Positions 1 to 64,000 of a DNA stretch of 64,000 nucleotides are shown piece after piece; the stretch's first letter is position 1; every line of letters begins with the position of its first letter. The notes beneath the pieces are model-generated. The model worked only from the letters and a program-made list of their open reading frames with translations, had not been told where the DNA came from and made no database searches. This DNA is from a virus. The stretch covers positions 1 to 64,000 of the IMG/VR virus record IMGVR_UViG_3300046524_000301, one strand, 5' to 3'. The translations under genes and the position numbers were made by a program.

Positions 1-1
1 C

Positions 2-82
2 TCTGAAAGCCTTAGCCAGCATACGTTTGAGGCTGTCCAAGAGCGCAAAGTGAAATTGGACAAATTGGACACTCTAGTTTAA
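2..82 (+). CDS. C-terminal end of an unidentified plus-strand gene
   Basis: An open frame enters from the left edge and stops with TAA after 26 codons; its last residues are KVKLDKLDTLV. The composition (Glu/Lys/Gln-rich, helical) looks coding, but only the tail is present and no family can be named. If real, it converges on the minus-strand block whose terminator lies at 273-302. The remaining bases up to 272 show no gene. Confidence 0.35.
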   Translation, partial: SESLSQHTFEAVQERKVKLDKLDTLV

Positions 83-272
83 GTCTTTGATTTTAAATAA
101 GAAATTTTTCAATCGTCTGTCCAGTTTTTCTCAGGACTCTAGTTCTGTCTGAAAAACTACCACAAACTTCGGACTGGAATACCTCTTAGACTTCAATACA
201 GCCTCTCTGACGGGCTGGCTTGCCTGGTCGATACCAAACCTAGTCCTGTCTTCAAGAGAGGCTCCAAGCGGC

Positions 273-302
273 TAAAAAATAAGGGACCAGATTCGGCCCC
301 TT
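273..302 (-). terminator. Rho-independent terminator of the 308-1204 unit
   Basis: On the minus strand an 8-bp stem (AAGGGGCC with GGTCCCTT, one G-U pair, 6-nt loop) is followed by ATTTTTTAGC. It lies 6 bp after the stop codon of the 308-1204 gene. Confidence 0.8.
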
Positions 303-307
303 CAAGG

Positions 308-1204
308 TTACAGCGAAGGCATCAGTTCAGACAACTTGTAGGAACCGAAGTCGTGGCCGATCTTCACTTTCACCAATGCCCAGGTGAAAACGTAAGAAGG
401 ATCCCTCTGATACAGTTTTGCCTCATTGATTTCCCGTATAGCTACTGTATCAGCTACGCTATGTTGTAATGCATAGCCAATGATATCCGCTTCAGCAGCT
501 TTACCATCATCAAGCACGTACGCCATCCATTCCACGCCCTTATTAGCGTGGAGAGCAGAAATAGGCTTAGGGGCAAGAACATGGTGATGTTGACGCTCCT
601 CAAAATCATACTTCCGGGCATCCACCATACTTGAGTAGTGACTGCTTACCCTGGCTAGCAGAGAAGCGTGAAATTCCTCCGTCTTCTTGGTGCGAACGAA
701 GCGCTCAGGAAACGACTGAAGCAAAATGATCTCTTCGTCTTCCGGTGAACGACCGATCAACAGATGAACTACCTCCATCGTGTTATACGCATCGAGTTTC
801 GGAATGTCAATCGGATCTACAGCTACCGGCTCACGTTTAGTAACGACAAGCTTAGGGATTGCAAGGACATCTTCAACAGACTTCTTGGGCTGAAGCTCAG
901 GAACTTCCGGCTCTGCCGCTTGACGAAGTTCAGGCGAAAGCACCTCGCCATCGGTCATAGCTATTGAAGCTTCAACTTCTTCCTCTCCCGGAACCTTGAG
1001 TTCAACTTGTTTCTTAGACGACGAAGCCCGTTCAAGTCTAGGCACTTCAGGCTTATTCGAAACTAACGAAGGAACATCGTCTTCTTTCGGAGTAAGAGGG
1101 GGAACCTCAGAAACCTCAGCCTTTACCGGCTCCGGTGTATTGAATGCAACACGTTCTTCGTTAGGGGAAATGATGCGACGGGTAAAAGGCTGATTCAGTT
1201 TCAT
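308..1204 (-). CDS. Hypothetical protein with Pro/Glu-rich disordered N-terminus
   Basis: 298 aa. Residues about 20-135 are rich in Pro, Glu, Val and Lys with repeated PxLxxx and EVPxL patterns and look disordered. The C-terminal half (about 140-298) looks globular, with an HHH cluster near residue 205. No family recognised. It is the last gene before the terminator at 273-302 and lies 2 bp after the 1207-1569 gene, so the two probably share a transcript. Confidence 0.75.
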   Translation of the reverse strand: MKLNQPFTRRIISPNEERVAFNTPEPVKAEVSEVPPLTPKEDDVPSLVSNKPEVPRLERASSSKKQVELKVPGEEEVEASIAMTDGEVLSPELRQAAEPEVPELQPKKSVEDVLAIPKLVVTKREPVAVDPIDIPKLDAYNTMEVVHLLIGRSPEDEEIILLQSFPERFVRTKKTEEFHASLLARVSSHYSSMVDARKYDFEERQHHHVLAPKPISALHANKGVEWMAYVLDDGKAAEADIIGYALQHSVADTVAIREINEAKLYQRDPSYVFTWALVKVKIGHDFGSYKLSELMPSL

Positions 1205-1206
1205 GG

Positions 1207-1569
1207 TTACTCTTCTTCTATGAGTTCGTTAAGAATTGCGGGCTCTACGTACCAACGAACGATATTGGTCCAGTTTTTGGATCCGTCTTCGCCTTCGCTA
1301 GTACCAGTAAGGGTTACTTCAAAATACTCGGTAGTATCGTAGTCCTTGAACAGCAGCGAAAACTCTGTCTGATCGAGTCCAGCATCAAGCAAAGTCTGCA
1401 GGTAATCTTTGTAGATCAAACCTGTTGCTGCTGCAATACTATCGGCTACACCTCGGAGGATACGATTATGTTCTCCACAACCACCTCCTGTCGTTCCATC
1501 TACATTCTCGAAGCTTTCACTTGATTCGAGTTCTGCATAAATAAGTACAACTTCGTTAACTTCTTTCAT
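1207..1569 (-). CDS. Hypothetical acidic protein
   Basis: 120 aa when started at the ATG (MKEVNEVVLIY). The open frame extends ten codons further to a TTG, but that extension runs through the hairpin at 1584-1612, so the ATG is preferred, although no clear ribosome-binding site precedes it. The protein is acidic and ends in LIEEE. No family recognised. Promoter motif at 1622-1630. Confidence 0.65.
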   Translation of the reverse strand: MKEVNEVVLIYAELESSESFENVDGTTGGGCGEHNRILRGVADSIAAATGLIYKDYLQTLLDAGLDQTEFSLLFKDYDTTEYFEVTLTGTSEGEDGSKNWTNIVRWYVEPAILNELIEEE

Positions 1570-1583
1570 ACGTAAATACCGAT

Positions 1584-1612
1584 AAAAAAAGCCAGACAAA
1601 ATTGCCTGGCTT
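1584..1612 (-). terminator. Terminator-type hairpin between promoter and gene
   Basis: On the minus strand AAGCCAG pairs with CTGGCTT (7 bp, 10-nt loop) followed by TTTTTTT. It would end transcripts from the HU-like gene. It lies downstream of the promoter motif at 1622-1630, so it also forms the 5' end of the next transcript and could act as an attenuator. Confidence 0.75.
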
Positions 1613-1621
1613 TACATCACT

Positions 1622-1630
1622 CTTATACCA
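1622..1630 (-). promoter_or_regulatory. Extended -10 promoter TGGTATAAG
   Basis: Minus-strand TTGGTATAAG 53 bp before the ATG at 1569. There is no good -35. The same decamer recurs before most minus-strand units of the window (see findings). Confidence 0.65.
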
Positions 1631-1646
1631 ATAACTGGTACTTTCT

Positions 1647-1925
1647 TTAGGCGTTAACCAGCGCCTTGAGACCCTTCGACGAAGCGAGACGGATAGTCTT
1701 ACGTGCCGAGATTTGCAGAGCTTCACCCGTGCGAGGGTTACGGCCCGAGCGAGCAGAACGCTCACGAGTCTTCAGCTTACCGACGCCCGGAATAAGGGCT
1801 TCGCCAGCTGCTGTCAGGTCAGCTTGTACCGACTTGGCAAAGGAGTTGATAAAACCAGCTGCTGCCTTCTTGGTGATACCGAGATCGGCGCTGATCGAGT
1901 TGATGAGATGTGCTTTGGTTGTCAT
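1647..1925 (-). CDS. HU/IHF-family histone-like DNA-binding protein
   Basis: 92 aa, the usual length for the HU family. The N-terminal helices (MTTKAHLINSISADLGITK) are followed by PGVGKL and the arm signature RSGRNPRTGE near residues 58-67, which in HU inserts into the DNA minor groove. Expected role: a dimer that bends and compacts phage or host DNA. It is transcribed leftward after 1952-2200 and is followed by the hairpin at 1584-1612. Confidence 0.95.
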   Translation of the reverse strand: MTTKAHLINSISADLGITKKAAAGFINSFAKSVQADLTAAGEALIPGVGKLKTRERSARSGRNPRTGEALQISARKTIRLASSKGLKALVNA

Positions 1926-1951
1926 TTAGTTTCCAATATATTCTAAAGTGG

Positions 1952-2200
1952 TTAGGCTGAAGCTGCGTGAATCTTTACAGCCTTCGGCCTAAAAGTGTAA
2001 TTCATGGTAAGCAGATTCTTCGAATAAGCTTCCCGTACGGCGTAGAATTCATCATCCGCCCAAACGTAACCCAGGAGTGGTTTTTGACCCCAGGTATCCT
2101 TCCAATAGTCCGGGTAGATTGCCCACTTGAATTTACCAGAACCATAAAAACTACGATGCGGCTTGCGAAACGGACGTTCCGCGTTGTGTGTCTTAATCAT
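1952..2200 (-). CDS. Hypothetical aromatic-rich small protein
   Basis: 82 aa, basic and rich in Trp, Tyr, Phe and Pro (YPDYWKDTWG near residues 29-38). No family recognised. A consensus-like promoter lies at 2233-2261, just upstream, so it probably leads the transcript that includes the HU-like gene. Confidence 0.7.
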   Translation of the reverse strand: MIKTHNAERPFRKPHRSFYGSGKFKWAIYPDYWKDTWGQKPLLGYVWADDEFYAVREAYSKNLLTMNYTFRPKAVKIHAASA

Positions 2201-2232
2201 TTGAATTAGACAAAAGTTGTTTAGAAGACTCT

Positions 2233-2261
2233 ACTTTAATATCAGCAAAGCCTTCTGTCAA
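2233..2261 (-). promoter_or_regulatory. Sigma70-like promoter TTGACA-N17-TAAAGT
   Basis: On the minus strand, a perfect TTGACA -35 at 2256-2261 and TAAAGT at 2233-2238 are separated by 17 bp. It drives leftward towards the 1952-2200 gene and is one of the few minus-strand promoters here with a recognisable -35. Confidence 0.6.
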
Positions 2262-2277
2262 CAACTATTTCACATTT

Positions 2278-2382
2278 TTAAAACGGTTTCCTATCTTCAA
2301 ACCAATCCAGAACTTTAATCATGACAAAGAAAGCAATGACTCCGACAGAGACAATACCGATACATGCAAATGTGTCAATCAT
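2278..2382 (-). CDS. 34-aa single-span membrane protein
   Basis: A short gene whose ATG overlaps the stop of the primase-helicase (ATGATTGA), so translation is probably coupled; GGGA lies 9 nt upstream. The peptide starts MIDTFACIGIVSVGVIAFF, one hydrophobic span, and ends with charged WFEDRKPF. Function unknown. Confidence 0.6.
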   Translation of the reverse strand: MIDTFACIGIVSVGVIAFFVMIKVLDWFEDRKPF

Positions 2383-5350
2383 TATAGTTCCCAATGTTCT
2401 TAATTGCGTCCGGAGCCTTATCCATATCCAACGTCAATACGATTCTCCGAGCACCGTTCAATCCCATCTTCACCTTTCTATCGTCGGCGACAAAGTAAGG
2501 CTCTTCTCTGATCGCTGAGATAACTGCATTTTTCGAGAATGGAAACTTTCCACGACTATCATCAATCACAGCTTTATACACGGCTGGAAACCAGATATGT
2601 ACAAGATTGCTATCTGCCATAATGTGTTGATGCGTAATTTTCGGAAACTCTCCTGCCTGCATTGCTTCTACATGTTCGAAAAACTGCATGACCGTCGTGT
2701 CCGACTTCTGATTGCTTGCTTCTTCAGTCGATGCTTCGAACAGATACTTCTTGAAATCAAACTCCGGAAGATACTTCTCTGCAAGCCGTTGTGCGAACAC
2801 TCCGATTGCTGCCCAGTTCTTTGAGACTCGTTGAGAACATTTTGCTTCTCGAACAAGCTCTTTGTCGAGTTCACGAATCTCCTCTTTAAGCTTTTCACGA
2901 TCATCATCTGCTGCTTCCAGGATCCAGCGATAAGTCATTCCGCTAAACAGATGCCGATGGTCTTCAAGCCAACGATACGAGTCAGTCAATTCTCGATTAT
3001 TAACCGGAATACGAACCGGGATACAACGTTCTCTTGCTGCTGGATCATCAAACAAGTCTTCACCAACAAAGATAAAGCACGAACGGACTTCTTGAGTCTT
3101 AACCCCGAAACCGTCTTTCACACCCATAGTTCTCGGAGCCCGATCGAAATAACTACGGAACAAACTCAGATATTCACCAGTCTCTTTATCCGCTCGGATC
3201 TCGTCAATGAAAACTGGAAGCGAAGAATAGTATTCGACCTTACGACCCCAACCGACGGCTGATCGAAGCTGCGAAACCGAGGTGTATCCACAATCACGCA
3301 TATCATAAAAGTCTTGAACCCACTTTGCGATCGAAGTCTTACCTTTACCTTTGGTCCCCCATAGAAACAAGAATGGGAAACTCTTGTTCAAGGAGAAGAT
3401 TGTATTTGAATAGATACACGCATACATCCACCCGAGAATCGTCAAAGCTTGACCTGGACTATTCAGATTCTTACTGAGATTGGCAACAATACCCTTCATC
3501 AGTTCATCTGCGTCATCTCTTGAAACATCTGGGTCAATAAAAGGGATGTCGACTTTCCCGGTGTTGTCCCCATTTGTACTAGGCTGATTCGAGGCAACGT
3601 TAAGGGACTCTGGTCTGATACCAACCGTTTTTCCCGCCAACCAAAAGACTCCGTCTTTATCAGGATCGATGACGGCACCTGTGTCGGAGATGAACTTGTT
3701 CCGAAAAATCCAGCCTCGCATGCCTTCATGTCGACCAACAGTTCTTGTAACACGGACTTGGGTCTCCGCAGACTGAGAGTAAACGAGGTCCCATACGCCT
3801 GACATATCACGTTCGTTCCCTTTGAAATCTGCATCCACTGCTCGTGCAAGGAGCGTTCTAAAGGGTTTAAGGGAAACTTTCGTTTCGGAATCGATGAGCA
3901 TTGGATTTGACTTTTGCCCATCTTCTCGAATAATGACAACTTCACGATGACGATCTCCATCTTCTGTAATGTAGATGTTCTTCAGGACAATTACAAAGTC
4001 ACTGATCTTGTTGTACTGAGGTTCACCATCCTTGAACGTTACCCGCCAATACGCACCTTTCTTCTGTACGACGGAATTTTGAGAGAGGTCTTTTCCCGGC
4101 GGTAAGATTTCAATATCGACATCTTGTTCAGAATCACCTGAATCTCTTCCAGAAACCTCTGATCCTCGATTTCCTGAATCTGCTTCACCGTCTGCAGTTC
4201 GCATTCTCTCAAGAGCTTCGTCCACATCGAATGGTACTTTCGTAGTCCCGGACTCGATAGAAACGTTCTGTGAGTCTGCCGCTTTACATGCCGCAACAAT
4301 TTCATCTACGTTTGCTCCTTCATGAATAAGCTTGTCAATATCATCATCTTCAACGCCAGGCACAACCTGAGTCAGGTTCTTGAAGAACTTACGGATCTTC
4401 TCAAGTTTCTCACGATACTTGCCGCCTGCTTTATCGTTATCGAAGAATGTGACGATATGTTTATCAGACAGGTTTTCACGAAGCCAATCTGCTTGACTGC
4501 CTGAGATTTGACCGATGGTCGCCAGTACTGCAGTTTTACCAACATCAAGCAGACTCAGTCTATCGTTTTCACCTTCTACGATATAAACCGTGTCGCTCTT
4601 GTTGACGGTATCCTGACCCCAGAACTCATGTCCATTCATCGAATACTTGTTAGGAAGCTGATACGCAAGCTTCTTCAAAGGATCTTTAAATGTAAAGTGG
4701 GATACCTTACCTTTCACATAGTGAGGGTAGATAAACACTCTGGACGGGAGAAAATCTCGGCCAGTCTTTTGACTTCTCAATCCGGACGCATCCAGGATTT
4801 CTTCATCGAAACCCAATGCTTCAAGATACGCTACAACACCGCCATCCGACCAACCTACGCATTCACTCTTCAAGACTTCTTCACTATGACCCCGAACAGT
4901 CTTCTGATACTCCAACGGGGTAAGCTTAGCCAACTCCATGTACGGCTTGTTACACTCTTCCCAGAAACAGGTCTGGTAATAGTTTGCCGCCAACTGAAAA
5001 ATCTCCGCTACCGGATTGTACCCAGACGGGAGTTTGATATCGTGCTCTTTCGCAAGTTTTAGACATGCGTCACGAGCATTCAACTCTTCATTCTTCGACT
5101 TTGCAAATTCAATCGTCCAACCGATCACATCTCCATGAGCTTCACAGGAGAAGCAATGGTAGCCTGCTTTTTCTGGCTCGTCTTCTTTATAGAAGAGCTT
5201 CAGGCATCCCTTGTGACCACAAAAGAAACAACCTACTTCTTCATCTTCTTCAAATTTGTATGTATCCGTACCACATTCCACAATGGCCTGTTGAGTATCA
5301 TTTGCTATTTGCTCAAGCAGGTTAACGCTACTTTTAATTATTTCAAACAT
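2375..5350 (-). CDS. Bifunctional DNA primase-helicase
   Basis: 991 aa. A CHC2-type zinc ribbon lies at the N-terminus (C41-x2-C44 and C66-x2-C69). A TOPRIM domain follows in the middle, with VEGENDRLSL and the FFDNDKAGG metal-binding stretch. The C-terminal third is a P-loop ATPase with Walker A GTKGKGKT and an acidic VFIDEIRAD motif. This is the layout of phage primase-helicases that synthesise primers and unwind DNA at the fork. A promoter motif lies at 5454-5462, and the 34-aa membrane protein overlaps its end. Confidence 0.9.
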   Translation of the reverse strand: MFEIIKSSVNLLEQIANDTQQAIVECGTDTYKFEEDEEVGCFFCGHKGCLKLFYKEDEPEKAGYHCFSCEAHGDVIGWTIEFAKSKNEELNARDACLKLAKEHDIKLPSGYNPVAEIFQLAANYYQTCFWEECNKPYMELAKLTPLEYQKTVRGHSEEVLKSECVGWSDGGVVAYLEALGFDEEILDASGLRSQKTGRDFLPSRVFIYPHYVKGKVSHFTFKDPLKKLAYQLPNKYSMNGHEFWGQDTVNKSDTVYIVEGENDRLSLLDVGKTAVLATIGQISGSQADWLRENLSDKHIVTFFDNDKAGGKYREKLEKIRKFFKNLTQVVPGVEDDDIDKLIHEGANVDEIVAACKAADSQNVSIESGTTKVPFDVDEALERMRTADGEADSGNRGSEVSGRDSGDSEQDVDIEILPPGKDLSQNSVVQKKGAYWRVTFKDGEPQYNKISDFVIVLKNIYITEDGDRHREVVIIREDGQKSNPMLIDSETKVSLKPFRTLLARAVDADFKGNERDMSGVWDLVYSQSAETQVRVTRTVGRHEGMRGWIFRNKFISDTGAVIDPDKDGVFWLAGKTVGIRPESLNVASNQPSTNGDNTGKVDIPFIDPDVSRDDADELMKGIVANLSKNLNSPGQALTILGWMYACIYSNTIFSLNKSFPFLFLWGTKGKGKTSIAKWVQDFYDMRDCGYTSVSQLRSAVGWGRKVEYYSSLPVFIDEIRADKETGEYLSLFRSYFDRAPRTMGVKDGFGVKTQEVRSCFIFVGEDLFDDPAARERCIPVRIPVNNRELTDSYRWLEDHRHLFSGMTYRWILEAADDDREKLKEEIRELDKELVREAKCSQRVSKNWAAIGVFAQRLAEKYLPEFDFKKYLFEASTEEASNQKSDTTVMQFFEHVEAMQAGEFPKITHQHIMADSNLVHIWFPAVYKAVIDDSRGKFPFSKNAVISAIREEPYFVADDRKVKMGLNGARRIVLTLDMDKAPDAIKNIGNYND

Positions 5351-5397
5351 CTTTCACCGTCGCTTTAATCAAGTCAACTAGGATACCACACTTCCAA

Positions 5398-5424
5398 ATA
5401 AAAAAAGCGAACCTAAGTCCGCTT
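5398..5424 (-). terminator. Terminator-type hairpin upstream of primase-helicase
   Basis: On the minus strand AAGCGGAC pairs with GTTCGCTT (8 bp, one G-U, TTAG loop) followed by TTTTTTTAT. As at 1584-1612, it lies between a promoter motif (5454-5462) and the next gene, so it either ends upstream read-through or attenuates the primase transcript. Confidence 0.75.
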
Positions 5425-5453
5425 CTTTGATCATAGCTCTGTAAGCCGTTGAT

Positions 5454-5462
5454 CTTATACCA
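5454..5462 (-). promoter_or_regulatory. Extended -10 promoter overlapping a stop codon
   Basis: Minus-strand GTGGTATAAG. Its TAA is the stop codon of the nuclease gene 5455-6435. It drives leftward to the primase-helicase. Confidence 0.6.
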
Positions 5463-6435
5463 CTTTTTCGATTTTAAAGAACTTCTTGGTGCCAGCTTCC
5501 AGATCCTTCAGGTTACCGTCAGCTTTCTTGGCCTTGCACCAAGGTGCGAATTCACAGTACTTGCAGTGATTTCCAACACGATGTTCAAACAGTCCATCTG
5601 TCTTGGTTGACTCGATAGCTCCTTCGACGTTGAACTCAATCATGTTCTTCATCTTACCTTCGATGTCTTCCTGCGTCGTGAACTCATCCAGGACGATCTC
5701 ACCCTCACGGATAAATCCGACTCCAGAAGTAGCTCCACGAATGGGCTTCAGACCGAAGTTGATCAAAGGCTTGTAGCTATCCAGCTGTTGCTTGTAGTTA
5801 CGAATGCCAGCTGCTGCAGGAGGACCATATTTCCAGTCAATGATCATCGCATCGCCGTTTTCCAGGATCACGACAAAGTCAACTACCCCGCGCATCCATA
5901 CGTCAGATGCAAAGAACTTCGTGGGTTTCCAGTCTCGGGTAACGCCAAGTCGAAGTTCTGTATAAATCTTCTTAACCTTGTGACGCTTCTTGAATGCGTC
6001 GATTCTGTCTTTGAATTGCGTGATGTTAAACTCAACACCTTCAATCCGTTCAGTCCACAGTTCTTCCGTGAGCTTCGAAGGGACAAACTCCGTTTTGGCC
6101 ATAGCGTAAGCACTTGCTACCGTATGACCTGCAAAAATCAACTCCAGAACTTTGTGTGCTGCTGAACCCACGTCAGCTAGCGTAGTATCCTGATTCGCGG
6201 AAAGCTCTGCTGGGAGCTTAACTTTAAGAATGTACTTCAAATAAAACTGCAAGGGACACTTCTCCAAAACCTTTAGCTTACTATGGCTCCAAGGTCCAAG
6301 CGAGATATCGTCGAGTTTTACTTCTTCTAATGCATTGCTTTGAGCATACAAACTTTCGAGGAAATCCTTAGAGATCGTCTTTAGCTTGTCATTGTCTTCT
6401 CCAACGCTTTGTACGTTGTCAACTTCTGTAGTCAT
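5455..6435 (-). CDS. PD-(D/E)XK nuclease, RecB/Cas4-like with Fe-S cysteines
   Basis: 326 aa. Features in order: SHSKLKVLEKCPLQFYLKY, the first cluster cysteine and a typical RecB-nuclease start; SAAHKVLE, the active-site His region; RGVVDFVV then MIIDWKYG, the catalytic D...DxK core; and near the C-terminus HCKYCEFAPWC, three more cysteines. Four cysteines flanking the nuclease core match the iron-sulfur cluster layout of AddB/Cas4-type exonucleases. Probable role: DNA end processing during replication or recombination. It overlaps nothing upstream and lies directly after 6436-6996. Confidence 0.85.
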   Translation of the reverse strand: MTTEVDNVQSVGEDNDKLKTISKDFLESLYAQSNALEEVKLDDISLGPWSHSKLKVLEKCPLQFYLKYILKVKLPAELSANQDTTLADVGSAAHKVLELIFAGHTVASAYAMAKTEFVPSKLTEELWTERIEGVEFNITQFKDRIDAFKKRHKVKKIYTELRLGVTRDWKPTKFFASDVWMRGVVDFVVILENGDAMIIDWKYGPPAAAGIRNYKQQLDSYKPLINFGLKPIRGATSGVGFIREGEIVLDEFTTQEDIEGKMKNMIEFNVEGAIESTKTDGLFEHRVGNHCKYCEFAPWCKAKKADGNLKDLEAGTKKFFKIEKVV

Positions 6436-6996
6436 TTAGTGAAATTCCGTGCTTGTGAATGGTGACCAGAACGAGTCCGGACTACCAGGCGAAGCACTTT
6501 TCTCTTCTACGGGCAATTCATCATCTTCTGGTGCAGCTGTTTGCGAAACTTTTGGTTTGCTGTTAGCGTAAGCATACACGTATTTCTCGATAATGTCACG
6601 TCTGTCTTTATTAAAGAACTCTTCCTGACCTTCAAATTGCTTCTTTAGCCAGTTAAAGTAGTAGTACCTATGTTCCTTATCCGGAATGGAAGTAAACGCA
6701 ATAGCATTGCGGTACAACCGGATAATCTTCGATCTTGCAAAGGGCTTACCAGATACTTTTCCAGATTCACTAACTAATTGACAACTGTTAGAGACTAAAA
6801 AAGAGTCCGAGAGTTCACCGATGCAAATGCCGAAAATAGCACCGCCACTCAATAGGTGGAAGCATCTATCACGGACTTCATTCTCGCCAAGCTCTGTGTT
6901 TATGGACAGCTGAATACAGGTCTTCATGTACTCAGGTACAGTTTTGAGTTCTTCTTCGTTCTCTTCTACTGGAACGTTATTTTCAATTTCTTGCAC
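6436..6996 (-). CDS. Hypothetical protein of the replication block
   Basis: 186 aa with acidic N-terminus (VPVEENEEELKTVPEY) and a Ser/Pro-rich C-terminal tail. The centre looks globular. No known motif seen. Its stop abuts the nuclease start, so it is co-transcribed with it; a terminator lies just upstream at 7011-7036. Confidence 0.7.
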   Translation of the reverse strand: MQEIENNVPVEENEEELKTVPEYMKTCIQLSINTELGENEVRDRCFHLLSGGAIFGICIGELSDSFLVSNSCQLVSESGKVSGKPFARSKIIRLYRNAIAFTSIPDKEHRYYYFNWLKKQFEGQEEFFNKDRRDIIEKYVYAYANSKPKVSQTAAPEDDELPVEEKSASPGSPDSFWSPFTSTEFH

Positions 6997-7010
6997 GACG
7001 AATTACCTTG

Positions 7011-7036
7011 AAAAAAGGCCCCGCGAACGGAGCCTT
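7011..7036 (-). terminator. Rho-independent terminator after 7050-7907
   Basis: On the minus strand AAGGCTCC pairs with GGGGCCTT (8 bp, one G-U, 6-nt loop), followed by TTTTTT. Confidence 0.85.
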
Positions 7037-7049
7037 ATCTTACACTTTC

Positions 7050-7907
7050 TTAAACCGAGTACTTGCTCGCCAGACCATCATCTCCGCCAGCATCAGCGGT
7101 TTCAGCAGGACCTTCGATCATCACAACCGAATCTGCGCTGTCATTCGTCAGAGCCGGGGTCGTACCTTGCTCACGACGGACTTGAATGATCTCGTAGAAC
7201 TTCTCAAGCGATTCTTTACGATCGTCACGAACGACTTCGAAGAGTTCCTTCAGGAAATCAACGAGTTCAGCAGCAACGTTCTTTTCTGCGCCAGTTGCAG
7301 GTTCAACGACATACTGTTCAACGTTCTTGTACTTTGCGTTCGTCTTCGAACTCAAATTATAGATACGACGATACGGAGCAACGCCTGCCTTCTTTAGGAA
7401 GCCTTCCAGTTCCGTGCCGATAGCGTAGTTCGTCTTCGAGAAGTTGACGACTACGATTTCCTTAAAGTCAGCAGTGATTGCGAGAGCCTGCTTAACCTTT
7501 CCGCATTCCGACTTGCGGGCTTCTTCATCGAACTTACCGTGCGGGCACTTGTTACAATCCAGGCCGATAAAGCCAACCTTTGCATCAGGGCTCGAACAGA
7601 GCATCTTTGCTTCGTCCTTATCCGGACTCCAATATTGACGAGTGTTATAGATCGTCAGGATAATCAGCGGAAGCGGTTGGTCAACCTTTTCTTCGCCAAT
7701 CATGAAGTCACCTGCGCCTACACCCTTCGGAAGCTTGCTACGATCCGACGTCGCTTGAAGCAGACGAAGCATAGGAGCACGCCAACGAATCGGTTCGTCA
7801 CCGATGCCTTCAACAACTGATTCCATACGCTCCAGGAGGTCTAGAGCATTTTGCTTATGCGATTCAGGGAGCTTTGCTGCCAGTTCTTTCAGTGAATCGA
7901 GATTCAT
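7050..7907 (-). CDS. Hypothetical protein with a cysteine motif, possibly nucleic-acid binding
   Basis: 285 aa. A central C-x2-C followed by a downstream Cys (LDCNKCPHGKFDEEARKSEC) looks metal-binding, with another Cys about 14 residues before. The C-terminal tail is acidic and disordered, as in many ssDNA-binding proteins. No family is certain; its place in the replication operon makes an ssDNA-binding or annealing role a reasonable guess only. Ribosome site AGGTG before the ATG; terminator at 7011-7036. Confidence 0.7.
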   Translation of the reverse strand: MNLDSLKELAAKLPESHKQNALDLLERMESVVEGIGDEPIRWRAPMLRLLQATSDRSKLPKGVGAGDFMIGEEKVDQPLPLIILTIYNTRQYWSPDKDEAKMLCSSPDAKVGFIGLDCNKCPHGKFDEEARKSECGKVKQALAITADFKEIVVVNFSKTNYAIGTELEGFLKKAGVAPYRRIYNLSSKTNAKYKNVEQYVVEPATGAEKNVAAELVDFLKELFEVVRDDRKESLEKFYEIIQVRREQGTTPALTNDSADSVVMIEGPAETADAGGDDGLASKYSV

Positions 7908-7910
7908 TAC

Positions 7911-8078
7911 TTATACACCTTTAGTTTTAATCGTTACGTATTGCTTCGTTGCAATTACATCTTTGAGGTCACTAAAAGATAGACCCCATGTTTCTTGAAC
8001 TCTTGATGAGACTTGACCTCTATTATACTCTTCGAGATCCTCATCGGTCAACACAACTTTACTTTGCTTTTCAAGCAT
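7911..8078 (-). CDS. 55-aa hypothetical protein
   Basis: Fills the gap between 7907 and the promoter at 8095-8103. Begins MLEKQSKVVLTDEDLEEYN and ends IKTKGV; acidic first half. Its stop is 3 bp from the next ATG. No family recognised. Confidence 0.55.
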   Translation of the reverse strand: MLEKQSKVVLTDEDLEEYNRGQVSSRVQETWGLSFSDLKDVIATKQYVTIKTKGV

Positions 8079-8094
8079 TTATATGCTCACTACT

Positions 8095-8103
8095 GTTATA
8101 CCA
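8095..8103 (-). promoter_or_regulatory. Extended -10 promoter TGGTATAAC
   Basis: Minus-strand TTTTTTGGTATAAC, 17 bp before the start of the 55-aa gene at 8078. It has a C at the last position, unlike most members of this promoter family. Confidence 0.6.
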
Positions 8104-8119
8104 AAAAATCTGGAATTGT

Positions 8120-8305
8120 TTACTCGGTCTTAATTTGCACAACAAGCTGATTGGATTTCATGTATCCACCCCGCTTATCGAAGTCACCAAACATTGCCGT
8201 GCGAATTGCATCAAGCACATCGAGTTCCGAATCTGTACTACTCGTAAACGAAAGAGCAATCATCTTCTGCTCTTCGTTCGTTTCCATTTCCACCTTAACC
8301 GCCAT
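8120..8305 (-). CDS. Small hypothetical protein
   Basis: 61 aa, MAVKVEMETNEEQKMIALSF. Alternating hydrophobic residues in both halves suggest a small beta-rich fold. Its start overlaps the end of the guanylate kinase-like gene by 11 bp, so translation is probably coupled. Function unknown. Confidence 0.65.
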   Translation of the reverse strand: MAVKVEMETNEEQKMIALSFTSSTDSELDVLDAIRTAMFGDFDKRGGYMKSNQLVVQIKTE

Positions 8306-8909
8306 TTTTATTCTCTTGTAAAAAAGTACCTACCATTGTAGCCATTTCATGAATGTAGTTCAAGTTGTTTCCTGAGTTGTGGAAAGTAATATCAAATGGG
8401 TGACAATGTCCCCAGTCAGAATATTCAGTGTGAATTGCGGCAACTCGTTTCGAATGATATGCGATACGTTCCGAGCTTCCAAGATCAGAAGGCTCCATCC
8501 GGGATAGGTATCTCTCAATGAGGACTTCGAACTCGGCCTGTACGAATATCGTAAATAGCTCAAAGCCGTTCTCATCACAGAATTCTTTAAACTGAGGTAT
8601 ACCTGAGGGCTCAACGATAACAACAGGGATTGTCCCCGATAGAATTGCGTTAGATGCGTCTTCTTTAAGGGTGCCATAAAATTGCCCACGGAAATTAACG
8701 TGTTGTACGAATTTGTCCTGTTCAAGGAGACGTTCAAAAATAGGAATGCTTGTGAAGTGATAATCGACGCCGTCCTTTTCGCCTTCTCGCATAGGACGGG
8801 TTGCTACGCTTACGAGACGGGAAAACTTCCCAGTCTCACAAAGCTTATTAAGTAGTTCAGTTTTTCCCGATCCGCTAGGACCAGTGATGGTGATTAGATG
8901 TTTAGACAT
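8295..8909 (-). CDS. Guanylate kinase-like nucleotide kinase
   Basis: 204 aa, near the usual size for GMP kinases. Starts with the P-loop GPSGSGKT (residues 10-17), followed by VSVATRPMREGEKDGVDYHF, the Arg/Tyr-rich GMP-binding segment of this family. Expected reaction: ATP-dependent phosphorylation of (d)GMP, feeding phage DNA synthesis. Its first bases lie upstream of and divergent from the sigma-factor gene. Confidence 0.85.
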   Translation of the reverse strand: MSKHLITITGPSGSGKTELLNKLCETGKFSRLVSVATRPMREGEKDGVDYHFTSIPIFERLLEQDKFVQHVNFRGQFYGTLKEDASNAILSGTIPVVIVEPSGIPQFKEFCDENGFELFTIFVQAEFEVLIERYLSRMEPSDLGSSERIAYHSKRVAAIHTEYSDWGHCHPFDITFHNSGNNLNYIHEMATMVGTFLQENKNGG

Positions 8910-8985
8910 TTACATTACTCTTGCTTTATTAACGTTCCTCATGATACATTACCTCCATAGGAGACGCAAGGTCTCAACGGAAACC

Positions 8986-9771
8986 ATGACAGATTTATCC
9001 AAATATTATGAGAGCATTTGCTCGCAACCCCTTCTTAACCGCGAAGAAGAATATGATTTGTTTTTAGAATACTATGATCCAGCTATTTCTAAGGCTAAAA
9101 AAGAAGCTATTAAAAATAGAATTATTCAAAGTAACTTACGTTTTGCTTTCAAACAAGCAAAATATTTTAGTAAAGGAGACCTCTACTTATTTGAAGAGTT
9201 GATCGGCGCTGCGAATGAAGGCCTGCTTGTAGGATTTGAAAAATATAAACCCACGACAGAGGTTAGATTTTTGAGCTACAGCGGGTGGTGGGTAAATCAA
9301 AGAATCCTTTATGCAATGTCAAAGGTTCGCATTGTGTCTCTTCCTATTTGGAGGCAACAGCTCGGACAACGCATTCAGAAATACATGGAAGCCAATCCTG
9401 ACAAGTGCTCTTTCGAAGACTTGAAACAGGAGTTCCCCGACGTCTCAGATAAAGACCTCAGGGAACTTTCCGAATCGAAATTCCTTACATACTACATTGA
9501 AGACATGGGCTCAGACGGACCTGAGTTCGAGATTGACCCGATTGGGACAGAAGTAGAGAGCCGAATTGACAAAGAGCGTATTCATCATATGATCGATGAA
9601 CTGCCTAGCCCGCACAAAGAAATCGTCCTCATGGCCTATGGGGTCAAAGACGGCGAGGAAAAAACTCATGCGGAGATGGCATCAAACCTTAACATCTCCA
9701 AAGATCAACTACGTGCTTATAAACGAGAAGCAATGGAGATGCTTAAGGAAAAGCTGGTTCCCGGAAAGTAA
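8986..9771 (+). CDS. Sigma70-family RNA polymerase sigma factor
   Basis: 261 aa from the ATG giving MTDLSKYYESICSQPLLN. Region 1.2-like start (QPLLNREEEYDLF) is followed by region 2 (SNLRFAFKQAKYF, ELIGAANEGLLVGFEKY, RFLSYSGWWVNQRI), which in bacteria binds the beta' clamp helices and melts the -10. Near the C-terminus is a region 4-like helix-turn-helix (LPSPHKEIVLMAYG ... ISKDQLRAYKREAMEML). An upstream in-frame ATG at 8884 exists but would overlap the divergent kinase gene. It is the only plus-strand gene in the first 22 kb. It could redirect host RNA polymerase or serve the phage-encoded beta/beta' (27784-31161, 34125-35288, 42811-44637). Confidence 0.92.
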   Translation: MTDLSKYYESICSQPLLNREEEYDLFLEYYDPAISKAKKEAIKNRIIQSNLRFAFKQAKYFSKGDLYLFEELIGAANEGLLVGFEKYKPTTEVRFLSYSGWWVNQRILYAMSKVRIVSLPIWRQQLGQRIQKYMEANPDKCSFEDLKQEFPDVSDKDLRELSESKFLTYYIEDMGSDGPEFEIDPIGTEVESRIDKERIHHMIDELPSPHKEIVLMAYGVKDGEEKTHAEMASNLNISKDQLRAYKREAMEMLKEKLVPGK

Positions 9772-9855
9772 TTACTTCGTCGGGGGTACCGGCCAGCAGT
9801 CCCAGTTCCAAGGCATGTTGTCTCTACCTACGATAAAACCATAATCTCTTTCAGT

Positions 9856-10296
9856 CTAATCCAGAGGCTTAATCTTGCGAGGCCTGCCACGTCCGCGTTT
9901 GACAGGCTGTTCTCCGTTTTGGGGTTGGCTTTGAGGGGCTAAAGTTTCCGACGAAACTTCCTTAGCCGCCTGAACTGTAGTAGCTTCAGACGGTTGACTT
10001 ACCTGTAGATTCCCAGGTTCGTCCAATACTCCTGCGTTTTTTGGTGGTCGTCCTCGCCTCTTCCGAGGTTCAGACACGATATCGGAAGATTCAACTCCGA
10101 CATTACTTCTTCCAGCGCTATTTCTTCCAGCAGGGGAATTGTCGCCTTCTTTATCTCGGCGGTAATTCTCGGTTGCCCCCGGTCCTGAAAAAACTTTGCC
10201 CGAGTTTTTCCCGAAGTCAAATCGTGGAAATGGCCAATGGAAGGCCTCGGGTTTTGTTTCAGACTTTTCGTCAGGCTCTTCTTTGTGCTTTGACAT
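9856..10296 (-). CDS. Protein with two AT-hook motifs
   Basis: 146 aa, low-complexity and hydrophilic. Two AT-hooks are visible: RKRRGRPPKN near residue 80 and KRGRGRPRKIK at the extreme C-terminus. AT-hooks insert GRP into the minor groove of AT-rich DNA. Probable role: DNA-binding accessory or transcription modulator. Convergent with the sigma gene. A short AAGGA lies upstream of the ATG; promoter motif at 10404-10412. Confidence 0.8.
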   Translation of the reverse strand: MSKHKEEPDEKSETKPEAFHWPFPRFDFGKNSGKVFSGPGATENYRRDKEGDNSPAGRNSAGRSNVGVESSDIVSEPRKRRGRPPKNAGVLDEPGNLQVSQPSEATTVQAAKEVSSETLAPQSQPQNGEQPVKRGRGRPRKIKPLD

Positions 10297-10403
10297 TCTT
10301 CCAGTCCTTCTTTCATTGACAGGTCTTGCATCACTTCTGACTCCAGTTGGTCTTGGCCAAAAAATAGGTATTGATTTTAAGATTAATACTACTTCACAAT
10401 ACT

Positions 10404-10412
10404 CTTATACCA
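10404..10412 (-). promoter_or_regulatory. Extended -10 promoter TGGTATAAG
   Basis: Minus-strand TTTTTGGTATAAG, 14 bp after the stop of 10427-11035 and about 108 bp before the AT-hook gene. The leader between holds an AT-rich imperfect hairpin (GTATTAAT/ATCAATAC) but no gene. Confidence 0.65.
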
Positions 10413-10426
10413 AAAAGCTATATTGA

Positions 10427-11035
10427 TTATGAACCGATCCATGCTGCGTCATGTGAAACGTTTGAATCGTGGAGAGCGTATTCGATTTCAGATTCCTTAG
10501 CCAAAGAATATCCGTATTTATAAAGGCTAGACAGAATCCAATCGTAATGACTTCTGTATTCTACTAAAGTACAGCTCTTTCGTAACGTAACCATTTGAAC
10601 AACGTTTCCGTTGTGAAGCTTTTTAAACGAGTTACGACTACAGTGTAATCCGAGACCCTGTGACAGTCCCTTTAGAAACATGACGCCTTCTTCTTTTACA
10701 ACAACTGGTATGTGAGTTTCAAAATAACCCTCTTTCGAATCCTCGCCATGTAAAAGCGCTTTCGGATGCCAAGGAACAGTTTCGATCTTCTCCCGAACAA
10801 CATTAAATCCTTTTGATTGTAAGTACCAGGAAATTTCCTTCATCCTGGTCCATGCGTCTGTATCATCCCCTGACAATTTAGAGGATGTCATCACGTCCTG
10901 AATACTACTCGTATCCTGCAATTGCAAGTCCAGAACAATAGGCTTTACGCCAATCGCTCCACACTCTTCAATAAACTTCTTAACATCATCTGTTTTTACA
11001 GTTACGTGAATTTCGTAGTGGAGCGGTTTGTCCAT
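10427..11035 (-). CDS. Hypothetical protein
   Basis: 202 aa. HYEIHVTV near the N-terminus and YFETHIPVVV near residue 105 recall the paired His motifs of 2H phosphoesterases, but the second lacks the Ser/Thr, so I do not assign the family. Starts 1 bp after the dCMP deaminase stop, so it is probably in the same operon. Confidence 0.7.
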   Translation of the reverse strand: MDKPLHYEIHVTVKTDDVKKFIEECGAIGVKPIVLDLQLQDTSSIQDVMTSSKLSGDDTDAWTRMKEISWYLQSKGFNVVREKIETVPWHPKALLHGEDSKEGYFETHIPVVVKEEGVMFLKGLSQGLGLHCSRNSFKKLHNGNVVQMVTLRKSCTLVEYRSHYDWILSSLYKYGYSLAKESEIEYALHDSNVSHDAAWIGS

Positions 11036-11036
11036 T

Positions 11037-11498
11037 TTAAGTATCTTGCATAGGAATCACTTTAACGCCTGTCTCAGCATAGATCTTTTGAGCCAAGCCC
11101 CAACTTTCTTTCCAACGTTCTACATCGAGAACTTTAGCTTCGACATAGACTTCTTTAATACCAGACTGGACTATTGCACGAGCACAATCAACACAGGTAG
11201 GTAAAGTGGAAACATAGATTCTGCTACCATCGAGCTTGTGACCAGAGCTTGCAGCGCTATAGATAGCATTGCGCTCAGCGTGTTCGGCCCACTGGTACTT
11301 TTCTCTTGTTCTGTCGTGTCGTTCTGGATGATCTTCTGGATTGTCATTTGCTCCTCTCGGGAAACCATTATAGCCCCATGACAGAGGCTTATTTTGTGCA
11401 TCAAGAATTAATGCGCCCACCTTACTTGATGTGTCTTTACTATACAGCTCACCGATAAACTTTGCGTGAGCCATATGCTTTGCATGATTGTTACTCAT
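11037..11498 (-). CDS. dCMP deaminase-like zinc deaminase
   Basis: 153 aa. Carries both halves of the cytidine/deoxycytidylate deaminase zinc site: HAERN (His ligand and catalytic Glu) and PTCVDCARAIVQSG (PCxxC-type cysteines). Expected reaction: dCMP to dUMP, supplying thymidylate synthesis. Together with the guanylate kinase-like gene it points to phage control of nucleotide pools. It overlaps the next upstream gene by 8 bp. Confidence 0.92.
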   Translation of the reverse strand: MSNNHAKHMAHAKFIGELYSKDTSSKVGALILDAQNKPLSWGYNGFPRGANDNPEDHPERHDRTREKYQWAEHAERNAIYSAASSGHKLDGSRIYVSTLPTCVDCARAIVQSGIKEVYVEAKVLDVERWKESWGLAQKIYAETGVKVIPMQDT

Positions 11499-11769
11499 CG
11501 AACAGTTCTTTTAGTTTTCGATTGAATTCATATATGTCATTGTATTTATTTGCTTTAAGCAACTTGTCGACATCAAAAAGGAGTTTCGCTCCAAAAAAGA
11601 GAAACATGATATTCATAGCTGGAATCAAGCCCAGTATAAGAGCAGCGATAGCATGAATATTCTCTACCTCTGCCCTTGCATCACGTTTCTCTATAACTGC
11701 TACGACCTTTGGCCCGAACCAAATGCATAGAGCCAAAGTAATCAGATAAATCACCAACATTACGTACAT
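11491..11769 (-). CDS. Small two-span membrane protein
   Basis: 92 aa. Two hydrophobic stretches (residues about 2-25 and 42-65) are separated by a short charged loop, and the C-terminus is charged and soluble. Function unknown; overlaps the dCMP deaminase start by 8 bp. Confidence 0.7.
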   Translation of the reverse strand: MYVMLVIYLITLALCIWFGPKVVAVIEKRDARAEVENIHAIAALILGLIPAMNIMFLFFGAKLLFDVDKLLKANKYNDIYEFNRKLKELFDE

Positions 11770-11771
11770 AC

Positions 11772-11972
11772 CTACTCGCTTGTATTTTCCTTTAATTCTT
11801 TTACAAGCGGAGGATTAGAATCCATGATAACGGATCCATCAGGCAAATCAACAAACGTAAGTTTATGACCGTCATACTCAATTACCGGTTCAGCATTAGC
11901 AGCAGCTTCTTCTCGCTTCTTCTGCTGTTCAATAATATCTTTAAGCGTCTTTTCGTTGATGTGGAAAAACAT
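11772..11972 (-). CDS. Small hypothetical protein
   Basis: 66 aa, Lys/Glu/Ala-rich helix at residues 8-30 then a beta-like segment. Lies 5 bp after the helicase stop and 2 bp before 11491-11769, so it is an operon member. No family recognised. Confidence 0.65.
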   Translation of the reverse strand: MFFHINEKTLKDIIEQQKKREEAAANAEPVIEYDGHKLTFVDLPDGSVIMDSNPPLVKELKENTSE

Positions 11973-11977
11973 AGTTC

Positions 11978-13603
11978 CTACTTGTAAATGAATGCGTCTT
12001 TAAGCCACTTCGGAAGCTTCGCTGAATTCTTCTGGATAAACTTATTGAAACGAGAGTCCATCAGAAACGTTACTCCAAAGTCGTCCTCTGCCCGGTTAAC
12101 CCGACCGATCTGTTGGCCAAAGGTAAGTAGAGCCCAATAATTATACTTCGGAAAATCATTCTCTACAACATGCTTCACATACTCATCAGACGTGTTCAGG
12201 TACGGGATACGTAGTACGATCTGGAACCTCGCACGGTCGTACTTGAAGTCCACTCCTTGCTGACAGACAGGAGATAAAAAGACCTTAGGTTCGGTAGAGT
12301 TATAGAACTCCTGCAGTTTCTCTTGCGCATTAGTTTTGTCATGCCAGATGACACGGTCGGGCGGTAACCAACTAGCAATTTCTTCAGCTGCTTGGTAGGA
12401 CGGAACATGGATTAATCCTTTAACGTCATGGAAGATTTTCAGGATCTTGCTGATTTTCGCAATCATATCCTTGAAGTTACTATCCCAGTTTGCAAACGAA
12501 GTATCAACCTGATAGTCAGGCTTCAAATAAATTGGACGAGTCTTTACCGGGAACGTCGATGGAACACGGATAAAGTATGCATCATCCGGGTTAATACCAA
12601 TGCTTTTACAGAACATGGTCTTATCGTAAATCGTACCTGACATCAATAAGACGTGTTCACCAAAGTTAAAGATCAAATTCGTCGGAGCATTACCTACGCT
12701 ATGCGGAATGAACTCAAACGTGGTATTGATACAACGCTCACCTACGTAATTCGGAATACGACGCACAGTAAATGCATGACCGTAATAGTCAGCCTTTTCA
12801 CGAAACGTTAGAATTTGTTCGAGATACTTATCCTGTTCAGTTACGTAGGTTTCGTCTACTTCCTTCAACGCTTTTTCAGAAGCCGTAATCGCCGGAAGGA
12901 ATCGCTCTGATTCAAAGAAATCACACCAGGCATCAACACTGATTTCCTCAGGCATATCCAGGGCTTCAACGAGGCCTCGGACTGTGATTTTCTTGGTGAT
13001 GAATTCCCGAATAATACCTTCAATCAAATGAGCTTCATCAACAACCAACAGTTTTCTCTTCTCAAACTTACCACTGAAATTTGTCTGGAAGATAAAAGAA
13101 TGGATGTTGTGAATAACCGTGTGATGCTGCTGAGCTGTTTCAATTGCTGCAGTGTACGGACAAGCGCCTTGTGATTCAACACAAAGGTTATACACAGTCT
13201 GACTATTACGACACGGAGCCGTTGCACAGCTGTCTTCACCCCGAGCAGGCTGCTTAACCTGACCTTTATGAATGTCACTAATGACCTTCAAATAAATACG
13301 TTTACCACGACCACGAGTACACGGATAAGCATTCCGTCCTTTCATCAGGACAGAGTCTTCTTCGAAGTCTTCGTAGTATTGGTTTTGCAGAGATTTCTGC
13401 GGAGTTAGGATGTGAGAGTCCCTAAACTTTCTTGCGAAGGTCATAGCTACAGGTGATTTACCTGAACCAACCGGGGCTTCAAGGATAATGAACTTCTTAC
13501 CCTCTTTAAATGCGTTATCTACTTCTAGCAGAACGGCTTTCTGATTTGATCTCGGAGTTTTGAGAGGGAAAAAAGAAAGGATATCGCTTTGATTTTCCTG
13601 CAT
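11978..13603 (-). CDS. XPD/DinG-like superfamily 2 helicase with Fe-S cysteines
   Basis: 541 aa. Motif I APVGSGKS; then a cysteine-rich insert (YPC, DSC, APC, NLC, GAC) at the position where XPD/DinG helicases bind a 4Fe-4S cluster; DEAH box VVDEAHLIEG; LLMSGTIYDK (motif III-like SGT); and motif VI QQIGRVNRAEDD. Expected role: 5'-3' DNA unwinding in repair or replication. The ATG is preceded by an unusual 110-nt structured leader at 13633-13742. Confidence 0.9.
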   Translation of the reverse strand: MQENQSDILSFFPLKTPRSNQKAVLLEVDNAFKEGKKFIILEAPVGSGKSPVAMTFARKFRDSHILTPQKSLQNQYYEDFEEDSVLMKGRNAYPCTRGRGKRIYLKVISDIHKGQVKQPARGEDSCATAPCRNSQTVYNLCVESQGACPYTAAIETAQQHHTVIHNIHSFIFQTNFSGKFEKRKLLVVDEAHLIEGIIREFITKKITVRGLVEALDMPEEISVDAWCDFFESERFLPAITASEKALKEVDETYVTEQDKYLEQILTFREKADYYGHAFTVRRIPNYVGERCINTTFEFIPHSVGNAPTNLIFNFGEHVLLMSGTIYDKTMFCKSIGINPDDAYFIRVPSTFPVKTRPIYLKPDYQVDTSFANWDSNFKDMIAKISKILKIFHDVKGLIHVPSYQAAEEIASWLPPDRVIWHDKTNAQEKLQEFYNSTEPKVFLSPVCQQGVDFKYDRARFQIVLRIPYLNTSDEYVKHVVENDFPKYNYWALLTFGQQIGRVNRAEDDFGVTFLMDSRFNKFIQKNSAKLPKWLKDAFIYK

Positions 13604-13632
13604 GGCTGTTTCACCGAATTAATGAGATTAGG

Positions 13633-13742
13633 GAGAAAGACCGCCATCTGCGCACGAGGTTATGCGGCCTACGTGGACATCAACGATTAAGAGCGGGCAG
13701 GGTGAGTGCCTGGAGTCCTAATGCCTAACAGTGGTCTTTCTC
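13633..13742 (-). ncRNA. Structured 110-nt leader RNA candidate
   Basis: On the minus strand GAGAAAGACC at the 5' end pairs perfectly with GGTCTTTCTC 110 nt later (10-bp closing stem). Inside are GC-rich segments able to form shorter stems (CAGG/CCTG, GGAC/GTCC, CGCA/TGCG). The 5' arm starts about 7 nt after the TATAAG at 13749-13754, where transcription should begin. It precedes the XPD/DinG-like helicase gene. No open frame explains it, and it fits no tRNA pattern. Confidence 0.5.
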
Positions 13743-13748
13743 AATTCT

Positions 13749-13757
13749 CTTATACCA
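13749..13757 (-). promoter_or_regulatory. Extended -10 promoter TGGTATAAG
   Basis: Minus-strand TTTTTGGTATAAG placed so that transcription starts at the closing stem of the structured leader 13633-13742. Confidence 0.7.
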
Positions 13758-13773
13758 AAAACCGAAGTCTAAA

Positions 13774-14280
13774 TTAACCTCGGACAATTACATCTATAAA
13801 GTCATATTTGAGACGACTGCAAATACCCATAACCGAGCCGAGCATATCTCTGAATCCAACATCCAGTAAGTCCATATCTAAAGGATTGTCTTCATCAAAT
13901 CCAGATGCGAAATACTCCAGTACGATATTCGAACTAATGTAAAGGAGATTTGTGCATGCTAGAGTTACATCCATTCTTAGTGCAACGCTTATTTCTTCTT
14001 CAAAGTATTCCTGTAATTCATCGTACTCTGGAAGCTCAATATCAAGGCAGTGAGCTAGAATGCCGATGTGCTCAACAATAATCTGTAAATCACTTCGAAT
14101 GCTGCTTTCATCTGGTACTTCAGACGTTCCACGGACTTCGTACATAGAAATCAATACGCCTGAAACAGAACCGATGATATTAACGTTACAAGCTGAGATC
14201 AGATCCTCAGCCTGAACATACTTTTCATTAGAGAGGTACTCTTCGAGACCTCGGGATGTCAACTTGTGAATCTCTTCCAT
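13774..14280 (-). CDS. Hypothetical acidic helical protein
   Basis: 168 aa, strongly acidic and predicted mostly helical by composition (EYDELQEYFEEEISVAL). No known motif. Single gene between two promoter motifs (13749-13757 and 14362-14370). Confidence 0.7.
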   Translation of the reverse strand: MEEIHKLTSRGLEEYLSNEKYVQAEDLISACNVNIIGSVSGVLISMYEVRGTSEVPDESSIRSDLQIIVEHIGILAHCLDIELPEYDELQEYFEEEISVALRMDVTLACTNLLYISSNIVLEYFASGFDEDNPLDMDLLDVGFRDMLGSVMGICSRLKYDFIDVIVRG

Positions 14281-14361
14281 AACTACCTCAAAAACAACAG
14301 CTTATACTACTAAGACTTCCTTGCCAAGTGGCTTTCGGTATGAGTGTTTTACTACAAGATG

Positions 14362-14370
14362 CTTATACCA
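14362..14370 (-). promoter_or_regulatory. Extended -10 promoter TGGTATAAG
   Basis: Minus-strand TTTGGTATAAG 2 bp after the stop of the hydrolase gene, about 82 bp before the 13774-14280 gene. A second, weaker TAGTATAAG lies at 14301-14309 in the same leader. Confidence 0.65.
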
Positions 14371-14372
14371 AA

Positions 14373-15047
14373 TTAATCAGCTTCCTTGAGATCAAATTGA
14401 ACCCCGAAGAAAGCCTCTGGATTTGAAATTGCATTCTTGATATGAGTTGCGATATCCTCGCTTAACAAAACTTCGAAATGATTAAAAGGAGCTTCCATCT
14501 TCTTAGCTCCTCTCAATGCGCGTTGAGAATTAACAGTTACAACACCGTCGTTAGCTTCTGGGTAAATAGGGTTGTTACCGGAAGTGGTAACGAAGTTAAG
14601 CGTAGGAACTACTGCACCTGCAGAACGGAGATCATTGATTACTCGATTTTTCGTGGAGATATTCTTAAAGAGATGATAATGAGGGAACATCCATTGCAGA
14701 TAATCAGCTCCTTCGCATCCACCGAGCGGGGAAGCAAGTGTGACTACACATCTGATATCCTTGCTAAGAGCAAAGTGTTTTACTCGTTGAGACACAGCTA
14801 CGGCCAATACCCCGCCTAGACTGTGACCGACTAAATAGATAGGCGTATTATCAGGGAGATTTTCTGCGATAATTTCTGTGGTTGTAGAGATAGGATCTTG
14901 ACAATCGTATCGTACATTTACAAACTTCATGCCTTCAAACCGTTCGTCTAATTTCAGACTGGCTTGAATATGAGTAAATGATAGTGGCGTGGCATTAGCA
15001 CCGTGTATGAACCAAATTTCTGGTCTACTGTTAGTTTCGTTATTCAT
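14373..15047 (-). CDS. Alpha/beta-hydrolase (lipase/esterase-like)
   Basis: 224 aa. Contains IWFIHGANATP (oxyanion-hole region), the nucleophile elbow GHSLGG, an Asp in EANDGVVTV and a His in FNHFEVL, which together complete a Ser-Asp-His triad. Possible target: a lipid or ester; the substrate cannot be told. No signal peptide. Its ATG overlaps the stop of the HExxH gene (ATGAATAA), so the two are translationally coupled. Confidence 0.85.
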   Translation of the reverse strand: MNNETNSRPEIWFIHGANATPLSFTHIQASLKLDERFEGMKFVNVRYDCQDPISTTTEIIAENLPDNTPIYLVGHSLGGVLAVAVSQRVKHFALSKDIRCVVTLASPLGGCEGADYLQWMFPHYHLFKNISTKNRVINDLRSAGAVVPTLNFVTTSGNNPIYPEANDGVVTVNSQRALRGAKKMEAPFNHFEVLLSEDIATHIKNAISNPEAFFGVQFDLKEAD

Positions 15048-15366
15048 CTTGCAAAATCCATTTTGTGAATTCAGGATTATCTTTTAAAACTCCCAACAGC
15101 ACACTCGCAAGATTGCTTACTTGTCGTTCCGTCATTTTAAGAAATAACGTTTCATCTATAGCATGAATGGTTTCATGTAGGAGAGTGTCCTGCCTATATG
15201 CCAACGCAGGCTGTTCTCTTACGTGTAGTTCTTGTGCAGCAGTTTTACAAAGACCATCTGCGTCCTCATATTCGTCGTCCTTCATTTTGACGATTTTGAA
15301 AACTTTGCCTAACACCCTGACTTGACTAGGCATTTTATTGTACTTCGGGCTTTTAACTTTGTCCAT
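15040..15366 (-). CDS. HExxH putative zinc metallopeptidase-like protein
   Basis: 108 aa. HETIHAIDE near residue 65 matches the HExxH zinc-peptidase signature in a helix, as in the ImmA/SprT-like groups of phages. No third ligand can be assigned with confidence. Ribosome site GGAG before the ATG. First gene of a two-gene unit with the hydrolase. Confidence 0.7.
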   Translation of the reverse strand: MDKVKSPKYNKMPSQVRVLGKVFKIVKMKDDEYEDADGLCKTAAQELHVREQPALAYRQDTLLHETIHAIDETLFLKMTERQVSNLASVLLGVLKDNPEFTKWILQDE

Positions 15367-15423
15367 CTCTTGATCTCCAGGTTAGCCTATACTTCGTTAT
15401 TAAGCTAAAAAAAGAGCCTGGAT

Positions 15424-15450
15424 AAAAAAACGCCCCGAACTTCGGAGCGT
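15424..15450 (-). terminator. Rho-independent terminator after 15455-15601
   Basis: On the minus strand ACGCTCCGA pairs with TCGGGGCGT (9 bp, one G-U, 3-nt loop), followed by TTTTTTT. A second T-run ending in AGCT follows about 20 bp later. Confidence 0.85.
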
Positions 15451-15454
15451 CTCT

Positions 15455-15601
15455 TTAGCACTTATTGCAGTCTTTGTCTTTCTTTCCGAAGATACCGGCG
15501 AACATACCGGCGATTGCAGAAACTACCATCGACGCACAGATCACGACGACGATAATCACAAAAAACATGATTATTATCGCTTTAAGGAAAAACGTTATCA
15601 T
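15455..15601 (-). CDS. 48-aa membrane protein with C-terminal cysteines
   Basis: Starts at the ATG giving MITFFLKAIIIMFF, preceded by AGGAG; the open frame extends upstream but overlaps the neighbouring gene. One long hydrophobic span (about residues 3-37), Gly-rich at its end, then charged GKKDKDCNKC. Could be a small holin-like or accessory membrane protein; this is inference. Confidence 0.65.
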   Translation of the reverse strand: MITFFLKAIIIMFFVIIVVVICASMVVSAIAGMFAGIFGKKDKDCNKC

Positions 15602-15618
15602 TTCAGTCTCCTGACTGA

Positions 15619-15852
15619 CTACCGATGGCACTCGACGTAATACGCAGAGTAGCGATCGTCTGACTTCTGGCGGGAAACCGTGTCCGCACACACGGCTTTT
15701 TCCGGAAGGCTCAGATGGTTGTTGTAGAGGTTTGCCACGTAGCTCGTCAAAGCTAGAGCTGCGATCAAGAACGCTGCACGCATGCGAGAATCAAACTTCG
15801 CATGTTTGTTTTGTTCGATAATATGGCGACCATCAATGTTGATCATATTCAT
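15619..15852 (-). CDS. Small membrane-anchored protein, possibly lysis-related
   Basis: 77 aa. A charged N-terminus of about 24 residues is followed by one hydrophobic span (AAFLIAALALTSYVA) and a periplasm-like C-terminal part with two cysteines. It sits between a short membrane protein and a lipoprotein transglycosylase, so a spanin- or holin-type role is possible, but no family is recognised. A hairpin (TTTGGAA/TTCCAAA) overlaps the ribosome site region. Confidence 0.6.
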   Translation of the reverse strand: MNMINIDGRHIIEQNKHAKFDSRMRAAFLIAALALTSYVANLYNNHLSLPEKAVCADTVSRQKSDDRYSAYYVECHR

Positions 15853-15894
15853 TTGGAACTCACCCTTCCAAAAAAGATTGTTATATCCAATTCT

Positions 15895-15903
15895 CTTATA
15901 CCA
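15895..15903 (-). promoter_or_regulatory. Extended -10 promoter TGGTATAAG
   Basis: Minus-strand CTTGGTATAAGAG, about 43 bp before the 15619-15852 gene and after the transglycosylase stop. Confidence 0.65.
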
Positions 15904-15926
15904 AGTTGAGGTACTTGTATTGAGCT

Positions 15927-16580
15927 TTAAACGTGCCTTAGAGCCTCTCGCTCCCGGTTTACCTTAGTCAGGTACTCTCTAGGTTTACGACCCTTCAGAA
16001 AGCTTCCTATCCCGACATTGTACGCCATGATAGCCTTTGACGAAGACCCCGTCATGGAATAGTACTCAACGAGCACGTCAGAACCGACACGTATATTCGT
16101 GTCTATATTTGTCAAAGCTTCCCCCCGTGTTTTATCACGATGAGACTTTGCCTCGATTTGCATCAATCCCCAAGATCCACGGTGATGTGCATTGGTGTTG
16201 AAAGTAGACTCTACCGCTATGATAGCGAGAAGGTCTTCCGTTCTCGGAAAATCTGGACGAGCATACTTCTGTGCTGCGTAAACGATTTTCGAAATAAGCG
16301 ATTCAGGCTTGTTGAATCTACTTGCAACAAATTTGATCAAACGTAAAGTGTGCTGATCTTCCGGATCTATCTGAACTGGTAATTCACCAAGTCCAGTCAG
16401 GGAGAAGTTTTGCTGCTGAAAAACTGTGAGAACGTCGGTTGAAGTGGAAAGGGATGTTGATAAAACAGGCGTATTGATTGGTGTATCAAGTTTGACTTCT
16501 TGTGAGCCGCACGCCGAGAGTAGCACCGGTACTGCTAGTGCGAGGATAACAACACCTACCCATCGTCGGATGTAAGCCAT
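15927..16580 (-). CDS. Lipoprotein lytic transglycosylase (SLT domain)
   Basis: 217 aa. The N-terminus is a lipoprotein signal (basic MAYIRRW, hydrophobic core, lipobox LLSAC at residues 20-24), so the protein is probably anchored to a membrane facing the periplasm. The C-terminal half is an SLT fold: AVESTFN (catalytic Glu), GSWGLMQIE and AYNVGIGSF. Expected to cleave glycan strands of peptidoglycan. Small membrane proteins downstream may form a lysis or superinfection-control group with it. Confidence 0.88.
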   Translation of the reverse strand: MAYIRRWVGVVILALAVPVLLSACGSQEVKLDTPINTPVLSTSLSTSTDVLTVFQQQNFSLTGLGELPVQIDPEDQHTLRLIKFVASRFNKPESLISKIVYAAQKYARPDFPRTEDLLAIIAVESTFNTNAHHRGSWGLMQIEAKSHRDKTRGEALTNIDTNIRVGSDVLVEYYSMTGSSSKAIMAYNVGIGSFLKGRKPREYLTKVNREREALRHV

Positions 16581-16604
16581 TGGATGAACCTCCGTTAAGT
16601 GAAA

Positions 16605-16638
16605 TAAAAAAAGGCTCGACGACCTTCGTCGTGAGCCC
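16605..16638 (-). terminator. Rho-independent terminator after 16669-17019
   Basis: On the minus strand GGCTCACGAC and GTCGTCGAGCC form a 10-bp stem with one bulged base and a GAAG tetraloop, followed by TTTTTTT. Confidence 0.85.
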
Positions 16639-16668
16639 TTTGAATGAGTTTAACCCATCCACTTTGCC

Positions 16669-17019
16669 TTAGTGAAGCGAGTGTTGCTTTCTTGCAACAC
16701 GTGTAAGCAAAAACTCTTCGGGTTTATACTGAGTTTCCACATCATACACCCAGGGTTTTGAACTTTTCGTGCGAAGGAAATAAATCGACTGATACAACTT
16801 GATACGATTTTCCCGAGCGTTCGGATACAGCACGCCTTCGGGATACGCATTGGCGATCAACTTCAACAGAGCTTCGCCATTGGGTCCGACTGCCATTTCC
16901 GGCATTTCCGGAAGATGTTCGTAGATATCCAGCGGAAGAGTCGGAACGAATTTCTTCTCTACGACAGCGCCGTTTTCAATCAGAGCGCTCTTACGCGTAA
17001 ACAGGTTCAGAATGTTCAT
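16669..17019 (-). CDS. Hypothetical protein
   Basis: 116 aa, MNILNLFTRKSALIENG; no known motif. Ribosome site AAAGGATCC upstream. Codons look GC-richer than those of the replication block. Ends before the terminator at 16605-16638. Confidence 0.7.
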   Translation of the reverse strand: MNILNLFTRKSALIENGAVVEKKFVPTLPLDIYEHLPEMPEMAVGPNGEALLKLIANAYPEGVLYPNARENRIKLYQSIYFLRTKSSKPWVYDVETQYKPEEFLLTRVARKQHSLH

Positions 17020-17058
17020 GACGGATCCTTTGACAAGTATGATATTTTATAATGCAAG

Positions 17059-17096
17059 ACAGGGCAGAAGTTTCTATGTTTCTGCCCACGCCCTGT
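17059..17096 (-). promoter_or_regulatory. Competing inverted repeats after 17097-17798
   Basis: Directly after the stop codon two stems share one strand: GGGCAGAA/TTCTGCCC (8 bp) and ACAGGGC/GCCCTGT (7 bp). They cannot form together. No T-run follows; an AT-rich TTATAAAATA lies just downstream and may be a -10 for 16669-17019. Confidence 0.4.
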
Positions 17097-17798
17097 TTAC
17101 CGCGCTGCCAGAACAGGCAGACCTTCACGACGACGCACGAACGGATCGAGCGATTCGCCGCGTGCTACAACTTCCTTCTTGACCAGCTCTGCATCCGCTG
17201 CGGACTTCGCCGACCGCTCGGAATCCGACAGAGGACAATCGATACCTGCGTCACGCATGCTCTTACGGACAATGTCCGAAACGTTGCACTGCATGTTCAC
17301 AGCCGCGTTTGCAAGCTTACCAGACATTTCAGCGTACTGCTTTGCGAGGTCCGGGTTACCGGCCTGTGCGGCTTTTGCAGCAGCATTACCATACGTGGCC
17401 GAATACTCCATCGTATGAACAGATGCAACTTCGAGAACGCAAGCTACTCCAGGCTCGCCGAGAACGGGCTTACCTGCGGCGATGGTAACGTACGGGGCGC
17501 TCACCCCCGCTTGTGCTGTACCACCGCAGTAATTGGGGGAAAACGAGCCGGCGTAACCGCTCAGACCGATGGACTGATTCGAGCCGGTGATTCCGCTGAT
17601 GTGTTCATGCAACGTTGTGTCCGACGGAGTCGTCGTGTTGAAGTTGTTGATTGCGTTAACACCCTGATTCGCAGAGGTGCTTTGCGATGCTGCGTTGTTC
17701 GTGCTGGTAGTGCTGGCATTCACGTTGGTCTGTGCAAACACCCCGGTAACAACCAAGCTCAGAGCAATGCCCAGAGCAAATTTATTCAAACTTTTCAT
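17097..17798 (-). CDS. Secreted protein of unknown function
   Basis: 233 aa. A clear signal peptide (MKSLNKFALGIALSLVVTG, likely cut after VFA at about residue 22) is followed by an Asn/Thr/Ser-rich linker and an Ala-rich helical C-terminal half with two cysteines (MQCNVSD, DCPLS). Possibly periplasmic or surface exposed. GC-rich codon use resembles its neighbour 17881-18393 and differs from the AT-richer replication genes. Confidence 0.75.
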   Translation of the reverse strand: MKSLNKFALGIALSLVVTGVFAQTNVNASTTSTNNAASQSTSANQGVNAINNFNTTTPSDTTLHEHISGITGSNQSIGLSGYAGSFSPNYCGGTAQAGVSAPYVTIAAGKPVLGEPGVACVLEVASVHTMEYSATYGNAAAKAAQAGNPDLAKQYAEMSGKLANAAVNMQCNVSDIVRKSMRDAGIDCPLSDSERSAKSAADAELVKKEVVARGESLDPFVRRREGLPVLAAR

Positions 17799-17832
17799 GA
17801 TTCACTACTCCGAACTACGTTGTTGTTGTGGA

Positions 17833-17861
17833 ACGGGCCAGCCGGTCCGACTAGCCCGTTT
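17833..17861 (-). terminator. GC-rich hairpin between the two secreted-protein genes
   Basis: AACGGGC pairs with GCCCGTT (7 bp, 15-nt loop). There is no T-run on the minus strand, so it may be a weak terminator or an mRNA-stabilising stem. Confidence 0.35.
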
Positions 17862-17880
17862 TACCTTTTACTACTTCGGC

Positions 17881-18393
17881 TTAGAAGCCGTGAATGCCTT
17901 GCACAGCGATCGAACCGTCGATCGATGCTTGGCCGGTCTGGCCGACGATGGTTTGCGTGACGCCAGCCGCAGCGTTGTTGGTAACTTGGGACACACCAGC
18001 CGTGCCGTTGATCAGCAGACCTGCGTTATCCAGCGTCGGCAGTTGCGCCGACTGATCGCTTTTCGAAACCACGTTCGTGGATGCGTTTTGCGACGTGTTG
18101 GCGTTCACCGACGTCGGCGTGACGTTGATGCCTGCCGTTGCCGAACCGTTCCCCGTCGACACGGTCGATTGCGTGCTGAACGCATTCGGGCCGAAGGTCT
18201 TCGTGGCCGAGACTGCATTGCCCGACGTGACGCTGTTCGCACCGATGCTTGCCGACACGGTTCCGACGGTGTACTGGCCACCGACCGAAGCCGAGCCCGA
18301 AACACCGTTGTTGCCGTTGTCATTGCCGTTGCCAGCGAATGCCGAAGCTGCGAACAGGGATGCGATAACTGCAGCGATGAAATTGCGTTTCAT
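17881..18393 (-). CDS. Secreted Gly/Asn/Ser/Thr-rich protein
   Basis: 170 aa when started at the ATG preceded by AAGGAG (an in-frame extension exists upstream). The signal peptide MKRNFIAAVIASLFAASAFA is followed by a low-complexity mature part with many GN, SA, GSA and NTS patterns, as in extracellular beta-rich or repetitive proteins. Function unknown. The region is GC-rich (37 of 60 bases at 18001-18060). Confidence 0.72.
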   Translation of the reverse strand: MKRNFIAAVIASLFAASAFAGNGNDNGNNGVSGSASVGGQYTVGTVSASIGANSVTSGNAVSATKTFGPNAFSTQSTVSTGNGSATAGINVTPTSVNANTSQNASTNVVSKSDQSAQLPTLDNAGLLINGTAGVSQVTNNAAAGVTQTIVGQTGQASIDGSIAVQGIHGF

Positions 18394-18454
18394 GGTACTT
18401 CTCCTTAACAAACGTTTAACTACGAGATTGGTTTTGTGCCAAGGAAACTGCACT

Positions 18455-18462
18455 CTTATAGT
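18455..18462 (-). promoter_or_regulatory. Possible weak promoter ACTATAAG
   Basis: Minus-strand ACTATAAGAG upstream of the secreted-protein gene resembles the TGGTATAAGAG series but lacks the TG extension. Confidence 0.3.
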
Positions 18463-18521
18463 TTGGCGGTCCTATAGAGCAATCCGGAGGGGATTTTGGT
18501 CTCCCCACCCCCGAAACTTTG

Positions 18522-19163
18522 TTACAGATGCTTTGCTGCGTACTGCACCGGAATGTCGGTGTTCAAACATTCACGGATGAAGTTGTTGAGCCCGAACTTT
18601 TCCAGGAGGAGGTTCGGTGCTGCGACTTCGACGATCTTGCCTTCCAGAAAACGCGCCAGTGCGTACTCCCGGGCAATCAATGCATCCGGCTCATCTGCCG
18701 GGTTTTGGAACGCCATCGACAGCTTGACGCCGGTGTGGCTGTAGCCGATATCTTCCGTCTTGTAGCAGAACGTGACAGCACGCTCCACGTCCTTCTTCAA
18801 ACCGATCGAGTTGATCAGCTCTTCGAAGAACTCCGCAATCAGCGGGGTCTTGCGGTATGCTTCTTCCGGCATCACGAAGATGTCGTCGACCGTAGTCAGG
18901 TCTTTGGCCGTCAGAAATGCCAGGCCATGCTTCGCAACTTCTTCTGCGATGTGAGCACGACGAGCCGTGCGATTGGCCTTGGAGTTCAGGAACTTGTCCT
19001 TGGTCCGAGCCTCCGTGATGTTCGTTGCGATGTCCGCACGCTTCTCACGGATTTGTTCCGAAGTTGCGTTCGGGTTCTTCACGATCCAGCCATTGATGGC
19101 CGCTTCGACTGCCTCGGTGATCGAGCCGAGATTGAAGATGTGTTGCACTTCTGCGTTATTCAT
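18522..19163 (-). CDS. Hypothetical helical protein
   Basis: 213 aa, mostly helical by composition, no known motif. No signal peptide. GC-rich like the secreted proteins downstream. Start MNNAEVQHIF; overlaps the end of 19156-19434 by 8 bp, so the genes are coupled. Confidence 0.7.
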   Translation of the reverse strand: MNNAEVQHIFNLGSITEAVEAAINGWIVKNPNATSEQIREKRADIATNITEARTKDKFLNSKANRTARRAHIAEEVAKHGLAFLTAKDLTTVDDIFVMPEEAYRKTPLIAEFFEELINSIGLKKDVERAVTFCYKTEDIGYSHTGVKLSMAFQNPADEPDALIAREYALARFLEGKIVEVAAPNLLLEKFGLNNFIRECLNTDIPVQYAAKHL

Positions 19164-19434
19164 TTTGAGCCTTTGAGTCGGTCTTGTTACTGGTTTGAGT
19201 TATTGGCCTAAGCCAGAGATACAATCCATTTTCAGGAATCGGAAGTTCCTTAGGGCTAAGAGAATGGTTATTGTCCTCAGCATACTTATGCCAATTCGAG
19301 GGTCCAATATTGAAAACTTCTGCTTCCGCAGCGCATTCAACCATAGGATTGTGACACGTACGACACGCATGGAATGTCAAGCTTTTAGGAACTTCACGGT
19401 TCAAGCGCATAATACAAAACTTACAAATCCACAT
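19156..19434 (-). CDS. Small zinc-ribbon protein
   Basis: 92 aa from the ATG giving MWICKFC. C-x2-C (residues 4 and 7) and C-x2-C (near residues 24-27) suggest a zinc ribbon. The upstream frame extends past the promoter motif at 19477-19485, so a start within the transcript is preferred; GAAAGGA directly abuts the ATG, an unusually short spacing, and an upstream TTG is an alternative. Confidence 0.6.
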   Translation of the reverse strand: MWICKFCIMRLNREVPKSLTFHACRTCHNPMVECAAEAEVFNIGPSNWHKYAEDNNHSLSPKELPIPENGLYLWLRPITQTSNKTDSKAQNE

Positions 19435-19476
19435 TCCTTTCAACTCGACGAAAAAGTTACAGTTTAACCCAATACT

Positions 19477-19485
19477 CTTATACCA
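19477..19485 (-). promoter_or_regulatory. Extended -10 promoter overlapping a stop codon
   Basis: Minus-strand TTTGGTATAAG. The TAA inside it is the stop codon of the SNF2-like gene 19478-21280. Confidence 0.65.
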
Positions 19486-21280
19486 AATTAGAGTCTGTTT
19501 CTCTAAGTTTATGGGCGAAGTCCACGAGCATCTCTTCACGGATACTCATTTTATCGATAGCAGCTTTTCTGATCTGGTGCTCAATAGACGTATTCAGGAA
19601 TATCCGATAATAATCACATACGTGCTTCTGACCAATACGGTGAATTCTATCTTGTTGTTGCAGGTATACTTCAAGACTGAAATTCATACTATAGAAAATT
19701 TCAGTATGAACTTCCGGATTGATATTCGGCATTATTTCAAATTCATTATCTTCTTCTTCGAGTTTTTCAACTGTCGTTCCAAGTACTGTAATTCCATAGT
19801 TGACAGCCTTGGCTTGACATACCAGATACTGAATTGAAGGATCAGCATTAAACCTGCGAACCTTTTTGCCAATATTTGCTTCGCCGCCTTTAATAACCTC
19901 ATATGATTTATTCTCTTTAATTAACATAGCTTCAATCAGTTCAAGCTCGGCTGACATATTGAACCAGATAATCGCCTTACGCTCTGGGATTTTATCGCAT
20001 ACAATCTGTCTCAACGCTTCAACTTTAGGCTGCTCTTCGAAGAACAACGTTTTACGCTTTGGTCTGCGTTTACGAGGATTGTCTTGTAACAGTTCATCCA
20101 TATCGTTAACGGCCATAGCATCGCCATTCTTCATTTCGGTTTCATCTTTATCCGCTTTATAAAGAAATCCGTTTGAAACTTGATATAGCTTACTAAGCAT
20201 GACAAGTGGATTATCGATTTCGATAAACTCACCTTTAAATTCAGCGATATAGTTTCGCATCAACGAATCATAGACTTCTTTTTGTTCCGGTGAAGGAGAT
20301 ACGTATACATCGTGAAATTGCTTTTCAGGAATCTTCCCTTTAAGCCATTCTTCTTTCGTCATTACAATAGAGCATGATTCAAGAATAGACCTTGCAATAT
20401 CCATTCCCTTAAATGCCACGATTGCTCTAACTGAGGAATCTTCGCCACGTTTAACAGCAACCTTCACTGCATGCCTATCCAGAAAGTGTGAATAATTACC
20501 ACCTACCAGCGAAGGCTCAAGAAATCGAACAGGGCAATACACATCCATAATACTGTTATTAATCAACGTACCAGAACCGCCAGAACGATACTGAATCGTT
20601 TTGGATAGTTTGGTTAATTCTTTAGTACGTTCAGTCTTAGGATCTTTAATCAGAAACTCATCAAGGTGAATATAATCATATCCGATACCTGCCAATTCGC
20701 TTGCAAAGGTAATAGCCTTATTGTAGTTAATGATCGTTACCTGCTTAGAGAGAATACCCTCTTTCTCTTTTTCCCAATCAGTCGTTTTAACTGTGTAAAA
20801 ATTAAGGTCTGGTCGATGAATACCGATTTCATCTTCCCAAACGAATAACAAAGGCTTAGGGCAAACGATGATAACCTTTTTAAACTCCATCAATGCTATG
20901 TAATCGAGAGTTACTTTAGATTTACCCATACCTGGATCAAGGAGTATGCCTCCGCTACCGACAGTATACATAAAACGCAAAGCAATCCGTTGAAAATCCA
21001 TCGGTTCAGTGAAGAACTTAAATGACTCAGGAATTTCCCTGAGCTTTGGTTTTTCATTAATAAACTCGTGTACATCCTTATCAATAGCCCATTTAGTTGA
21101 CTTGGCCATGTCATTACGCAGACGCATGAAGACATTACGGACCACAGCCCATTTAGAGGGTACGAAAAAATAAGGCCCTTCACGAAGAAAGGCCGGGTAA
21201 TTCATAAGGAACTTATATTCCTTTGCATCGTCATTGATGAAGTAGACTTTAGTCTTGTTCTGATTGAATTTTATACGCAT
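19478..21280 (-). CDS. SNF2-like superfamily 2 helicase/ATPase
   Basis: 600 aa. Motif I LLDPGMGKSKVT; motif II HLDEFLIK (DEAH changed to DEFL); motif III-like SGTLINNS; C-terminal helicase domain with WFNMSAELE and motif VI QQQDRIHRIGQ, which is typical of SNF2 proteins. Expected role: ATP-driven remodelling of DNA or protein-DNA complexes. First two bases of motif II are kept, so it is probably active. Overlaps 21249-21539 by 32 bp. Confidence 0.88.
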   Translation of the reverse strand: MRIKFNQNKTKVYFINDDAKEYKFLMNYPAFLREGPYFFVPSKWAVVRNVFMRLRNDMAKSTKWAIDKDVHEFINEKPKLREIPESFKFFTEPMDFQRIALRFMYTVGSGGILLDPGMGKSKVTLDYIALMEFKKVIIVCPKPLLFVWEDEIGIHRPDLNFYTVKTTDWEKEKEGILSKQVTIINYNKAITFASELAGIGYDYIHLDEFLIKDPKTERTKELTKLSKTIQYRSGGSGTLINNSIMDVYCPVRFLEPSLVGGNYSHFLDRHAVKVAVKRGEDSSVRAIVAFKGMDIARSILESCSIVMTKEEWLKGKIPEKQFHDVYVSPSPEQKEVYDSLMRNYIAEFKGEFIEIDNPLVMLSKLYQVSNGFLYKADKDETEMKNGDAMAVNDMDELLQDNPRKRRPKRKTLFFEEQPKVEALRQIVCDKIPERKAIIWFNMSAELELIEAMLIKENKSYEVIKGGEANIGKKVRRFNADPSIQYLVCQAKAVNYGITVLGTTVEKLEEEDNEFEIMPNINPEVHTEIFYSMNFSLEVYLQQQDRIHRIGQKHVCDYYRIFLNTSIEHQIRKAAIDKMSIREEMLVDFAHKLRETDSNLV

Positions 21281-21539
21281 CTTTTAAGACTTTAATATCG
21301 AAGTTAACCATTACACAAAAATCCTTGATAGTCTGTTGACTTAATTTACTACCTCTGAAAATATCACGGAGTTGTCTGAACATGTAATGCATAGACTCGA
21401 TGTTTTCAGTATCGAATTCCCATTTACGTAGAATCTCAGCATTATTCTGTTGCCAGAAAAAAGGATTATCTAAATCTATATACTCTTTATGCCTGAACTG
21501 TAATTTGAAGTCGGCATCTAAAAAAGCGTAACCTTTCAT
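21249..21539 (-). CDS. Hypothetical protein
   Basis: 96 aa, MKGYAFLDADFKLQFRHKEY, charged with an aromatic-rich start. No family recognised. Overlaps the SNF2-like gene start and abuts 21540-22004. Confidence 0.65.
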   Translation of the reverse strand: MKGYAFLDADFKLQFRHKEYIDLDNPFFWQQNNAEILRKWEFDTENIESMHYMFRQLRDIFRGSKLSQQTIKDFCVMVNFDIKVLKDAYKIQSEQD

Positions 21540-22004
21540 TTAATTGTAATTAATCAAAATACCGCCTGAAAACGCAAAGGCTTCTGCAAAACTAGATTCA
21601 ATCGAATCTACGATTTCACATGCGTTTTCTTTACTACCACAACGAAGAACTATAATATCCTTCTTGATATATTCCAACTTATCCTTCGGGATCTTCGCCC
21701 AGAATGACAAGCCTCGTTCTTCTACGTTAACGTCTTTCAATACCACAATCGTCTCATTGGCATAGCGGAAACGAACCCACTGTCCAAGCATTTCAGTGTA
21801 CGAAAAACCTTCCAGCTTGTTTTCCGACTTCACCAATGCAGCTTGTCCTGCGCCGACATGCTTCCAGTACGTATTGAAATCGTTAAAATACAGAGAGTAT
21901 TCTTGGCTGGAATACTTGGTCCCTTGACGATTTCTCCAGGGCCACCGCCGCGTAATAGTATCTCCGTGGTATTCGAAGACAATGCCTTTTTCTGTAAGTT
22001 TCAT
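21540..22004 (-). CDS. Hypothetical protein
   Basis: 154 aa, MKLTEKGIVFEYHGDTITRRW; many aromatic and beta-branched residues. No known motif. First gene of the unit 22004-19478. It is divergent from 22080-23267. Confidence 0.65.
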   Translation of the reverse strand: MKLTEKGIVFEYHGDTITRRWPWRNRQGTKYSSQEYSLYFNDFNTYWKHVGAGQAALVKSENKLEGFSYTEMLGQWVRFRYANETIVVLKDVNVEERGLSFWAKIPKDKLEYIKKDIIVLRCGSKENACEIVDSIESSFAEAFAFSGGILINYN

Positions 22005-22006
22005 TG

Positions 22007-22035
22007 TTGAAGTTCAAAAATAATTGCTGTAAAAT
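22007..22035 (+). promoter_or_regulatory. Plus-strand promoter TTGAAG-N17-TAAAAT
   Basis: TTGAAG at 22007-22012 and TAAAAT at 22030-22035, with exactly 17 bp between, 45 bp before the 22080 ATG. Member of the TAAAATA series. Confidence 0.65.
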
Positions 22036-22079
22036 AAGCCACAGATATTGTACCATAACCAAATCGGAATTCAACTCTT

Positions 22080-23267
22080 ATGTCTACCCCAGGCTTCATC
22101 GCACAGGACAGTAACTCTCTAGCGCAAGTGCGTTACTACACCCAGTTCGATCCATACCATTACGCAGTCGATAACAGACCGCTGACAGATCTCGCTTCAA
22201 ATATTACCACGATCAGCTCTGGAGGTGGGGATTCGGCTAGACGTGGTGTACTGCTTAACCAACTGGCAATGGCCTCTGTGTATCAGGAACTGTTTTCCAA
22301 TGCCAACAACTCGCTGGTTATGTCTGGACTTACCGTTAGTTACCCCGGTTCGAATATTCTTACTGTGAATGCTGGCGCTGTGTATCAAGCCCAGTCGACC
22401 AACGATAGCATTGCTCAAACCATTGTAAAACAGGCGCTTCTATTTGCACCTGTATCGTTTAATCTTGTTTCGCCTTCAAGCGCAGGCACTTCTATTGCGT
22501 ACGTTATCGAAGCTCAGTTCTCTGACCTGTCGGCAACTAACATGGCTACTTCAGGTCTTCCCGCTTCGTTCCTCGATGCAACCAATACGTTCCTTCCGTG
22601 TTTGCTTCTGAATAAGGAATTGAAACTGCAACTTAAAGCAGGGACTCAAGCTCCTACAGGAACCCAAGTAGAACCCTCGCTTGATCCGGGTTGGTTCGGC
22701 CTATACACAGTTGTCGTAACCTTCGGCGTAACGAATCCTACTGTATACGCTCAAGCAAGCGCTCCTGCAATTAAAGGTATTAATCACTCTGTAATGGGTC
22801 AAGCGCTTACGGCTGCTTCGGCAACCCAGATTAACGTAGCTGGCATCCCTTCGTGGAGCTTTGCTGACGGCTCAACGCAAGGACTGGCTATTCCCGTTCC
22901 CTTGAGAAGTCAAGGAACCAATCCTTACGTACCTATCAAACTTCGTCTAGCATTTTCAGGTGATGCTGCTGGCAATAACTTTGCATTGCAACTTTCATAC
23001 CTTGCAGTAGGCGTTGGAGCTAGTACTACGGCTGGACTCACGACTACGGGTATCGAAACTGTGGCAATGAACGTATCTGCGAATGCAATGCAAACTTACG
23101 CTACGGCAACGGCTATCATTCCTGCAACCGCATTCTCAGGCTTCGTGAATAATAACTGGTCGATCAATTCAGAGAAACTTTTCGTGACTCTGAATCGTCT
23201 CGGTTCAAATGGCTTGGATACCAACACTGGTAACCTACGCATACACGATATTGTGATTTTTCAGTAA
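22080..23267 (+). CDS. Putative virion protein (fibre/whisker-like)
   Basis: 395 aa, rich in Ala, Thr, Ser, Asn and beta-branched residues as in phage fibres. The N-terminal stretch YYTQFDPYHYAVDNRPLTDL resembles attachment segments of phage structural proteins; the rest is unassigned beta-rich sequence. It has its own promoter (22007-22035) and is the only structural-type gene among minus-strand genes here. Its last 33 bp overlap the convergent 23235-23582 gene. Confidence 0.65.
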   Translation: MSTPGFIAQDSNSLAQVRYYTQFDPYHYAVDNRPLTDLASNITTISSGGGDSARRGVLLNQLAMASVYQELFSNANNSLVMSGLTVSYPGSNILTVNAGAVYQAQSTNDSIAQTIVKQALLFAPVSFNLVSPSSAGTSIAYVIEAQFSDLSATNMATSGLPASFLDATNTFLPCLLLNKELKLQLKAGTQAPTGTQVEPSLDPGWFGLYTVVVTFGVTNPTVYAQASAPAIKGINHSVMGQALTAASATQINVAGIPSWSFADGSTQGLAIPVPLRSQGTNPYVPIKLRLAFSGDAAGNNFALQLSYLAVGVGASTTAGLTTTGIETVAMNVSANAMQTYATATAIIPATAFSGFVNNNWSINSEKLFVTLNRLGSNGLDTNTGNLRIHDIVIFQ

Positions 23268-23582
23268 ACCCGTACACAACTTGTAAATGTCACGCAAGTG
23301 ACTAAGAATCTTCGGAGCGTTCTCCTGACTTATGGTTGGGAGTTCAGCTCCGAATTGCATTGTGAGGTTACCAATCTTATCGATTATTGAACCTCGAATA
23401 TTCTTCTTCTGAATCAGATCCGTAGTCTTCAAGATAAGGGCTTCCAGTTCATCTAAAAAATTAGGCTTCACAAGTGGATGCGAGTGAATATAGATAAGCT
23501 CTGAAGATGGTACGTATTTGTCAGAGCCTTCGAAATAGGCTTTGATCTGTGTATTTTTAAAACTGAAATCATTGATGGGCAT
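23235..23582 (-). CDS. Hypothetical protein
   Basis: 115 aa, MPINDFSFKNTQIKAYF; no known motif. Its 3' end overlaps the convergent virion gene by 33 bp, which is uncommon in this window. Confidence 0.6.
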   Translation of the reverse strand: MPINDFSFKNTQIKAYFEGSDKYVPSSELIYIHSHPLVKPNFLDELEALILKTTDLIQKKNIRGSIIDKIGNLTMQFGAELPTISQENAPKILSHLRDIYKLCTGLLKNHNIVYA

Positions 23583-23611
23583 AAAAAATCCGGTAGTATT
23601 AATGTGAAAGA

Positions 23612-23634
23612 GAACCTGAGTTTACCCCAGGTTC
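23612..23634 (-). terminator. Hairpin after 23650-24246
   Basis: On the minus strand GAACCTG pairs with CAGGTTC (7 bp, 9-nt loop), followed by TCTTTC; a weak terminator. Confidence 0.55.
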
Positions 23635-23649
23635 CCCATTGCTACAACA

Positions 23650-24246
23650 TCACATATTCATGATGTTAGACTTATGTTTCCCCATAAGCCCAGCTGCTAC
23701 GGCAACTGTGGCTACGGTAACCCCTAAAGTCCCGAAGATCAAACCGCCCCAAAATCCAACCTTTTTGATTTTGGCGTTTTTCTTTTGGACTCTCGCCCGC
23801 TCAGCAAGTTGCTCAGGGGAGAGTTCTTGTTCGTATACGCCTTCAGCATGCTCCCTTTTACTACCAGAACTACGTTTACTCCCATAGTTAGGATTGTTAC
23901 TGTGGTCCTCATTCTCCGAGGATTGGTCGTTATTTTGACTCATAGTATTAACCTCTTCGTCGCCAATAGTAATACCAGTGGCCATACCTCTGATGTCTTC
24001 AGGATCTGTGCGAAACAGCAACTCAGCCCCCCGGCTTGCATCCTCAGACTTACCACTGCGGTCCCTACGCTTCTTAACTACGACTACTTCCCCAAACGGA
24101 TCAATCCGTTCGTGGCTACTACTTTTTCGGCGATGACGGGTTGGTACAAACCCCCCTTTATCGTAACCGATATCATCGGCAAGAGTGCTCTTTATGCTAG
24201 ATAGCTTCTCCTGCCAATCGGTGTTTTGATTACGAACCCCTGACAT
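23650..24246 (-). CDS. Tail-anchored membrane protein
   Basis: 198 aa. A long charged, Ser/Asp/Arg-rich soluble part (likely disordered) is followed by one hydrophobic span near the C-terminus (residues about 163-188, Gly/Ala/Val-rich) and a short basic tail. Architecture resembles a C-tail anchored protein. Function unknown. Confidence 0.65.
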   Translation of the reverse strand: MSGVRNQNTDWQEKLSSIKSTLADDIGYDKGGFVPTRHRRKSSSHERIDPFGEVVVVKKRRDRSGKSEDASRGAELLFRTDPEDIRGMATGITIGDEEVNTMSQNNDQSSENEDHSNNPNYGSKRSSGSKREHAEGVYEQELSPEQLAERARVQKKNAKIKKVGFWGGLIFGTLGVTVATVAVAAGLMGKHKSNIMNM

Positions 24247-24298
24247 TGTTTTTTACCTCTTGACTCAAGTTGCTTATGGATTAATGTCAGGGTGGCGG

Positions 24299-24517
24299 TT
24301 AGTGACCCGCTGGAGCGTTGTTGCGATTCTTGGAGTCGTGATAACTCGCATTTGCAAACCCAGCGCTATATCCAGCGATTACAGCAAGCATTGCGAACCC
24401 AGTAATTCGCAACAAACCTTTTATACCTTCTGCAGCAAACACAGAGACGTTACTCTGCGTGAACACTTCTTCGTCCCCAGTGTAAACAGGCCTTTCAGTA
24501 TTTTTTGTACCTGGCAT
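24299..24517 (-). CDS. Small single-span membrane protein
   Basis: 72 aa, soluble N-terminus (MPGTKNTERPVYTGDEEVF) and one hydrophobic span at about residues 35-55. Function unknown; second of four adjacent minus-strand membrane proteins. Confidence 0.6.
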   Translation of the reverse strand: MPGTKNTERPVYTGDEEVFTQSNVSVFAAEGIKGLLRITGFAMLAVIAGYSAGFANASYHDSKNRNNAPAGH

Positions 24518-24659
24518 GATGATACTCCCGATCCAACGTTAAGCCTTTCGGCCACAAAGTTCAAACAACAAAGTACTACAAGGACAACAACCGCTAGTGA
24601 AGCTTTTTGTTGCCCCCCGCGAGAGGCTCTCAGTCCACTCTAGTCAATTGACTTTGTTA

Positions 24660-24815
24660 TCAGTGTCGCCCTTCTCTCGAAACTAGAAGCGCCGAAATGA
24701 GGATCCCTCCAATAACAACGCCAGCTGAGTGAAACAGCTCCTTAAAAGCGTTGCTAAAGAGTTGATTCGATTTTTCCGGAACTTGCTCCTCATGAATGGG
24801 TTTAGACTGAAACAT
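24660..24815 (-). CDS. 51-aa membrane protein
   Basis: MFQSKPIHEEQVPEKSNQLF followed by an amphipathic segment and a hydrophobic span (AGVVIGGILISALLVS), ending REGRH. GGGAG ribosome site. Same soluble-then-span layout as its neighbours. Confidence 0.6.
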   Translation of the reverse strand: MFQSKPIHEEQVPEKSNQLFSNAFKELFHSAGVVIGGILISALLVSREGRH

Positions 24816-24912
24816 GGCAAACTCCCTAGATTATGACCTTCCAACTAATAAGTCATTAAGTTGACGCTATCGCTATTAGATTTTTGATACCTGCGATAGG
24901 CGAAACGTACAA

Positions 24913-24935
24913 AAGTATATCTGTACAATATACTT
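24913..24935 (-). promoter_or_regulatory. Operator-like dyad at a promoter
   Basis: AAGTATAT-N7-ATATACTT is a perfect 8-bp inverted repeat overlapping the last bases of the -10 at 24933-24938 and covering the expected start site. A second dyad, CTATCGC/GCGATAG (24867-24899), lies in the leader before the 51-aa gene. Confidence 0.5.
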
Positions 24936-24941
24936 ATACCA
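24933..24941 (-). promoter_or_regulatory. Extended -10 promoter TGGTATAAG
   Basis: Minus-strand TTTTTGGTATAAG about 118 bp before the 24660-24815 gene; the only one with an obvious dyad across its start site. The 233 bases between 24815 and 25048 otherwise hold only the dyads and the terminator at 24967-25000. Confidence 0.65.
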
Positions 24942-24966
24942 AAAATCCAGGTCTGCCTTGAAAGAC

Positions 24967-25000
24967 TAAAAAAACCGGTCGGGGGGGATCCGGTTTTTTA
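24967..25000 (-). terminator. Bidirectional terminator
   Basis: AAAAAACCGG and CCGGTTTTTT flank a G-rich loop, so a T-run follows the stem on both strands. It lies after the 25048-25374 gene. Confidence 0.8.
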
Positions 25001-25047
25001 GGCGACGATGAGGAGGATCAGTTTCCTGACCCTACCCCGGCACTGCT

Positions 25048-25374
25048 TTACTCCGTGATCTGCGGCATGTCCTGCGTCGAACCAACTGCAGTGCGGTTCA
25101 TGCGCTTTTGCACCAACACGGTACCGCCGACGCCTGCTGCAACGCCGACTGCCATTGCTGCTGCGCCAACCCACATCGCACCCATACGGCTCACGGCACG
25201 CTTGAAGCGACCTTGCGGATCGCCGTAAACTTCATGATGATGAACCGTGCGTTCGACGGTATCGGCATGACCACGTGCATCACGAATCTGTTCTTCGTGG
25301 ATGTCCGTCGTTTCACGGACGTCGTCCGATGATCGGGCCGTTGCGCCTTGTCCTGCTTGTTTTGCGGTCGTCAT
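25048..25374 (-). CDS. Membrane-anchored protein with soluble N-terminus
   Basis: 108 aa. Hydrophilic residues 1-55 (rich in Asp, Glu, His, Arg) are followed by a Gly/Ala/Val-rich span (about residues 69-90) and a short tail. GC-rich codons. Ribosome site AGGAG. Two tandem promoter motifs lie upstream. Confidence 0.65.
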   Translation of the reverse strand: MTTAKQAGQGATARSSDDVRETTDIHEEQIRDARGHADTVERTVHHHEVYGDPQGRFKRAVSRMGAMWVGAAAMAVGVAAGVGGTVLVQKRMNRTAVGSTQDMPQITE

Positions 25375-25423
25375 GATTTGCTCTCCTAGGAGGTTTGAAA
25401 AATGTATGTTTAACTACACAGCA

Positions 25424-25432
25424 CTTATACCA
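25424..25432 (-). promoter_or_regulatory. Extended -10 promoter, proximal of a tandem pair
   Basis: Minus-strand CTTGGTATAAG, 50 bp before 25374. The preceding ATTCAATTTT...GCAT block is repeated at the distal promoter. Confidence 0.65.
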
Positions 25433-25500
25433 AGCTTGATGCCAGAAAATTGAATCACGCTTTGGATGGCCAAAAACGATAATTGTTTCCCGGTACTTTA

Positions 25501-25509
25501 CTTATACCA
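25501..25509 (-). promoter_or_regulatory. Extended -10 promoter, distal of a tandem pair
   Basis: Minus-strand ATTGGTATAAG with the same upstream block as the proximal copy 77 bp away. Confidence 0.65.
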
Positions 25510-25542
25510 ATTCCTATGCTAAAAAATTGAATTTTTCCTATC

Positions 25543-25571
25543 TTGACCTAAACTAGAGGTCAGTTTAAAAT
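25543..25571 (+). promoter_or_regulatory. Portal-operon promoter TTGACC-N17-TAAAAT
   Basis: TTGACC at 25543-25548 and TAAAAT at 25566-25571, 17 bp apart, 28 bp before the portal ATG. The best sigma70-like member of the TAAAATA class, and divergent from the tandem minus-strand promoters. Confidence 0.75.
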
Positions 25572-25598
25572 ACGGGTATCTAACAATCTGGTCAAGAC

Positions 25599-27500
25599 AT
25601 GTCAAATAACGGTTTTTACACGCCATACCAACCTCCTCCGATTCCAGGAACATCTGGACGACTACCAGGGGATAACACGCTAGCAACTGCAAGTAGCCCG
25701 TGGTTTTCAGTCTCGAATCAATTTCTGCCTAGAAATCTGCATGACGTAATTCGTTGGGCTAAGTACATTACCGTTCAATCTCCGGTAACGACCGAAGTCA
25801 TCCGTAAATATGCTACGTATCCGATCACGGACTTTGTTATCAAAACTAAGTCTGAGGCTACTAAAAACAAGTATGAAAGCATTTTCAAAAGCTTCAAGCT
25901 TAAATCTGCTTTGCATAATATCGGTTTTGAATATTACACAGTTGGTAATGTATTCGTTTCGATTTATTTCCCAATTCATAGAACTCTGTTCTGCCCGCAT
26001 TGCAACGGCAACGTTACTGCAAAGAATGCTGAATTTACGCAATTCAAAAACTACAATTTCGTAGGCGATTGCCCATTCTGTGACTCTAAAGGCGTTACGT
26101 TTACACGTCGTGACACGAAGTCGATGAACATCGATGATATGAATTTGATTCAATGGGATCCAATCAATATCAACGTTAACTTCAATCCGATTACAGGTGA
26201 ATACGAGTACTACTACAAGATTCCGAATGACGTTAAACGTAGAATTCGTGAAGGTGACAAGCTTTTTGTTAATTCGGTTCCGTGGGGCTTTATCGAGGCT
26301 GTAAAGAATAATCAGGATTTCAAGTTTGATCCGAATAACATATTCCACTTGAAGAACCTGTCGGCAGGACAACAGATCAACGGCGTGGCTGTGCCCCCGC
26401 TTGTTTCCCTGTTCTACCTTGTGTTCTATCAAGCAACGCTTCGTAAAGCCAACGAATCTATCGCTACTGACTTTATGTCTCCGCTTCGTGTGATTTTTCC
26501 ACAAGCACAGACTGGAAACAGCGATCCGGTATCAAGCATCAGTCTTCGTAACTTCGTTGAACGGATGCAGGCTAACCTTGTCAAGCACAAACAGGATAAC
26601 AATCACGTTGTTGTAGCACCGACACCGATTGGCTACCAAGCCATTAGTGGCGAAGGTAAGAACCTATTAGTTGCTACGGAAATCCAACAAGCTGAAGATT
26701 CGATTCTTCTAGCGCTTGGCGTTTCAAGAGAATTGCTTGCAGGTACGACGAACTGGACCAGCTCCACGACTGGACTTCGCTTGCTTGAAAATACGATGCT
26801 TTGCTACACCGGACAGATTACCGAGCTTATTTCGTGGATCATGTCCCGCGTTTCCAAGTATCTAGGCATCGAAACGTGTGAAGTAGACTTGACTCCGTTT
26901 AAACTTACTGATGATCCTAATTTGCAACAGATGCTTCTGCAAACTGTACAGACAAATAATGGTTCTCTGTCGAGTCTGTACGAATCGTTCGGTATGAAAT
27001 TCGGTACTGAATTGGACAACATGCGTGAGGATGCTGTAGCCCGTGCTGTTAATGAAGTTAAGACCAAGCTCGAAGTGGATCAAAGTACGTATTTGGCTGC
27101 TAAAGAAACAGGCGATAGTTTTGACCGGAACAACGATTATAAAGTGGCCTTGGCTAAGGCTCAGCAAATCGCTGAACAGCTTTATACCGCTGATGATGGC
27201 ACAAAACGTGCTATACTTAACCGTCTAAAATTAGAAGATTATGCAATGTACATGCTGGTCGGAAAGCTTCTGGAAGAATATGCAGAAGAGCAAGCCTCTC
27301 AAGTACAGCAAGTCGGACCTGATGGTAAGCCGATTCCAGGTCAGCCTGGCCAACAAGGGCAGCCTGGACAACCGGGGCAAAGCGGTGGTGGTGCAGAACA
27401 GGAAGAAGCCACTAACGGCGCTGGTTCTGCAGAAAGTCAAAACGGATCGGGTGAAGAAAAGCAGGAAGAAACTGCTGGTGGAAACCCCGGTCAACAGTAA
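25599..27500 (+). CDS. Portal protein with zinc ribbon and collagen-like tail
   Basis: 633 aa. Length, helical composition and placement at the head of the structural operon fit a portal. Motifs typical of phage portals include ATEIQQAEDSILLALGV and ELLAGTTNWTSST. A zinc ribbon is inserted near residues 130-165 (FCPHCNGN and DCPFCDSKG). The C-terminus has short collagen-like repeats (GQPGQQGQPGQPGQ) and an acidic tail. Expected role: dodecameric vertex for DNA passage. Followed 9 bp later by 27510-27800. Confidence 0.82.
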   Translation: MSNNGFYTPYQPPPIPGTSGRLPGDNTLATASSPWFSVSNQFLPRNLHDVIRWAKYITVQSPVTTEVIRKYATYPITDFVIKTKSEATKNKYESIFKSFKLKSALHNIGFEYYTVGNVFVSIYFPIHRTLFCPHCNGNVTAKNAEFTQFKNYNFVGDCPFCDSKGVTFTRRDTKSMNIDDMNLIQWDPININVNFNPITGEYEYYYKIPNDVKRRIREGDKLFVNSVPWGFIEAVKNNQDFKFDPNNIFHLKNLSAGQQINGVAVPPLVSLFYLVFYQATLRKANESIATDFMSPLRVIFPQAQTGNSDPVSSISLRNFVERMQANLVKHKQDNNHVVVAPTPIGYQAISGEGKNLLVATEIQQAEDSILLALGVSRELLAGTTNWTSSTTGLRLLENTMLCYTGQITELISWIMSRVSKYLGIETCEVDLTPFKLTDDPNLQQMLLQTVQTNNGSLSSLYESFGMKFGTELDNMREDAVARAVNEVKTKLEVDQSTYLAAKETGDSFDRNNDYKVALAKAQQIAEQLYTADDGTKRAILNRLKLEDYAMYMLVGKLLEEYAEEQASQVQQVGPDGKPIPGQPGQQGQPGQPGQSGGGAEQEEATNGAGSAESQNGSGEEKQEETAGGNPGQQ

Positions 27501-27509
27501 GGATAAATA

Positions 27510-27800
27510 ATGGCAGCGTCTAATGGAGTTACAAACTCCGTAACAAGTAAAGAAGAGAGCATGTTTCCGGGCTTCGGCCCGAAGAAGGTCGATGAAAACG
27601 ACTTCAATAACTATCATGTTAGATATGCTCAAATCGATATCATGGATCCAGGCTCACGAGCAGAGTTGGAAATCATCGAAACTAGAGCAATTAAAAATCA
27701 AGGTGTGGTTATCCTGACTAAAGATAAGTTCACCTTCATGGACAAATACTATATGGTAGTGAGCTACCTGGAACTAGATACAAATGCCGACACCCGCTAA
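27510..27800 (+). CDS. Hypothetical protein between portal and RNAP beta
   Basis: 96 aa; centre YHVRYAQIDIMDPGSRAELE. No known motif. Its last 17 bp overlap the start of the beta gene, so translation of the polymerase subunit is coupled to this gene. Confidence 0.7.
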   Translation: MAASNGVTNSVTSKEESMFPGFGPKKVDENDFNNYHVRYAQIDIMDPGSRAELEIIETRAIKNQGVVILTKDKFTFMDKYYMVVSYLELDTNADTR

Positions 27801-30800
27801 TAACCTTCAACTAATCTTTTCGTCACCACGGGAAATTAATACCCGTGTTGATGGTTCGCTTATGCAGGGTATTCTTTCCCAGTTTCCGATCGAAGGCAAA
27901 AACTACATTTTGACCATTTCGGATCTTAAGGCTGAACCTAAAGAATTTACCCACGCCGATGAAAAGGATGCGATTTTGAAATCCAAATCGCTATCATATC
28001 CTATCAAAGGCCATATCAAGTTGATTGAAAAGGCAACGGGTAAAGTCGTTGACGAGAATAAGAACTTTTCGTTGATGGACGCTTTTTACATTACACCGAA
28101 GCACACAATGGTGTATAAAGGCAACAACTACTCAGTTGCCAACCAACTCCAGTTGAATCCTGGGGTATACACACGTAGTAAAGAAACAGGTGAACTTGAG
28201 TCACACTTTAACACGGGCTCTGGCCGAAGCTTTTCGATCACGCTTGATCCGCAGACATTCCAGTTCTCGGTTCATCCGGCAAGCTCATCTTCGTCAATTC
28301 CCCTTGGTCCGCTCGTGTCTAAGGTTTTCGGCATTGGTCTTAAAGAAGTAAGTCAATACATTCCTGCACAGGTATGGGAAGCTAATCTTGCGGCTTCGGC
28401 AGGCAAGGAAGCTAAGATCGTCAACGATCTATACTCTAAACTCGTGTCGACGGGTAAACAGAAGCCTGCAGCATCACTTGAAGAAAAGATGATGCAATTG
28501 CGTGAATCGATGGAAGCTTCGTCACTTTCTCCGCAAACGACTTTGGTTACACTTGGTAAGTCGGTTAGCTCAGTTAACTCTGATGCCATCCTTCGTGCTA
28601 TGCAAAATCTTGTTAAAGTCCATGCTGGCGATAAGCCTGAAGATAACCGAGATTCGCTACAATTCAAGCGTGTTCAGAATCTGCCTGACTTTATTACGAC
28701 TCGTTTTAACAAACACGAAATGCTGCCTAGCATTCGTCGTAAACTTCTAGCTAATTTGGATAAGACGAAAAATCCGTCAATCCGTGATGTGGTAGTAAGC
28801 AAGCCTTACAACAAGGTGATGTCAAACTACATCATTGAAAGTAACCTGGTTTCAACTCCATCGGAAACGAACCCTATCGAATCTTTGGAAAGCGTTGGTA
28901 AAGTAACAGTTCTTGGAGCCGGTGAAGGCGGTATTGCTTCTGATCGTGGTGTGCCTATGTCTGCCCGAGATATTGATCCTTCGCATCTTGGCATTATCGA
29001 TCCGAGCCGTACACCGGAATCGGGTCACGCCGGTATCGATCAACGTTTCACTATTTCTGCTCGTCGTGACGACAGCGGTAATCTATACGCTCGTGTTATC
29101 GACAAGCAAGGTAAACAGCACTATCTGTCCGTGCAGGAAATGATGACGCATACCGTCGGATTCCCGCATCAAGAAGGCAAAAAGATTGTTCAAGCTCAGG
29201 TTCACGGCGACCTGAAAGAAGTACCGGTTGGCCAAGTTGATTACTGGCTTGGCGACACGACCGACATGTACACGATTACGACTAACCTCGTACCGTTCCT
29301 GAATAGTAACCACCCGGGTCGTCTGACGATGGCGGGTAAAGCTATCCCTCAGGCCCTGTCTCTGGTCGAGCGTGAAAAACCGCTTGTCCAGACCGTTAAT
29401 GGTGCTGGAACGAGTTTCGTCAAAGCTGTAGGCCAGGTTGTAAGTACTGTCGCTCCCGTAGCAGGCATAATTTCGACTATTAACAAGACGCAGATTCACA
29501 TCAAGGATGCCGACGGTAGAACCCACAAGGTTGACCTCGTTAAGAATCTGCCATTCAACATGAAAGGTTTCCTTGACGATGAAAAGCCTTTGGTGAAGGT
29601 TGGCGATAAAGTGGATATGAATCAGCCTATCGCCGATAACAACTACACGGTTGACGGGGAACTTGCGCTTGGTAAGAATCTTGAAGTAGCTTACATGCCG
29701 TACAAGGGCTACAACCACGAAGACGGTTTAGTTATCAGCCGTTCATGTGCTGATAGTCTGAGCAGTCACCACGCATACAAGGTCGACTATTCGGTTCAGC
29801 CGATCTCGACAATGAGTAAAACCCTGGTTGTGCGTCACTTCCCAGGTAAATTCACGAAGGATCAACTGAACAACCTCGACGATCAAGGCTTCGCTAAAGT
29901 CGGTTCTATCATCAAACACGGAGACCCAGTCTACACTGTGCTTGAAAAGCGTGAACCTACGGCTGAAGATAAAATGTTGGCTCGTTTGCATAAATCGCTA
30001 GTTAGCCCGTATCGTCTTGCTACAGAACTGTGGACCCACGAAGAGAATGGGGAAGTGGTTGATGCGCATACGGAAGGTAAGAATATTCGTATTCTCGTCC
30101 GTTCTATCAAACCGCTTGAGATTGGTGACAAATTGACCGGGCTTCATGGTAACAAAGGTATTGTTTCGAAGATCCTCGAAGATCACGAAATGCCTTACAA
30201 GAAAGACGATGGTAAGCCAGTTGACATTCTACTGAATCCGGCTTCTGTTACTTCTCGTATTAACTTGGGCCAGTTGATGGAAACTGCTGCTGGTAAGATC
30301 GCAAAAGCTAAGGGTACTCCTTACTTCGTGCATAACTTTAGCAAAGGCAGCAACGTAAGCGATCTAAAGAAGGAACTTGACAGTATTGGTATTAGCGATA
30401 CCGACATGATGGTCGACCCGAAGACAGGTAAAGACCTTGGACGTATTCTTACGGGTCCACAGTACTTCCTAAAGCTTTATAAAACGACTGACCAGAACTG
30501 GTCTGCACGTAACGTTGGTAGCTACGACAACGTGCTGCAACCGCAGAAAGGCGGCGAAGAAGGTTCGAAGTCTGTCGGCTACATGGAAATGCTTGGTCTG
30601 CTTGGCTCGAATGCCCGTAAGAACCTGAAGGAAATCGCAACGCTTAAGTCTCAGGATAACTCGGAATACTGGACTCGTTTTAAAATGGGTCACGCCCTTC
30701 CGAAGCCGAAGATGACTTTTGCTACACAGAAGTTCTTCGATTATCTGAGCGGTTCGGGGATTAAGACTAGCATCAAAGACGGTAAACTTACAGCTTCTCC

Positions 30801-31161
30801 TTTGACTGACCAGGATATTATCGGAATGTCGAACGGTAAGATCGAGTCTCCAGAATTGCTGAGTGCCAAGAATCTTGAACCTGAAAAGGGCGGTCTGTAC
30901 GATCCGGCAACTACGGGTGGACTGAGAGGCAATAAGTGGACTCATTACGAATTGGCCGAAGCTCTACCGAATCCTGTGTTTGAGCGTCCGATCAAGAGTC
31001 TGCTAGGCTTGAAGTCAAGCGAATTTGACGGAATCGTTCAAGGTACTATCGGTGTTAAAAACATGGGTGACGGATCTTTTGCTTTGCATAATACGTCTGA
31101 CGGTAAGCATATTAAAACCATTAAGGTGAATAGCGCTAATGTAGCAGATGCAGGAGATTAA
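27784..31161 (+). CDS. RNA polymerase beta subunit (RpoB-like), full length
   Basis: 1125 aa, against about 1340 in E. coli RpoB. The N-terminal part has YPIKGHIKLIE ... VANQLQLNPGVYTR, aligning with the RpoB protrusion around VIVSQLHRSPGVFF. The catalytic half has PYKGYNHEDGLVIS (about residue 640; RpoB NGYNFEDS), IGDKLTGLHGNKGIVSKI (about 780; RpoB GDKMAGRHGNKG) and PVDILLNPASVTSRINLGQ (about 812). These are universal beta motifs near the active site and nascent RNA. It belongs to the late/structural operon and, with the two beta' genes, should form a two-subunit core lacking alpha and omega. Much closer to cellular beta than split phiKZ-type subunits, as judged by motifs. Confidence 0.95.
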   Translation: MPTPANNLQLIFSSPREINTRVDGSLMQGILSQFPIEGKNYILTISDLKAEPKEFTHADEKDAILKSKSLSYPIKGHIKLIEKATGKVVDENKNFSLMDAFYITPKHTMVYKGNNYSVANQLQLNPGVYTRSKETGELESHFNTGSGRSFSITLDPQTFQFSVHPASSSSSIPLGPLVSKVFGIGLKEVSQYIPAQVWEANLAASAGKEAKIVNDLYSKLVSTGKQKPAASLEEKMMQLRESMEASSLSPQTTLVTLGKSVSSVNSDAILRAMQNLVKVHAGDKPEDNRDSLQFKRVQNLPDFITTRFNKHEMLPSIRRKLLANLDKTKNPSIRDVVVSKPYNKVMSNYIIESNLVSTPSETNPIESLESVGKVTVLGAGEGGIASDRGVPMSARDIDPSHLGIIDPSRTPESGHAGIDQRFTISARRDDSGNLYARVIDKQGKQHYLSVQEMMTHTVGFPHQEGKKIVQAQVHGDLKEVPVGQVDYWLGDTTDMYTITTNLVPFLNSNHPGRLTMAGKAIPQALSLVEREKPLVQTVNGAGTSFVKAVGQVVSTVAPVAGIISTINKTQIHIKDADGRTHKVDLVKNLPFNMKGFLDDEKPLVKVGDKVDMNQPIADNNYTVDGELALGKNLEVAYMPYKGYNHEDGLVISRSCADSLSSHHAYKVDYSVQPISTMSKTLVVRHFPGKFTKDQLNNLDDQGFAKVGSIIKHGDPVYTVLEKREPTAEDKMLARLHKSLVSPYRLATELWTHEENGEVVDAHTEGKNIRILVRSIKPLEIGDKLTGLHGNKGIVSKILEDHEMPYKKDDGKPVDILLNPASVTSRINLGQLMETAAGKIAKAKGTPYFVHNFSKGSNVSDLKKELDSIGISDTDMMVDPKTGKDLGRILTGPQYFLKLYKTTDQNWSARNVGSYDNVLQPQKGGEEGSKSVGYMEMLGLLGSNARKNLKEIATLKSQDNSEYWTRFKMGHALPKPKMTFATQKFFDYLSGSGIKTSIKDGKLTASPLTDQDIIGMSNGKIESPELLSAKNLEPEKGGLYDPATTGGLRGNKWTHYELAEALPNPVFERPIKSLLGLKSSEFDGIVQGTIGVKNMGDGSFALHNTSDGKHIKTIKVNSANVADAGD

Positions 31162-31164
31162 ACG

Positions 31165-31524
31165 ATGCAGAATCCTAATCGGTTTATCAGGGGACTATCT
31201 GATATTTCAGATATTGTAGATATTCCATGTAATGACGGGCCTGAAGTAATACATAAAACAACCGTTATTCCCTTGGTGGTGCCGTCCCCTGCACCTTCTA
31301 CGGTAACTTCGATCGCATCTTTGACTCAATTTGAACAAACTCTTACCATAGACGGCGCTCAGATTTTATCCATAGGGGAAACCCCAGGATCCAATTCTAT
31401 GTTATTTATAAATGGGTTTATTCAATCGAAAACATCGTATGATACTAGCGGAGATTCTCTAATTCTCCCTTCTTCTTTGAATTTGTTTGCGGGAGACTTG
31501 ATAATATTTCTATATTTGAAATAG
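31165..31524 (+). CDS. Fibre-tip-like small protein
   Basis: 119 aa, 3 bp after the beta stop. The C-terminal segment (MLFINGFIQSKTSY ... LFAGDLIIFLYLK) shares a pattern with the end of 31609-32706 (LFLNGMLLEPGSGNDY ... LSGDKLRAYYWK), which is typical of phage fibre tips. Probably a virion adhesion or fibre accessory protein. Confidence 0.6.
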   Translation: MQNPNRFIRGLSDISDIVDIPCNDGPEVIHKTTVIPLVVPSPAPSTVTSIASLTQFEQTLTIDGAQILSIGETPGSNSMLFINGFIQSKTSYDTSGDSLILPSSLNLFAGDLIIFLYLK

Positions 31525-31544
31525 TCTGTTGCGGATTCTAAAAT
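31516..31544 (+). promoter_or_regulatory. Fibre-cassette promoter TTGAAA-N17-TAAAAT
   Basis: TTGAAA at 31516-31521, overlapping the stop region of 31165-31524, and TAAAAT at 31539-31544, 17 bp apart. The terminator at 31558-31587 lies just downstream, so the first bases of this transcript carry the hairpin. Confidence 0.65.
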
Positions 31545-31557
31545 AATAGATGTAGCT

Positions 31558-31587
31558 AAGGCCCGGCTAATATAGGGCCTTTCTTTT
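31558..31587 (+). terminator. Rho-independent terminator after the beta unit
   Basis: AAGGCCC pairs with GGGCCTT (7 bp, 10-nt loop), followed by TCTTTT. Confidence 0.75.
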
Positions 31588-31608
31588 AAAAACAAAGGAA
31601 AGCCTTAT

Positions 31609-32706
31609 ATGGCCCAATCTCTAATTCGTGGCTCGACACAGATAATGGCCGGGACAATCCCGGCTTCAGCTTTTGTGTCGAGCCTTAATCTTCCCACTTC
31701 ACAACTTCAAGACGGAGCAACGTTTATTCGTTCGACCGGTTCAGTTGCGATGGGAGCTTCGCTCAGTATGGGCGGATTTACAATCACAAACCTCGGTACC
31801 CCTGTCAACGGAACCGATAGTGCTACAAAATCTTATGTTGATGCTCTGGCAAATGGCCTTAGCTTCAAGAATGCTGTACGTGCTTTAGCTGCTGCAAACG
31901 TTACGCTTACTGGTACTCAGACCATCGACGGCGTAGCTCTCGCTGTTAATGATCGTGTGCTTCTAACTGCGCAGACAACAGGCTCACAGAACGGTCTATG
32001 GACGGTTCAGACGGGCTCGTGGACTCGTCCTTCAGACTGGGCTGCAGCAACGACACAAAAGGAAGGAGCGTACGTTCTCGTCGATCCTGATGGCACTACG
32101 TACAAGAATAGTAAATGGTACTGTACTAACACCGGCACAATCACGGTTGATACAACTTCTACAGCCTGGGTTCAGGATACATCAGGCGCTTCATATAGTA
32201 ATGGCCAGGGTCTTTCGCTTACAGGCTCTACTTTTGCTGTGAAGCTCGGTAACGGTATGACTTTCGATGGTTCGAACAACGTTACGCTTTCTCCTGCTAC
32301 TGGGGGGTTGCTAACTGTTGCGGCTGGCGGAGTAGGTATTACCAACTCTTCTTCTGCGGCTCAGCTAATTATTTCCAACGCTTCAAACCAGGCTGCATGG
32401 GTTAGCGCAAGTGGTGACGCAACTATCTCGAATGCTGGCGTTTTCACTGTTAACAACACTGCTGGTACTGGTTTCACGAAGTACACGAATATGGTTAACA
32501 ACGAAACTCCTGGCGGAACGATTAACGGTGCGAACACTGCATTTACGCTTGTCAGCACTCCGCAGGTTTCATCTCTTGAGCTTTTCTTGAACGGTATGCT
32601 ACTTGAACCGGGATCAGGAAACGATTATACTATTAGCGGAACAGCCATAACTATGCTGTTCGCTCCGCTGAGCGGGGACAAGCTAAGAGCATATTACTGG
32701 AAATGA
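31609..32706 (+). CDS. Tail fibre-like protein
   Basis: 365 aa, Thr/Ser/Ala/Gly/Asn-rich. The N-terminal region contains GFTITNLGTPVNGTDSATKS, the repeat-like motif of phage fibres (GFxITNLGxPVxxTDAATK). A WTVQTGSWTRPSDW segment and a terminal LFLNGMLL ... YYWK domain follow. Expected role: host attachment. Confidence 0.85.
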   Translation: MAQSLIRGSTQIMAGTIPASAFVSSLNLPTSQLQDGATFIRSTGSVAMGASLSMGGFTITNLGTPVNGTDSATKSYVDALANGLSFKNAVRALAAANVTLTGTQTIDGVALAVNDRVLLTAQTTGSQNGLWTVQTGSWTRPSDWAAATTQKEGAYVLVDPDGTTYKNSKWYCTNTGTITVDTTSTAWVQDTSGASYSNGQGLSLTGSTFAVKLGNGMTFDGSNNVTLSPATGGLLTVAAGGVGITNSSSAAQLIISNASNQAAWVSASGDATISNAGVFTVNNTAGTGFTKYTNMVNNETPGGTINGANTAFTLVSTPQVSSLELFLNGMLLEPGSGNDYTISGTAITMLFAPLSGDKLRAYYWK

Positions 32707-32942
32707 CAAATAATACAAACGTAGTACCTGAACAAGACGCCTGGCTCGGAAAGATGCAAAACGAGCTGGGCGTTTTATATTCTAACGTGTGGATGTTGGA
32801 AATTCAAAAGGAGCGCCTGACTAATCGTGTTCTTCAAGATGCGGAACTTATTGCCCATCTTAAGGAAAGAATTCTAAAATTAGAGCAGGCTAATACAGAG
32901 CTAAAAGAGACTATTCAGCCTGAACGACGAAAGAGAGAATAA
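32703..32942 (+). CDS. Small coiled-coil protein
   Basis: 79 aa, overlapping the fibre stop by 4 bp (ATGA). Heptad-like leucine and charged pattern (ERILKLEQANTELKETIQ) suggests a coiled coil, perhaps a fibre chaperone or assembly factor. Confidence 0.65.
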   Translation: MTNNTNVVPEQDAWLGKMQNELGVLYSNVWMLEIQKERLTNRVLQDAELIAHLKERILKLEQANTELKETIQPERRKRE

Positions 32943-33473
32943 ATGGCACGTACACAGATTAATCTTGGAGCCCAAGGCGCTGACGGAACTGTATTAAGAG
33001 CAGATCTGAATACCACGACCGCAGGAAGCGCTGTTATTACAAAGGTGCTGGCTGGAACTGGTATTTCAATTTCAGCGTTCACTGGTGCTGATTCTGGTAC
33101 TGGCGATGTAACTCTAGCTGCAGGCCTTCCGGGTACGCCCTTTGATATAATTCTCTTCATTCAAGGCGGTTTTGCAAATGCCGAAACACTTACTTCTATA
33201 AATACTAGAAGAACATTCTCGTTACCGGCAAACCTTACTGGGAGTGTAGTAGACGCTAAAACTGCTGCTACTGCATCGACAACTATTACGTTCACAAAGA
33301 ACGGCACATCTATCGGAACTGCCGTATTTGCAGCAAGCGGTACTGCAGCTACTCTTACCTTTTCATCAACTGTAAGTTTTGCAATCGGTGATATCTTCGA
33401 AATCGTGGGACCAGCTACGGCAGATACTACGCTTGCAAACGTACGATTTAACCTAGTAGGAACAAGAACGTAA
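32943..33473 (+). CDS. Fibre-like virion protein
   Basis: 176 aa. Low-complexity Thr/Ala/Gly start (GADGTVLRADLNTTTAGSAV) and a beta-rich C-terminal domain with FSSTVSFAIGDIFEIVGP, like phage fibre and baseplate decoration domains. Ends by overlapping the next start (TAATG). Confidence 0.65.
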   Translation: MARTQINLGAQGADGTVLRADLNTTTAGSAVITKVLAGTGISISAFTGADSGTGDVTLAAGLPGTPFDIILFIQGGFANAETLTSINTRRTFSLPANLTGSVVDAKTAATASTTITFTKNGTSIGTAVFAASGTAATLTFSSTVSFAIGDIFEIVGPATADTTLANVRFNLVGTRT

Positions 33474-34105
33474 TGGGTACACTTACTGGATCTATTGCAG
33501 TACTTACTGGCACTGAAACTTTCAGTCTGGTGAGTCCTGTACAAACTGACTGGATTGAATTTGCACAAACTCTTACTTACAATAGAAAGAGCGGAGGAGG
33601 TTCCACTATAAGTTCCCCGACATTGCTAGGCACTGGCGGAACTATTAGCGGGTTCGGATTTGGTTTGGGATATACCTGGACCGGAGGCACTCCAGTAGCT
33701 TCTGGAACAGCTGTTAGGGAAGGGATCGGAGTAGATCACACTACGGCAATAGTCGGTCAGGGCCTTAGATTCACTATGCCTGCGGATATGACTTCTCGTA
33801 CTGCTGTAATCTATTGGGGAACGTATAGTGGTGCGGGTCGATTAACTGCTACTTTGCTAGATGGCAGCGCACAGCCTTTTATTCAAAATGAACCTGCTAC
33901 CAGTCCAGGCGGGCAGTCTACATACTATTCTTCAACTCTTACTTATAACGCAAACTCGCCCAATCAAAAATTGCAGATAGATTTAACGCTTACGCAGATA
34001 GGCCTTGACAATGATGGAAACGTGTGGATAGGGGCAGTTAAATACCTAAACGGTACAGCATCTAAAATTCCACGAGTAAGACGAATTTTGACTATCAGCT
34101 CTTAA
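33473..34105 (+). CDS. Fibre or adhesin-like virion protein
   Basis: 210 aa, Ser/Thr/Gly-rich, beta-type sequence with WIEFAQTLTYNRKSGGG and a conserved-looking RFTMPADMTSRTAVIYWGTY. Carbohydrate-binding-like composition, but no family assigned. Last gene of the fibre cassette. Confidence 0.6.
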   Translation: MGTLTGSIAVLTGTETFSLVSPVQTDWIEFAQTLTYNRKSGGGSTISSPTLLGTGGTISGFGFGLGYTWTGGTPVASGTAVREGIGVDHTTAIVGQGLRFTMPADMTSRTAVIYWGTYSGAGRLTATLLDGSAQPFIQNEPATSPGGQSTYYSSTLTYNANSPNQKLQIDLTLTQIGLDNDGNVWIGAVKYLNGTASKIPRVRRILTISS

Positions 34106-34117
34106 ACGCTTTAAAAT
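34088..34117 (+). promoter_or_regulatory. Beta'-N promoter TTGACT-N18-TAAAAT
   Basis: TTGACT at 34088-34093 lies in the end of the fibre gene and TAAAAT at 34112-34117, 18 bp apart, 8 bp before the beta'-N ATG, which would give an almost leaderless mRNA. Confidence 0.6.
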
Positions 34118-34124
34118 TAAAACC

Positions 34125-35288
34125 ATGAATAAACCTAATGACACAATTGATACAGATAGCCTTGCGGTGTCTGGCGATGCTTTGCACCAAATGCTTTCTA
34201 CGATTGACGTAGATGCACAGATTAAAGCTTTGAAAGCGGAAATTAAAGAAACCAAGTCCCCATCTAAAAAAGACGCAATCGTAAAGAAGATCAAATACCT
34301 TGCAGGTTTGCAGAAAGTGGATCTACGTCCTGAAACTGCCTACGTCATTCACAACGTTCCAGTTACTCCTCCGCTAGTACGTCCAAGTATTCCGATGGGC
34401 GGTAATCGTATTGAATTCGCTGACGTTAATACGCTTTACCGTGACCACATGCTTGTTAATAACGGCTTGAAAGGCAACGTAGACATATTGCCTCACGACA
34501 TGCTGATCAATGAACGTAAAGATGCCTACAACGGCCTTAAGGCTGTGTTCGGTCTTGGAGACGCAGTATCAGGTGGCGCTCGTGGAAAGGAGTTGAAGGG
34601 ATATATCCAGCAAATCGCTGGTGATACTGGCCCTAAAGGGGGTTTCTTCCATAACAAGCTACTGAAGAAGAAGCAAGACTTCTCTGGCCGTGCAACGATT
34701 TATGCTGAGCCTAATCTCGGCTTTAACGAAGTTGCTGCTCCGAAAGACATGCTTTGGACGATGTATGAATTTCATATTATTCGTGACCTGGTCCGTAACG
34801 GTTACGATATGATGGCTGCACGAAAAGCTGTTGCAAATCGTGATGTTGGTGCGACGAATAGCTTTAATAAAATGATCAAGCAGGTTCCGGTCATTCTTAA
34901 CCGTGCTCCGACTCTGATGAGAACGAACATTACTGCTCACTATCCTGTGCCTATTGAAGGTAAAACGCTTGGTATTAATCCATTGCACTTGCCCATGTAT
35001 GCAGGCGACTTTGACGGTGACGCCTTGACTTTGCACGTTCCTATGACCCCAGAAGCTGTTGAAGAAGCTAAGCAAAAGCTCCTACCACAACAGCACATTT
35101 ACGATTACCGTAAAGGTCAAGGTGCTTCGATGGTTGCTCCAGGTCACGAAGCAGTTATTGGATCTATGGCTTTGACTGAGCCAGATATGGATCAAGCTCC
35201 GAGAACATTCGCTTCTGAAGCTGAAGTACTGGCTGCGCTTGAGCGTGGCGAGATCAACGATAGAACGCCTATTAAAATCGGAAGCTAA
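34125..35288 (+). CDS. RNA polymerase beta' subunit, N-terminal half (split RpoC)
   Basis: 387 aa. Begins in register with RpoC about residue 165 (ALHQMLSTIDVDAQIKALKA), so the RpoC N-terminus with its zinc-binding domain is absent. Present in order: the lid/rudder region (VPVTPPLVRPSIPMGG), clamp helices (EFADVNTLYRDHMLVNNGLK), KKKQDFSGRATIYAEP, LNRAPTLMRTNI, and the catalytic D295-F-D297-G-D299 that binds the active-site magnesium. Stops at a position equal to RpoC about 550. The rest is in 42811-44637. Assembly of the two halves with beta should rebuild the catalytic core. Confidence 0.95.
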   Translation: MNKPNDTIDTDSLAVSGDALHQMLSTIDVDAQIKALKAEIKETKSPSKKDAIVKKIKYLAGLQKVDLRPETAYVIHNVPVTPPLVRPSIPMGGNRIEFADVNTLYRDHMLVNNGLKGNVDILPHDMLINERKDAYNGLKAVFGLGDAVSGGARGKELKGYIQQIAGDTGPKGGFFHNKLLKKKQDFSGRATIYAEPNLGFNEVAAPKDMLWTMYEFHIIRDLVRNGYDMMAARKAVANRDVGATNSFNKMIKQVPVILNRAPTLMRTNITAHYPVPIEGKTLGINPLHLPMYAGDFDGDALTLHVPMTPEAVEEAKQKLLPQQHIYDYRKGQGASMVAPGHEAVIGSMALTEPDMDQAPRTFASEAEVLAALERGEINDRTPIKIGS

Positions 35289-35326
35289 AAAAGAGGAGAT
35301 ACGCCCTGGAGGGGGACGTACTCCTC
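35284..35326 (-). terminator. Minus-strand terminator after 35398-36171
   Basis: On the minus strand GAGGAGTACG pairs with CGTA(T)CTCCTC (10 bp, one bulge), followed by TTTTTTAGC. It overlaps the end of the beta'-N gene on the other strand. Confidence 0.75.
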
Positions 35327-35332
35327 AACCTC

Positions 35333-35390
35333 CTCGGGCAGCGGAAGCGGAACTCGGGGCCGAATCCGCCTTGGTGAACCGCTGCCTGAG
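35333..35390 (-). other. GC-rich compound hairpin in the 3' region of 35398-36171
   Basis: GGCAGCGG/CCGCTGCC encloses GCGGA/TCCGC and TCGG/CCGA, a long GC-rich stack between the stop of 35398-36171 and its terminator. No open frame needed. Could stabilise the mRNA end or form a small RNA. Confidence 0.5.
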
Positions 35391-35397
35391 AGCCACC

Positions 35398-36171
35398 TTA
35401 ATTTTGGCCGAATGCTCTGTGAAGTTCCTTGTACAGGTTGTAAGCCTGCGTCACAGTCAGAACTTCCGATCGTTCTCCGAATTCGAAGAACATGTAAGCT
35501 TTCGGCTCAAAGTCCTGTCCGTCTTTGGCGACCACTTTCTTAGCAAGTTCACGCGCCGTCTTTCCAAAATGCGGGCTGTCAGGATCCAGCGCTGCCATGC
35601 CCTGAATGAACTCAAACTTTCCAAATTTCCTCTGAGCCTTCGGCGTGACTTTAAGGTTCGCATCTTGAGGTTGAACAGGCTGCGCCTCGGTCGATACGGT
35701 AACTTCCTTCTCGGGCTCGGCACCATCGACTTTCTCCAACGGAAGAGCTTGCTGGGTTTCGACGAGGGCCAAAGCAGGTTTTACTCTCGTCATGCGACGG
35801 ATTGCCTTCTGGGCTTTCACGTCATTAGGTGCGATCTTTCGAGCGACCTTGTGCGTCAGCTTTCGAGGTTTGTACTCGACGTCTTCGTTGATGAAATACA
35901 GCTTGTGACCTCCGCCCCCAGCGCTGATCTCTGCACGGATAAATCCATTGTCTTTCAGATGAAGCAAAGCGTTGTCAATCGCCTGTTCTTTGATGTCGGA
36001 CTTATCATGAACAAGCCCGGTGCAAAGATCCGAACGGGACAAACCACCGCCGTACTTCTGAAGCAACTGATACACGGCGTGAGAGTTCGTTACGTATTCA
36101 AGCGATTCCACATTGACCACCTTCGGCTTGCGAGCCTTCATAACTTGTTGCTTGGCAATAGAGGTTGACAT
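35398..36171 (-). CDS. Putative winged-helix DNA-binding protein
   Basis: 257 aa. Residues about 25-90 look like a winged helix (YVTNSHAVYQLLQKYGG, LSRSDLC, AIDNALLHLKDNGFIR, KLYFINED). A basic linker and a second globular part follow. Role unknown; possibly a transcription factor. Ribosome site AAGGACC; promoter motif at 36238-36246. Codons somewhat GC-rich. Confidence 0.6.
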   Translation of the reverse strand: MSTSIAKQQVMKARKPKVVNVESLEYVTNSHAVYQLLQKYGGGLSRSDLCTGLVHDKSDIKEQAIDNALLHLKDNGFIRAEISAGGGGHKLYFINEDVEYKPRKLTHKVARKIAPNDVKAQKAIRRMTRVKPALALVETQQALPLEKVDGAEPEKEVTVSTEAQPVQPQDANLKVTPKAQRKFGKFEFIQGMAALDPDSPHFGKTARELAKKVVAKDGQDFEPKAYMFFEFGERSEVLTVTQAYNLYKELHRAFGQN

Positions 36172-36237
36172 TATTGGTCCTTCGAAAAAGGTATAGTTAG
36201 AATAGCGTAAGGAATAAATCTATTTCCTTACAATTTT

Positions 36238-36246
36238 CTTATACCA
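36238..36246 (-). promoter_or_regulatory. Extended -10 promoter TGGTATAAG
   Basis: Minus-strand TTTGGTATAAG between the ligase stop and the 35398-36171 start (67 bp). Confidence 0.65.
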
Positions 36247-36256
36247 AATTTAAAGG

Positions 36257-37618
36257 TCAAAGATGGACTCGGTCAATTTCTCCGTCAGCGAATCCGTTAT
36301 ACACAGGGAATCTAATCTGGCCTCCGGGTACGCTTGGCGGATAAGCTCTAACCTGGATCAGTTTGCCGTCGAACATCTCTGGATGTTTACGTGCATTGAT
36401 TCGTGTTTCTCTGTCAAATCCCGTTCCAACCTTTCCAACCATTTTTCCTGAAGCATCGTATAGATACAAAGCTCCCATGCTGTCTTTAGGATTTCCCTTA
36501 ATATCGATTTCCTGCTGCTGACCTTGGGCTCTCAAATTATATGTCACATAGTTTTTAACTTTGTAACGTACTGATTCTGTTTCAGGCTGTGCATAGTCAG
36601 CCACAATCAAGCCTTCGCCTTTATCTCCTTTGATCTTATCGAGATACTTGTTGATGTTCTCGACACCGTGTTCTAGATGAGGTGCGAACATTACTTCGCT
36701 ATTTCCAAAGTCCTTCTCAAACTTTTTCAAATACTCAATCTTATCTTTATACGTAGCAAGATCGGGATTCTTGACATCGATAAGCACAGCTCTAACGGGG
36801 CCTTTCTCGGCTTGAGTTGCGATTGCACGAGGCGCAAGCGAATTCAGAATACCCGAAACAGTTGGGTGTGATTCTGTCTCAGACTTGGCCAGTCCGGTAT
36901 GAATCAATTCAACGGCAAACTGATTACCGACATAATCAGGCATTTGTTTTGCAAGATGAGGTAATTGAGATGAACGTTCTGGGTATCCGCCCTTAACACT
37001 CTCTCTACGTGAGTGAAATGTAAGAGAAGCGTCAGGCTGAACTGTCAAAATGAAATGAGCACCGTCCCATTTCTTTGATGCAACTGGATGTTCAAGCTTG
37101 GTCCAATCGCCTTCAACGTATTTGTGACGTTGGTAGTTTTCAGCTGAAGCTTGTTTTTGAATTTGACTCAGATATGGATTGACGCCTTCGACAAATAGCT
37201 GACTTCCAAGTGGACCGATTCCACGAAACGTTTGAATTTCAGCACGAATCTCTTCAGGCGTACGGCTATCGATAAGATTACCAATCGTTCCGTATTTCTC
37301 TTTTAGATGCCTTGCTTGTGCAAGCATCGTCGTAGCTGTGGATTCATCGAATCGGCCATAATGTCCTTTGACCAGGTTGTCACGAAGATTCTCCCAACCA
37401 GCTGATTCAACAGCTTCAGGTGAGTGGAACCCCTGTTCTGCCATATGTTTTGCAGCCATACCTGCTACAGAACGCTGAATAGGTCTAGAAAAAAGAGTCA
37501 CCGCTGTAAGCCATTTATACAGTTCCTTTTCATCGCCCTTAGACAAGTCAAAGCCAAGCCCCTCAGGGCTAGCTGGTTCCTTAAGTTCGGTTGCTACTTT
37601 TTCTAGGTACTTGTTCAT
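36257..37618 (-). CDS. ATP-dependent DNA ligase fused to a glycosylase-fold HhH domain, tagged MNKYLEKVA
   Basis: 453 aa. Residues 1-9 are the recurring tag MNKYLEKVA. Residues about 28-145 resemble an EndoIII/HhH-GPD domain (TLFSRPIQRSVAG, FRGIGPLGS helix-hairpin-helix), but Leu replaces the catalytic Lys of EndoIII, so it is probably DNA-binding only. The ligase part follows: K183-W-D-G, motif III FAVELIH (234-240), motif IV GEGLIVA, motif V RYKVKNY, and a C-terminal OB-like domain. A second tag-like NPYLSQIQKQAS (147-158) joins the domains. Last gene of the coupled helicase/72-aa/ligase operon. Confidence 0.88.
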   Translation of the reverse strand: MNKYLEKVATELKEPASPEGLGFDLSKGDEKELYKWLTAVTLFSRPIQRSVAGMAAKHMAEQGFHSPEAVESAGWENLRDNLVKGHYGRFDESTATTMLAQARHLKEKYGTIGNLIDSRTPEEIRAEIQTFRGIGPLGSQLFVEGVNPYLSQIQKQASAENYQRHKYVEGDWTKLEHPVASKKWDGAHFILTVQPDASLTFHSRRESVKGGYPERSSQLPHLAKQMPDYVGNQFAVELIHTGLAKSETESHPTVSGILNSLAPRAIATQAEKGPVRAVLIDVKNPDLATYKDKIEYLKKFEKDFGNSEVMFAPHLEHGVENINKYLDKIKGDKGEGLIVADYAQPETESVRYKVKNYVTYNLRAQGQQQEIDIKGNPKDSMGALYLYDASGKMVGKVGTGFDRETRINARKHPEMFDGKLIQVRAYPPSVPGGQIRFPVYNGFADGEIDRVHL

Positions 37619-37836
37619 CAGTGATCTCTTTGTTTGATAGCTGCAACAGCAGCCTCAAATTTAGCCCTGTGTTGTTTTTCTTCTGGTAACGCAAACTTCA
37701 ACGCTGCGACGAGTTTCGGATTTCTGGCTTTCTTCAATTCTTCGGAGTACTTCTTCACATCATCGTTTTCGTCTTTTTCATTCTTCTCTGCCGTAGCTAG
37801 GTCAGAAGCAATTTTGGTTAGGTATTTATTAGTCAT
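37618..37836 (-). CDS. 72-aa protein with tag MTNKYLTKIA
   Basis: Begins with the recurring tag (MTNKYLTKIAS) and continues as a highly charged helix (NEKDENDDVKKYSEELKK). Overlaps the helicase by 8 bp and the ligase start by 1 bp, so it is tightly coupled to both. Function unknown; perhaps an adaptor or cargo-linked peptide. Confidence 0.75.
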   Translation of the reverse strand: MTNKYLTKIASDLATAEKNEKDENDDVKKYSEELKKARNPKLVAALKFALPEEKQHRAKFEAAVAAIKQRDH

Positions 37837-39286
37837 CTTTCTTCATCAAATCTTTAACTTCGTCAAACAGGTCCTGCTTCGTATCAGAATTCTCTGACAG
37901 ATACTTGTCGATACTGTACGGCGTCTTACCCCAAAGCGGCTTAGGATGTACGCTGTGAAAATGCTCAACTTCTACTTTGCGTTCTTCTTTGGGTAAATGG
38001 TCATGGCTTCCGAAACGAACTGCACGGCCAACTACTTGATTGATTTTGCTCTTGTTAAAGTGAGGCTCAAGAATTTGTACACGCTTGGTGCCTTTACTGT
38101 CAAGTCCTTCTGAACCAGACGAAGAGATCAACAGAATCTTCTTCTTACCGGAATTGTACTGCTTAACTAATTCATCCTTCTCTTTTCGTGACAACGAACC
38201 ATCATAAATAGCATGATCGATCTTTAATTCTTGCAGTCGTTTTGAATAATCCTTCAGACCTGCATCGAGATAGTTTGAATACACGAGAGCCTTGAAGTTC
38301 TTATCCGTCTTCAGACCGTCCTGGAGGCTCGCTACGGCCTTCTGGATCTTAGGTGAGTACTCACCCTTGCCATCAGCCTTGAGGTGCTTGTAGCCGTTGG
38401 AAACCTGTCTCACGCCTGTCGAGAAGGCATTGAGACTCGACTTTTCTTTCTTGTCCAACGGAAGGTTGTGACGAATCTTCATTCTGAGCAGGAACGGAAT
38501 TTTACCTTCAGTAAACTTGTAATACTTCAACTGTTCCGGGGACATTTCTACATCCACGTTCTTTTCAGTCTTGGAAGGGAAATGATCTTTAGCTTCAGGA
38601 TCATCCTTGCTATCGTAATAGCTCACATACCGCTGAAGCGCTTCTTTAAGTTCCTTACGACGGTCAAGTGTTTTAACAGCTTCAGGTTTAGCACCAAGAA
38701 GCCGTTCTTTAAACCCAGGCTTGACAATTTCGTCCTTAGTGTAACGCTCTTCCATCTTCTTAGAATCTTCAGGAAGAACATTGTCATTAGCAGCGATGTT
38801 AACGAGCGCTGAAATATCAGACAGCTTATTGTAGTTACCCGTAGCGGTAGCTAGAAGACGTCGATCCGCTCCGCTGATAATGTCACGAAGCTCTTTGGTA
38901 CGTTTAGTATTCGTATTGCGAAGTCTGTGAGCCTCGTCGGCAACTACGATCGAGTAATCGTTCTTGCGAAGATTATGAGCTTCGTTTACTGCCTTCTCGT
39001 AGCTCATGACGTCAAGCCTATTCTTGTCAAGGTTGATCTTGTGCTTGAGCAATTCCTTGTCAACGTTAGTAACAAGGCTCGCCGGGGCAATAACCAACGC
39101 TCGTTTCTTCGGATTTTCGTTCTGGTAATGTTCCACAGCTTTAAGGAACGTTTTTGTCTTGCCACTACCAAGGCTATGATGAAGGACAACGCCTTTCTCT
39201 TTTTCAAGATGTTCAAGTGCGTCAATCTGGTTTGGCCGAAGGTCGCTTTTCTGTTTCCGGGCTATTTTTTCTAGATACTTATTCAT
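37829..39286 (-). CDS. SF2 helicase (SNF2/DEAH type), tagged MNKYLEKIA
   Basis: 485 aa. Tag at residues 1-9. Then RPNQIDALEHLEKEKG (Q-motif-like), Walker A HSLGSGKT, DEAH box VVADEAHRLRN, LLATATGN (motif III) and motif VI QVVGRAVRFGSH. Expected role: ATP-driven DNA remodelling or unwinding. First gene of a three-gene unit in which every product carries the tag. Confidence 0.88.
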   Translation of the reverse strand: MNKYLEKIARKQKSDLRPNQIDALEHLEKEKGVVLHHSLGSGKTKTFLKAVEHYQNENPKKRALVIAPASLVTNVDKELLKHKINLDKNRLDVMSYEKAVNEAHNLRKNDYSIVVADEAHRLRNTNTKRTKELRDIISGADRRLLATATGNYNKLSDISALVNIAANDNVLPEDSKKMEERYTKDEIVKPGFKERLLGAKPEAVKTLDRRKELKEALQRYVSYYDSKDDPEAKDHFPSKTEKNVDVEMSPEQLKYYKFTEGKIPFLLRMKIRHNLPLDKKEKSSLNAFSTGVRQVSNGYKHLKADGKGEYSPKIQKAVASLQDGLKTDKNFKALVYSNYLDAGLKDYSKRLQELKIDHAIYDGSLSRKEKDELVKQYNSGKKKILLISSSGSEGLDSKGTKRVQILEPHFNKSKINQVVGRAVRFGSHDHLPKEERKVEVEHFHSVHPKPLWGKTPYSIDKYLSENSDTKQDLFDEVKDLMKKDD

Positions 39287-39303
39287 TTGCCTATATGCTA
39301 AAT

Positions 39304-39312
39304 TGGTATAAG
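39304..39312 (+). promoter_or_regulatory. Extended -10 promoter TGGTATAAG on the plus strand
   Basis: AAATTGGTATAAG, the only plus-strand copy of the decamer found in the window. It precedes a 27-codon open frame with a good ribosome site. Confidence 0.65.
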
Positions 39313-39337
39313 TAATGTACTAAACCTGGAGGTTATC

Positions 39338-39421
39338 ATGTCACTACTTCAAATTCTATTACATCATCCTATAGATGTAATAATAACGATTGCTATATTG
39401 GTATTAATATGCTGGAATTAA
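39338..39421 (+). CDS. 27-aa hydrophobic peptide (toxin-like or membrane regulator)
   Basis: ATG preceded by CTGGAGG 7 nt upstream and by the promoter at 39304-39312. The peptide MSLLQILLHHPIDVIITIAI continues LVLICWN: one hydrophobic span with a central HHP. Size and hydrophobicity recall TisB/ShoB-type type I toxins, but no homology is claimed. It lies between two minus-strand genes and its stop overlaps the end of 39418-40686. Confidence 0.6.
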   Translation: MSLLQILLHHPIDVIITIAILVLICWN

Positions 39422-40686
39422 TCCTTGAGAACATCGGTTAACGCCGACGATGTTCTTTTTAGATGAGCTGAAAGAGGGTTAACCCCTAGTTTGTAAGCTC
39501 TATTTTTTAACTGTGAAATACGACCTTCAGATTCCACTCCAGCTTTAATCGGTTTCTTGATAAATTGATTATTCAACATATCAACCACTTTCTTACCGTA
39601 CTTGTTATTAGCCACCTTTTTACTAGCCATAAGATTCTTGGCTGTATTTAAACTACCCGCAGCGGGGTCGATAGCAAAGCTTGCAACTGCGCCCGTCAAA
39701 CCTGGTTTTGCAGTAAGATGTCCCGGTACAAAATGCTTACCCTCTGGCTTTGCACCTTTCGTAATATTGGTTGCAATATTGGAAAGCAACGGATGGGTTT
39801 TGTCTTTCCATAACTTAGCCACATCATCGGCTTTACTCATAACATGGTCAAGTGAAGGTAGACCGAGATGTTTGCTGACATGGTTATGAACTGCTTGTAC
39901 CACAGGGTCTCTATGCAAATCGTATTTTTTTAGATCGTTGAACCGACCTTGCGTAAGCATTCTAACAGCTACTCGTTGACGAGGAGTTGCATGGGCAGTA
40001 AGTCCACCTACGGCACGACCTAGATCATGCATTGACTTATGAGCCACGGAGATATCTGGCAGAGTTGCGCCAAGTGCGGTACGCAGCGCTCTAGCCTTGA
40101 TGCTATTATCTACGACACCGCGAGCGCCCTGGGCAAACGAATTGGCCAGATAGCGTGACACACGACGTTTTCCCAAAGCCACATTTGTAGCTACATTTTG
40201 AAGTAAGTGAGTAGCGATTGCACCGCCGATAAACGATGCTTGCTTGTCCATACCTTCTTCTATTTTCTTAAGGTAAGGGTTCTGACTTTTACCCATTCCC
40301 GTAATGTTCCTGAAAATCCATGATTTTTCATTTTCTTTAGTCGGAGATTTCTTAAGCAGGAACTTCTGACCATCTTTGGTGAATATAACCAGCGAGGTTT
40401 CTGTACTGTGTGGAGCTACCATTGCTTTTCTAACCCAATCTAAATGAGTAACGCCAGCGCCATACTGACCAGTAGGGATAACCACTTTCTTGCTTAGCGC
40501 ATATGCTCTGTCATGAACAGGCTGTTCGTAGACTGCAATGATTTCACCTGGACCAGGCATGTCTTTGAGCGTTGCGAAGGAGTACGCCTTATCTCCATGA
40601 ACTAGTCGGAGATCGTAGTGCAGGCCCATTACATCAGCTTCGTGACGTTGCCGGGTGAAAAGGAATTCATCATTGGGTTGTAACAT
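39418..40686 (-). CDS. LigD-type 3'-phosphoesterase domain protein with internal tag
   Basis: 422 aa. Residues 1-130 match the LigD phosphoesterase (PE) domain: RH (15), LHYDLRL (His23), VHDRAY (His58), IPTGQYGAG (70-78), KFLLKKSP. PE domains trim 3' ends before end joining. A tag-like NPYLKKIE lies at residues 136-143, then a helical C-terminal part of about 270 residues of unknown type. Not fused to a ligase, unlike bacterial LigD; the ligase is encoded three genes away. Confidence 0.82.
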   Translation of the reverse strand: MLQPNDEFLFTRQRHEADVMGLHYDLRLVHGDKAYSFATLKDMPGPGEIIAVYEQPVHDRAYALSKKVVIPTGQYGAGVTHLDWVRKAMVAPHSTETSLVIFTKDGQKFLLKKSPTKENEKSWIFRNITGMGKSQNPYLKKIEEGMDKQASFIGGAIATHLLQNVATNVALGKRRVSRYLANSFAQGARGVVDNSIKARALRTALGATLPDISVAHKSMHDLGRAVGGLTAHATPRQRVAVRMLTQGRFNDLKKYDLHRDPVVQAVHNHVSKHLGLPSLDHVMSKADDVAKLWKDKTHPLLSNIATNITKGAKPEGKHFVPGHLTAKPGLTGAVASFAIDPAAGSLNTAKNLMASKKVANNKYGKKVVDMLNNQFIKKPIKAGVESEGRISQLKNRAYKLGVNPLSAHLKRTSSALTDVLKD

Positions 40687-40708
40687 TCTAAAGTGCCTTT
40701 GAAAAGCT

Positions 40709-40744
40709 AAAAAAAGCCTAGACGCATTATACCACGTCTAGACT
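40709..40744 (-). terminator. Terminator whose loop contains a promoter -10
   Basis: On the minus strand AGTCTAGACG pairs with CGTCTAGGCT (10 bp, one G-U), followed by TTTTTTTAGCT; the 10-nt loop is TGGTATAATG. It ends the 40755-41939 transcript. Confidence 0.85.
40726..40734 (-). promoter_or_regulatory. Extended -10 TGGTATAAT inside a terminator loop
   Basis: Perfect TGGTATAAT in the loop of the hairpin; would start transcription of the phosphoesterase gene (39418-40686) within the right arm. Confidence 0.6.
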
Positions 40745-40754
40745 ATTTTAAAAC

Positions 40755-41939
40755 TTAAGCTACAAAGCTCTGACGATACGAAGTCAGTTTTTCACGAATC
40801 GTTTCATCCGAAGAACTCAGAACAAAGAAAGCAAAATCTTCCTTCTGGGAAATGTGTTTCTCAAATGCCTTCTTAACGATACCTACTGCTTCCGGTTCCG
40901 TAACTCCGGTAACTTCGGTAATGAGATCGTCGTTGTACTTGGCACGAATCATTTTGAGTTCTTTGAAGTTTGTAGAATCGGAGATCATGGACTTATGCGT
41001 ATTCGGATTCCGTTCCTGCCAAAGCTTCATTTGATACTTACGGATGGTTTCAGGCAGAGTTTCGGGAGTATGTCTATGGTCAGCGTATTTCGTCTGGATA
41101 ATTTCGACGAGTTCCTTAAACAGCTTAGATCCATAATAATCAGCAGGGCCAATATAGTTATTGTCCTCGTCAATATCAAACGAAGACTTACTGATATATT
41201 TCGAACCCATGAACCATTGGGCTATCTCCATCCTCGATCTGAAGTATCCATAGCTTCCGTAGTTCTTAGTTGAAGCGCCAAGAAGCTTAGTGATAGTTTC
41301 CATATTGGTAGTGTTTACGATGTAACGCTTATATTCCTCGTCTTCATCTTTAAGGACGAATTGGGTACGCCCCATGTAGTCCACATCAAAACCAAACTTT
41401 CTAAGAAAATGCTGAACCACTTTAAGGAATTCGCCTTCAAACCCGTTGAGCATTGAAATGATATAGTTTTCTGGATAGCATCCCACTTCACGGAATTCAG
41501 GACCAAAATTGTGAATTACAACTTTCACCCCTTTGAACATAAATTCAATTCTGTTGTTGTCATGACTCATTCTAGCCGTAAGCGTATCAAGCTTAAAATG
41601 ATCGATAATCAAACTCATGAATTCTATGGTTTGTTGTTTTCCATAGCTATAATAAGAAACTTCAAGGGAAAATGTAATAGTTTCTACGTAGCTGACACCA
41701 GACGGATTATCTGTAAATCTATACAAAGGTCTGAGGTAAAATGAAAATCCAGATTCCTTAAAAGTCTTATTGATCTCCGAATGCATATCATTGCAAAGTT
41801 TTTCATAGTCCGCTTGAAATTTAGGAACGGGGACCCAGTGATTAACATTTGCAGCTAGAGGATTTACAGGAGCCGGAAGAACGGCTTTAGCAATTTCAGG
41901 CGCATCTTTATGCGTTGGTGCAGGTTTTCTAAAAGCCAT
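40755..41939 (-). CDS. Hypothetical protein
   Basis: 394 aa from the ATG giving MAFRKPAPTH; a TTG four codons upstream is possible. Pro-rich N-terminus, then a mixed globular sequence with aromatic-rich stretches (FYLRPLYRFTD, YGSYGYFRSRMEIAQWF). No family recognised. Single-gene unit between promoter 42014-42022 and the terminator at 40709-40744. Confidence 0.7.
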   Translation of the reverse strand: MAFRKPAPTHKDAPEIAKAVLPAPVNPLAANVNHWVPVPKFQADYEKLCNDMHSEINKTFKESGFSFYLRPLYRFTDNPSGVSYVETITFSLEVSYYSYGKQQTIEFMSLIIDHFKLDTLTARMSHDNNRIEFMFKGVKVVIHNFGPEFREVGCYPENYIISMLNGFEGEFLKVVQHFLRKFGFDVDYMGRTQFVLKDEDEEYKRYIVNTTNMETITKLLGASTKNYGSYGYFRSRMEIAQWFMGSKYISKSSFDIDEDNNYIGPADYYGSKLFKELVEIIQTKYADHRHTPETLPETIRKYQMKLWQERNPNTHKSMISDSTNFKELKMIRAKYNDDLITEVTGVTEPEAVGIVKKAFEKHISQKEDFAFFVLSSSDETIREKLTSYRQSFVA

Positions 41940-42013
41940 ACTATAATCCAATTACAGAAATGAAATTCCATTAACCTAAAAAAGTAAAAGAAAGGTAAAT
42001 GGGCTTTACATAC

Positions 42014-42022
42014 GTTATACCA
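42014..42022 (-). promoter_or_regulatory. Extended -10 promoter TGGTATAAC
   Basis: Minus-strand GTTGGTATAAC, 75 bp before 41939 and just after the terminator at 42042-42077. Confidence 0.6.
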
Positions 42023-42041
42023 ACAGATCCTCGATTTACTT

Positions 42042-42077
42042 AAAAAAACGGGCTGGAGATTATTAGTCTCACAGCCC
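42042..42077 (-). terminator. Rho-independent terminator after 42083-42424
   Basis: On the minus strand GGGCTG(T)GAGA pairs with TCTCCAGCCC (10 bp, one bulge), then GTTTTTTT. Confidence 0.85.
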
Positions 42078-42082
42078 TTTCC

Positions 42083-42424
42083 TCAGATACGAGTGTTTCT
42101 CAAATACTGAAACTGTGCAGACGGAAGGCTTTTATGCTTTACCTTCTCCTTGTAGTCTTTGAGAAGCCCGAGATCAGCCGGGTGAAAGCCCTTCATGGTC
42201 GAAAGCACCGGCGTGGTTTTCAGGTCACGCAAAAACGTTTCGTGAACCACGACGATCTGCGACGTGCCTGCACGGACACGTTCCTGGTTGTGGTAGCAGG
42301 AAGTAAGACGTCGTTCGACTTCGTTCTTCAACTTGATCTGATCCGTGCTGTAAACACAGCCGTCATCGATCCAGCCAAAGCCCGGTTGATACTCTTCAAT
42401 CTGAGTCCGATATACTGCATACAT
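42083..42424 (-). CDS. Hypothetical protein, distant paralogue of 42450-42716
   Basis: 113 aa. N-terminal pattern YRTQIEEYQPGFGWIDDGCV resembles WRIEMTEVEHGWGPRPDGYL of the upstream gene, suggesting duplication. No function known. GC-rich codons. Confidence 0.7.
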   Translation of the reverse strand: MYAVYRTQIEEYQPGFGWIDDGCVYSTDQIKLKNEVERRLTSCYHNQERVRAGTSQIVVVHETFLRDLKTTPVLSTMKGFHPADLGLLKDYKEKVKHKSLPSAQFQYLRNTRI

Positions 42425-42449
42425 AGCTCACCCCTATGTGTTACTGCGA

Positions 42450-42716
42450 TTAACCGACGATTGTCAAATCACCCTTTTTCTTGCCGACCGCCGTACTGAT
42501 ACACACGGTTTCCATCAGATCCAAGTGAAGCTCTGCCGAGATGGGGATGAACTCCGCACGGCCAGCGAGAATGGTTACTCCCTTCCATTTAGTTTCGGTA
42601 AGCTGCTTTGCTCTTGCTTCAACAGCTTCCTTGGTTAAAGAGTACAAATAACCATCCGGTCTCGGACCCCAGCCATGCTCAACTTCGGTCATTTCAATAC
42701 GCCATGCACCGTTCAT
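42450..42716 (-). CDS. Hypothetical protein, distant paralogue of 42083-42424
   Basis: 88 aa. Shares the x-I/E-E...GW...DG-Y/V-YS layout with its neighbour. First gene of a minus unit from the promoter at 42759-42767; divergent from beta'-C. Confidence 0.7.
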   Translation of the reverse strand: MNGAWRIEMTEVEHGWGPRPDGYLYSLTKEAVEARAKQLTETKWKGVTILAGRAEFIPISAELHLDLMETVCISTAVGKKKGDLTIVG

Positions 42717-42758
42717 GATGCCTCCCTAAAATGAGGTGGATATTATTTCCGTACTGTA

Positions 42759-42767
42759 CTTATACCA
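42759..42767 (-). promoter_or_regulatory. Extended -10 promoter TGGTATAAG
   Basis: Minus-strand AATGGTATAAG, 43 bp before 42716; back to back with the plus-strand TAAAAT at 42778-42783. Confidence 0.65.
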
Positions 42768-42777
42768 TTAAAGTCGC

Positions 42778-42783
42778 TAAAAT
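42778..42783 (+). promoter_or_regulatory. TAAAATA-class promoter of beta'-C
   Basis: GCTAAAATAGG with no convincing -35 (TGTACT at 42755-42760). Transcription from here would start near 42790, inside the hairpin at 42785-42804. Confidence 0.45.
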
Positions 42784-42784
42784 A

Positions 42785-42804
42785 GGAGGTGATTTTTAAC
42801 CTCC
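42785..42804 (+). promoter_or_regulatory. Perfect ribosome-binding site locked in a hairpin
   Basis: GGAGGTGAT matches the 16S rRNA tail over nine bases, but GGAGGT pairs with ACCTCC (6 bp, 8-nt loop) and lies about 21 nt from the beta'-C ATG. It may gate translation of beta'-C. Confidence 0.5.
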
Positions 42805-42810
42805 GAAAAC

Positions 42811-44637
42811 ATGACTGAACAATATACAACGCCTGGAGCTATCAAGCTCAAATCCGAACTTCCAACTCAGGAAGCGCGGGACAATTTTGATCTGTATCGC
42901 CCTTTAGATAAAAAAGGTATTTCGGATCTGGTCAACGTCCTGCTTAAACATGGCGGTCCTAATTCTCACGAATCCATAAATGATCTCGGTAAAAAGTTCT
43001 TCAACAAGGCTACTGAGATTGGCGCAACCACGCCCTTAACTGACTACATCAACGAATCTGACGAACGCCAAGCAATCATCGATGAATTCCAGACAAAGGT
43101 TAATCAGATTTTCTCTAGGAAGCTGGCTAAAAAAGAAGAAAACGAAGCTCTTGGTAACCTAACTGGAGAGTACAATGGGAAGATTGAAAAACAAAATATA
43201 GATCACCTTATGTCACGAGGCTCTACCGCAGCAAAGATGGCTAAGACGGGTGCTCGTGGTAATCCTACTCAGCTTGCAACTGGTACTTCAACGCCTCTTA
43301 TGTCGATTAACTTGAAGGGCGAACTAGTACCGTTCGTTATTAAGCATTCTTTTGCCCAAGGTATGACTCCAGCTGAACTGATAGCGATGTCGTACATGGG
43401 ACGTGGATCTACGGTTCTGTCTCAACTATCAACGGCTCTACCGGGCGCTCTATTTAAAGAGCTGTCCCCAACTGTATTCCACGAAGTTATCACTATTGAT
43501 GATTGCGGAACCACCAATGGCATTCTTCTTCCGATATCTGACAAAAAAGGTGCTATCGGTAGATACGAAGCGGGCACTAACACGCTTATCGACGAAGCTT
43601 ACTACAAAGAAAAGGTTGCCTCTGGAGCCAAGAGCATAAAGGTTCGTAGTGTCCTTACCTGCGAAGCTCATCAAGGCGTTTGCAAGAAATGCTACGGTCT
43701 TATGGGGAATGGAAAACCTGCTGAAATTGGCGAAAACGTCGGCGTTATCGCAGCACAATCTGTGTCAGAAGTTCTTACGCAGTCTATGCTTGCAACTAAG
43801 CACAAAGCATCGGTAGGCGCTCGTAAAGGCAATTCGTATGAACAGGCTTCTAATCTTCTACGCAATCCGGCTGAAAACTTCAAGGACGAAGCTACTATTT
43901 CGGGTATTAACGGAACTGTCTCTTTAATCAAGCAAACTCCTCTTGGTGACCATCAGGTATTTGTTAATGAACAGTCCCATTTCGTTCCGCGCATCCAAAA
44001 CCTAAAAGTTTCAGTAGGTGATAAGGTTCTGAAAGGCGATTCGCTTTCTACTGGCGTTGTTAATCCCCGTAAACTCGTAGGTCTTAAAGGCCTTGGGGCA
44101 GGAAGACTTTATATGAGTCATGAACTTCGTGGTATTTACGGTTCAGATCTAGATCCTCGTCACTTCGAAATGATCGCAAAGAATCTGGTCAAGCACGTTG
44201 AAGTCGTAGATCCAGGTGAAACTGGCTTCCTACCCGGTCAAAAGATTGATGTAAACACGGTTCGTAAATACTTCTCTGATACACATGGTGACGTGCCTCT
44301 CGAAAACGCAGAAGGTAAGCTTCTGGCCAAAGGCGTGCATGAGCTTACAGCAGGTACGCTGCTTGACGGTAACCACATCCAGGAATTGCGTGAACGTGGT
44401 GTCACAAAGGTTCCAGTAGCATCGACCGGACTGAAAGTAATCCCTATCGTTCCTGGTCTTAAGACGGCTAAGTTGCTTGATGATAACTGGGTTTCGAAAC
44501 TGTCGTTCTCTGGTCTTAAGAATACGCTTCGTGAAAGCGCTGCAGTTGGTGCAGAATCAGATCTTCATAGCACTGAGCCTATTACCCCGTACATTATCGG
44601 TAATGAATTTGGCGAAGGTGAAGGAGGACAGTACTAA
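42811..44637 (+). CDS. RNA polymerase beta' subunit, C-terminal half (split RpoC)
   Basis: 608 aa, starting in register with RpoC about 580 (YRPLDKKGISDLV). Then SRGSTAAKMAKTGARGN (F-loop), the bridge-helix region MSYMGRGSTVLSQLS, zinc cysteine C232 (DDCGTTNG) and C284-x6-C291-x2-C294 with the same spacing as E. coli C888/C895/C898, and VGVIAAQSVSEVLTQSML, the trigger-loop base. Ends with LRESAAVGAESDL ... TPYIIG, as RpoC does. With 34125-35288 it restores beta' except its first 165 residues. Overlaps the next gene by 1 bp. Confidence 0.95.
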   Translation: MTEQYTTPGAIKLKSELPTQEARDNFDLYRPLDKKGISDLVNVLLKHGGPNSHESINDLGKKFFNKATEIGATTPLTDYINESDERQAIIDEFQTKVNQIFSRKLAKKEENEALGNLTGEYNGKIEKQNIDHLMSRGSTAAKMAKTGARGNPTQLATGTSTPLMSINLKGELVPFVIKHSFAQGMTPAELIAMSYMGRGSTVLSQLSTALPGALFKELSPTVFHEVITIDDCGTTNGILLPISDKKGAIGRYEAGTNTLIDEAYYKEKVASGAKSIKVRSVLTCEAHQGVCKKCYGLMGNGKPAEIGENVGVIAAQSVSEVLTQSMLATKHKASVGARKGNSYEQASNLLRNPAENFKDEATISGINGTVSLIKQTPLGDHQVFVNEQSHFVPRIQNLKVSVGDKVLKGDSLSTGVVNPRKLVGLKGLGAGRLYMSHELRGIYGSDLDPRHFEMIAKNLVKHVEVVDPGETGFLPGQKIDVNTVRKYFSDTHGDVPLENAEGKLLAKGVHELTAGTLLDGNHIQELRERGVTKVPVASTGLKVIPIVPGLKTAKLLDDNWVSKLSFSGLKNTLRESAAVGAESDLHSTEPITPYIIGNEFGEGEGGQY

Positions 44638-45419
44638 TGGCAAGTGGTGCAGTTACAGGTCCAGTAGTAGACAACTCTATTAAGCAGATTTGCTCTACTA
44701 CGATATCTCAACTCCTTAGCCAATATTTTGCGAACACTCTGGGAAAAGAGACCGATATCGTTAAACTGGTATTGGCTCAAATCCAATACGAAAGTCACTT
44801 CAACGTTAATGCTCAAGGTCCAGCCTTGAGTGTTATCAATTCGTCAGGTGCTAGAGACTATATGAACTCTAGCGCAGTTCAAACTATTATCGGTAGAGGT
44901 ATCAACCAACAATCTGTCAATGTTGATCAAGGTCTCAGAGCATGGGGTCTTCTTCAAACGATGGGTTGGAACCAGGTTAAAGGCGCATCTCAGAAAACTG
45001 GTAAGTGCCTTATTGAAACAGCAAGGCCTGATCTTGTATCCGTGCTGTGTGTGAATCCAGGCGAAAGCCTTTCTGTAAAGTTCAACGGCTCAGCTACAGT
45101 TTCAAACCAGATCCTCGCAGGGCTGGTTGTTCTGGAATCCAAATATAAAGCGGTGAAACAATCAGGAAATCAATTCAGTATCGGGCAGTTCACGTATAAT
45201 AGTCGCATGGAAGCAACATTTCAGGCGTATATTGGACTTGCTACTACAGATAGAGGTAATGGGAGTTTGACATCTACCTATGTCGCCAGTATTTATTATG
45301 GAGATGCCTTTAATAAGGCTAATGGATCAGGTGGCGTTGTGGTATCAAATCCGGGATCAACAAGTACAGGTGCTATTACAATAGCTTCTGGCGACAATCA
45401 GCATCCGCCTGGGTGCTAA
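44637..45419 (+). CDS. Putative virion-associated transglycosylase-like protein
   Basis: 260 aa. AQIQYESHFNVNAQGP near residue 50 and AWGLLQTMGW near 105 recall the catalytic Glu and GLMQ motifs of SLT domains; ILAGLVVLESKY follows. No signal peptide, so it may be carried in the particle. Ends in a Gly/Ser/Thr-rich tail. Starts on the stop codon of beta'-C (TAATG). Alternative: an unrelated structural protein. Confidence 0.6.
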   Translation: MASGAVTGPVVDNSIKQICSTTISQLLSQYFANTLGKETDIVKLVLAQIQYESHFNVNAQGPALSVINSSGARDYMNSSAVQTIIGRGINQQSVNVDQGLRAWGLLQTMGWNQVKGASQKTGKCLIETARPDLVSVLCVNPGESLSVKFNGSATVSNQILAGLVVLESKYKAVKQSGNQFSIGQFTYNSRMEATFQAYIGLATTDRGNGSLTSTYVASIYYGDAFNKANGSGGVVVSNPGSTSTGAITIASGDNQHPPGC

Positions 45420-45451
45420 AATCAGCGTAGACTAAATATGGCTTATTCTGC

Positions 45452-45457
45452 TAAAAT
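45452..45457 (+). promoter_or_regulatory. TAAAATA-class promoter
   Basis: GCTAAAATACG, with TAGACT (45428-45433) 18 bp upstream as a weak -35; 40 bp before the 45497 ATG. Confidence 0.5.
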
Positions 45458-45496
45458 ACGTGCATAATTAAGCTCAATTTCAAAGGACTGTTATAA

Positions 45497-47452
45497 ATGG
45501 ATTTCTCCGACATCGCTCTTGCAAAACTGCTTCAAACCGTTCCGGAGCTAGGAAATTACATTATCACGTTTAAGGACGTTTCTGAAGAACTCCAAGATGA
45601 CACTGGCATTCAGGTCGGCGTTTTCGTACTGAGAGTCGGTACTGAAATCTTCTTCATCCCTGTCGTTTCAAAGAACGATAACGTATACCCTATCGACTCT
45701 ATCTTCTTTGACTCGGAAAAGCGGTTTTTCCCGCTGACAAAGAAAACGGTCATGCTCGTCACTTCGTCGAGCCAAATGGACCAAGGTAAGCCTACTGACA
45801 TTCCTAAGACTGTCGTTGGTAATCCTAGCGTTGCGGACATGATTAATCCGCCGCGTACAGGCAAGCATGTTTACGCCAGCTCAAGTCGTCTTACTGAGTT
45901 CATGGCCGCATTGCCTGACTATCTTAAACAAGCAACAATGGAGAAAATCGCTGCCGAAAAATCGGTATATGATTCCCTTGATGAAATGTATGGACTCAAG
46001 GCCATTTTCGACGTACTTAAAAACCGTCCGCAAAGCTTGGCCGCTGTTACTAATGCTGTACCTATTTCAGTTGTTACGGATGCAAATCCGGCAATGACCC
46101 AAGATCAGATCTCCTCAATCCTGAACGACGGTTATCACGTATCGGGCGAACAGCCTTATGCGCGTGTTGCCGTTGCAGTGCAAAATTTCAATACTTCAGG
46201 TACGTTCCGTAACGTTACAAATCTTGATGGAGATAGAGATTTTGAAATTATGCTTTCTAATGGTACGTCTCGTGAAGCATACATTCCTAAAATGTATACT
46301 CTGGGCTCTCGCCCAAGAGGTGTGAGTGGGGATTACGACGCACCCCGTTCGACTCTGGCATTGTTTACAACTGGTGATTATGCTCTGGACGAAGGTTTTA
46401 TCGCAGTAGGTGAAACTCTTGATCGTAGAACTGTTCTTAAAACAATGTTTGATTACAATCCGCCCCTTATGTTGAAAGACGTTGAGAGCGGTGATACAAT
46501 TGTCATCGTGCTAAATTCAGGTGAATTCCTTGGTCCGATTTCGGTAAGCCGAGTATCTCTGAGCAGCTACGGTGTAGAAGTAAAGGGTTCATCATATGAT
46601 TCTGGATATGGGGCATTGACTCTATTCGGGTATCGTAATGTTCCAGGCAATATCAATGTTTGTGGCACGTACGAGCGTAAGGAAATCTATATTCCTTTCA
46701 ACTCAATCGTTATCAAGCTTAAGAAGAATCTGAGTTCCGAACTGGAAGTCAACGTTAATGCTGCAAGTCGTAAGCGTCATATCCATGACATTCAATGGCT
46801 CGGCGATGAAATGAACATCGGTTACGATGGTGTTGAATTCGCTATTAACGGCAAGACTGCTGGCGCTGAAGCCAATGTTATGAAACGTCTGGTTGTTGAT
46901 GAAGGAATCGATCCTGAAGTGGCATCGAGCTTTGTCAAGCAGGCTAAAGAAATCAAGTTCGTTAAGGTTTACATGACTAAACGTGCTGGATTTACGAATG
47001 CCCAAGACGACGGTAACATGCCTCAGTATGGCGACGAAGACCAAACTGGTATTGATCCTGATGAAGTTACGATGAACGGGGCTTATCAGCCTAACGGTCA
47101 GTTTATTCCTAACGTTCAGAATGCACTTGCTACTAACGACGCTCAGGTAACGGAAGCAACCATTATTTCGGAACTGCTTCAAGCTCCTGACATGTTCGAG
47201 TTGATCGAAGAATACCTTCCGGAAATCGAACAAGCCATTGACAAGCTGGGCCGTACTCTGTTCATGGCTCGTGTTCACGTTAGTCGTCTTGCAGAAGCAA
47301 ACGACGCAGATCAGGTTTATGCATTCCTTGCAGGTCTGAAGACTGTATATCGTCTGCTAGGTGATAACTACATCAAGCTCAAGGAATATGCTGCTACTGC
47401 GGACTCTATCGACACTGAGGCACCGGGCAAACAAATGGCCGTCAAAGAGTAA
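45497..47452 (+). CDS. Large hypothetical virion-module protein
   Basis: 651 aa. No known motif. Contains MEKIAAEKSVYD near residue 152 and FVKQAKEIKF near 485, both fitting the K-x-A pattern seen in the head proteins. The C-terminal part is acidic and helical. Own promoter, strong SD-like AAAGGAC. Possibly an internal or neck protein. Confidence 0.65.
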   Translation: MDFSDIALAKLLQTVPELGNYIITFKDVSEELQDDTGIQVGVFVLRVGTEIFFIPVVSKNDNVYPIDSIFFDSEKRFFPLTKKTVMLVTSSSQMDQGKPTDIPKTVVGNPSVADMINPPRTGKHVYASSSRLTEFMAALPDYLKQATMEKIAAEKSVYDSLDEMYGLKAIFDVLKNRPQSLAAVTNAVPISVVTDANPAMTQDQISSILNDGYHVSGEQPYARVAVAVQNFNTSGTFRNVTNLDGDRDFEIMLSNGTSREAYIPKMYTLGSRPRGVSGDYDAPRSTLALFTTGDYALDEGFIAVGETLDRRTVLKTMFDYNPPLMLKDVESGDTIVIVLNSGEFLGPISVSRVSLSSYGVEVKGSSYDSGYGALTLFGYRNVPGNINVCGTYERKEIYIPFNSIVIKLKKNLSSELEVNVNAASRKRHIHDIQWLGDEMNIGYDGVEFAINGKTAGAEANVMKRLVVDEGIDPEVASSFVKQAKEIKFVKVYMTKRAGFTNAQDDGNMPQYGDEDQTGIDPDEVTMNGAYQPNGQFIPNVQNALATNDAQVTEATIISELLQAPDMFELIEEYLPEIEQAIDKLGRTLFMARVHVSRLAEANDADQVYAFLAGLKTVYRLLGDNYIKLKEYAATADSIDTEAPGKQMAVKE

Positions 47453-47461
47453 CCATGAGCA

Positions 47462-48187
47462 ATGAGACCAAATCAACGAGAGCTTCATATTCGTAACAAC
47501 GTCAGAAACGTAGACCCCCTTGTAGATATAATTCTCTCGGGGGTTGAAGGGCCTGAGCGTGACGCCTATTTACAGGCGTGTCCTATTAAAGAATCGAAAT
47601 TAAAAAAAGGATACGTAGAAGCTAGTCTTCTATGTACCAACGATTTCGAAGCTATCTCCCACATCCTAGAGCTTCCAGTGGAAGTAATCCGGATGTATTC
47701 TGCTATCTTCTATGACGTCACTGAATGCGATAAGCTTACAAAAATGGAGCTTCTCGACGTTCGTGATAAAAATGAAGCTAATCTGAAACTCTGGGCTCTA
47801 TCGCAAGGCCTGGAGTTTATTGCTTGGAGAATGGGAAAAGCCGTTCAAGTATCTCCTGTCGATGGACTTGTTGATCTTTTCACTACTTGTCTTTATAAAT
47901 CCCGTGAAGCTATGTTCAGCGGAAACGTTGCAGAAGCATCTAAGGAAGCTACAAAATGGGTCAAATTAAGCATGGACATAGCTCGACTGTTGAAGGTATG
48001 GACAACGGACGCAGGCGCTGCTAAGAAGGATCTAGAGATCGCAATCCGCGAAGTTGTACCTGACTTCCAGGGCTTCGATAGCTTGGACAACTTCGATATC
48101 AAAGAGCTTACAGACCTACCAGCACGTGATCTAGGTCAAGACTTAGACGATAGAGAATCAGAACCGCCATCTGAAGAAAATGAATAA
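47462..48187 (+). CDS. Hypothetical protein before the tagged small protein
   Basis: 241 aa, helical, with acidic tail (DDRESEPPSEENE). A nearby ATG at 47456 leads to a 13-codon frame and is rejected. Its stop overlaps the ATG of 48180-48332 (ATGAATAA). Function unknown; head operon. Confidence 0.65.
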   Translation: MRPNQRELHIRNNVRNVDPLVDIILSGVEGPERDAYLQACPIKESKLKKGYVEASLLCTNDFEAISHILELPVEVIRMYSAIFYDVTECDKLTKMELLDVRDKNEANLKLWALSQGLEFIAWRMGKAVQVSPVDGLVDLFTTCLYKSREAMFSGNVAEASKEATKWVKLSMDIARLLKVWTTDAGAAKKDLEIAIREVVPDFQGFDSLDNFDIKELTDLPARDLGQDLDDRESEPPSEENE

Positions 48188-48332
48188 ATACCTAGAAAAA
48201 ATAGCTGCTAGAAAGAAAGGAGGCCAGCTCCAGGTACGGGCTGGTCAGAAGCCCCTTAAGGTTCCGAAGAGTAAGCCTTTCATGAGTCTCAAGACTAAAA
48301 TAGTGAAGACCAGTAAAGGTCGTAAAGGATAA
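48180..48332 (+). CDS. 50-aa basic protein with tag MNKYLEKIA
   Basis: Exact tag MNKYLEKIA followed by a basic stretch (ARKKGGQLQVRAGQKPLK) ending KTSKGRKG. Too short for usual gene calls, but its ATG overlaps the upstream stop. The Lys/Arg-rich remainder could bind DNA, as expected for an internal head peptide. Confidence 0.7.
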   Translation: MNKYLEKIAARKKGGQLQVRAGQKPLKVPKSKPFMSLKTKIVKTSKGRKG

Positions 48333-48336
48333 AAAC

Positions 48337-49437
48337 ATGGCAAATATCAGCCCTGAACAACTCCGAGATATCTCGATCAGCGCGGTCGAAGACTTCTTGA
48401 ATAACAAAGTTCCACTAAGCGTCGGCTTGGCTAAACAAGCGGCAGCTTATGAACTGAATGAAGAACAGGTTAAACGTGCTGTTGAATCAACAAACAACAT
48501 CGCTTATCTGAAAGTACTGCAGTTGAGCGAAGACCGTACGGTAGAGTTCCCGCTTGCAAAGTACGCTGAAGTCATGGCTTCGGCTACGCTTCCTGATAAC
48601 TTCCAGGAAAAAGTGGCAGCAACTATTAGCGTCGAAAATAAAAACATCGAAAAGACAGCTTCTGCATATCAAATGCGTGAACTGGAATTCGGTGAAAAGA
48701 TTACTTACTTCGTAAAAGAAGCTTCCGCTAATAAGGAATCACTTGAACGTCTACAAATCGAAAGCATTACTGTTGTTGATACTCTTGTCAAGACGGCTAA
48801 GGCTATTGGCAAAGATGAGAAGTGGATGGATAAGCTGGCTTGTGTAACTAGTGAACAGGAATTCAAAGAATTGTCGGTCCTTGTTTCAGGCTCAGTTCAG
48901 AAGTATCGTGACCTCGCAGGTGTTGGTCTTTTCAAAGAAGCCCAACTGAAGGACGTTACTAATTTCTCGAATCTATATAAGCAAGCTCGTGAACTTGTTC
49001 GTGAACAACGTGAAAGATCGAGTCTTCAAAAGCAAGCTGCAGAAACGACTCAAGGCATCAAAACCAATTCATTCGTTAACACGATGAATAATGTTAGTGC
49101 CGGTGCAAAAAACGTAGTTAACAAAACTATTGGTGCTCCTGGCTATGCAGCGGGTTACGTAGCTGGTAGAGTTGCAAAGACTCCTATTGAAGCGGGTAAA
49201 GCCGTCGGAAATGCAGCAATCAAAAGTGTTAAAACGAATACCCAAGCTATTATTGGCGCTGGCGAAAAGTCACAGGCGGTTGCAGTTACCAAAGCTGTTG
49301 GCAAGACTTCAGGTTCTGCTCTAAAGGGCGTATGGAAAGCAGCTAACCCAGTTATGGACGCGGCTCTGTATGACCCAGGTACAGATTCACATACCGGAAG
49401 AAGCAATGACGTATGGTCAGCTCTTCAACGTGATTAA
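48337..49437 (+). CDS. Helical head-operon protein rich in KxA motifs
   Basis: 366 aa, Ala/Lys/Glu-rich and helical. Contains many K-x-A sites (LAKQAAAY, VEKTASAY, FVKEASAN, LVKTAKA, LFKEAQ, LYKQAR, LQKQAAE). The C-terminal part is Gly/Ala-rich. Possible scaffold or internal protein processed in the prohead; inference from position and composition. Confidence 0.6.
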   Translation: MANISPEQLRDISISAVEDFLNNKVPLSVGLAKQAAAYELNEEQVKRAVESTNNIAYLKVLQLSEDRTVEFPLAKYAEVMASATLPDNFQEKVAATISVENKNIEKTASAYQMRELEFGEKITYFVKEASANKESLERLQIESITVVDTLVKTAKAIGKDEKWMDKLACVTSEQEFKELSVLVSGSVQKYRDLAGVGLFKEAQLKDVTNFSNLYKQARELVREQRERSSLQKQAAETTQGIKTNSFVNTMNNVSAGAKNVVNKTIGAPGYAAGYVAGRVAKTPIEAGKAVGNAAIKSVKTNTQAIIGAGEKSQAVAVTKAVGKTSGSALKGVWKAANPVMDAALYDPGTDSHTGRSNDVWSALQRD

Positions 49438-49462
49438 TTAAAGTAAACAAAGGACAATTCAA

Positions 49463-50002
49463 ATGTTAGAAAAAGTTAAAGAGCTAGGTCTTGAAAAATT
49501 CGCTGGCAATGAAGATCTCGCCGACCAATTCGTAGCAGGCTTCATCACTCATGTTTTGATGGAAAAAGAAGCACTTCTGGAAAAAGAAGCGGCTAACCCA
49601 CGTTCAGAGCAAGACATCAGCCGTGAATTTACGGACAATATCGCTGGCCAACTTGGTAAGGGTATTGGCGGTATTGTTTCTCATGGTGCAGTTGGTGGTG
49701 CGATGATTGGTTACCGTTTCGTAACTGACCAATTTAGATACCAACGCTTCCTTAAGTCCTTGCAACATGCTATTGCTTCGTCATCATTCCTTCGTGATCA
49801 GAACCCTGCTAAGGTTGAAAAGTATGCCGATACGATTTACAGATTTGCTCCGCTGGTTGCAGTGGATCCGAATCTGCTACAATCGATCCTTACGAACGCA
49901 GTTCAAGGTGACGGTATCGATCTGATGACTATTAAGAGTCTTACGGATCTTGAAGGCCGCTATCGTGACAACGGTTCGGTTAATCCTAAAGCGTTTGTTT
50001 AA
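49463..50002 (+). CDS. Hypothetical head-operon protein
   Basis: 179 aa. MLEKVKELGLEKFAGNE resembles a diverged tag; KEALLEKEAANP gives another K-x-A site. Glycine-rich middle (GIGGIVSHGAVGGAMIG). Function unknown. Confidence 0.6.
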   Translation: MLEKVKELGLEKFAGNEDLADQFVAGFITHVLMEKEALLEKEAANPRSEQDISREFTDNIAGQLGKGIGGIVSHGAVGGAMIGYRFVTDQFRYQRFLKSLQHAIASSSFLRDQNPAKVEKYADTIYRFAPLVAVDPNLLQSILTNAVQGDGIDLMTIKSLTDLEGRYRDNGSVNPKAFV

Positions 50003-50004
50003 CC

Positions 50005-50325
50005 ATGAATAAGTACCTAGAGAAAATTGCCAGTCTAAGTGAGTTCGGAAAGAGCTTCGCTAAAGGCTGGAAGAGAAGTTCAACAACCTCCAAGATTGGT
50101 CTAGGTATGTCTGCTACCGGTCTTGGGCTAGGTGTTGCGAATCTAGCCAATGGTATAGAGAGCAAACATCGAGGAAATCACATGGCGGATGTGGAAAGTA
50201 AATCTTTAGATCAATTGAAAGATATCGCAGAGGCTTTGAAGAAACGACAGAGCGTTAATGTTCACGTTAAGTTGCCCGAACAAGAGAAAGCTGCTGGTAC
50301 CCAAAACAAATACATTCGTATTTAA
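50005..50325 (+). CDS. 106-aa protein with tag MNKYLEKIA
   Basis: Exact tag at residues 1-9, then a basic segment (KGWKRSSTTSK), a Gly/Ala/Leu-rich stretch that may be membrane-active, and a helical end. Two bp after the preceding stop. No family recognised. Confidence 0.7.
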   Translation: MNKYLEKIASLSEFGKSFAKGWKRSSTTSKIGLGMSATGLGLGVANLANGIESKHRGNHMADVESKSLDQLKDIAEALKKRQSVNVHVKLPEQEKAAGTQNKYIRI

Positions 50326-50339
50326 GTAGTAACTGCCTG

Positions 50340-50345
50340 TAAAAT
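50340..50345 (+). promoter_or_regulatory. TAAAATA-class promoter of the protease gene
   Basis: TGTAAAATATAAATATG, only 6 bp before the ATG at 50352; if used, the mRNA would be almost leaderless. Confidence 0.4.
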
Positions 50346-50351
50346 ATAAAT

Positions 50352-51857
50352 ATGCTAACAAAACTGATCGATACCTCTTCTTTTTACCAAGACGAACCCC
50401 AGGTTACGATTCTTGACAACAGAGACCTTACAGGCAGTCTCATCAAACAGGCTGCGGATTCTCGTATTCAACAATTCGCATCCAAAATCACTCCTATTCA
50501 TGGAAAGACATATCTGCACATCCTCGCTATGGGCGCGGGTGAATTCTATGGTGCCAACCGTAACGCAGACTATTTCCCTGAATCGAATCTCATTGATTAT
50601 CACAATACCTTTGAGACTTCACCCGCCCATATCTTCCGCAACCACGTAAACAAGAACCCTGAAATTGCTATCGGGCGTGTTATCTATTCCGTTTATAACG
50701 ATAGAATGCATCGTGTTGAGCTTATTGCCGAACTGTGGAATGACAAGGCCCCTGACATCGTCGACAAGATCGAAAGCGGTGATTGGCCTAAGACTTCTAT
50801 GGCTTGCCGTACTCCATTCGACGTTTGCAGTATTTGCAGTAACAAGGCTAAGACTCGTGAAGAGTATTGTGAACACTTGAGCGAACAGCTTGGCAGAATT
50901 TATCCAGATGGCCGCAAGGTTATGGCGTTGAATCTGGCTCCGCTTAGATTCTTCGATATCTCTATCGTATTCCGCCCTGCCGACGTAACGAGTTCTGTTC
51001 TACAGAAAGTTGCATCAACAGCTGAAGTTGTTGGTTCTGTAGATGAAGCCATGATGGCTGGCCTATCTGAAATTACGATGCACAAAGCCGCGTCGTTAAA
51101 GAAGCTATCAGAATTACTAAAAGAGGTCGATGGTGATGTTGTATCTGCTGATCCTAGTTTTGATAATCTTGTATCACGAGTTTCTGATCCGAAAGGTGAC
51201 GTTATCGACGTTCTTAGAAACTATAAGCTTAATGAAGTTCTTAGCACCTTGGGTCATCTTGGTATTAGCCCTTCATTGGGTTTTCTGGCAGAACTGATTG
51301 GTCGCAAGATCCTCGGTGACGAAGCTAAGGGCATCGGCCCTATGGCTGCTGCTTATGTGAATAAATCAGGTACTTCTGCACTGATGGACTTTGATCGTGA
51401 CTTCGGTGAAATTACAGAACCTAATATAGGAATTGTGCATGCGCTTCTTCCACACATGGAAGATTCTTCGTATCTGCCGGATTATGTAGAAAGCCGTGTA
51501 GCTATGAATAAGCAAGCATCGATGTATGGATATATGCAAGGTACAAACGTAGGGTACAGCGGAAATGGTCCTCATATCGAACCGACGGTTTATGAAAGGT
51601 TCAGAGAACAGAATCTGGCTAACGCTCCACAAAAGTCTGAACTCTTGCGTGTGTTCAATGCCATCGTAGCAATCGGCGGTGCTGCTCTCGCTGCAAAGTG
51701 GTTCATTACTCAAGTAATTGAGAAGAAAATGAAAGAGCAGGAATTGAACAAGCTTTCAGATGGTGTTAAAATACCTTTAGTTAAATCTGCTTCTGACTAC
51801 AAATTGACTTACAAATTAGCCAAGTCGGCAATGCTAAAGTTGATTCAGAATAAATAG
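50352..51857 (+). CDS. Prohead protease (head maturation protease)
   Basis: 501 aa. The N-terminal part has FYGANRNADYFPE, IFRNHVNK (candidate catalytic His), RMHRVELIAELW and KTSMACRT (candidate catalytic Ser), the layout of herpes-type capsid maturation proteases of large myoviruses. A cysteine cluster follows (FDVCSICSNK ... YCEHL), perhaps zinc-binding. The long C-terminal part contains MNKQAS and ends with K-x-A-rich VKSAS ... LAKSAM. Sits just before the scaffold-like and capsid genes. Confidence 0.8.
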   Translation: MLTKLIDTSSFYQDEPQVTILDNRDLTGSLIKQAADSRIQQFASKITPIHGKTYLHILAMGAGEFYGANRNADYFPESNLIDYHNTFETSPAHIFRNHVNKNPEIAIGRVIYSVYNDRMHRVELIAELWNDKAPDIVDKIESGDWPKTSMACRTPFDVCSICSNKAKTREEYCEHLSEQLGRIYPDGRKVMALNLAPLRFFDISIVFRPADVTSSVLQKVASTAEVVGSVDEAMMAGLSEITMHKAASLKKLSELLKEVDGDVVSADPSFDNLVSRVSDPKGDVIDVLRNYKLNEVLSTLGHLGISPSLGFLAELIGRKILGDEAKGIGPMAAAYVNKSGTSALMDFDRDFGEITEPNIGIVHALLPHMEDSSYLPDYVESRVAMNKQASMYGYMQGTNVGYSGNGPHIEPTVYERFREQNLANAPQKSELLRVFNAIVAIGGAALAAKWFITQVIEKKMKEQELNKLSDGVKIPLVKSASDYKLTYKLAKSAMLKLIQNK

Positions 51858-51859
51858 AT

Positions 51860-51888
51860 TGACTGAAGATTTTCAAAAGGCTACAATC
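51860..51888 (+). promoter_or_regulatory. Sigma70-like promoter TTGACT-N17-TACAAT
   Basis: TTGACT at 51860-51865 and TACAAT at 51883-51888, 17 bp apart, 31 bp before the scaffold-like gene. It differs from the TAAAATA class. Confidence 0.65.
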
Positions 51889-51919
51889 CAGTGGCCTCGT
51901 TCAAAAAGGGATATTAGTC

Positions 51920-53137
51920 ATGATGAATCTAAGTCTTGATGATCTCATCCAGGATCTTGAAAAAAGCGCCGGTCTTACTAAGTCCGCCAGCGAAAAGTCA
52001 GAGAAGGATGAAAAGAAAGATGAAGAAAAAGCCGAGACGGCAGTTTGTAAAGCGGATGAAGAACTAGATACTGCTTGCAAAGCCGACCAAGCTGCTAAGA
52101 AAGAAAATGCCGTCGAACAAAAAGACGACAAGAAGAAAGACGACGAACAAACTAAGGAAGCAGCTGCAAAAGGTGCCGCCTTGGCTAAAGAAGTAATGCA
52201 AAAAGTTGCATCCATTAAACTTGATCAAGTTAATACAGAGGATACTATGAACAAACAAGCTGCTGACGCAGGTAAGGCTCTGGCCGAAGCTCTTCTTGAG
52301 AAGCTGGCTTCAGTCGGTGACCAAAACACCATGAATGGCATTGCCAGTGGTGTTCCGAACAAGACCCAGGTAGACCTGGCTGCTCAAGTAGCAGAACAAG
52401 ATAGCATTATCCAAAACCAACCGGGTACGGATGGTCGTGGTAATGGTGGTACTATCAACCAAATTTTCGATTCAATCGTTTCAGACGCTATGGCTCATGG
52501 TGCTGCTCCGGTTGATCAAAACCCCGCTGCTGGCGTTGCTAAGGAAGAAGGCGCACAAGTTGCTGCTCAGACTCCTAACCAAGGTGGTGTTACGGGTTGG
52601 GTCGATGCTGACCAGCAAGAAAAGGCAGCAGCTGTTTCTGAACTCGTTAGCCAAGGCTTCGACTTCGACGCCGCTGTGAACCTGGTTAAAGAAGCTGCGT
52701 TCGAACTCGAACAAGAAGAAGAAACGCAAGTCAAGCAAGCCGCTTTCGACGCTTTCATCGAACAAGGCTATGACTTCGAATCAGCTGTTGAACTGACAAA
52801 GATCGCTTCGGTTGCCGGTATGGCTGCTCGTGCTGGCCGCAAGGTAAGCGTTGCTGCAGGTCGTACTGCACAAGCTGCAAAGAAGACTGCTAATGGCGTA
52901 GCGTTTGACGCTAACCGCGTTAAGGCTCAAGCTACCCAAGGCTCGTTCAAGGCTCTGGCTAACAACAAGGCTGTCCAACTAGGTGCTGGTGGCGCTGCTG
53001 CCGGTGCAGCCGCTGGTGCATATGCTGTTGGCCGTGAAAAGAAGGCTGCTCTTGACATGCTCATCGCTAACGGCGTTGACTTCGACAGCGCAATCGAAAT
53101 GGTTAACGCTAAATCGACTCAACTGTACGGCTATTAA
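51920..53137 (+). CDS. Scaffold-like protein with repeated DFD motif
   Basis: 405 aa, acidic and Lys/Ala/Glu-rich, highly helical. The N-terminal third is charged (KSEKDEKKDEEK). Three copies of L-x-x-x-G-x-DFD/E-x-A-V/I-x-L/M-V appear near residues 243-257, 277-291 and 378-400. K-x-A sites are frequent (EKSAG, MQKVAS, LEKLAS, KQAAF, TKIAS, KKAAL). Placed between protease and capsid, as expected for a scaffold that the protease degrades. Role is inferred. Confidence 0.65.
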   Translation: MMNLSLDDLIQDLEKSAGLTKSASEKSEKDEKKDEEKAETAVCKADEELDTACKADQAAKKENAVEQKDDKKKDDEQTKEAAAKGAALAKEVMQKVASIKLDQVNTEDTMNKQAADAGKALAEALLEKLASVGDQNTMNGIASGVPNKTQVDLAAQVAEQDSIIQNQPGTDGRGNGGTINQIFDSIVSDAMAHGAAPVDQNPAAGVAKEEGAQVAAQTPNQGGVTGWVDADQQEKAAAVSELVSQGFDFDAAVNLVKEAAFELEQEEETQVKQAAFDAFIEQGYDFESAVELTKIASVAGMAARAGRKVSVAAGRTAQAAKKTANGVAFDANRVKAQATQGSFKALANNKAVQLGAGGAAAGAAAGAYAVGREKKAALDMLIANGVDFDSAIEMVNAKSTQLYGY

Positions 53138-53160
53138 TCCGTAGTCTGACTTAAATTAAG

Positions 53161-53198
53161 GCCCCGCTCTGTACAACATTACGGGCGGGGCTTTTTTT
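53161..53198 (+). terminator. Rho-independent terminator after the scaffold-like gene
   Basis: GCCCCGC pairs with GCGGGGC (7 bp, loop about 17 nt), followed by TTTTTTT. Confidence 0.85.
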
Positions 53199-53212
53199 CT
53201 TGGAGAAAATAA

Positions 53213-53623
53213 TTGAATAAATATTTGGAAAAAATTGCAGGAATGGCTTTTCCGAATTTGGCATCCAGGGGAGTCGGCGCAAGACTTGGCAAAGTTGCGA
53301 AACCATCTAAAGTTGTTTCACCAGGTTCAAAATTAGTTCGCGGGGATAAAACTCTTCTTAGCGCAGCATTACATAAAGCTGCTCAAGAACAGGAATCTAA
53401 TTGGAAACACGACGCTATTGATACTGGAATAATCGGAGGTATCGGTGCAGGTACAGGTTTTGGAGTGCAAAAACTCTCTCCCAAAATTATAGGGGAAGGT
53501 GCAGGACATATGCATAATGCAAAACTTTTGGCATTGACTGGCGCTACAAGTTTGGCTGCTGATTTCGCCGGTGTTAAACTAAATAAAGCGATCAACAAAC
53601 ATGTCGAAAAACAAGTATCTTGA
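53213..53623 (+). CDS. 136-aa protein with tag, TTG start
   Basis: Starts with TTG; tag reads (M)NKYLEKIA. GGAG lies 8 nt upstream. The rest is basic, then Gly-rich (GTGIIGGIGAGTGFGV-like). The last 23 bp overlap the next gene in another frame. Function unknown. Confidence 0.65.
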   Translation: MNKYLEKIAGMAFPNLASRGVGARLGKVAKPSKVVSPGSKLVRGDKTLLSAALHKAAQEQESNWKHDAIDTGIIGGIGAGTGFGVQKLSPKIIGEGAGHMHNAKLLALTGATSLAADFAGVKLNKAINKHVEKQVS

Positions 53624-54053
53624 AAAGGTAGCTGAGTCGTATTCGATGGCTCCGCATCCCGATGATAAGAGTTGGTATGGTGTCGATAAGCTCCATTTGA
53701 ATCGTGAAGAGTTTGCAAAACTTGAAAATGCGGAAGGTATCCATCCGGTTCAAACTGCAGCGTGGGCTCTAGGTGGAGCTACGCTAGGCGGAACGGCAGG
53801 CCATTTTTATACGAAGGCAACTATGCTTCCGTATTTGGCTAGTACCGCTGCAAATGCGCATTTGGATCCGTCCATTGCAACCCATGCATCAAGACTGACA
53901 AATATTGGAAAGTCACGGCTTTTCAAGAATAAGTTTCTCGGTGCAGTGCTTGGACTAGGCCTCGGTGCCCGTATCGCTAACACCAAAGATTACAATAGAC
54001 GACTCGAAAATGCTGGATTCAGCAGAGTCCACAGTGAAGACGAAAATGACTAA
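53601..54053 (+). CDS. 150-aa protein with tag MSKNKYLEKVA
   Basis: Tag at residues 4-11, then a hydrophilic segment and a central Gly/Ala-rich hydrophobic stretch (ALGGATLGGTAGHFY). Overlaps both neighbours. Function unknown; another candidate internal head protein. Confidence 0.68.
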   Translation: MSKNKYLEKVAESYSMAPHPDDKSWYGVDKLHLNREEFAKLENAEGIHPVQTAAWALGGATLGGTAGHFYTKATMLPYLASTAANAHLDPSIATHASRLTNIGKSRLFKNKFLGAVLGLGLGARIANTKDYNRRLENAGFSRVHSEDEND

Positions 54054-54642
54054 ACTATCCTCAATTCTTATGCAACACGCGGAAGACGTTCGTCTTTCGA
54101 CCCCGGAAGCAGTTGCTGTAGAACATCTTAAACAAGCTGGCTATAGCGATAAAGACGCACGATATCAAGTAGCTCAGCACATCATGGAAAAAGAAGCCGC
54201 TTCAGCTTTGGCCATGAAAGGCATCGACCACGAAGACGCTGTGAAATTGGTCAAGGCTGCTAACCTTAATATTTCAGAACTTACGAGCTTTGCACTTCCA
54301 GATGAATCGAACCCTACTGTAGAACTCCTGCAGAAGGCTGCTGAATATATCGAAGCTCTTGAGACACAAATCGCTGGCCTTAAGGGCGATATCGAAAAAC
54401 AAGCTTCGGTACATCAGTCAGAACTCGATCACATCGAAGCTGTGGCTCATATGCCTGAACAGCTTAACAAAATTGCTTCTGCTGCTCAGTTTACCCAAGA
54501 AGATCTCGCTGAACTACAAAGCGTTTCACCCGAGCTTCTGATGAAGGTTGCATCGGCTATCGAAGAACCCTGGGGTATGGGCAATGGCGTAGGTGTAGCA
54601 CGTCCTAAGACTGATCCCCTTCTTGAATTCATGCTAAGTTAA
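54046..54642 (+). CDS. Helical head-operon protein with many KxA sites
   Basis: 198 aa from the ATG (MTKLSSILMQHAEDV), which overlaps the stop of the previous gene. At least seven K-x-A sites (LKQAGY, EKEAAS, VKAAN, QKAAEY, EKQASV, NKIASA, MKVASA). A segment GYSDKDARYQVAQHI resembles the DFD repeats of the scaffold-like protein. Ends in LLEFMLS. Possible core/scaffold component. Confidence 0.62.
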   Translation: MTKLSSILMQHAEDVRLSTPEAVAVEHLKQAGYSDKDARYQVAQHIMEKEAASALAMKGIDHEDAVKLVKAANLNISELTSFALPDESNPTVELLQKAAEYIEALETQIAGLKGDIEKQASVHQSELDHIEAVAHMPEQLNKIASAAQFTQEDLAELQSVSPELLMKVASAIEEPWGMGNGVGVARPKTDPLLEFMLS

Positions 54643-54644
54643 AC

Positions 54645-55124
54645 ATGACAAACAAATACATTGAAAAAATCGCAAGCCTTGCCGATATCGCATCGAAGGC
54701 AGTGGGTGTTGCAAAGCAGGTTCCGGGGGTACTTCGCACGGCTAGTGGTACAGAACTGCGGGGTCTTCAGTCGCAGCAAAGCCGTGCTATGAATCTTGCA
54801 GGACGTGCAGAGGGCAAAGCTAAAACTTTCGGTACTCAAGCTGCTATGAAACCTACTTCGAACCAAGCTGGTTATGCCTATACCAAGGACTTCCAGAACA
54901 AGGTTCACGCTACACCACGTATGCAAACCATTGCCGATCACAATGCATCCCGATCTGAAAAGCTTAAGGCTCACGCTGCTGGTATGCAAGGAAGTATTGA
55001 TAGTACTGAACTCGCTACTCGCCGCGCTCGTTCTACGGTCGGTAAAGTAGGTGCTGGTGTGGCTGTTGCAGGTATTGGTGCTGCTGCTCTTAGCAAGAAG
55101 GATGATTCACAAGGTTATTATTAA
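54645..55124 (+). CDS. 159-aa protein with tag MTNKYIEKIA
   Basis: Tag at residues 1-10 (Ile replacing Leu). The rest is basic and Ala/Gln-rich, perhaps DNA-binding, with a Gly/Ala hydrophobic end (GAGVAVAGIGAAAL). Starts 2 bp after the preceding stop. Confidence 0.68.
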   Translation: MTNKYIEKIASLADIASKAVGVAKQVPGVLRTASGTELRGLQSQQSRAMNLAGRAEGKAKTFGTQAAMKPTSNQAGYAYTKDFQNKVHATPRMQTIADHNASRSEKLKAHAAGMQGSIDSTELATRRARSTVGKVGAGVAVAGIGAAALSKKDDSQGYY

Positions 55125-55125
55125 A

Positions 55126-55386
55126 ATGTCAAATAGATATCTTGAAAAAATCGCCATTCTTGGAATGATATCTGGTTACGCCGGTTCTAAAAAAGGCGAT
55201 AAACTTGGGGGAACCCTTGCAGGTGGAGTTGCTGGAACGGCAACAGGATTACTTGCAATGGCTGCAGGTGGACGTGTCGCTGGTCCTGCTGGGGTAATAG
55301 CAGGTGGTTTGGCGGGAGAAGCGGCTGGTGGATATTACGCTGGTAAACTATATTCTCATCTGAAACACCGCAGCGAAAAGAATTAA
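55126..55386 (+). CDS. 86-aa glycine-zipper protein with tag MSNRYLEKIA
   Basis: Tag (MSNRYLEKIA), then long Gly/Ala-rich stretches with GxxxG spacing (GGTLAGGVAGTATGLLAMA, VIAGGLAGEAAGGYYAG), typical of glycine-zipper membrane proteins. Could insert into or cross a membrane after DNA ejection; speculation. Confidence 0.68.
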   Translation: MSNRYLEKIAILGMISGYAGSKKGDKLGGTLAGGVAGTATGLLAMAAGGRVAGPAGVIAGGLAGEAAGGYYAGKLYSHLKHRSEKN

Positions 55387-55425
55387 GAAAAATAGCCTTT
55401 TTCCCACACTGCATTTATCACGCAT

Positions 55426-55431
55426 TAAAAT
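55426..55431 (+). promoter_or_regulatory. TAAAATA-class promoter of decoration and capsid genes
   Basis: CATTAAAATAGG, 87 bp before the 55519 gene; no clear -35. Two very short frames (16-18 codons) lie in the leader, not called. Confidence 0.5.
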
Positions 55432-55518
55432 AGGAATGTTGTGAACAAATTTAGAGCCGAGTTAAACAATGATTTTACTTGGCTTATTTAAAAAAGAAAC
55501 ATATACAAGGAAACAAAT

Positions 55519-55941
55519 ATGTTAATGGAACGTAACGCAGAAATCATCCGTGGCTGGCCGTACGATGGTTCTCTAGAGCGCGTCGAACCGATTACAGCTG
55601 CTGCTACTCTGCAAAATGGTGACTGGATTACCAAACAGAGCGATAACACTGTTAATAAAACCGGTGCGTCGGCGTCAAACAATGTAGGCCTGGTAATCGT
55701 CGGTAATGGTGATAGTGGTTCGGCAGCATACGCAGGTAAGGCAGTTGTTCTTTGGGGTAACTTCCTGGCTAAGATTTCGAACTATGCAGCTGGTGCTTAT
55801 GCTCCTGGCTCGCCGCTGACGGTGAAGAGTGGTCAACTGGCACTTGCTAACGGTACTACTGACCCGGTTATTGGTTTCGTACTTGACGTTGTGGCTGGCG
55901 CTACGACGGAAACCGCTCACCTTACAATCAAAGTAGCGTAA
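55519..55941 (+). CDS. Putative capsid decoration/stabilising protein
   Basis: 140 aa, Ala/Gly/Thr/Val-rich, beta-type, no tag. Directly upstream of the capsid gene, the usual place of head decoration proteins. Sequence such as GDWITKQSDNTVNKTG and SPLTVKSGQLALANG fits a small beta-barrel decoration fold. Strong AAGGAAACAAAT leader. Confidence 0.65.
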   Translation: MLMERNAEIIRGWPYDGSLERVEPITAAATLQNGDWITKQSDNTVNKTGASASNNVGLVIVGNGDSGSAAYAGKAVVLWGNFLAKISNYAAGAYAPGSPLTVKSGQLALANGTTDPVIGFVLDVVAGATTETAHLTIKVA

Positions 55942-55955
55942 TAGGGATAATTAAA

Positions 55956-56849
55956 ATGAGCGCATATTCGACAGAAACCGTAAACGTACAATTCCTGAAT
56001 CAATCTTTCCTCGACAAGATTGACCAAGGTCACACTAAAGAAGCTTCAGCTGCTATGTCAGCTTTCGTACGTCAGAAGCTTCGTGAAGACGGCTTTACCC
56101 GTAAGATTCTTACCCCGGTTCAAATCACAGCTTCAGAGCTGGATCGCCAACTGACGGAAGAGCCGACGGTTATCGTTGAAAAAGAACCGGATTCGGTTGC
56201 AGCTACTGCTCCATTCCTGGGCCGTCCGGAAATTCGTTACTGGAAAACTTCACGTTATCCGGTGACTTTCCAAAAGATCATGTCGCAAGATTTCCGCAAG
56301 AGCAAGTTCGAACTCGCTACGTATCGTACCGACATTCGCACGATCCTGCAGGAAAACAGCGTTAAGGATATCCAAGAGCAAGAAGACGTAAACTTTTACA
56401 ACAACATTCTGTCAATCGCTACGGCGAACAGCAATGTTCACACCATCGGTGGCGGCTTCACGAAAGCTAACCTGATGGCTGGTATTAAGTTCATGCTTCT
56501 GAATAAGCTGCCGGTTGGTTGTATCCTTATGACGCAATCGATGTATGCTGATCTGCTGACTTTTGCCGCAACTGACGTGGGTTCGCCTGCCGCTTCGGAT
56601 CTGTTCCGTGGTGAAGGTACGCTCGATACGTTCTTCGGTTACAAGATCATCACGACGAACAAGGCTAACATCCTCCCGACGAACCAAGCACTTGTGTTTG
56701 CTCCGCAGAACTACCTAGGTCAGTTCTATGAGTTGCAAGCTCCTACGGTCTTCCTGAAGACTGAAGCAGACATTATCGAATTCCACGCATACGAAGCTGT
56801 AGGCGCAGGTATCGGTAACGTGAACGGTGCAGTTGTTCTAAACTTCTAA
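55956..56849 (+). CDS. Major capsid protein
   Basis: 297 aa. Placed after protease, scaffold and decoration genes; beta/alpha mix and segments such as EIRYWKTSRYPVTFQKI, YRTDIRTILQEN and ITTNKANILPTNQA fit an HK97-fold capsid of large myoviruses. N-terminal HTKEASAAM (residues 26-34) contains a K-x-A site where maturation cleavage may occur. No tag. Followed by a strong terminator. Confidence 0.82.
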   Translation: MSAYSTETVNVQFLNQSFLDKIDQGHTKEASAAMSAFVRQKLREDGFTRKILTPVQITASELDRQLTEEPTVIVEKEPDSVAATAPFLGRPEIRYWKTSRYPVTFQKIMSQDFRKSKFELATYRTDIRTILQENSVKDIQEQEDVNFYNNILSIATANSNVHTIGGGFTKANLMAGIKFMLLNKLPVGCILMTQSMYADLLTFAATDVGSPAASDLFRGEGTLDTFFGYKIITTNKANILPTNQALVFAPQNYLGQFYELQAPTVFLKTEADIIEFHAYEAVGAGIGNVNGAVVLNF

Positions 56850-56896
56850 ACCCAGTGTTTGGAAGCCTTCGAGAGGAGGTGGTCCTATCTAAGACG

Positions 56897-56921
56897 AGCC
56901 AGGTTAAATGCCTGGCTTTTC
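56897..56921 (+). terminator. Rho-independent terminator after the capsid gene
   Basis: AGCCAGG pairs with CCTGGCT (7 bp, 7-nt loop), followed by TTTCTC. Confidence 0.82.
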
Positions 56922-56935
56922 TCATTTCTGGAAGC

Positions 56936-56966
56936 TAAAAAAAGCCCACTGTACTAGCGGGACTTT
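56936..56966 (-). terminator. Minus-strand terminator of the 57-kb islet
   Basis: On the minus strand AAGTCCC pairs with GGGCTT (one bulge), followed by TTTTTAGCT; tail to tail with the capsid terminator. Confidence 0.7.
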
Positions 56967-56976
56967 ACCTTGCTTA

Positions 56977-57147
56977 CTAGAGTCGTGTAATTATGGCTCT
57001 TGTATTTCTGGAGTCCAAGTACGCAAGGGTAATAATACTTATGCAAAGTAAGAGTGTTCCTGAAATGAGTCCTGCGGCGAAAGCCTTTGTATTTTCTTCG
57101 GCAACCGTCTGACGAATATCTCTCATATCTTCTTGCGTCAGCATACC
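56977..57147 (-). CDS. 56-aa single-span membrane protein
   Basis: Starts at the ATG after AAGGAGGAGGT (MLTQEDMRDIRQTVAEEN). One hydrophobic span (FAAGLISGTLLLCISIITLA) and a short basic tail. Last gene of the minus islet. Confidence 0.65.
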   Translation of the reverse strand, partial: GMLTQEDMRDIRQTVAEENTKAFAAGLISGTLLLCISIITLAYLDSRNTRAIITRL

Positions 57148-57154
57148 TCCTCCT

Positions 57155-57283
57155 TTATTTAGGTGTCGAGGATTTATTGTCTTCATCTTTTTTCTCTTCT
57201 TTCCTGCCGAATAAAGCAACTAGCAATATGATTCCGAGAATACCCATCAAAACGCTGTGATCCCCACTTTTCTCGTCAGTCAT
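57155..57283 (-). CDS. 42-aa single-span membrane protein
   Basis: Starts at the ATG after AAGGAGAGT (MTDEKSGDHSVLMG). Hydrophobic span GILGIILLVALF, then a charged tail KEEKKDEDNKS. Function unknown. Confidence 0.62.
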   Translation of the reverse strand: MTDEKSGDHSVLMGILGIILLVALFGRKEEKKDEDNKSSTPK

Positions 57284-57342
57284 AATACTCTCCTTATTTA
57301 CTTGTAAAAGGCAATCCCGCTGTACTAGCCGGGACGGGTCTC

Positions 57343-57612
57343 TCACGCTGATTTCTTCCTATTGTCAGCCAGGAACATAACTACTTTAGATTCCATCTGT
57401 TTTCTATTTACCAGATACCGTTTTTCTACATAGTCAAACAACTCTTCTAACAATGCCTTTACAACTTTATCCCCGTAGTTCATACTCAACGCACGATCTA
57501 CCGCTACTATCTTCCTCTTTATCTCTGGATCTTTCTCCCCCCACCTGTCTATGGACACGACCATAGGCCAAGGCGCTCTGCTTACAAAGTTTGTCATCTC
57601 GCTAATCTTCAT
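57343..57612 (-). CDS. Hypothetical protein of the minus islet
   Basis: 89 aa, MKISEMTNFVSRAPWPMV; mixed helical, no motif. CAGGAGAG ribosome site. First gene of the islet, promoter at 57657-57665. Confidence 0.65.
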   Translation of the reverse strand: MKISEMTNFVSRAPWPMVVSIDRWGEKDPEIKRKIVAVDRALSMNYGDKVVKALLEELFDYVEKRYLVNRKQMESKVVMFLADNRKKSA

Positions 57613-57656
57613 GGTCTCTCCTGGAAGAGTTATAGACTACGGGTGTTTCTATACTT

Positions 57657-57665
57657 CTTATACCA
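57657..57665 (-). promoter_or_regulatory. Extended -10 promoter TGGTATAAG
   Basis: Minus-strand AATTGGTATAAG, 45 bp before 57612; the only minus-strand copy inside the head/tail operon. Confidence 0.65.
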
Positions 57666-57689
57666 ATTTCATTGGTTCGTCTTCTCTGT

Positions 57690-57695
57690 TAAAAT
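57690..57695 (+). promoter_or_regulatory. TAAAATA-class promoter
   Basis: TGTTAAAATACG, 27 bp before the 57722 ATG, with TTTCAT 17 bp upstream as a poor -35. It restarts plus-strand transcription after the minus islet. Confidence 0.5.
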
Positions 57696-57721
57696 ACGTC
57701 TGTAAATTACAGGAAACCAAC

Positions 57722-58030
57722 ATGGCAGGTAAATTTAATAGATACCTATCCAAGACTATTAACATGCTAGATTCGGTACATGGCAAAACGTCCAAAGAAT
57801 GGGCTACGAAGGCACGTGTGCTTAATGAAGCTAAAGTCACAGGTCTAACGGCTACCCGCGCCTCGCGTAAGGCAAAGGTCAGCAATGGCAGGACATTTCA
57901 GAATCGTGTAAAACTTGGTGTTGGTGGAGGTGTTGCTTTGACTGGAGGTCTTCTAGGCTTGCATAAATACATGCAATATCAGAACAATAAGATTCTGGCC
58001 AGAATTGACAAAATGTACAATAAGCAATAA
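57722..58030 (+). CDS. 102-aa basic protein with diverged tag
   Basis: MAGKFNRYLSKTINML is a diverged form of the tag (NRYLSKTI for NKYLEKIA). The rest is Lys/Arg/Ala-rich with a Gly-rich segment (GVGGGVALTGGLLG). Longer in-frame extension upstream crosses promoters and is rejected. Candidate internal head protein. Confidence 0.62.
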   Translation: MAGKFNRYLSKTINMLDSVHGKTSKEWATKARVLNEAKVTGLTATRASRKAKVSNGRTFQNRVKLGVGGGVALTGGLLGLHKYMQYQNNKILARIDKMYNKQ

Positions 58031-58059
58031 ACTACAAACTCTTAAGAAAGGAATGACAA

Positions 58060-58506
58060 ATGTCAAAAGTCGTATTCAAGAATTTTTACCTCGTTAACAA
58101 ACTGGCTACCGGTCTGGTTCTGAAAGCGGGTTATATTTCAATCAAGGTTGGCGGCTACGCCAAAATCATGGAATCGGATCTGGAACATCCAGATGTGATC
58201 GACGCAGTTAACAAGGAATGGGCTGAAGTCCATTCGTCGGAACCGGACGTAAGCTCGTTGCCTAAAGCCCCGACTCCGATTATCGAAGTGGACTCGTATC
58301 GCGGTATGACTGCCGATGAATTAAAAGAGTCAACTGACGCTCCGAAAGAGAGCACTTCACGTACGGAATCAATTGGCCGTAACGCAGAAGTAGAAAAGTC
58401 AGGCGAAGCAGTTTCGGTAGCAATCGGTAAGACTGCAGAAGAAGCAAATGGCGTAGCAAAGAAGGGCCGCAAGGCGGCAGATAAGGCAGCAGACGCTGCG
58501 GAGTAA
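58060..58506 (+). CDS. Hypothetical structural-module protein
   Basis: 148 aa. A compact N-terminal part (about 1-70) and a disordered Ser/Glu/Lys/Ala-rich tail ending in KAADKAADAAE. No family recognised. Confidence 0.65.
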   Translation: MSKVVFKNFYLVNKLATGLVLKAGYISIKVGGYAKIMESDLEHPDVIDAVNKEWAEVHSSEPDVSSLPKAPTPIIEVDSYRGMTADELKESTDAPKESTSRTESIGRNAEVEKSGEAVSVAIGKTAEEANGVAKKGRKAADKAADAAE

Positions 58507-58510
58507 TTAA

Positions 58511-58960
58511 ATGTCGGTATCCATGCCTCAAGTTCTCACCGCTCAAGAAGTGAGAGAATATACGTCAGACTATGCTGACAACAATTACCTTATTGAAGGT
58601 GAGGAAATGACGGATACCTTCATAGAATTATGCATGACCTTTGCAGCTGATTCGTTTAACTCTATTCCGCCTATGGGTAATATGGGCGTGCAAAATTTCC
58701 CTTCAAAGGCTGTACTTCTGTGGGGTACACTTTGGCACGCGTATAATGGTAAGGCTCTCTTGCTAGCTAGAAACACTATGGAGTATAGTGATGGAGGTCT
58801 CCAGATCCCTATTGAAGAACGTACCCAGTTGTATCAAAGCCTGGCGGCTAACTTTCAGCAACAGTTTATGGAAGCGGCTACGAAGCTGAAGATTAATCTG
58901 AACATGGAATCTGGTTGGGGTCACGTATCCTCGGATCTGGCTATTATGCCAATTTGGTAA
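58511..58960 (+). CDS. Putative head-tail connector protein
   Basis: 149 aa, helical, MPQVLTAQEVREYTSDYADN; position after the capsid and before tail genes suggests a head completion or adaptor protein. Family not certain. Ends before the UUCG-loop terminator. Confidence 0.55.
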   Translation: MSVSMPQVLTAQEVREYTSDYADNNYLIEGEEMTDTFIELCMTFAADSFNSIPPMGNMGVQNFPSKAVLLWGTLWHAYNGKALLLARNTMEYSDGGLQIPIEERTQLYQSLAANFQQQFMEAATKLKINLNMESGWGHVSSDLAIMPIW

Positions 58961-58980
58961 AGTCTAACGACTTCATAACG

Positions 58981-59007
58981 AGGCCTCCTTCGGGAGGCTT
59001 TTGCTTT
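58981..59007 (+). terminator. Rho-independent terminator with UUCG loop
   Basis: GCCTCC-TTCG-GGAGGC followed by TTTTGCTTTT. The TTTTAAAATA just after is the next promoter. Confidence 0.88.
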
Positions 59008-59013
59008 TAAAAT
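59008..59013 (+). promoter_or_regulatory. TAAAATA-class promoter next to a terminator
   Basis: TTTTAAAATAACACC directly after the terminator, 6 bp before the ATG at 59020. Confidence 0.4.
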
Positions 59014-59019
59014 AACACC

Positions 59020-59292
59020 ATGAATAAGTATCTTGAAAAAATAGCCGAACTTTCTGATGACAGTGCATTAGGAATCGTTATGGACCTGACTCACAAGCAC
59101 TTCGATTCAAGCATGAAGCCCGATCACGCATTTTTTCCAAAAAACCGTCAAACCAAAGCTGCAACTACTATCGCTGCGCAGAGATTGGTAGCGGCTATAG
59201 GAAGCAGATTTGGAAAAATCAAACCTGGCGATCATCACAAACTTACAACTCCTCGTAAAGTAGCCGAGTACTTTAAGAACGACACTCCTTAA
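59020..59292 (+). CDS. 90-aa protein with tag MNKYLEKIA
   Basis: Exact tag, then AELSDDSALGIVMDLTHKHF and a basic half. Its codons for the tag differ from other copies. No family recognised. Two bp before the next start. Confidence 0.7.
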   Translation: MNKYLEKIAELSDDSALGIVMDLTHKHFDSSMKPDHAFFPKNRQTKAATTIAAQRLVAAIGSRFGKIKPGDHHKLTTPRKVAEYFKNDTP

Positions 59293-59294
59293 AT

Positions 59295-60182
59295 ATGGCA
59301 TTCAACTTCTCAGTCACCCCGGGGTTCCTCATTCAGACCCGCCAATTGCCCCTAGAAACGGCTAGGAGAGCTTCGGCTATCCATGTCAAGGTGTACCCCC
59401 AATGGTTTAAACAGGTGACCGTGGAGTGGTCGGTACCGGCTTCCTTTGGCAATTGCATATTCGACGTTTATTTCTCTCCTGTCCAGGATACGGGTTTCGT
59501 AAAACTTAACTCTACACCTCTGACTGGAACAACGTTTGCTGATACCACAACATCTGAGTACAGTAAATATAATCGTGGATATTACGTTGTAGAAGCTATC
59601 CTTCAGGATAAAAATAATGTTGCTCTCAGATCTGATCCTGTCACATGGAACACATATCAGCGAGATTGGGTCACTTTGCGGGCTATCGAAATCCAACGCA
59701 GGGAATACTGGCTCCTTAGTCGTTTTGCAGGTATCAGCTCTTACCTATTCCGCAAAAAGACTTATGGAATGCGTTGCACTCGCTGCTGGAATCCTACTAC
59801 TGAACAGGTAACTGACGATCACTGCAGTGTATGCCTAGGTACGAGTTTTCAAGGTGGATTTTTTGATCCCGTACGGCTATATCTACAGTACGATCCTACG
59901 CCGAATCAAGAGGTTAAGAACTATATCGGCCACGACGAAGAAAATACAATCGGAGCATGGACCATATCGATGCCTGATGTACGCTTAGGAGATGTATTAG
60001 TCAGAACGGGAAGCTGGGATATTTACGAAGTCTCTAACATAAAAACAACTGAACTCCAAGGTAACGTGGTAAGGCAAATGCTGACACTTATACAATTAAG
60101 CCGTGGGGACGTCGAATACCAACTTGTAACCCGTAACCTACCAGACTTCCCAACGCAATATTTGGAGCCTTACCCAGCATGA
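59295..60182 (+). CDS. Neck/tail-module protein with zinc ribbon
   Basis: 295 aa. N-terminal half resembles a fibronectin-type beta domain (KQVTVEWSVPASFGNCIFDVY). A zinc ribbon follows near residues 157-177 (RCTRCWNP ... HCSVCLG). The second zinc ribbon in a structural gene here, besides the portal. Role at the neck or connector is inferred from position. Overlaps the next gene by 4 bp. Confidence 0.65.
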   Translation: MAFNFSVTPGFLIQTRQLPLETARRASAIHVKVYPQWFKQVTVEWSVPASFGNCIFDVYFSPVQDTGFVKLNSTPLTGTTFADTTTSEYSKYNRGYYVVEAILQDKNNVALRSDPVTWNTYQRDWVTLRAIEIQRREYWLLSRFAGISSYLFRKKTYGMRCTRCWNPTTEQVTDDHCSVCLGTSFQGGFFDPVRLYLQYDPTPNQEVKNYIGHDEENTIGAWTISMPDVRLGDVLVRTGSWDIYEVSNIKTTELQGNVVRQMLTLIQLSRGDVEYQLVTRNLPDFPTQYLEPYPA

Positions 60183-60784
60183 GCCAATTTTTTAGTCCCG
60201 TAGATCTAAGCTCTTTAATCCTCGGTCCTCTTCGTTATTTTTTTAGTACTTATACAGATCCTAGTCATTTCCACTGGGATCCAGACGAAAAGAAACGCTC
60301 GGTAGAGCTGGACTATTCTAATAATATGCACAAGATTCCTTTCAATGAGCGTCCTCGGATTCTCGTTGATAGAGGCTCTTACTCAGTAAATAAGTTTTCA
60401 CTTACGGACAATATGTCGTCTGGCAAAACAATGTCTGAAACATTTGGTTTGAAAGATATCAAAAACTTCGTTATCTACTCAGGCCAGGCGTCTATAATCA
60501 TAGAAGCGGCCCAGCAAGGCAGCTGTGAAATTTTGACGGACATGGTTCAACACTTTTTGCTTTGGTCACGTCCGTATCTATGCGAAACACAAGGCTTTAA
60601 AGACTTCGCTTCTCCTCTATCGGTAAGTTCATGTGAATATGACGGATCTGAAACCAACGGTAAATTCAGGGTTTCTATTTCTGTACCCTACATGAAAGAA
60701 GAGGAATGGCAGGTTAAGAATGACAGTATCAAGATCAAGAGCTTCGTTATTAACATGCAAGCCGACGGCGTTAATTTAAGCTAA
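60179..60784 (+). CDS. Putative tail terminator/neck protein
   Basis: 201 aa, MSQFFSPVDLSSLILG. Contains RPRILVDRGSYSV and a mostly beta/alpha sequence; located directly before the sheath gene, where tail terminators often lie. No definite family. Confidence 0.55.
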   Translation: MSQFFSPVDLSSLILGPLRYFFSTYTDPSHFHWDPDEKKRSVELDYSNNMHKIPFNERPRILVDRGSYSVNKFSLTDNMSSGKTMSETFGLKDIKNFVIYSGQASIIIEAAQQGSCEILTDMVQHFLLWSRPYLCETQGFKDFASPLSVSSCEYDGSETNGKFRVSISVPYMKEEEWQVKNDSIKIKSFVINMQADGVNLS

Positions 60785-60787
60785 AAT
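60782..60787 (+). promoter_or_regulatory. TAAAATA-class promoter of the sheath gene
   Basis: GCTAAAATACC overlapping the previous stop codon; no clear -35. 75 bp before the sheath ATG. Confidence 0.5.
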
Positions 60788-60813
60788 ACCAGCATAATGT
60801 GTCAAGATTCTCG

Positions 60814-60835
60814 CCTGTAGCCATGTGGCTGCAGG
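60814..60835 (+). promoter_or_regulatory. 5' leader hairpin of the sheath gene
   Basis: CCTGTAGCC pairs with GGCTGCAGG (9 bp, one G-U, ATGT loop) 26 bp before the ATG. No T-run directly follows, so it is more likely an mRNA-stabilising stem than a terminator. Confidence 0.55.
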
Positions 60836-60861
60836 TAACAAAATCCTTTTAGGAAACAAAT

Positions 60862-63498
60862 ATGTCATATGTAATTCCATCAGTACTCGTTTATCAACAA
60901 CTCCAAAGTTCCGGCGGTGTTGCTAACGTTACGCCTGATCTGGAAGTATGCCTTATTGGACCTGCTTATAACGTAGTTAGCTACGTCGCTGGTTCGACGG
61001 CATCCCTTATTCAAACTGCAGCCGTCCCTGCATTGAATGCAATTGGTAGCATGACGCTTGGTTCTGCAGTGGTTACTTTTACCACTCCGGTTCCTTTCGC
61101 TATTGGCGACGTTCTACTTATCCCAGGGGCTTCCACGACAGGTAGTACTCTTAGCGCAACTGTCCTTTCTGTGTCTGGCTTCACAGCTACGACAGACACT
61201 GCTGCAGGCACTACTGTAAGCAATGTTACTGTTACGAAAACTGCTGTTATCAGCAACTCCGGTGTAGTTAACGCCTTTGGTATTCCTGGTTCACTGCCAG
61301 GCCAAGTTGTGGATCCGACTTCTGTACAAGTCTACCTGAACAACGCAAAAATCGAAACGCTGGTTAGCGGCTTCCTGGGTTATTCTGGTTCTAACGAACT
61401 GGATATTTCAGCTCCTGTAGGTACGGGTACGACTACGGTTGGCTCGGCTTCAGTTACGGCTGTTACCAATGCTACGCGTTTCGTTATCGGCGATGTCATC
61501 GCCATTGCTGGCGCAGGCGCTAGCGGTGCTGCACTGACAGCTACGATCTCGAACATCTCGGGAACGACGTTCACGATTTCGGCTCAAGCTGGTACGGCTG
61601 TTACGTCAGGTGCTATCACGAAAGCAACAGTTTCAAACGTTAACCAAACGACTTCGACTCTTCTGGTTGAACCAGGCGATGCAATCGAAATCGACTACAC
61701 GAATACTGCTTCTGTAGCAAAAACGTTTAATACGACTGTTACTGCAGTTGTGAACCCGACTTCAACTCTCATTACGCTGAACACGACTGACGTGCTTCCG
61801 GCTGATCTGAGTGTTCAAACGACTGTTCCAGGTACGCTGACTCAAGGTGCTACTTCGGTTACCGTTGCTTCTGCAACTGGCATTATCGTCGGTGACACGA
61901 TCCTTATTCGTGGCGCTGGTGCAAACAATGCTGACCTCGTAGCTACAGTGAGCGCTGTATCAACGAACACCCTGACGATTTCTCCTGCTGTCGGCACTGC
62001 CGTAAACGCTGGGGCTGTTGTAATTAAAAAGGCTCTGTTCACGGTTAAGACTCGCAAGGTTTACAATAATCAGCTTCTTCCGCAAACGAATCCTAGCACG
62101 AGCACTTCTAACTATGATGCTTCGAATGCGCCTACGACTGGCCAGATTTCGATTGAACCTAATCCGTTCATCATCTACGGTCGTGTTGTGAGTGGTGAAG
62201 TTCACTTCGCATATCGTGCTCTTCGTACGGATCTGTCAGGTACTATCCAAGTTCTGACGACGACTGGTGACATCACAGGTATCCTTGGTGATACTTCTGA
62301 TATGAATCCACTGGGTCTGGCTTCGGTTATTTGTATGGCTAACACGACGACGCAAATCAACGTTATCGCCGTGCCGAGCAATGATCTGATTGGTTATGAA
62401 ACTGCGTTGGAACTGGCCGAAGGTCATCGTCTGTACGCACTTGTGCCGCTGACGCAAGAAACTGACATTCTGTCTGCATTCCAAGCTCACGTTGACCAAC
62501 TGTCGACTCCGCAAATGGCTGGATGGCGTGTAGCCCTGGTTAATACTGCAATCCCGACGACTCAGAACATCGGTCCTTACTCGTCAGGTTTCGTGAACGC
62601 AAACGGTGGCAACAACACGATTACTGTTATTAATGGTAACTACGTGCTGACTGCATCGAATGCTACGTTCATGTCGGATGGCGTTGTTCCAGGTGACTCG
62701 GTTGTTGTTACGGCTGCTACTGGTAACCCGACGCAAGTTGGTTCGCTGCAAGTTCAGCAAGTGCTGAGCAATCAGCAAGTTGTTGTATCTGCTACTGGTA
62801 CTGCTACTGCTGTTAGCTACTACGTTGCTCGTACGTTGACGAAGGCTCAAAAAGCTGCTGCTGTGGCTGGTGCTAGCACGACGTTCACCGACAAGCGTAT
62901 TACTCACGTTCAACCGGATACCGTTGGTATTACTGTGAATGGCGTGGTTAAGTATCTGCCTGGCTACTACCTGTGCGCTGCACTTGGCGGTATGGTTGCT
63001 GGATTCCCGGTACAACAAGGCTTTACTAACGTTGGTGTGGCCGGTATTGCGGATCTGAAGTTTAGTAACTTCTACTTCACGCGTGCTCAAATGAACACGA
63101 TGGCTGCTGCTGGTACGTTCTTGTTTGTTCAAGAAACGCAAGGTTCTATTCCTTTCGTTCGCCATGAACTTACTACTGATATGTCGGTACTTGAGTATCG
63201 TGAACTACTAGTTGTGAAGAACTGGGATTGGTTGTCGTATGCATACCATGACGTTCTTGGTAGCTTTATCGGCAAGTGGAACATTACGCCGGATAGCCTG
63301 AACACTCTTCGTCAAACGATCATCTCGGCTTCTCAGCTGTACATGGGTCAAAAACTGCCGAAGATTGGCGCACCGCTTCTGGGTTACAAGATTGCGAGCC
63401 TTGCTCAAGATCCTAACAACAAGGATAGCGTGATTATCAATCTGAATATCTCGGTCGTTTATCCTATGAATTACATCAACCTGTATCTGATTATCTAA
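60862..63498 (+). CDS. Contractile tail sheath protein with inserted beta domains
   Basis: 878 aa, longer than a basic sheath. N-terminal IPSVLVYQQLQSSGG and C-terminal LNTLRQTIISASQLYMGQKL ... NISVVYPMNYINLYL are sheath hallmarks. Between them are at least three similar beta modules (about residues 50-130, 185-255, 320-395) sharing F/V-x-I/V-GD-x-I/L-x-I-x-GAG/S and xxTAGTxV, and a related one near 575-660. These probably decorate the outer surface. Strong AGGAAACAAAT ribosome region. Confidence 0.9.
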   Translation: MSYVIPSVLVYQQLQSSGGVANVTPDLEVCLIGPAYNVVSYVAGSTASLIQTAAVPALNAIGSMTLGSAVVTFTTPVPFAIGDVLLIPGASTTGSTLSATVLSVSGFTATTDTAAGTTVSNVTVTKTAVISNSGVVNAFGIPGSLPGQVVDPTSVQVYLNNAKIETLVSGFLGYSGSNELDISAPVGTGTTTVGSASVTAVTNATRFVIGDVIAIAGAGASGAALTATISNISGTTFTISAQAGTAVTSGAITKATVSNVNQTTSTLLVEPGDAIEIDYTNTASVAKTFNTTVTAVVNPTSTLITLNTTDVLPADLSVQTTVPGTLTQGATSVTVASATGIIVGDTILIRGAGANNADLVATVSAVSTNTLTISPAVGTAVNAGAVVIKKALFTVKTRKVYNNQLLPQTNPSTSTSNYDASNAPTTGQISIEPNPFIIYGRVVSGEVHFAYRALRTDLSGTIQVLTTTGDITGILGDTSDMNPLGLASVICMANTTTQINVIAVPSNDLIGYETALELAEGHRLYALVPLTQETDILSAFQAHVDQLSTPQMAGWRVALVNTAIPTTQNIGPYSSGFVNANGGNNTITVINGNYVLTASNATFMSDGVVPGDSVVVTAATGNPTQVGSLQVQQVLSNQQVVVSATGTATAVSYYVARTLTKAQKAAAVAGASTTFTDKRITHVQPDTVGITVNGVVKYLPGYYLCAALGGMVAGFPVQQGFTNVGVAGIADLKFSNFYFTRAQMNTMAAAGTFLFVQETQGSIPFVRHELTTDMSVLEYRELLVVKNWDWLSYAYHDVLGSFIGKWNITPDSLNTLRQTIISASQLYMGQKLPKIGAPLLGYKIASLAQDPNNKDSVIINLNISVVYPMNYINLYLII

Positions 63499-63511
63499 TC
63501 AACTCACAGCT

Positions 63512-63546
63512 AAAAAAGAGCCCAGAGAAATCTGGGCTTTTTTATT
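63512..63546 (+). terminator. Terminator after the sheath gene (both strands possible)
   Basis: AGCCCAGA-GAAA-TCTGGGCT followed by TTTTTAT; an A-run before the stem allows minus-strand use. Confidence 0.88.
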
Positions 63547-63558
63547 TCTAAATACAAT

Positions 63559-63564
63559 TAAAAT
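63559..63564 (+). promoter_or_regulatory. TAAAATA-class promoter of the tube gene
   Basis: AATTAAAATACAACC, 66 bp before the tube ATG. Confidence 0.5.
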
Positions 63565-63575
63565 ACAACCGTAGA

Positions 63576-63601
63576 GTACAGTGTCGTTCGGCTACCTGTA
63601 C
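63576..63601 (+). promoter_or_regulatory. 5' leader hairpin of the tube gene
   Basis: GTACAG pairs with CTGTAC (6 bp, 14-nt loop); an alternative GTAG/CTAC pairing overlaps. Same place as the sheath leader hairpin. Confidence 0.4.
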
Positions 63602-63630
63602 CAAGAATTCACATATTAAGGATTATTAAC

Positions 63631-64000
63631 ATGGCAGCAGATCCGACAAACGATCGTCTAACAACCGTCCAAGAAGCCGGATTCGGCCTAGGATGGGACT
63701 GGAAAAATGAGTACATGAGCAAGCTCAACCAAGACGGTTACGAGCGTTTCTCACAATTCTCAGCATCTCCAGACACAACCGCCCTGTTCGCAGGACCGGC
63801 ACGTTTTACCGGCCTTTCAGGTGGTGTGGGCGACCTCATCCCTATCGGTCTTACAGATAACATTCAAATGAGCGCAGACGCTGGTCTTGCACGTTTATTT
63901 GAAATCGGTTCAAACCGTTCGTTCTTCACGCGCGGCAAAACCCAACACGCAATTTCACTTTCAAAGTTCCTGGCTGACCAGGGCAACGTTCTGTTTGCGC
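63631..64000 (+). CDS. Tail tube protein, 5' part
   Basis: First 123 codons, cut by the window end. Starts MAADPTNDRLTTVQEAGFG; contains LARLFEIGSNRSFFTRGKTQ, a pattern seen in tube proteins of large myoviruses. Directly after the sheath with its own promoter and AAGGAT ribosome site. Confidence 0.75.
   Translation, partial: MAADPTNDRLTTVQEAGFGLGWDWKNEYMSKLNQDGYERFSQFSASPDTTALFAGPARFTGLSGGVGDLIPIGLTDNIQMSADAGLARLFEIGSNRSFFTRGKTQHAISLSKFLADQGNVLFA

Follow-up and report, generated by a model that had tools for sequence, protein, structure and literature searches.

Published reviews describe phages that encode a multisubunit RNA polymerase (RNAP) without sigma homologues, and jumbo phages that bear a sigma factor without an RNAP (PMC7598289, PMC7824862, PMC13282480). 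In phiKZ and AR9, the promoter-specificity subunits of the non-virion RNAP, gp68 and gp226, respectively, occupy the place of sigma and share fold elements with it without sequence similarity to sigma; these proteins are structural sigma homologues, so that the term sigma-independent, which an earlier note on this DNA used for phiKZ-type enzymes, does not hold (PMC7618050, PMC9209446). Here, we analysed a stretch of 64,000 nucleotides (the window), which is part of a 72,568-base IMG/VR record (IMGVR_UViG_3300046524_000301), together with about 40 related IMG/VR records and the named relatives Salmonella phage Arash (OQ632216) and Vibrio phages D69, D148 and D181. We found that this lineage pairs a sigma70-type sigma, here called sigmaA, with a multisubunit RNAP, contrary to the reviews, and that isolated Salmonella and Vibrio phages are among its members, which makes the lineage open to bench testing. 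Gene annotations and the Arash proteome are already public, and in the searchable literature we found no paper that unites the RNAP, the two sigmas and the two promoter classes described below. Phage T4 offers another comparison, as its late sigma gp55, of a type that has sigma region 2 only and depends on the sliding clamp, uses TATAAATA promoters and appropriates the host core, T4 having no RNAP. The sigmaA gene, the RNAP genes and the associated structural genes of the window are as follows:

8986 to 9771, plus strand: sigmaA, a factor of the sigma70 family that has regions 2 and 4, a weak region 1.2 and an RpoS-like linker, with Pfam, PHROG, PDB and AlphaFold matches
25599 to 27500, plus strand: portal protein, heading the beta gene run
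27784 to 31161, plus strand: beta subunit of the RNA polymerase, continued at its C-terminus by the first part of beta'; the catalytic GDKLTGLHGNKG and the flap-tip helix TAEDKMLARLHKS are retained
31165 to 34105, plus strand: tail-fibre-like genes, where Arash has a continuous beta-beta' frame
34125 to 35288, plus strand: middle part of beta', containing the catalytic YAGDFDGD and, at residues ~97-143, the clamp helices
42811 to 44637, plus strand: C-terminal part of beta' (Rpb1 domain 5)
55956 to 56849, plus strand: probable major capsid protein, from a weak Phage_capsid match that is under the cut-off

The sigmaA protein (P0001) has 261 amino acids from an ATG start; a longer frame is possible from a GTG at 8884, and the starts of the relatives lie near the ATG at 8986. 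In the Pfam search, region 2 (Sigma70_r2, PF04542), which in this family serves to bind the core and to recognise and melt the -10 element, scored 28.8 bits against a cut-off of 24, and region 4 (Sigma70_r4, PF04545), which contacts the -35 element and the flap, scored 25.8 bits against a cut-off of 24.1, while region 1.2 scored 12.7 bits, under its cut-off of 22. Region 3 gave no Pfam call, and the AlphaFold model (pLDDT 81, with a disordered linker at 167-191) has helices at 121-163. In addition, sigmaA matched PHROG 351 ('sigma factor', E=9.8e-25), its best PDB match by sequence was P. aeruginosa RpoS (E=4.5e-16, residues 7-257), and the model matched sigma70-family chains, with the best among the matches listed at E=3.7e-10 and a probability of 1.00. 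Taken together, these results show that sigmaA is a genuine sigma70-family factor, which bears out the earlier reading of this gene as a sigma70 protein for regions 2 and 4, with the region 1.2 that was also named remaining under the cut-off. Like the bacterial RpoS/SigA group, sigmaA combines regions 2 and 4 with the W433/W434 dyad (Y430 is also retained), an RpoS-like length and a fold match; unlike that group, it forms a separate phage clade, has no region 1.1 and is encoded beside a phage core polymerase. Region 4 is more diverged in the Arash and Vibrio orthologues, and all 26/26 sigmaA sequences have L in place of S428, a residue of the T-7 pocket. As in AR9 and phiKZ, a sigma-like subunit thus accompanies a phage multisubunit RNAP; unlike gp226 and gp68, sigmaA is recognisable as sigma70 by its sequence, with canonical sigma70 regions, and the genome therefore differs from those of phiKZ-type jumbo phages in having a recognisable sigma gene.

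The phage polymerase is complete, with beta, the middle part of beta' and the C-terminal part of beta' all encoded in the window. The middle part matches bacterial beta' at E~1e-47 over a span that includes the clamp helices, which align with E. coli beta' ~260-309, and the clamp helices reported by the earlier note are thus confirmed. Their conservation within the family (0.625) is not higher than that of the rest of beta' (0.675). An AlphaFold model of the isolated beta' middle part was discarded as evidence, its pLDDT being 62.6 overall and 50-60 at the clamp helices. The alpha subunit (PF01193) was not found in the genomes of six relatives; as in the phiKZ-type two-RNAP system, beta and beta' homologues occur without alpha and the polymerase is present in virions (Arash, PMC10585845). 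The window shares its gene set with Arash (38.9% identity for sigma, 54% for beta and 53% for beta'), but beta-beta' forms one reading frame in Arash, as it does in Vibrio phage D181 and the distant clade, whereas in the window this frame is broken by ~3 kb of tail-fibre-like genes. Variants of the frame were also seen in two other records. In G039, the beta-beta' frame (L086, from 10152, 1815 aa) has an apparent intein in beta (TPE/CYDAMTEVF ... WSGN/SFKVG). In G031, beta, beta' and the beta' C-terminus lie in a single frame of 2463 aa on the minus strand (L088, from 4726), with an apparent intein adjoining the catalytic NADFDGD.

The IMG/VR scans returned 43 beta' loci and 35 sigma loci. Of 45 records, 36 contained sigmaA and 44 contained beta', and the beta' gene was present in 35/36 of the sigmaA records, the one sigma-only record being a 76 kb fragment. 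When the count was limited to RNAP records with a length of 120 kb or more, sigmaA was present in 20/21, a number that takes in a deeply divergent clade with a sigma only 26% identical, and the exception was G031. The fragments G006, G007, G009, G011, G013, G016, G027 and G030 have no sigmaA, an absence that is uninformative in incomplete records. As controls, phiKZ, AR9, phiR1-37, YerA41 and Carin-5 contained PF00562 and no PF04542 above cut-off, and seven sigma-bearing phages contained no PF00562, which agrees with the published dichotomy between RNAP and sigma (PMC7598289, PMC7824862). In a tree with a sample of sigmas from bacteria and from other phages, the phage sigmaA sequences grouped in a single, separate clade (support 100/98, subject to a long-branch warning). 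The distances of sigmaA and beta' agree (Spearman 0.93 overall and 0.84 inside the close family), which is expected for genes that share a genome and shows only that the pair was not exchanged. Hence, apart from the 76 kb fragment, sigmaA always occurs with the RNAP and is co-inherited with it, as a dedicated sigma would be.

A second sigma-like protein, sigmaB, is the 234 aa gp10 of Arash, with Pfam Sigma70_r3 above cut-off and a partial r2. In Arash, D181 and G031, its gene sits among virion genes. The Vibrio phages also conserve it (44%), and it was found in 19/21 of the RNAP records that reach 120 kb, G031 included; it is absent from the record that contains the window, which is itself a fragment. 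The sigmaB loci are as follows:

Arash OQ632216, 11892 to 12596 (L095): sigmaB
Vibrio phage D181, 10995 to 11684 (L096): sigmaB
G031 (L089): sigmaB

Mass spectrometry of Arash particles (Yousefi et al. 2023, PMC10585845) detected gp206 (beta-beta') most, with 3516 spectra, along with gp216 (beta' C, 1210 spectra), the neighbouring helicase gp217 (1148 spectra) and gp10 (467 spectra, 24 unique peptides). The sigmaA orthologue of Arash, gp196, is missing from the virion protein list, which is not proof of absence (PMC10585845). Spectra per residue, calculated from the published table and the annotated lengths, were ~2.3 for gp206, ~2.0 for gp216, ~2.4 for gp217 and ~2.0 for gp10, and these similar values would fit a packaged complex, as a rough estimate only, because the preparation held probable non-virion enzymes too, according to its authors (PMC10585845). 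Taken together, sigmaB is a better candidate than sigmaA for the constant partner of the polymerase. One PF00562 match each was found in Arash, D181, G004, G037 and G031, so that the family differs from the phiKZ-type system, which has two RNAPs, in combining a single RNAP with two sigma-like proteins, and from phiKZ and AR9 in apparently having two sigmas for one polymerase. A second small sigma-like protein is also a likeness to T4 and its gp55; unlike T4, which relies on the host core, the sigmaA family encodes its own RNAP.

Two promoter classes recur across the family: class 1 (TGNTATAAG) lies before minus-strand genes, and class 2 (TAAAATA) lies before structural and polymerase genes. 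In the window, the sites are as follows:

10404 to 10412, minus strand: class 1 promoter-like TGGTATAAG
1622, 5454, 13749, 14362, 15895, 19477, 24933, 25424, 25501, 36238, 42759 and 57657, minus strand: further class 1 sites
39304, plus strand: the sole listed plus-strand class 1 site
25566 to 25572, plus strand: class 2 TAAAATA, 33 nt before the portal gene
42778 to 42784, plus strand: class 2 promoter-like TAAAATA, 33 nt upstream of the gene for the C-terminal part of beta' (34 nt in Arash)
48296 to 48302, plus strand: class 2 TAAAATA, preceding a structural-region gene
22030, 31539, 45452, 50340, 55426 and 59008, plus strand: further class 2 TAAAATA sites

The sequence TTGGTATAAG occurs in the window at 21 sites with at most one mismatch, compared to 3.9 expected (0/100 shuffles). 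Enrichment of TAAAATA over the whole window was rejected (17 vs 12.6, not significant); counted strand-specifically upstream of genes, TAAAATA occurs 12 times, compared to a shuffle mean of 1.9 and a largest shuffle value of 6. For the window's record, G004, Arash and D181, respectively, TGNTATAAG was found upstream of genes in the right orientation at 13, 20, 7 and 17 sites (shuffle means 0.1 to 0.5), and TAAAATA at 12, 12, 7 and 15 sites (about 1 to 3.4). In these four genomes, class 1 was found before minus-strand genes only and class 2 mostly before plus-strand structural genes; the split by gene strand was clear in three of them (Fisher 6.7e-5, 9.3e-8 and 2e-6) and not significant in Arash (p=0.19). 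Class 1 has G at position -7 in 57/66 sites, often with a TCAAT element ~21-23 bases upstream of the -12 position. No motif stood out clearly when G037, a distant clade that is GC-rich, was searched. Because TAAAATA is found 33 or 34 bases before beta' C and before the portal gene of the window, the polymerase fits the class 2 (late) pattern, and TAAAATA resembles the late promoters of T4 gp55 in being a single AT-rich element. At 42759-42784 of the window and upstream of beta' C in Arash, a class 1 site (minus strand) and a class 2 site (plus strand) stand back to back at divergent gene starts.

In the window and in Arash, the sigmaA gene itself stands alone on the plus strand, but in Vibrio phage D181 it lies within a run of minus-strand genes. 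In most relatives neither phage motif is found upstream of it, which agrees with the independent control proposed from its isolated orientation. A conserved host-type promoter (TTGACT-17-TACTAT) is present in the Arash clade, while the window's own sigmaA upstream sequence showed no significant host promoter; a host-type promoter is clear only in some clades.

We compared the interface of sigmaA with the core using the sigma-clamp contact residues from PMC8321222. The sigmaA protein is unlike E. coli at the clamp-helix interface (RpoD 406 and 407), where it has small residues, and in the T-7 pocket (386 and 428), and beta' is without R275 in all members. Covariation at this interface was rejected as evidence of a dedicated pair, as bacterial sigmas with S/A at 406, A at 407, F at 386 and I at 428 occur with R275 kept in beta'. 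In Aquificota, Latescibacterota and Gemmatimonadota, most of the sigmaA interface changes recur in sigmas that go with a canonical beta' clamp helix, which shows that the interface does not discriminate and that sigmaA could still bind the host core; the core-binding residues of sigmaA are thus not matched to the phage core in a way that sets it apart from host-binding sigmas. The earlier note had suggested that the phage polymerase could use a dedicated sigma. This suggestion is supported in part: it is favoured by the co-occurrence, the congruent trees, the single sigma clade and the kept docking sites, and is weakened by interface residues that are also compatible with the host core. On this evidence sigmaA probably acts with the phage core, and we infer that it binds this core and not that of the host. 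It is rather unlikely that sigmaA instead takes over the host core for TAAAATA promoters and leaves the phage polymerase with sigmaB as its sole partner. Phage sigmas commonly serve the host core, as in the sigma-bearing phages without an RNAP (PMC7598289), and a host role would also fit the host-type promoter upstream of sigmaA in the Arash clade, the T4 Srd-type anti-sigma annotated in Vibrio phage D181 and the compatibility of the sigmaA interface residues with a bacterial core. However, one fragment aside, every sigmaA found came from a phage that has the RNAP, and both sigma docking modules, the clamp helices and the flap tip, are kept in the phage RNAP.

The earlier note had also named both TAAAATA and TGNTATAAG-type sites as possible targets of sigmaA; both classes proved to be real and enriched upstream of genes, but they probably belong to two different sigmas, with TAAAATA the likelier class for sigmaA. 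In G031, the RNAP and sigmaB are present, and sigmaA was not detected, a search with a broader 19-row profile included. Upstream of G031 genes, GGTATAA was found 12 times compared to 1.1 expected (shuffle maximum 4), and TAAAATA showed no excess (3 vs 4.6 expected). Together with the Arash virion data, this pattern points to sigmaB as the reader of class 1 and to sigmaA as that of class 2, and it is quite likely that sigmaA reads TAAAATA and not TGNTATAAG, a conclusion that rests on one distant, possibly incomplete genome. The TCAAT element of class 1 is -35-like and could be used by a sigma that bears region 4, which counts against this assignment. If the classes were swapped, with sigmaA on the phage core reading TGNTATAAG and sigmaB reading TAAAATA, the W-dyad and region 4 of sigmaA would suit a bipartite extended -10 promoter with TCAAT, and the frequent G at -7 of class 1 could be matched to the S428L change of sigmaA, S428 being mostly kept in sigmaB. 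This link between G-7 and S428L as evidence for sigmaA on class 1 was weakened by the bacterial sigmas with I at 428 and by G031, which without sigmaA keeps GGTATAA and has no TAAAATA excess. Moreover, early promoters would be best read by the contents of the virion, which include gp10 and not gp196, and TAAAAT fits TANNNT, the pattern read by bacterial sigmas, so that a swap of the classes appears quite unlikely. A further explanation, that the host sigma70 holoenzyme reads class 1 as an extended -10 promoter and that sigmaA is minor or accessory, draws on the resemblance of TGNTATAA to an extended -10 element and on the presence of GGTATAA in G031, which is without sigmaA. This explanation is very improbable given the conserved departures from the host consensus, with G at -7 and TCAAT for TTGACA, and the RNAP and sigmaB found in virions.

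We therefore prefer a joint reading, to which we give nearly an even chance, in which one polymerase uses virion sigmaB for early promoters and sigmaA for the switch to TAAAATA. The polymerase and sigmaB (of the Arash gp10 type) are late products and are found in virions by mass spectrometry in Arash; they would probably be injected and would then read the early minus-strand TGNTATAAG promoters. The sigmaA protein would probably be synthesised during infection, and in some clades a host-type promoter would drive its gene. Its region 2 is predicted to dock on the beta' clamp helices of the phage core and its region 4 on the beta flap tip, and sigmaA would then switch the phage core to the TAAAATA promoters before the polymerase, portal and capsid genes. 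Such an arrangement suggests that the virus changes gene classes through sigma swapping on its own polymerase. More tentatively, and with rather less than an even chance, it would amount to a bacterium-like form of phage transcription, in which one multisubunit polymerase with two exchangeable sigma70-type factors replaces the phiKZ-type scheme of two polymerases. The lineage may be an intermediate stage that links bacterial sigma with sigma-like subunits as unrecognisable as those of phiKZ and AR9.

Two minor observations concern related phages. The annotated T4 Srd-type anti-sigma of Vibrio phage D181 (OZ196140) lies at 23371-23985 in a phage that bears an RNAP, which hints at host RNAP control. 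Outside the family, Vibrio phage 1.031.O (MG592415; loci 72927-73583 and 86381-90172) is possibly another case in which a weak sigma match accompanies a beta'-like protein.

Follow-up and report, generated by a model that had tools for sequence, protein, structure and literature searches.

The Locus and Its Genes

The window analysed here, 64,000 nucleotides of the IMG/VR virus record IMGVR_UViG_3300046524_000301, encodes a three-chain RNA polymerase (RNAP) core in ORFs at 27784-31161 (chain 1, 1125 aa), 34125-35288 (chain 2, 387 aa), and 42811-44637 (chain 3, 608 aa), all on the plus strand. An initial annotation had placed the three genes at exactly these positions in the translated ORFs, and the motifs it named are present in the translations (KGYNHEDG, GDKLTGLHGNKG, AGDFDGD, NVGVIAAQS, and C-x6-C-x2-C). 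PHROGs agree with Pfam on all three chains. Chain 1 (Pfam RNA_pol_Rpb2_6, E 6e-61) spans beta, which is not split in the window, at approximately residues 1-995, followed by a beta' N-terminal segment at approximately residues 998-1110. The beta flap tip region aligns, with its residues partly conserved. By hhalign profile-profile comparison, the last ~125 residues (30775..31161, plus strand, borders approximate) correspond to the bacterial beta' N-terminus, from which the zinc ribbon has been deleted (Prob 96.9-97.6, P 1.4e-10 to 4.2e-12), and no match was obtained in 12 control tiles or 20 column shuffles. This match rules out a split at the rpoB/rpoC border. The earlier description of "beta plus split beta'" was therefore too simple, as chain 1 holds the beta' start.

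Chain 2 corresponds to approximately residues 165-550 of E. coli beta', including DFDGD (Pfam Rpb1_2, E 3e-20; Rpb1_1, E 9e-10; PDB alignments). Chain 3 continues without a seam from about residue 566 onward and contains the trigger loop and the zinc site (Pfam Rpb1_5, E 3e-15; PDB alignments; motifs). The C-x6-C-x2-C spacing claimed for this site is formed by C284/C291/C294 of chain 3, with C232 as the fourth Cys; we take these to be the positions of E. coli C814/C888/C895/C898. The zinc site is kept, and the beta' coiled coil region aligns with partly conserved residues. In the motif alignment, the trigger-loop Arg is replaced, so catalysis could differ. The chains have the features of a multisubunit (two-barrel) RNAP, namely the catalytic domains of both beta and beta' and their three Asp, and this triad is kept in 56/56 phage rows of the alignment. 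No loss of the catalytic motif was found in relatives, the Asp residues being kept in the DYDGD of Salmonella phage Arash and Vibrio phage D69. As had been proposed, alpha and omega are lacking, with none above the cut-off in 22 records: PF01000 (alpha) matched in 0/22 and PF01192 (omega) in 0/22, with one match below the cut-off. A 96-aa ORF considered as omega-like had no family match. A single Rpb2_6 match per record was found in 19/19 relatives and in the window's record, the completeness of the records being uncertain; an Rpb2 pattern scan gave no match. The best explanation of these sequences is that chains 1, 2, and 3 would together form one catalytically competent RNAP core without alpha or omega.

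The portal protein gene (25599..27500, plus strand; 46% identical to Arash gp204 over 545 aa) starts the gene run that holds chain 1. A small ORF with no assigned function overlaps the chain 1 start (27510..27800, plus strand); similar ORFs occur in L018, L026, L029, and L040, and in Arash and D69 by position only. Downstream of chain 3 lie a homologue of gp218, identified as a virion protein by Arash proteomics (45497..47452), a head maturation protease candidate (50352..51857; PHROG 18299, E 2e-6; 45% identical to Arash gp222), and the major capsid protein (55956..56849; 55% identical to Arash gp226), all on the plus strand. The order portal, RNAP, protease, capsid is common to the window, Arash, and D69, and these flanking genes rule out host contamination. 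Contrary to the initial annotation, the RNAP genes do not form one operon: chain 3 is separated from chain 2 by minus-strand ORFs (35398-42716), and chain 2 from chain 1 by other plus-strand ORFs (31165-34105). The latter insert (31165..34105) contains weakly DUF4183-like, head-decoration-like, tail-fibre-like, and unmatched ORFs. Among the minus-strand genes is an SNF2-type helicase (37829..39286), homologous to the Arash virion protein gp217. The "myovirus" label derives from Arash rather than from the window, through the electron microscopy mentioned in a portion of the Arash report (PMC10585845).

Two types of sigma gene are associated with this lineage. The window encodes a sigma70-family factor with regions 2 and 4, a homologue of Arash gp196 (8884..9771, plus strand). 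A Gp10-like sigma occurs in 21/24 records, Arash included, and is absent only from records of 72, 131, and 134 kb; no Gp10 gene was found in the window's record, which is a fragment. The three-ORF arrangement of the window, in which a gap of ~3 kb separates chain 1 from chain 2, recurs in further contigs whose chain 1 is 87-100% identical to that of the window. This gap measures 2937-3115 nt in L008, L009, L010, and L012 and 2963 nt in the window; L007 and L028 have the layout and a ~3 kb gap by ORF coordinates. The repetition of the layout in further contigs rules out a one-off assembly accident.

Relationship to Known RNA Polymerases

The closest named records are Arash and the Vibrio phages D69, D148, and D181. 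Arash belongs to the same lineage, with 54/53/51% identity over chains 1/2/3, and has homologues of the sigma and the SNF2 helicase. In Arash and D69 the RNAP likewise lies between portal and protease/capsid genes with orthologous flanks, and all four phages share the split before chain 3. However, Arash (1525 aa) and D69 (1527 aa) carry chains 1 and 2 as a single polypeptide, whereas in the window they are split, with the 3 kb insert between them. Compared with Arash, the window also has its helicase gene on the opposite strand, in the interval from chain 2 to chain 3.

The polymerase had been described as more bacteria-like than those of phiKZ and AR9, and the comparisons agree: the top PDB matches shown are bacterial, cyanobacterial, and plastid, and the first match of the chain 1 model is bacterial beta. 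In the tree, the window's lineage forms its own clade (97/93), outside the jumbo-phage clade of AR9, PA7, and eight IMG/VR rows (100/99). Placement inside phiKZ/AR9 is thus ruled out, and by its sequences the lineage is distinct from that clade. The further claim of a separate acquisition is not supported. An independent capture of bacterial rpoBC by the window's lineage, apart from other phage RNAPs, appears doubtful, although profile scores are much nearer bacteria than AR9/phiKZ and the AU test keeps a grouping of the lineage with bacteria to the exclusion of other phages (p 0.19). The phage polymerases join against bacteria both in the tree without phiKZ/AR9 rows (97/99) and in the tree with them (99/97), a grouping that is unsafe given the long branches involved, and the best 80 of 595 candidates, at 29-33% identity, favor no single bacterial phylum. 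Bacteria fall on one side of a branch in the tree with phiKZ/AR9 rows (99/97) and in another tree (56), but not in the tree without phiKZ/AR9.

Several other phage systems are comparable. As described in part of the mReC account (Weinheimer and Aylward, 2020; PMC7481178), those cellular-like beta and beta' of tailed phages, many from IMG/VR, form a clade apart from cellular enzymes, and 8/8 capsids matched PF07068. That part of it mentions neither fusion nor splitting of mReC genes, nor sigma factors. The beta and beta' of the window's lineage are likewise cellular-like and separate from the cellular rows as a clade. PF07068 had no match in G000 (control 2/14, none over the cut-off) and matched in 0/26 relatives, where the control was also silent; the terminase family PF03237 (TerL) matched in 17/26 relatives, 11 over the cut-off, and had no match in the window's fragment. 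The phiKZ/AR9 vRNAP and nvRNAP, as covered in passages of PMC7598289, PMC13282480, and PMC7824862, also have no alpha or omega, a beta' broken after the catalytic barrel domain, an accompanying Swi2/Snf2-type helicase, and a virion form. They differ in forming a separate clade and in comprising two RNAPs, against one per record in the window's relatives (19/19); the window's beta is unsplit and carries the beta' start. The same passages describe phiKZ/AR9 phages as having no sigma homologues and phiKZ GP68 as structurally sigma-like; AR9 gp148 is nevertheless annotated "sigma factor". A common helicase origin was dropped, as BLAST (E up to 1) matched neither the window helicase nor that of Arash to the helicases adjacent to beta'C in PA7 and AR9.

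Cobetia phage Carin-5 and Yersinia phage YerA41 also encode phage beta and beta' but belong to another clade, in which beta' is encoded before beta and there is no beta-beta' fusion. In Carin-5 an annotated sigma gene lies beside beta', so the window's lineage is not alone in combining a phage RNAP with sigma. The Helicobacter rpoBC fusion (L200) resembles the phage fusion in joining beta and beta' in one ORF; it differs as a bacterial enzyme without fission. The P23-45 RNAP, by the description in part of PMC10770324, is virion-borne and homologous to cellular RNAPs but is fused to the tape measure protein.

Promoter-Like Motifs

A repeated motif, TTGGTATAAG, has 88/89 of its sites on the strand opposite the RNAP genes (one lies at 36238..36247, minus strand) and is common to two- and three-chain relatives. 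These sites are probably promoters of non-structural genes. Late-promoter-like TAAAATA sites precede the portal/chain 1 genes (25566..25572) and chain 3 (42778..42784) on the plus strand, the latter being one of 10 strict-motif sites. For CTAAAATA, one form of the late-like motif, there was no clear excess, with 6 found against 3.3 expected and as many in 14/100 shuffles. TTGGTATAAG resembles the extended -10 of host sigma70 and could thus be read by host RNAP; TGGTATAA likewise resembles an extended -10. The base after TGGTATAA is G in 56/65 and 18/23 sites and T in only 3 and 1, a pattern unlike that of sigma70.

Proposed Virion Packaging and Timing

The suggestion that the RNAP is late-expressed or packaged gains support from this promoter pattern and from the virion proteomics of Arash, in which others have shown the RNAP to be present in virion preparations (PMC10585845). 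The fused chain Gp206 was the most-detected protein (128 unique peptides/3516 spectra), and the chain 3 counterpart Gp216 (40/1210), the SNF2 helicase Gp217 (38/1148), and the sigma Gp10 (24/467) were also found, along with portal (32 unique peptides) and capsid (30) (PMC10585845). The authors noted that abundant enzymes may carry over into virion preparations; primase, the gp197 helicase, and DNA ligase gave 932, 517, and 495 spectra, with 2 unique peptides each (PMC10585845).

The RNAP might instead be made during infection for middle and late genes, its presence in virions reflecting such carry-over and early genes being read by host RNAP from an extended -10. We consider this unlikely. High spectrum counts for several non-structural proteins are in its favor, as is the possibility that the phage sigma factors act on host RNAP, and the likeness of TGGTATAA to an extended -10 fits as well; yet in unique peptides the RNAP chains, the helicase, and the sigma are on a level with portal and capsid, far from the primase, ligase, and gp197 helicase, and the prevalence of G over T after TGGTATAA is unlike sigma70.

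For injection, the use of sigma by the core, timing, and the promoter that each reads, we infer the following scheme of a packaged polymerase. Synthesized late off the strand of the structural genes, the core would enter the virion together with a Gp10-type phage sigma and the SNF2 helicase and then be injected. The injected core would read TTGGTATAAG promoters of the opposite-strand genes, and the second sigma (8884-9771 in the window) may later retarget either this core or the host polymerase.

Proposed Fusion and Fission of the Polymerase Chains

By architecture, the tree rows comprise 19 with one chain, 18 with two, and 19 with three, the window included, and the distribution on the tree takes three changes, the minimum. 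Two-chain forms fall both beside and outside the three-chain clade, whose support is 97 on all genes and 60 on beta' alone. Before the main tree was built, L053, L059, L090, L091, L100, and L103 were removed from the 62 phage rows, along with 17 of the 31 bacterial rows; loci that were short or nearly duplicated never entered. In a reduced tree of 53 of the main tree's 70 rows, the base of the phage clade is poorly resolved (supports 20-31).

The origin of split phage RNAPs is disputed. A portion of PMC7824862 argues for pre-cellular relics, and Sokolova and colleagues mentioned intron-driven splitting or cyanobacterial descent (PMC7598289). Group I introns interrupt beta at profile column 514, and inteins occur at DFDGD and other sites, in both cases away from the break points, so visible introns or inteins are not supported as the source of the splits. 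Identity of the beta' break with the cyanobacterial rpoC1/rpoC2 border is not supported either, the phage break seeming somewhat upstream in PDB alignments.

The breaks fall inside beta', and by its sequence the enzyme is descended from a beta-beta' fusion. Since the final break falls within beta', and the beta chain carries the beta' start, the order is difficult to account for other than by fusion followed by fission. The ancestor of the phage lineage would have been a beta-beta' fusion polypeptide; the first break would have come after the beta' catalytic barrel domain and a later one, on the window's branch, near the beta' start, with other genes then entering the gap. We consider it very improbable here that the enzyme began in several pieces and that the relatives with fused chains arose by later fusion, as part of PMC7824862 argues for jumbo-phage RNAPs. 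The deep branches of the phage clade are poorly resolved, but chain 1 joins beta to the beta' N-terminus, which places its break within a subunit that bacterial rows carry as one chain, and two-chain forms are found beside as well as outside the three-chain clade.

Homology, motifs, sigma genes, the promoter-like motif with its strand bias, and the series of fused and split forms are all read from the sequences themselves. Taken with the Arash data, we think it probable that this is a late-made, virion-packaged, sigma-dependent RNAP whose core arose by fusion and then fission. We are evenly divided on the fuller proposal that a whole sigma-dependent holoenzyme (alpha-less core, its own sigma, and SNF2 helicase) is packaged and uses TTGGTATAAG promoters in a poxvirus-like early programme, with stepwise beta-beta' fission preserved in the lineage.

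Salmonella phage Arash, for which a host strain has been published, would allow tests of a core that lacks alpha but comes with genuine sigma genes and a candidate promoter. In literature on fusion, fission, and sigma-bearing phage RNAPs outside subscription journals and preprints, we found no report of a one-, two-, and three-chain series. The lineage shows all three states of the same enzyme and so bears on the dispute between a pre-cellular relic origin of split phage RNAPs and one from broken cellular enzymes. If the proposed history is true, split phage RNAPs can arise by breakage and need not predate the last common ancestor.

Polymerase genes and conserved sites

The initial annotation had placed RNA polymerase (RNAP) ORFs at 27784-31161 (chain 1, beta-type), 34125-35288, and 42811-44637 (chains 2 and 3, parts of beta'); all three are present at exactly those positions, the motifs it listed were found in the translated chains, and Pfam and PHROGs assigned each ORF to an RNAP segment with strong E-values. 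The source record is a virus fragment of 72,568 bases with one Rpb2_6 match. When the ORFs of related loci were searched with a profile for each chain, the enzyme was found in three states: a single ORF of ~2000 aa containing everything (one-chain), beta-beta'N with a separate beta'C (two-chain), and three ORFs (three-chain). The three catalytic Asp residues are conserved in 56/56 phage and 14/14 bacterial rows. The trigger-loop His is also conserved, with the adjacent Arg position altered in two- and three-chain forms. The zinc-site Cys triplet is retained in 19/19 one-chain, 18/18 two-chain, and 16/17 three-chain rows; the fourth Cys, also aligned in the window, is present in every row.

Among the best 60 listed, the top sequence and structure matches were bacterial, cyanobacterial, and plastid chains. 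The predicted structure of chain 1 (mean pLDDT 79.9, weaker in the tail) best matched a cyanobacterial beta subunit (E 3.5e-67, TM 0.67/0.72, rmsd 11.2). Alpha (PF01000) was found in 0/22 records and omega (PF01192) in 0/22 above cut-off, with one match below it; controls were positive in 13 and 14 of 14, respectively. According to a 2026 review, homologues of alpha, sigma, and omega are missing from jumbo-phage RNAPs (PMC13282480).

Phylogenetic placement

Phage clades with cellular-like beta/beta' (mReC; PMC7481178) and split jumbo-phage RNAPs (PMC7598289) are already documented in print. The phylogenetic comparison with phiKZ/AR9 proposed in the initial annotation was run, and the window lineage (97/93; chain 3, 16 rows) and the phiKZ/AR9-type rows (100/99) formed separate clades. 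The lineage was also one clade with chain 2 (100/100, 16 rows) and in a 62-row tree (98), and viral Rpb1 rows picked by an archaeo-eukaryotic motif (putative NCLDV) were distant from it. Phage rows united against bacteria in the chain 2 tree without phiKZ/AR9 rows (97/99) and in the chain 3 tree (99/97), a grouping to be read with long branches in mind and with bacteria not forming one group in the chain 2 tree; a topology joining the lineage to bacteria without the other phages was not rejected (AU p 0.19). No bacterial phylum was preferred in the best 80 of at least 595 candidate stretches (29-33% identity).

One record named Acinetobacter phage MD-2021a (CAKLQH020000005.1, locus L006) consists of bacterial chromosome over the stretch examined, which holds tufA, the ribosomal genes rplKAJL, and rpoBC; it was entered as a bacterial row. 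Helicobacter rpoBC (L200) is one ORF and useful as an outgroup example.

Relatives, sigma factors, and virion proteins

The closest relatives in the phage collection were Salmonella phage Arash (54.3, 52.6, and 51.4% identity to chains 1, 2, and 3) and Vibrio phages D69, D181, and D148 (about 52, 47, and 49%). Chains 1 and 2, separate in the window, are a single ORF in Arash (gp206) and D69. BLAST counterparts between the window and Arash comprise portal, RNAP chains, and gp218-, gp219-, protease-, and capsid-like genes. Between portal and chain 1 lies a small ORF (27510-27800) without a family match, which has sequence matches in four related loci (L018, L026, L029, L040) and matches in Arash and D69 by position only. 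Among two- and three-chain phages it recurs at this position, in part with sequence similarity.

A sigma70-family gene (8884-9771) shares 39% identity with Arash gp196. A second Arash sigma, Gp10 (region 3 above cut-off, region 2 weak), has relatives in 21/24 records, a count that takes in Arash and one-chain forms; no relative was found in the window record (72 kb) or in two others, 131 and 134 kb long. Carin-5 and AR9 also have annotated sigma genes, and the pairing of sigma with a phage RNAP is therefore not unique to the window lineage. An SNF2 helicase (37829-39286, minus strand) shares 39% identity with Arash gp217; in several Arash-like phages the ORFs of gp217 and chain 3 overlap at the end of the latter. 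By BLAST, the window and Arash helicases did not match those adjoining beta'C in PA7 and AR9. A LigD 3'-phosphoesterase-like domain below cut-off (39418-40686, minus strand) lies near a DNA-ligase-like gene (36257-37618).

Virion data for Arash have been published, and that report gives unique peptides/spectra of 128/3516 for Gp206, the highest of all, 40/1210 for Gp216, 38/1148 for Gp217, 36/1149 for Gp218, 24/467 for the sigma Gp10, 32/877 for portal, and 30/1333 for capsid (PMC10585845). Its authors caution that abundant enzymes may remain in virion preparations (PMC10585845). Packaged and carried-over enzymes are inseparable by spectrum counts alone; unique peptides separate them better, because primase (932 spectra), the gp197 helicase (517), and DNA ligase (495) have only 2 each (PMC10585845). 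The sigma gp196 is absent from the proteome table (PMC10585845).

Promoter-like motifs

The window contains 17 copies of TGGTATAA against 1.5 expected, a number reached in 0/100 shuffles; 16/17 lie on the minus strand, and 14 of these 16 have the ATG start of an ORF of 70 aa or more 40-146 nt downstream. Over 20 stretches (the window record and relatives, some mutually close), 1 copy was on the plus and 88 on the minus strand. The following base, where host sigma70 would favour T, is G at 56/65 three-chain and 18/23 two-chain sites; about 20 bases upstream is a weaker block resembling TTnAAT. One-chain loci had no excess (1-2 per 21 kb).

A second motif, [CT]TAAAATA[CG], occurs 10 times on the plus strand and once on the minus (resampling gave a plus-strand mean of 1.6 and a maximum of 5 in 60), including at 25566, before portal and chain 1, and 42778, before chain 3. 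It is weaker than TGGTATAA because it was defined after the sites were seen, few copies occur in relatives, and the excess of one form, CTAAAATA, is not clear.

Architecture and origin of the split polymerase

The tree on which the states were mapped was built by quick search under LG+G4 with SH-aLRT supports and with warnings for long rows and composition. It comprised 14 bacterial and 56 phage rows, the latter divided into 19 one-chain, 18 two-chain, and 19 three-chain (window included). Three changes, the minimum possible, suffice on these 70 rows. Three-chain forms group as a single clade (97), with 11 two-chain rows as sister (84); the other 7 two-chain rows fall outside both (100). A repeat with beta' alone under a mixture model (53 rows, the longest and some others omitted) still gave three changes, with three-chain support lowered to 60 and no resolution at the base of the phage clade. 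Joined, chains 2 and 3 align to one-chain proteins with no residues missing.

Chains 1 and 2 overlap or lie <40 nt apart in L018, L027, L040, L042, L045, and L071; other loci have gaps of 0.2-0.3 kb (L014, L016, L020, L023, L024, L044), 1.3 kb (L022), or 1.9 kb (L026), and the window and four close contigs 2.9-3.1 kb. At 31165-34105 in the window, head-decoration- and fibre-like genes separate the two polymerase genes, with an equal-sized gap in the close contigs.

Intein-like inserts at the RNAP DFDGD site of L082, L104, L109, and L076 match LAGLIDADG and/or intein-splicing domains, the latter under the Pfam cut-off, and L109 has two further LAGLIDADG-bearing inserts elsewhere. Group I introns break beta at a common site, profile column 514, in L004 (4533-4813, adjoined by an HNH/NUMOD endonuclease gene) and L073 (2993-3274); L004 has an additional group I intron at 736-943.

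According to PMC7824862, split phage RNAPs are not products of cellular subunit splitting. Literature searches found no published report of an RNAP fusion-fission series, of a beta' segment on a beta chain, or of the promoter motif.

Among the matches listed, bacterial beta matches to chain 1 stop at profile position 1027/1137 at the latest. The tail of chain 1, aligned over phage rows, matches the bacterial beta' N-terminus (Prob 96.9, P 1.4e-10) over about residues 32-155 of Acinetobacter beta', with the gap in the match falling at the zinc ribbon. Among 13 tiles across bacterial beta and beta', it matched only the beta' N-terminal tile (P 4.2e-12); the other 12 gave no match (lowest P 0.012, for the tile at the end of beta), nor did 20 column shuffles (lowest P 0.05). 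The break in the window RNAP therefore lies within beta' instead of at the border between the cellular genes, and in an ancestor beta and beta' were joined in one chain.

Follow-up and report, generated by a model that had tools for sequence, protein, structure and literature searches.

The head proteases of T4, phiKZ, 201phi2-1, and SPN3US cut after Glu according to PMC5694885, which also attributes to the giant-phage enzyme cleavage of both itself and the capsid protein; in the giant phages, Ser is preferred directly after the cut (PMC10052503). In T4 the code is I/L-x-E, and in phiKZ gp175 and SPN3US gp245 it is S/A-x-E, with long propeptides on several substrates in the excerpted descriptions. 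T4 also loads its prohead core by means of the CTS, a short N-terminal peptide on otherwise diverse internal proteins, as described in PMC3012670.

The DNA stretch analyzed here comprises positions 1 to 64,000 of IMG/VR record IMGVR_UViG_3300046524_000301 and is called the window. As in T4, its protease gene lies among core and scaffold genes directly upstream of the capsid gene, many candidate sites are found in the core proteins, the best fold match is gp21 (5JBL, from a low-confidence model), and the enzyme would both release itself and trim the capsid protein. Unlike T4 gp21, which cuts after Glu, it has a candidate code ending in Ala, with Lys two residues before. Predicted self-cleavage and capsid cleavage by a phage-encoded protease, and a preference for Ser after the predicted cut, are shared with phiKZ gp175 and SPN3US gp245, which differ in the Glu at the cut and in the long propeptides; a short tag common to dozens of proteins is not described in the excerpts on these phages. 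Such a tag in the window resembles the T4 CTS in being a short N-terminal peptide on unrelated proteins that ends at the predicted site of the phage's own protease, but it has other letters, occurs on far more carriers (including enzymes), and has internal copies in polyproteins. Herpesvirus assemblin follows an Ala|Ser cleavage consensus, and its release site lies just behind the catalytic domain. The window system would be similar in both respects (Ala before and Ser after the predicted cut, and a candidate release site at the matching place), whereas Lys two residues before the predicted cut sets it apart. Salmonella phage Arash (Arashvirus) and Vibrio phage D181 use the same code and arrange their genes as the window does, with the same protease, scaffold, and capsid, but lack the NKYLEKIA tag. 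We propose, with a probability of roughly 0.86, that a T4 gp21-like protease cutting after the Ala of hxKxA (where h is Leu, Met, Ile, or Phe, followed by x-Lys-x-Ala), together with a T4-like capsid-targeting tag, explains the observations as a whole.

Computation established the pattern itself, how specific and how conserved it is, and where its sites lie. For each of 57 window genes examined, the expected number of hxKxA sites was obtained by shuffling the encoded protein 2000 times. An excess at p < 0.05 was observed in seven genes, all from the head block, and in none of the other 50, in agreement with the enrichment in head proteins claimed by the initial annotation. The comparison with shuffled sequences that it had suggested gave a head-block excess of up to 10 sites against 1.3 expected, reached by the scaffold-like protein (366 aa, 48337..49437, plus strand; strict count). 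On the same strand, the values were 4 against 0.4 for a 179-aa head-block protein (49463..50002), 6 against 1.0 for the protease, 7 strict sites against 1.7 for a 405-aa core-like protein (51920..53137), and 4 against 1.0 for a structural protein homologous to Arash Gp218 (45497..47452). The 198-aa core-like protein (54046..54642, plus strand) has 6 strict sites against 0.6 expected, and the seven sites initially ascribed to it are reached only when HLKQA, with His in the first place, is included. The look-alike patterns hxExA, hxKxE, hxQxA, and hxRxA were not significant at p < 0.05 in any head-block gene of the window. Gene 47462-48187 contains KxA once. Pooled over 43 non-head genes (59020, 55126, and the capsid gene being kept out), KxA was seen 68 times against 66.1 expected. 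A Pfam search with ten head-block proteins gave a sensible match for only one of them (Phage_capsid, below its cut-off).

The same code emerged when 2400 residue pairs were ranked by over-representation with no pattern given beforehand. KxA was the top pair in nine of ten head blocks of relatives, with capsid identities as low as 26%, and took second place in the remaining block; LxK and MxK were also over-represented. These blocks were ranges chosen by hand on the upstream side of the capsid gene, and gene 47462-48187 was removed by hand from the window block, in which KxA is still first (z 6.2) when this gene is restored. In a second group of relatives (12 fetched), with blocks extending from 3.2 kb before the protease through to the capsid gene, KxA ranked first in five and among the top three in all ten scanned; L134 and L135, whose capsid gene was missed by the ORF caller, and L027, with a partial block, were left out. 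The cut-after-Glu feature of gp21-type proteases did not appear in the window head block, where KxA is first and LxE, IxE, AxE, and SxE rank 269, 602, 1813, and 1392 of 2400, and none of these four pairs reaches the top eight in any of the ten scanned head blocks.

T4 core proteins serve as a positive control, since the scan recovers their known code, with IxE first, LxE third, and KxA at rank 65. The control was partial for SPN3US: the N-terminal 160 residues of its head proteins gave ES and AxxS, which are parts of the A-x-E|S code, and the full-length proteins did not yield this code (AxE rank 28). In 30 random non-head sets of approximately 2600 aa each, the z of the top pair was mostly 3.6-4.9 (up to 7.5 for CxxC), and that of KxA never exceeded 2.0. 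Among 275 ORFs of Arash, five of the seven with the largest excess are head-block genes. In phage G, KxA ranks first for the chosen genes gp15, 19, 20, and 21 and sixth for nine genes (gp15-21, 24, and 25); RxA is the second pair in Phabba, and KxA ranks only 149 and 753 in Stormageddon and Rhodococcus phage E3, respectively. Chance and composition as the source of the KxA excess were ruled out by the shuffles and control sets.

The probable gp21-like prohead protease gene (50352..51857, plus strand; 501 aa) was assigned from its best fold match, invariant columns, and a PHROG hit to head maturation proteases (2e-6). The three best PDB matches in its Foldseek search are all chains of T4 gp21, with a probability of 0.99 but E-values of 0.005-0.02 and a low-confidence model (mean pLDDT 51.5); the 50 PDB fold matches listed for this weak model include no herpes protease, and a PDB search by sequence gave nothing convincing. 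Residues H98 and S149, invariant in 14 aligned protease sequences, are the putative catalytic pair. In all 23 non-redundant proteases, sites are found both before and after the catalytic domain, which predicts auto-processing. In the window these are LIKQA in the pro-segment (residues 30-34, 50439..50453, plus strand) and the candidate release site LQKVA|S right behind the catalytic core (residues 217-221, 51000..51014, plus strand). K219 and A221 are invariant in alignment A1, and gp19 of phage G has LEKVA at the matching position. The two candidate sites of the Arash protease Gp222 are LTKQA, ending at residue 32, and LEKVA, ending at residue 220. The C-terminal sites noted previously are present as well (LVKSA, 476-480, and LAKSA, 489-493). 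Inside the catalytic core, hxKxA occurs 8 times per 3356 aa, versus 107 per 6224 aa outside it, or still 65 per 6224 aa after subtraction of the 42 flanking matches; the N-terminal border is partly circular in this count, because the core was counted from the last N-terminal site. L139, L140, and L144, which lack the FFDIS string, were omitted from the core count, and their sites were counted in the second-group scan. The 1371-aa protease of L028 stands outside the alignments and the 22-protease count, and its two sites were checked separately.

The major capsid protein, of the HK97 fold, is encoded at 55956..56849 (plus strand), and its candidate processing site is HTKEA|S (residues 26-30, 56031..56045, plus strand). 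The TKEA reported earlier at residues 27-30 is present, but its first place is occupied by His, and a single site is not callable as enriched. An equivalent site was found in all 19 non-redundant capsid proteins, with Lys in 19 and the last residue being Ala in 16, Gly in two, and Ser in one; the hydrophobic first residue is missing in three of the 19, including the window, and is Leu or Met in most relatives. Thus, the code is not strict. Further hxKxA sites are rare in the capsid body, and phage G, with sites in its protease, has none at the capsid N-terminus.

Among close relatives, conservation within the sites is 0.95 for Lys and 0.94 for Ala, compared with 0.74 and 0.71 at the two x positions, and with only 0.74 and 0.62 for Lys and Ala outside sites; the ordering is unchanged at two greater distances. 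Directly after the site, Ser was seen 107 times against 32 expected, and Pro, Lys, Leu, and Ile are under-represented. The enzyme would thus favor Ser, and then Glu or Ala, after the predicted cut, and because of the Ser preference Ala|Ser is the predicted scissile bond. The initial proposal of K-x-A as a candidate protease code is supported by these data, since its predictions all hold: enrichment confined to head proteins, specificity for Lys and Ala, conservation of these two residues beside variable x positions, sites at domain borders but seldom within folded cores, and a fixed place near the capsid N-terminus.

A tag of the form M-x0-4-NKYLEKIA opens ten genes of the window, while the reversed-pattern control gave zero. 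On the plus strand it is found in a small protein (MNKYLEKIA, 48180..48332), in proteins at 50005..50325 (MNKYLEKIA), 53213..53623 (NKYLEKIA after a TTG start; 3 hxKxA sites against 0.6 expected), 53601..54053 (MSKNKYLEKVA), 54645..55124 (MTNKYIEKIA), and 55126..55386 (MSNRYLEKIA), and in a protein at 59020..59292 (MNKYLEKIA). The minus strand encodes a SNF2-type helicase (MNKYLEKIA, 37829..39286; Pfam SNF2-rel_dom, 1.6e-19), 39% identical to Arash Gp217, a small protein (MTNKYLTKIA, 37618..37836), and an ATP-dependent DNA ligase-like protein (MNKYLEKVA, 36257..37618; PHROG ATP-dependent DNA ligase, 3.4e-16), whose match starts at residue 146 and which contains IQKQA|S at the edge of its ligase part. 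The observation that YLEKIA fits hxKxA was correct, but the carriers number ten, and the three minus-strand ones at 36-39 kb lie outside the region covered by the initial annotation. In related phages, 109 distinct tagged sequences (alternative starts being counted separately) form 39 unrelated groups, which show no blastp similarity to one another at 1e-4 once the first 12 residues are set aside; a weakly PARP-like protein is among them. At loci not chosen for the tag, 38 of 49 N[K/R]Y N-termini continue as xxKxA. Some tag copies are internal to in-frame polyproteins, often with another K-x-A just before. Tag and code are separable, since Arash and D181 have the code without the tag. The phage head is the probable destination of the tagged proteins, the tag being probably a removable address label. 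In the open-licence literature, the tag letters were not found, the matches listed for K-X-A with prohead protease or cleavage site held nothing relevant, those for LEKIA with phage were only unrelated papers, and those on head proteases were T4, P1, P22, and SPN3US work along with unrelated papers.

Several other explanations of these patterns were considered. A mere preference of scaffold and core proteins for Ala/Lys-rich amphipathic helices, with no protease involved, is extremely improbable. Head-core proteins are indeed Ala/Lys-rich and probably helical, and the Leu or Met two residues before Lys, enriched as LxK and MxK, would suit a helix face; yet composition-keeping shuffles still leave 10 sites against 1.3, the equally good helix patterns hxExA, hxRxA, and hxQxA are flat, and T4 core proteins lack the pattern. 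Moreover, conserved sites are found near the capsid N-terminus and where the catalytic domain of the protease ends, and the residue preferences after the site obey no simple helix rule. The shuffles, the flat look-alikes, and the T4 core proteins, which served as a helical control, together answer the concern, raised at the outset, that helical Ala/Lys composition could yield sites by chance.

It is also very unlikely that K-x-A is an uncut docking motif binding one prohead-core partner and common to scaffold, protease, capsid, and cargo. Such a motif would account for the tag, the scaffold repeats, and the restriction to head proteins, and a mere docking tag would require no cleavage, but docking has no need for sites at both ends of the catalytic core that are rare within it, for Ser next to the site, or for K-x-A ahead of the internal polyprotein tags. 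The tag itself may both dock and be cut. Somewhat less improbable, albeit still unlikely, is that the protease cuts K-x-A while the tag is unrelated to packaging, e.g., a translation or degradation signal. This would agree with the untagged Arash helicase homolog Gp217, represented by 1148 virion spectra, and with the four of ten tagged window genes outside the head block. Against it, the other six lie within the block, the last residues of the tag fit the head code, with conservation falling off after the Ala, and protease and capsid genes of the window's family occur in 13 of 17 records picked for the tag alone.

What we infer, under the preferred reading of a gp21-like protease with a targeting tag, is that the protease acts on these substrates and cuts them, that the tagged proteins are packaged, and that their tag is removed. 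The protease would enter the prohead in precursor form, and cuts at LIKQA-34 and LQKVA-221 would free the catalytic domain (residues 35-221), which would then reduce the scaffold and core proteins to small peptides and shorten the capsid protein by its first 30 residues. The tag would direct helper proteins (the helicase, the ligase-like protein, and several small ones) to the prohead core, as with T4 internal proteins, and would then be removed at its own LEKIA site. In the virion data of Arash, scaffold Gp220 is represented by six unique peptides with a listed coverage of 95.77%, and protease Gp222 was detected with a listed coverage of 84.93% (PMC10585845). These peptides are at odds with full degradation and loss, and fragments may stay inside. 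The coverage column is hard to reconcile with the peptide counts.

At slightly better than even odds, the tag and code form a general modular head-loading system, in which the tag, of about ten residues, would be both a prohead ticket and a removable leader, and would be reused in polyproteins. The protease would separate polyprotein modules at K-x-A and excise internal tags, and the herpes-like Ala|Ser bond would link a T4-type phage protease to herpesvirus protease specificity.

If the protease reading is true, the Lys-x-Ala-cutting group would show a shift of specificity within the T4-type protease fold, whose members described in the excerpted sources cut after Glu, and would supply a rule for predicting the mature forms of head proteins across many phages that are still unannotated. 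From sequence alone, the tag would then reveal which proteins travel inside the phage head into the host, and its small size makes it suitable for trial as a loading address on other proteins. The unprompted pair scan offers a general route to protease codes from phage genomes.

Sites of the form hydrophobic-x-K-x-A (hxKxA; [Leu/Met/Ile/Phe]-x-Lys-x-Ala) are repeated in the head proteins of the window, as the initial annotation had claimed; it proposed that they form the cutting code of the head protease and that this enzyme removes the YLEKIA tag. The pattern and this reading were assessed separately. The window is part of a 72.6-kb virus contig, whose head block (~45.5-56.8 kb) encodes a structural protein, a scaffold-like protein (48337-49437, +), small tagged proteins, a T4 gp21-like protease of 501 aa (50352-51857, +), two further core-like proteins, a decoration protein, and the capsid protein (55956-56849, +). 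When hxKxA counts in the 57 window proteins were compared with 2000 shuffles of the same protein, seven head-block products exceeded expectation at p < 0.05: the scaffold-like protein (10 observed, 1.3 expected), the protease (6, 1.0), and the products of 45497-47452 (4, 1.0), 49463-50002 (4, 0.4), 51920-53137 (7, 1.7), 53213-53623 (3, 0.6), and 54046-54642 (6, 0.6). None of the remaining proteins among the 57 reached this threshold, and four look-alike patterns were flat across the head block in the same test.

So that the pattern was not picked beforehand, all 2400 residue pairs (two residues at most 6 apart) were scanned. KxA is the top-enriched pair in nine of ten head blocks (the window, Salmonella phage Arash, Vibrio phage D181, and six IMG/VR contigs) and second in the tenth, with LxK, MxK, or IxK within the top eight pairs in six of the ten. 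A second set of twelve head blocks, which includes two pairs of near-copies (L136/L137 and L142/L143), came from contigs found through the tag alone; among the ten that were scanned, KxA is the leading pair in five and never ranks below third. Pairs ending in Glu rank low in the window head block (LxE 269, IxE 602, SxE 1392, AxE 1813), and in the 43 non-head window genes KxA occurs 68 times vs. 66.1 expected (rank 951). Genes following the capsid gene in five relatives gave KxA z-scores of 0.5, -2.0, -1.8, 1.8, and 2.6. As a positive control, the scan was run on T4 gp67, gp68, gp21, and gp22, where it ranked IxE at the top and LxE in third place, matching the code established for T4. For SPN3US, the scan of full-length head proteins misses the A-x-E code; restricted to the first 160 residues of five head proteins, it recovered ES and AxxS, both parts of A-x-E|S, with AxE at rank 22.

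Alignment of six head proteins, with His and Gln also accepted at the first place of the site, demonstrated that the site Lys and Ala are preferentially retained. In close relatives (L004, L005, and L009) they are kept at 0.95 and 0.94; the corresponding values are 0.74 and 0.71 for the x before and after Lys, 0.74 for other Lys, and 0.62 for other Ala. In the related locus L025, the site Lys/Ala are kept at 0.77/0.74 vs. 0.46/0.46 for the two x, 0.38 for other Lys, and 0.44 for other Ala, and in Arash and D181 combined at 0.50/0.51 vs. 0.17/0.26, 0.22, and 0.27, respectively. Such conservation resembles what selection on a putative Lys/Ala recognition pattern would leave behind. Across 470 KxA sites from ten head blocks, Leu, Met, Phe, or Ile is found at P5 and Glu or Val at P4; the residue after Ala (P1') is enriched in Ser (107 vs. 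32 expected), Glu (63 vs. 36), and Ala (79 vs. 52), and depleted of Lys, Leu, Ile, and Pro. The putative Ala|Ser bond would resemble the Ala|Ser consensus of herpesviruses.

The protease carries one site ahead of its catalytic core (LIKQA, residues 30-34) and another immediately behind it (LQKVA, 217-221). Both are present in all 23 non-redundant proteases, and K219 and A221 are invariant in a 14-sequence alignment. Among 19 proteases, the core contains 8 sites per 3356 aa vs. 107 per 6224 aa outside; the N-terminal core border is defined by the site itself, and the outside count is still 65 after subtraction of the 42 flanking matches. The 1371-aa protease frame of one relative (L028:3797-7912), counted among the 23, contains an intein-like insert within the core, starting from the Cys after GEYYG, and retains both sites (LEKTA 25-29 and MKKVA 967-971). 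In the distant homologue gp19 of Bacillus phage G (L046:8841-9743), the matching borders carry LVKTA-45 and LEKVA-250. The capsid protein is modeled as an HK97 fold. All 19 of its non-redundant sequences keep Lys in the N-terminal site (aligned for 18 sequences), and the residue at the putative cut is Ala in 16, Gly in two, and Ser in one; the rest of the protein has 8 sites per 5350 aa.

The seven largest hxKxA excesses among 275 Arash ORFs belong to gp220, gp223, gp242, gp225, gp222, gp4, and gp218, all present in the published virion list (PMC10585845). Two of these virion proteins lie outside the head block and are candidate substrates, gp242 (174466-175335; 8 hxKxA vs. 1.2 expected) and gp4 (2528-5821; 7 vs. 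2.4). The virion RNA polymerase beta Gp206 (130093-134670), with the most spectra of the virion proteins, begins MPKSA|S, a minimal K-x-A. KxA is not enriched in Gordonia phage Stormageddon and Rhodococcus phage E3, and the N-terminus of the phage G capsid protein lacks a K-x-A site. For Mycobacterium phage Phabba, RxA takes second place among the enriched pairs of the protease and LysM proteins, which may reflect a form of the code with Arg in place of Lys.

The tag M-x0-4-N-K/R-Y-L-E-K-I-A starts ten genes of the window contig, six of them within the head block. The reversed pattern gave no hits in 10 records, nor in 13 further records holding 2 to 13 tags each, which were picked for having one. 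Among loci that were not selected by tag (the window and L003-L042), 38 of 49 distinct N-termini with N[K/R]Y, many from close relatives, continue as xxKxA, and conservation falls at the residue following Ala. Across all loci, the distinct tagged sequences number 109, with alternative starts treated as separate entries, and fall into 39 groups unrelated beyond the tag. A tag-only search of IMG/VR found 51 stretches in 29 contigs, 12 already known via protease or capsid; of the 17 additional ones, 13 carry both the protease and a capsid gene of the window family, and the other four are fragments of 36-47 kb.

Enzyme-like carriers in the window are an SNF2-type helicase and an ATP-dependent DNA ligase-like protein, the latter with IQKQA|S bordering its ligase part; relatives add another tagged helicase and a tagged protein with weak PARP similarity. 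The helicase, a tagged 72-aa protein, and the ligase-like protein are consecutive (36257-39286, -) and are probably head-carried enzymes. Near the ligase-like gene, the product of 39418-40686 (-) has an N-terminal domain resembling LigD 3'-phosphoesterase, with a match that falls short of the Pfam cut-off. At 57551-58030, an internal start common to L004, L005, and L008 yields FNRYLSKTINML, which resembles the tag, lacks its Ala, and may be decayed or uncut. The Arash homologue of the helicase, Gp217 (39% identity, alignment from residue 16), is untagged and gave 1148 spectra in virions (PMC10585845).

Six open frames in related loci contain two or three tags (L074:10684, L088:9473, L102:9854-10705, L055:1795-3699, L096:3045-3770, and L084:3059). 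L074 and L088 look like true fusions, since their first 163 residues are 95% alike, their second modules differ, and the 12 codons upstream of the internal tag contain no in-frame start. The L055 second module resembles stand-alone tagged proteins of L080, L065, and L085 (27-32% identity), and over 84 residues the first of three L102 modules matches the beginning of an independent L139 ORF at 88% identity. A further K-x-A ends 1-3 residues ahead of the internal tag at five of seven junctions (L102 twice, L055, and the related L074 and L088; hydrophobic first residue in two of the five) and is absent there from L096 and L084. ATG or GTG is kept at the internal tags of L102, L055, and L096, where internal translation starts could operate.

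Several observations count against the code and tag readings: Gly or Ser replaces Ala in three capsids, the tag is absent from Arash and D181, four tagged genes lie outside the head block, and scaffold and protease peptides are still present in Arash virions in the published data (PMC10585845). The protease fold model is also weak (mean pLDDT 51.5), its three best solved-structure matches being T4 gp21 and its viral matches including Gp19 of phage G alongside prohead proteases of phages. The pattern itself is established; enrichment, conservation, and placing in protease and capsid strongly support K-x-A as the code of the neighboring protease, as initially proposed, at the level of sequence. 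According to PMC5694885, the T4, phiKZ, 201phi2-1, and SPN3US proteases all cut after Glu, and for the SPN3US code A-X-E, Ser is favored directly following the cut (PMC10052503). Among the listed matches of the open-licence literature searches, no publication treats K-x-A as a head code or describes the tag. The letters, placing, and partners of the tag support its role as a putative removable head-loading address. The nearest known arrangement is that of the T4 internal proteins, whose sole common part is a capsid-targeting sequence by which they enter the core (PMC3012670).
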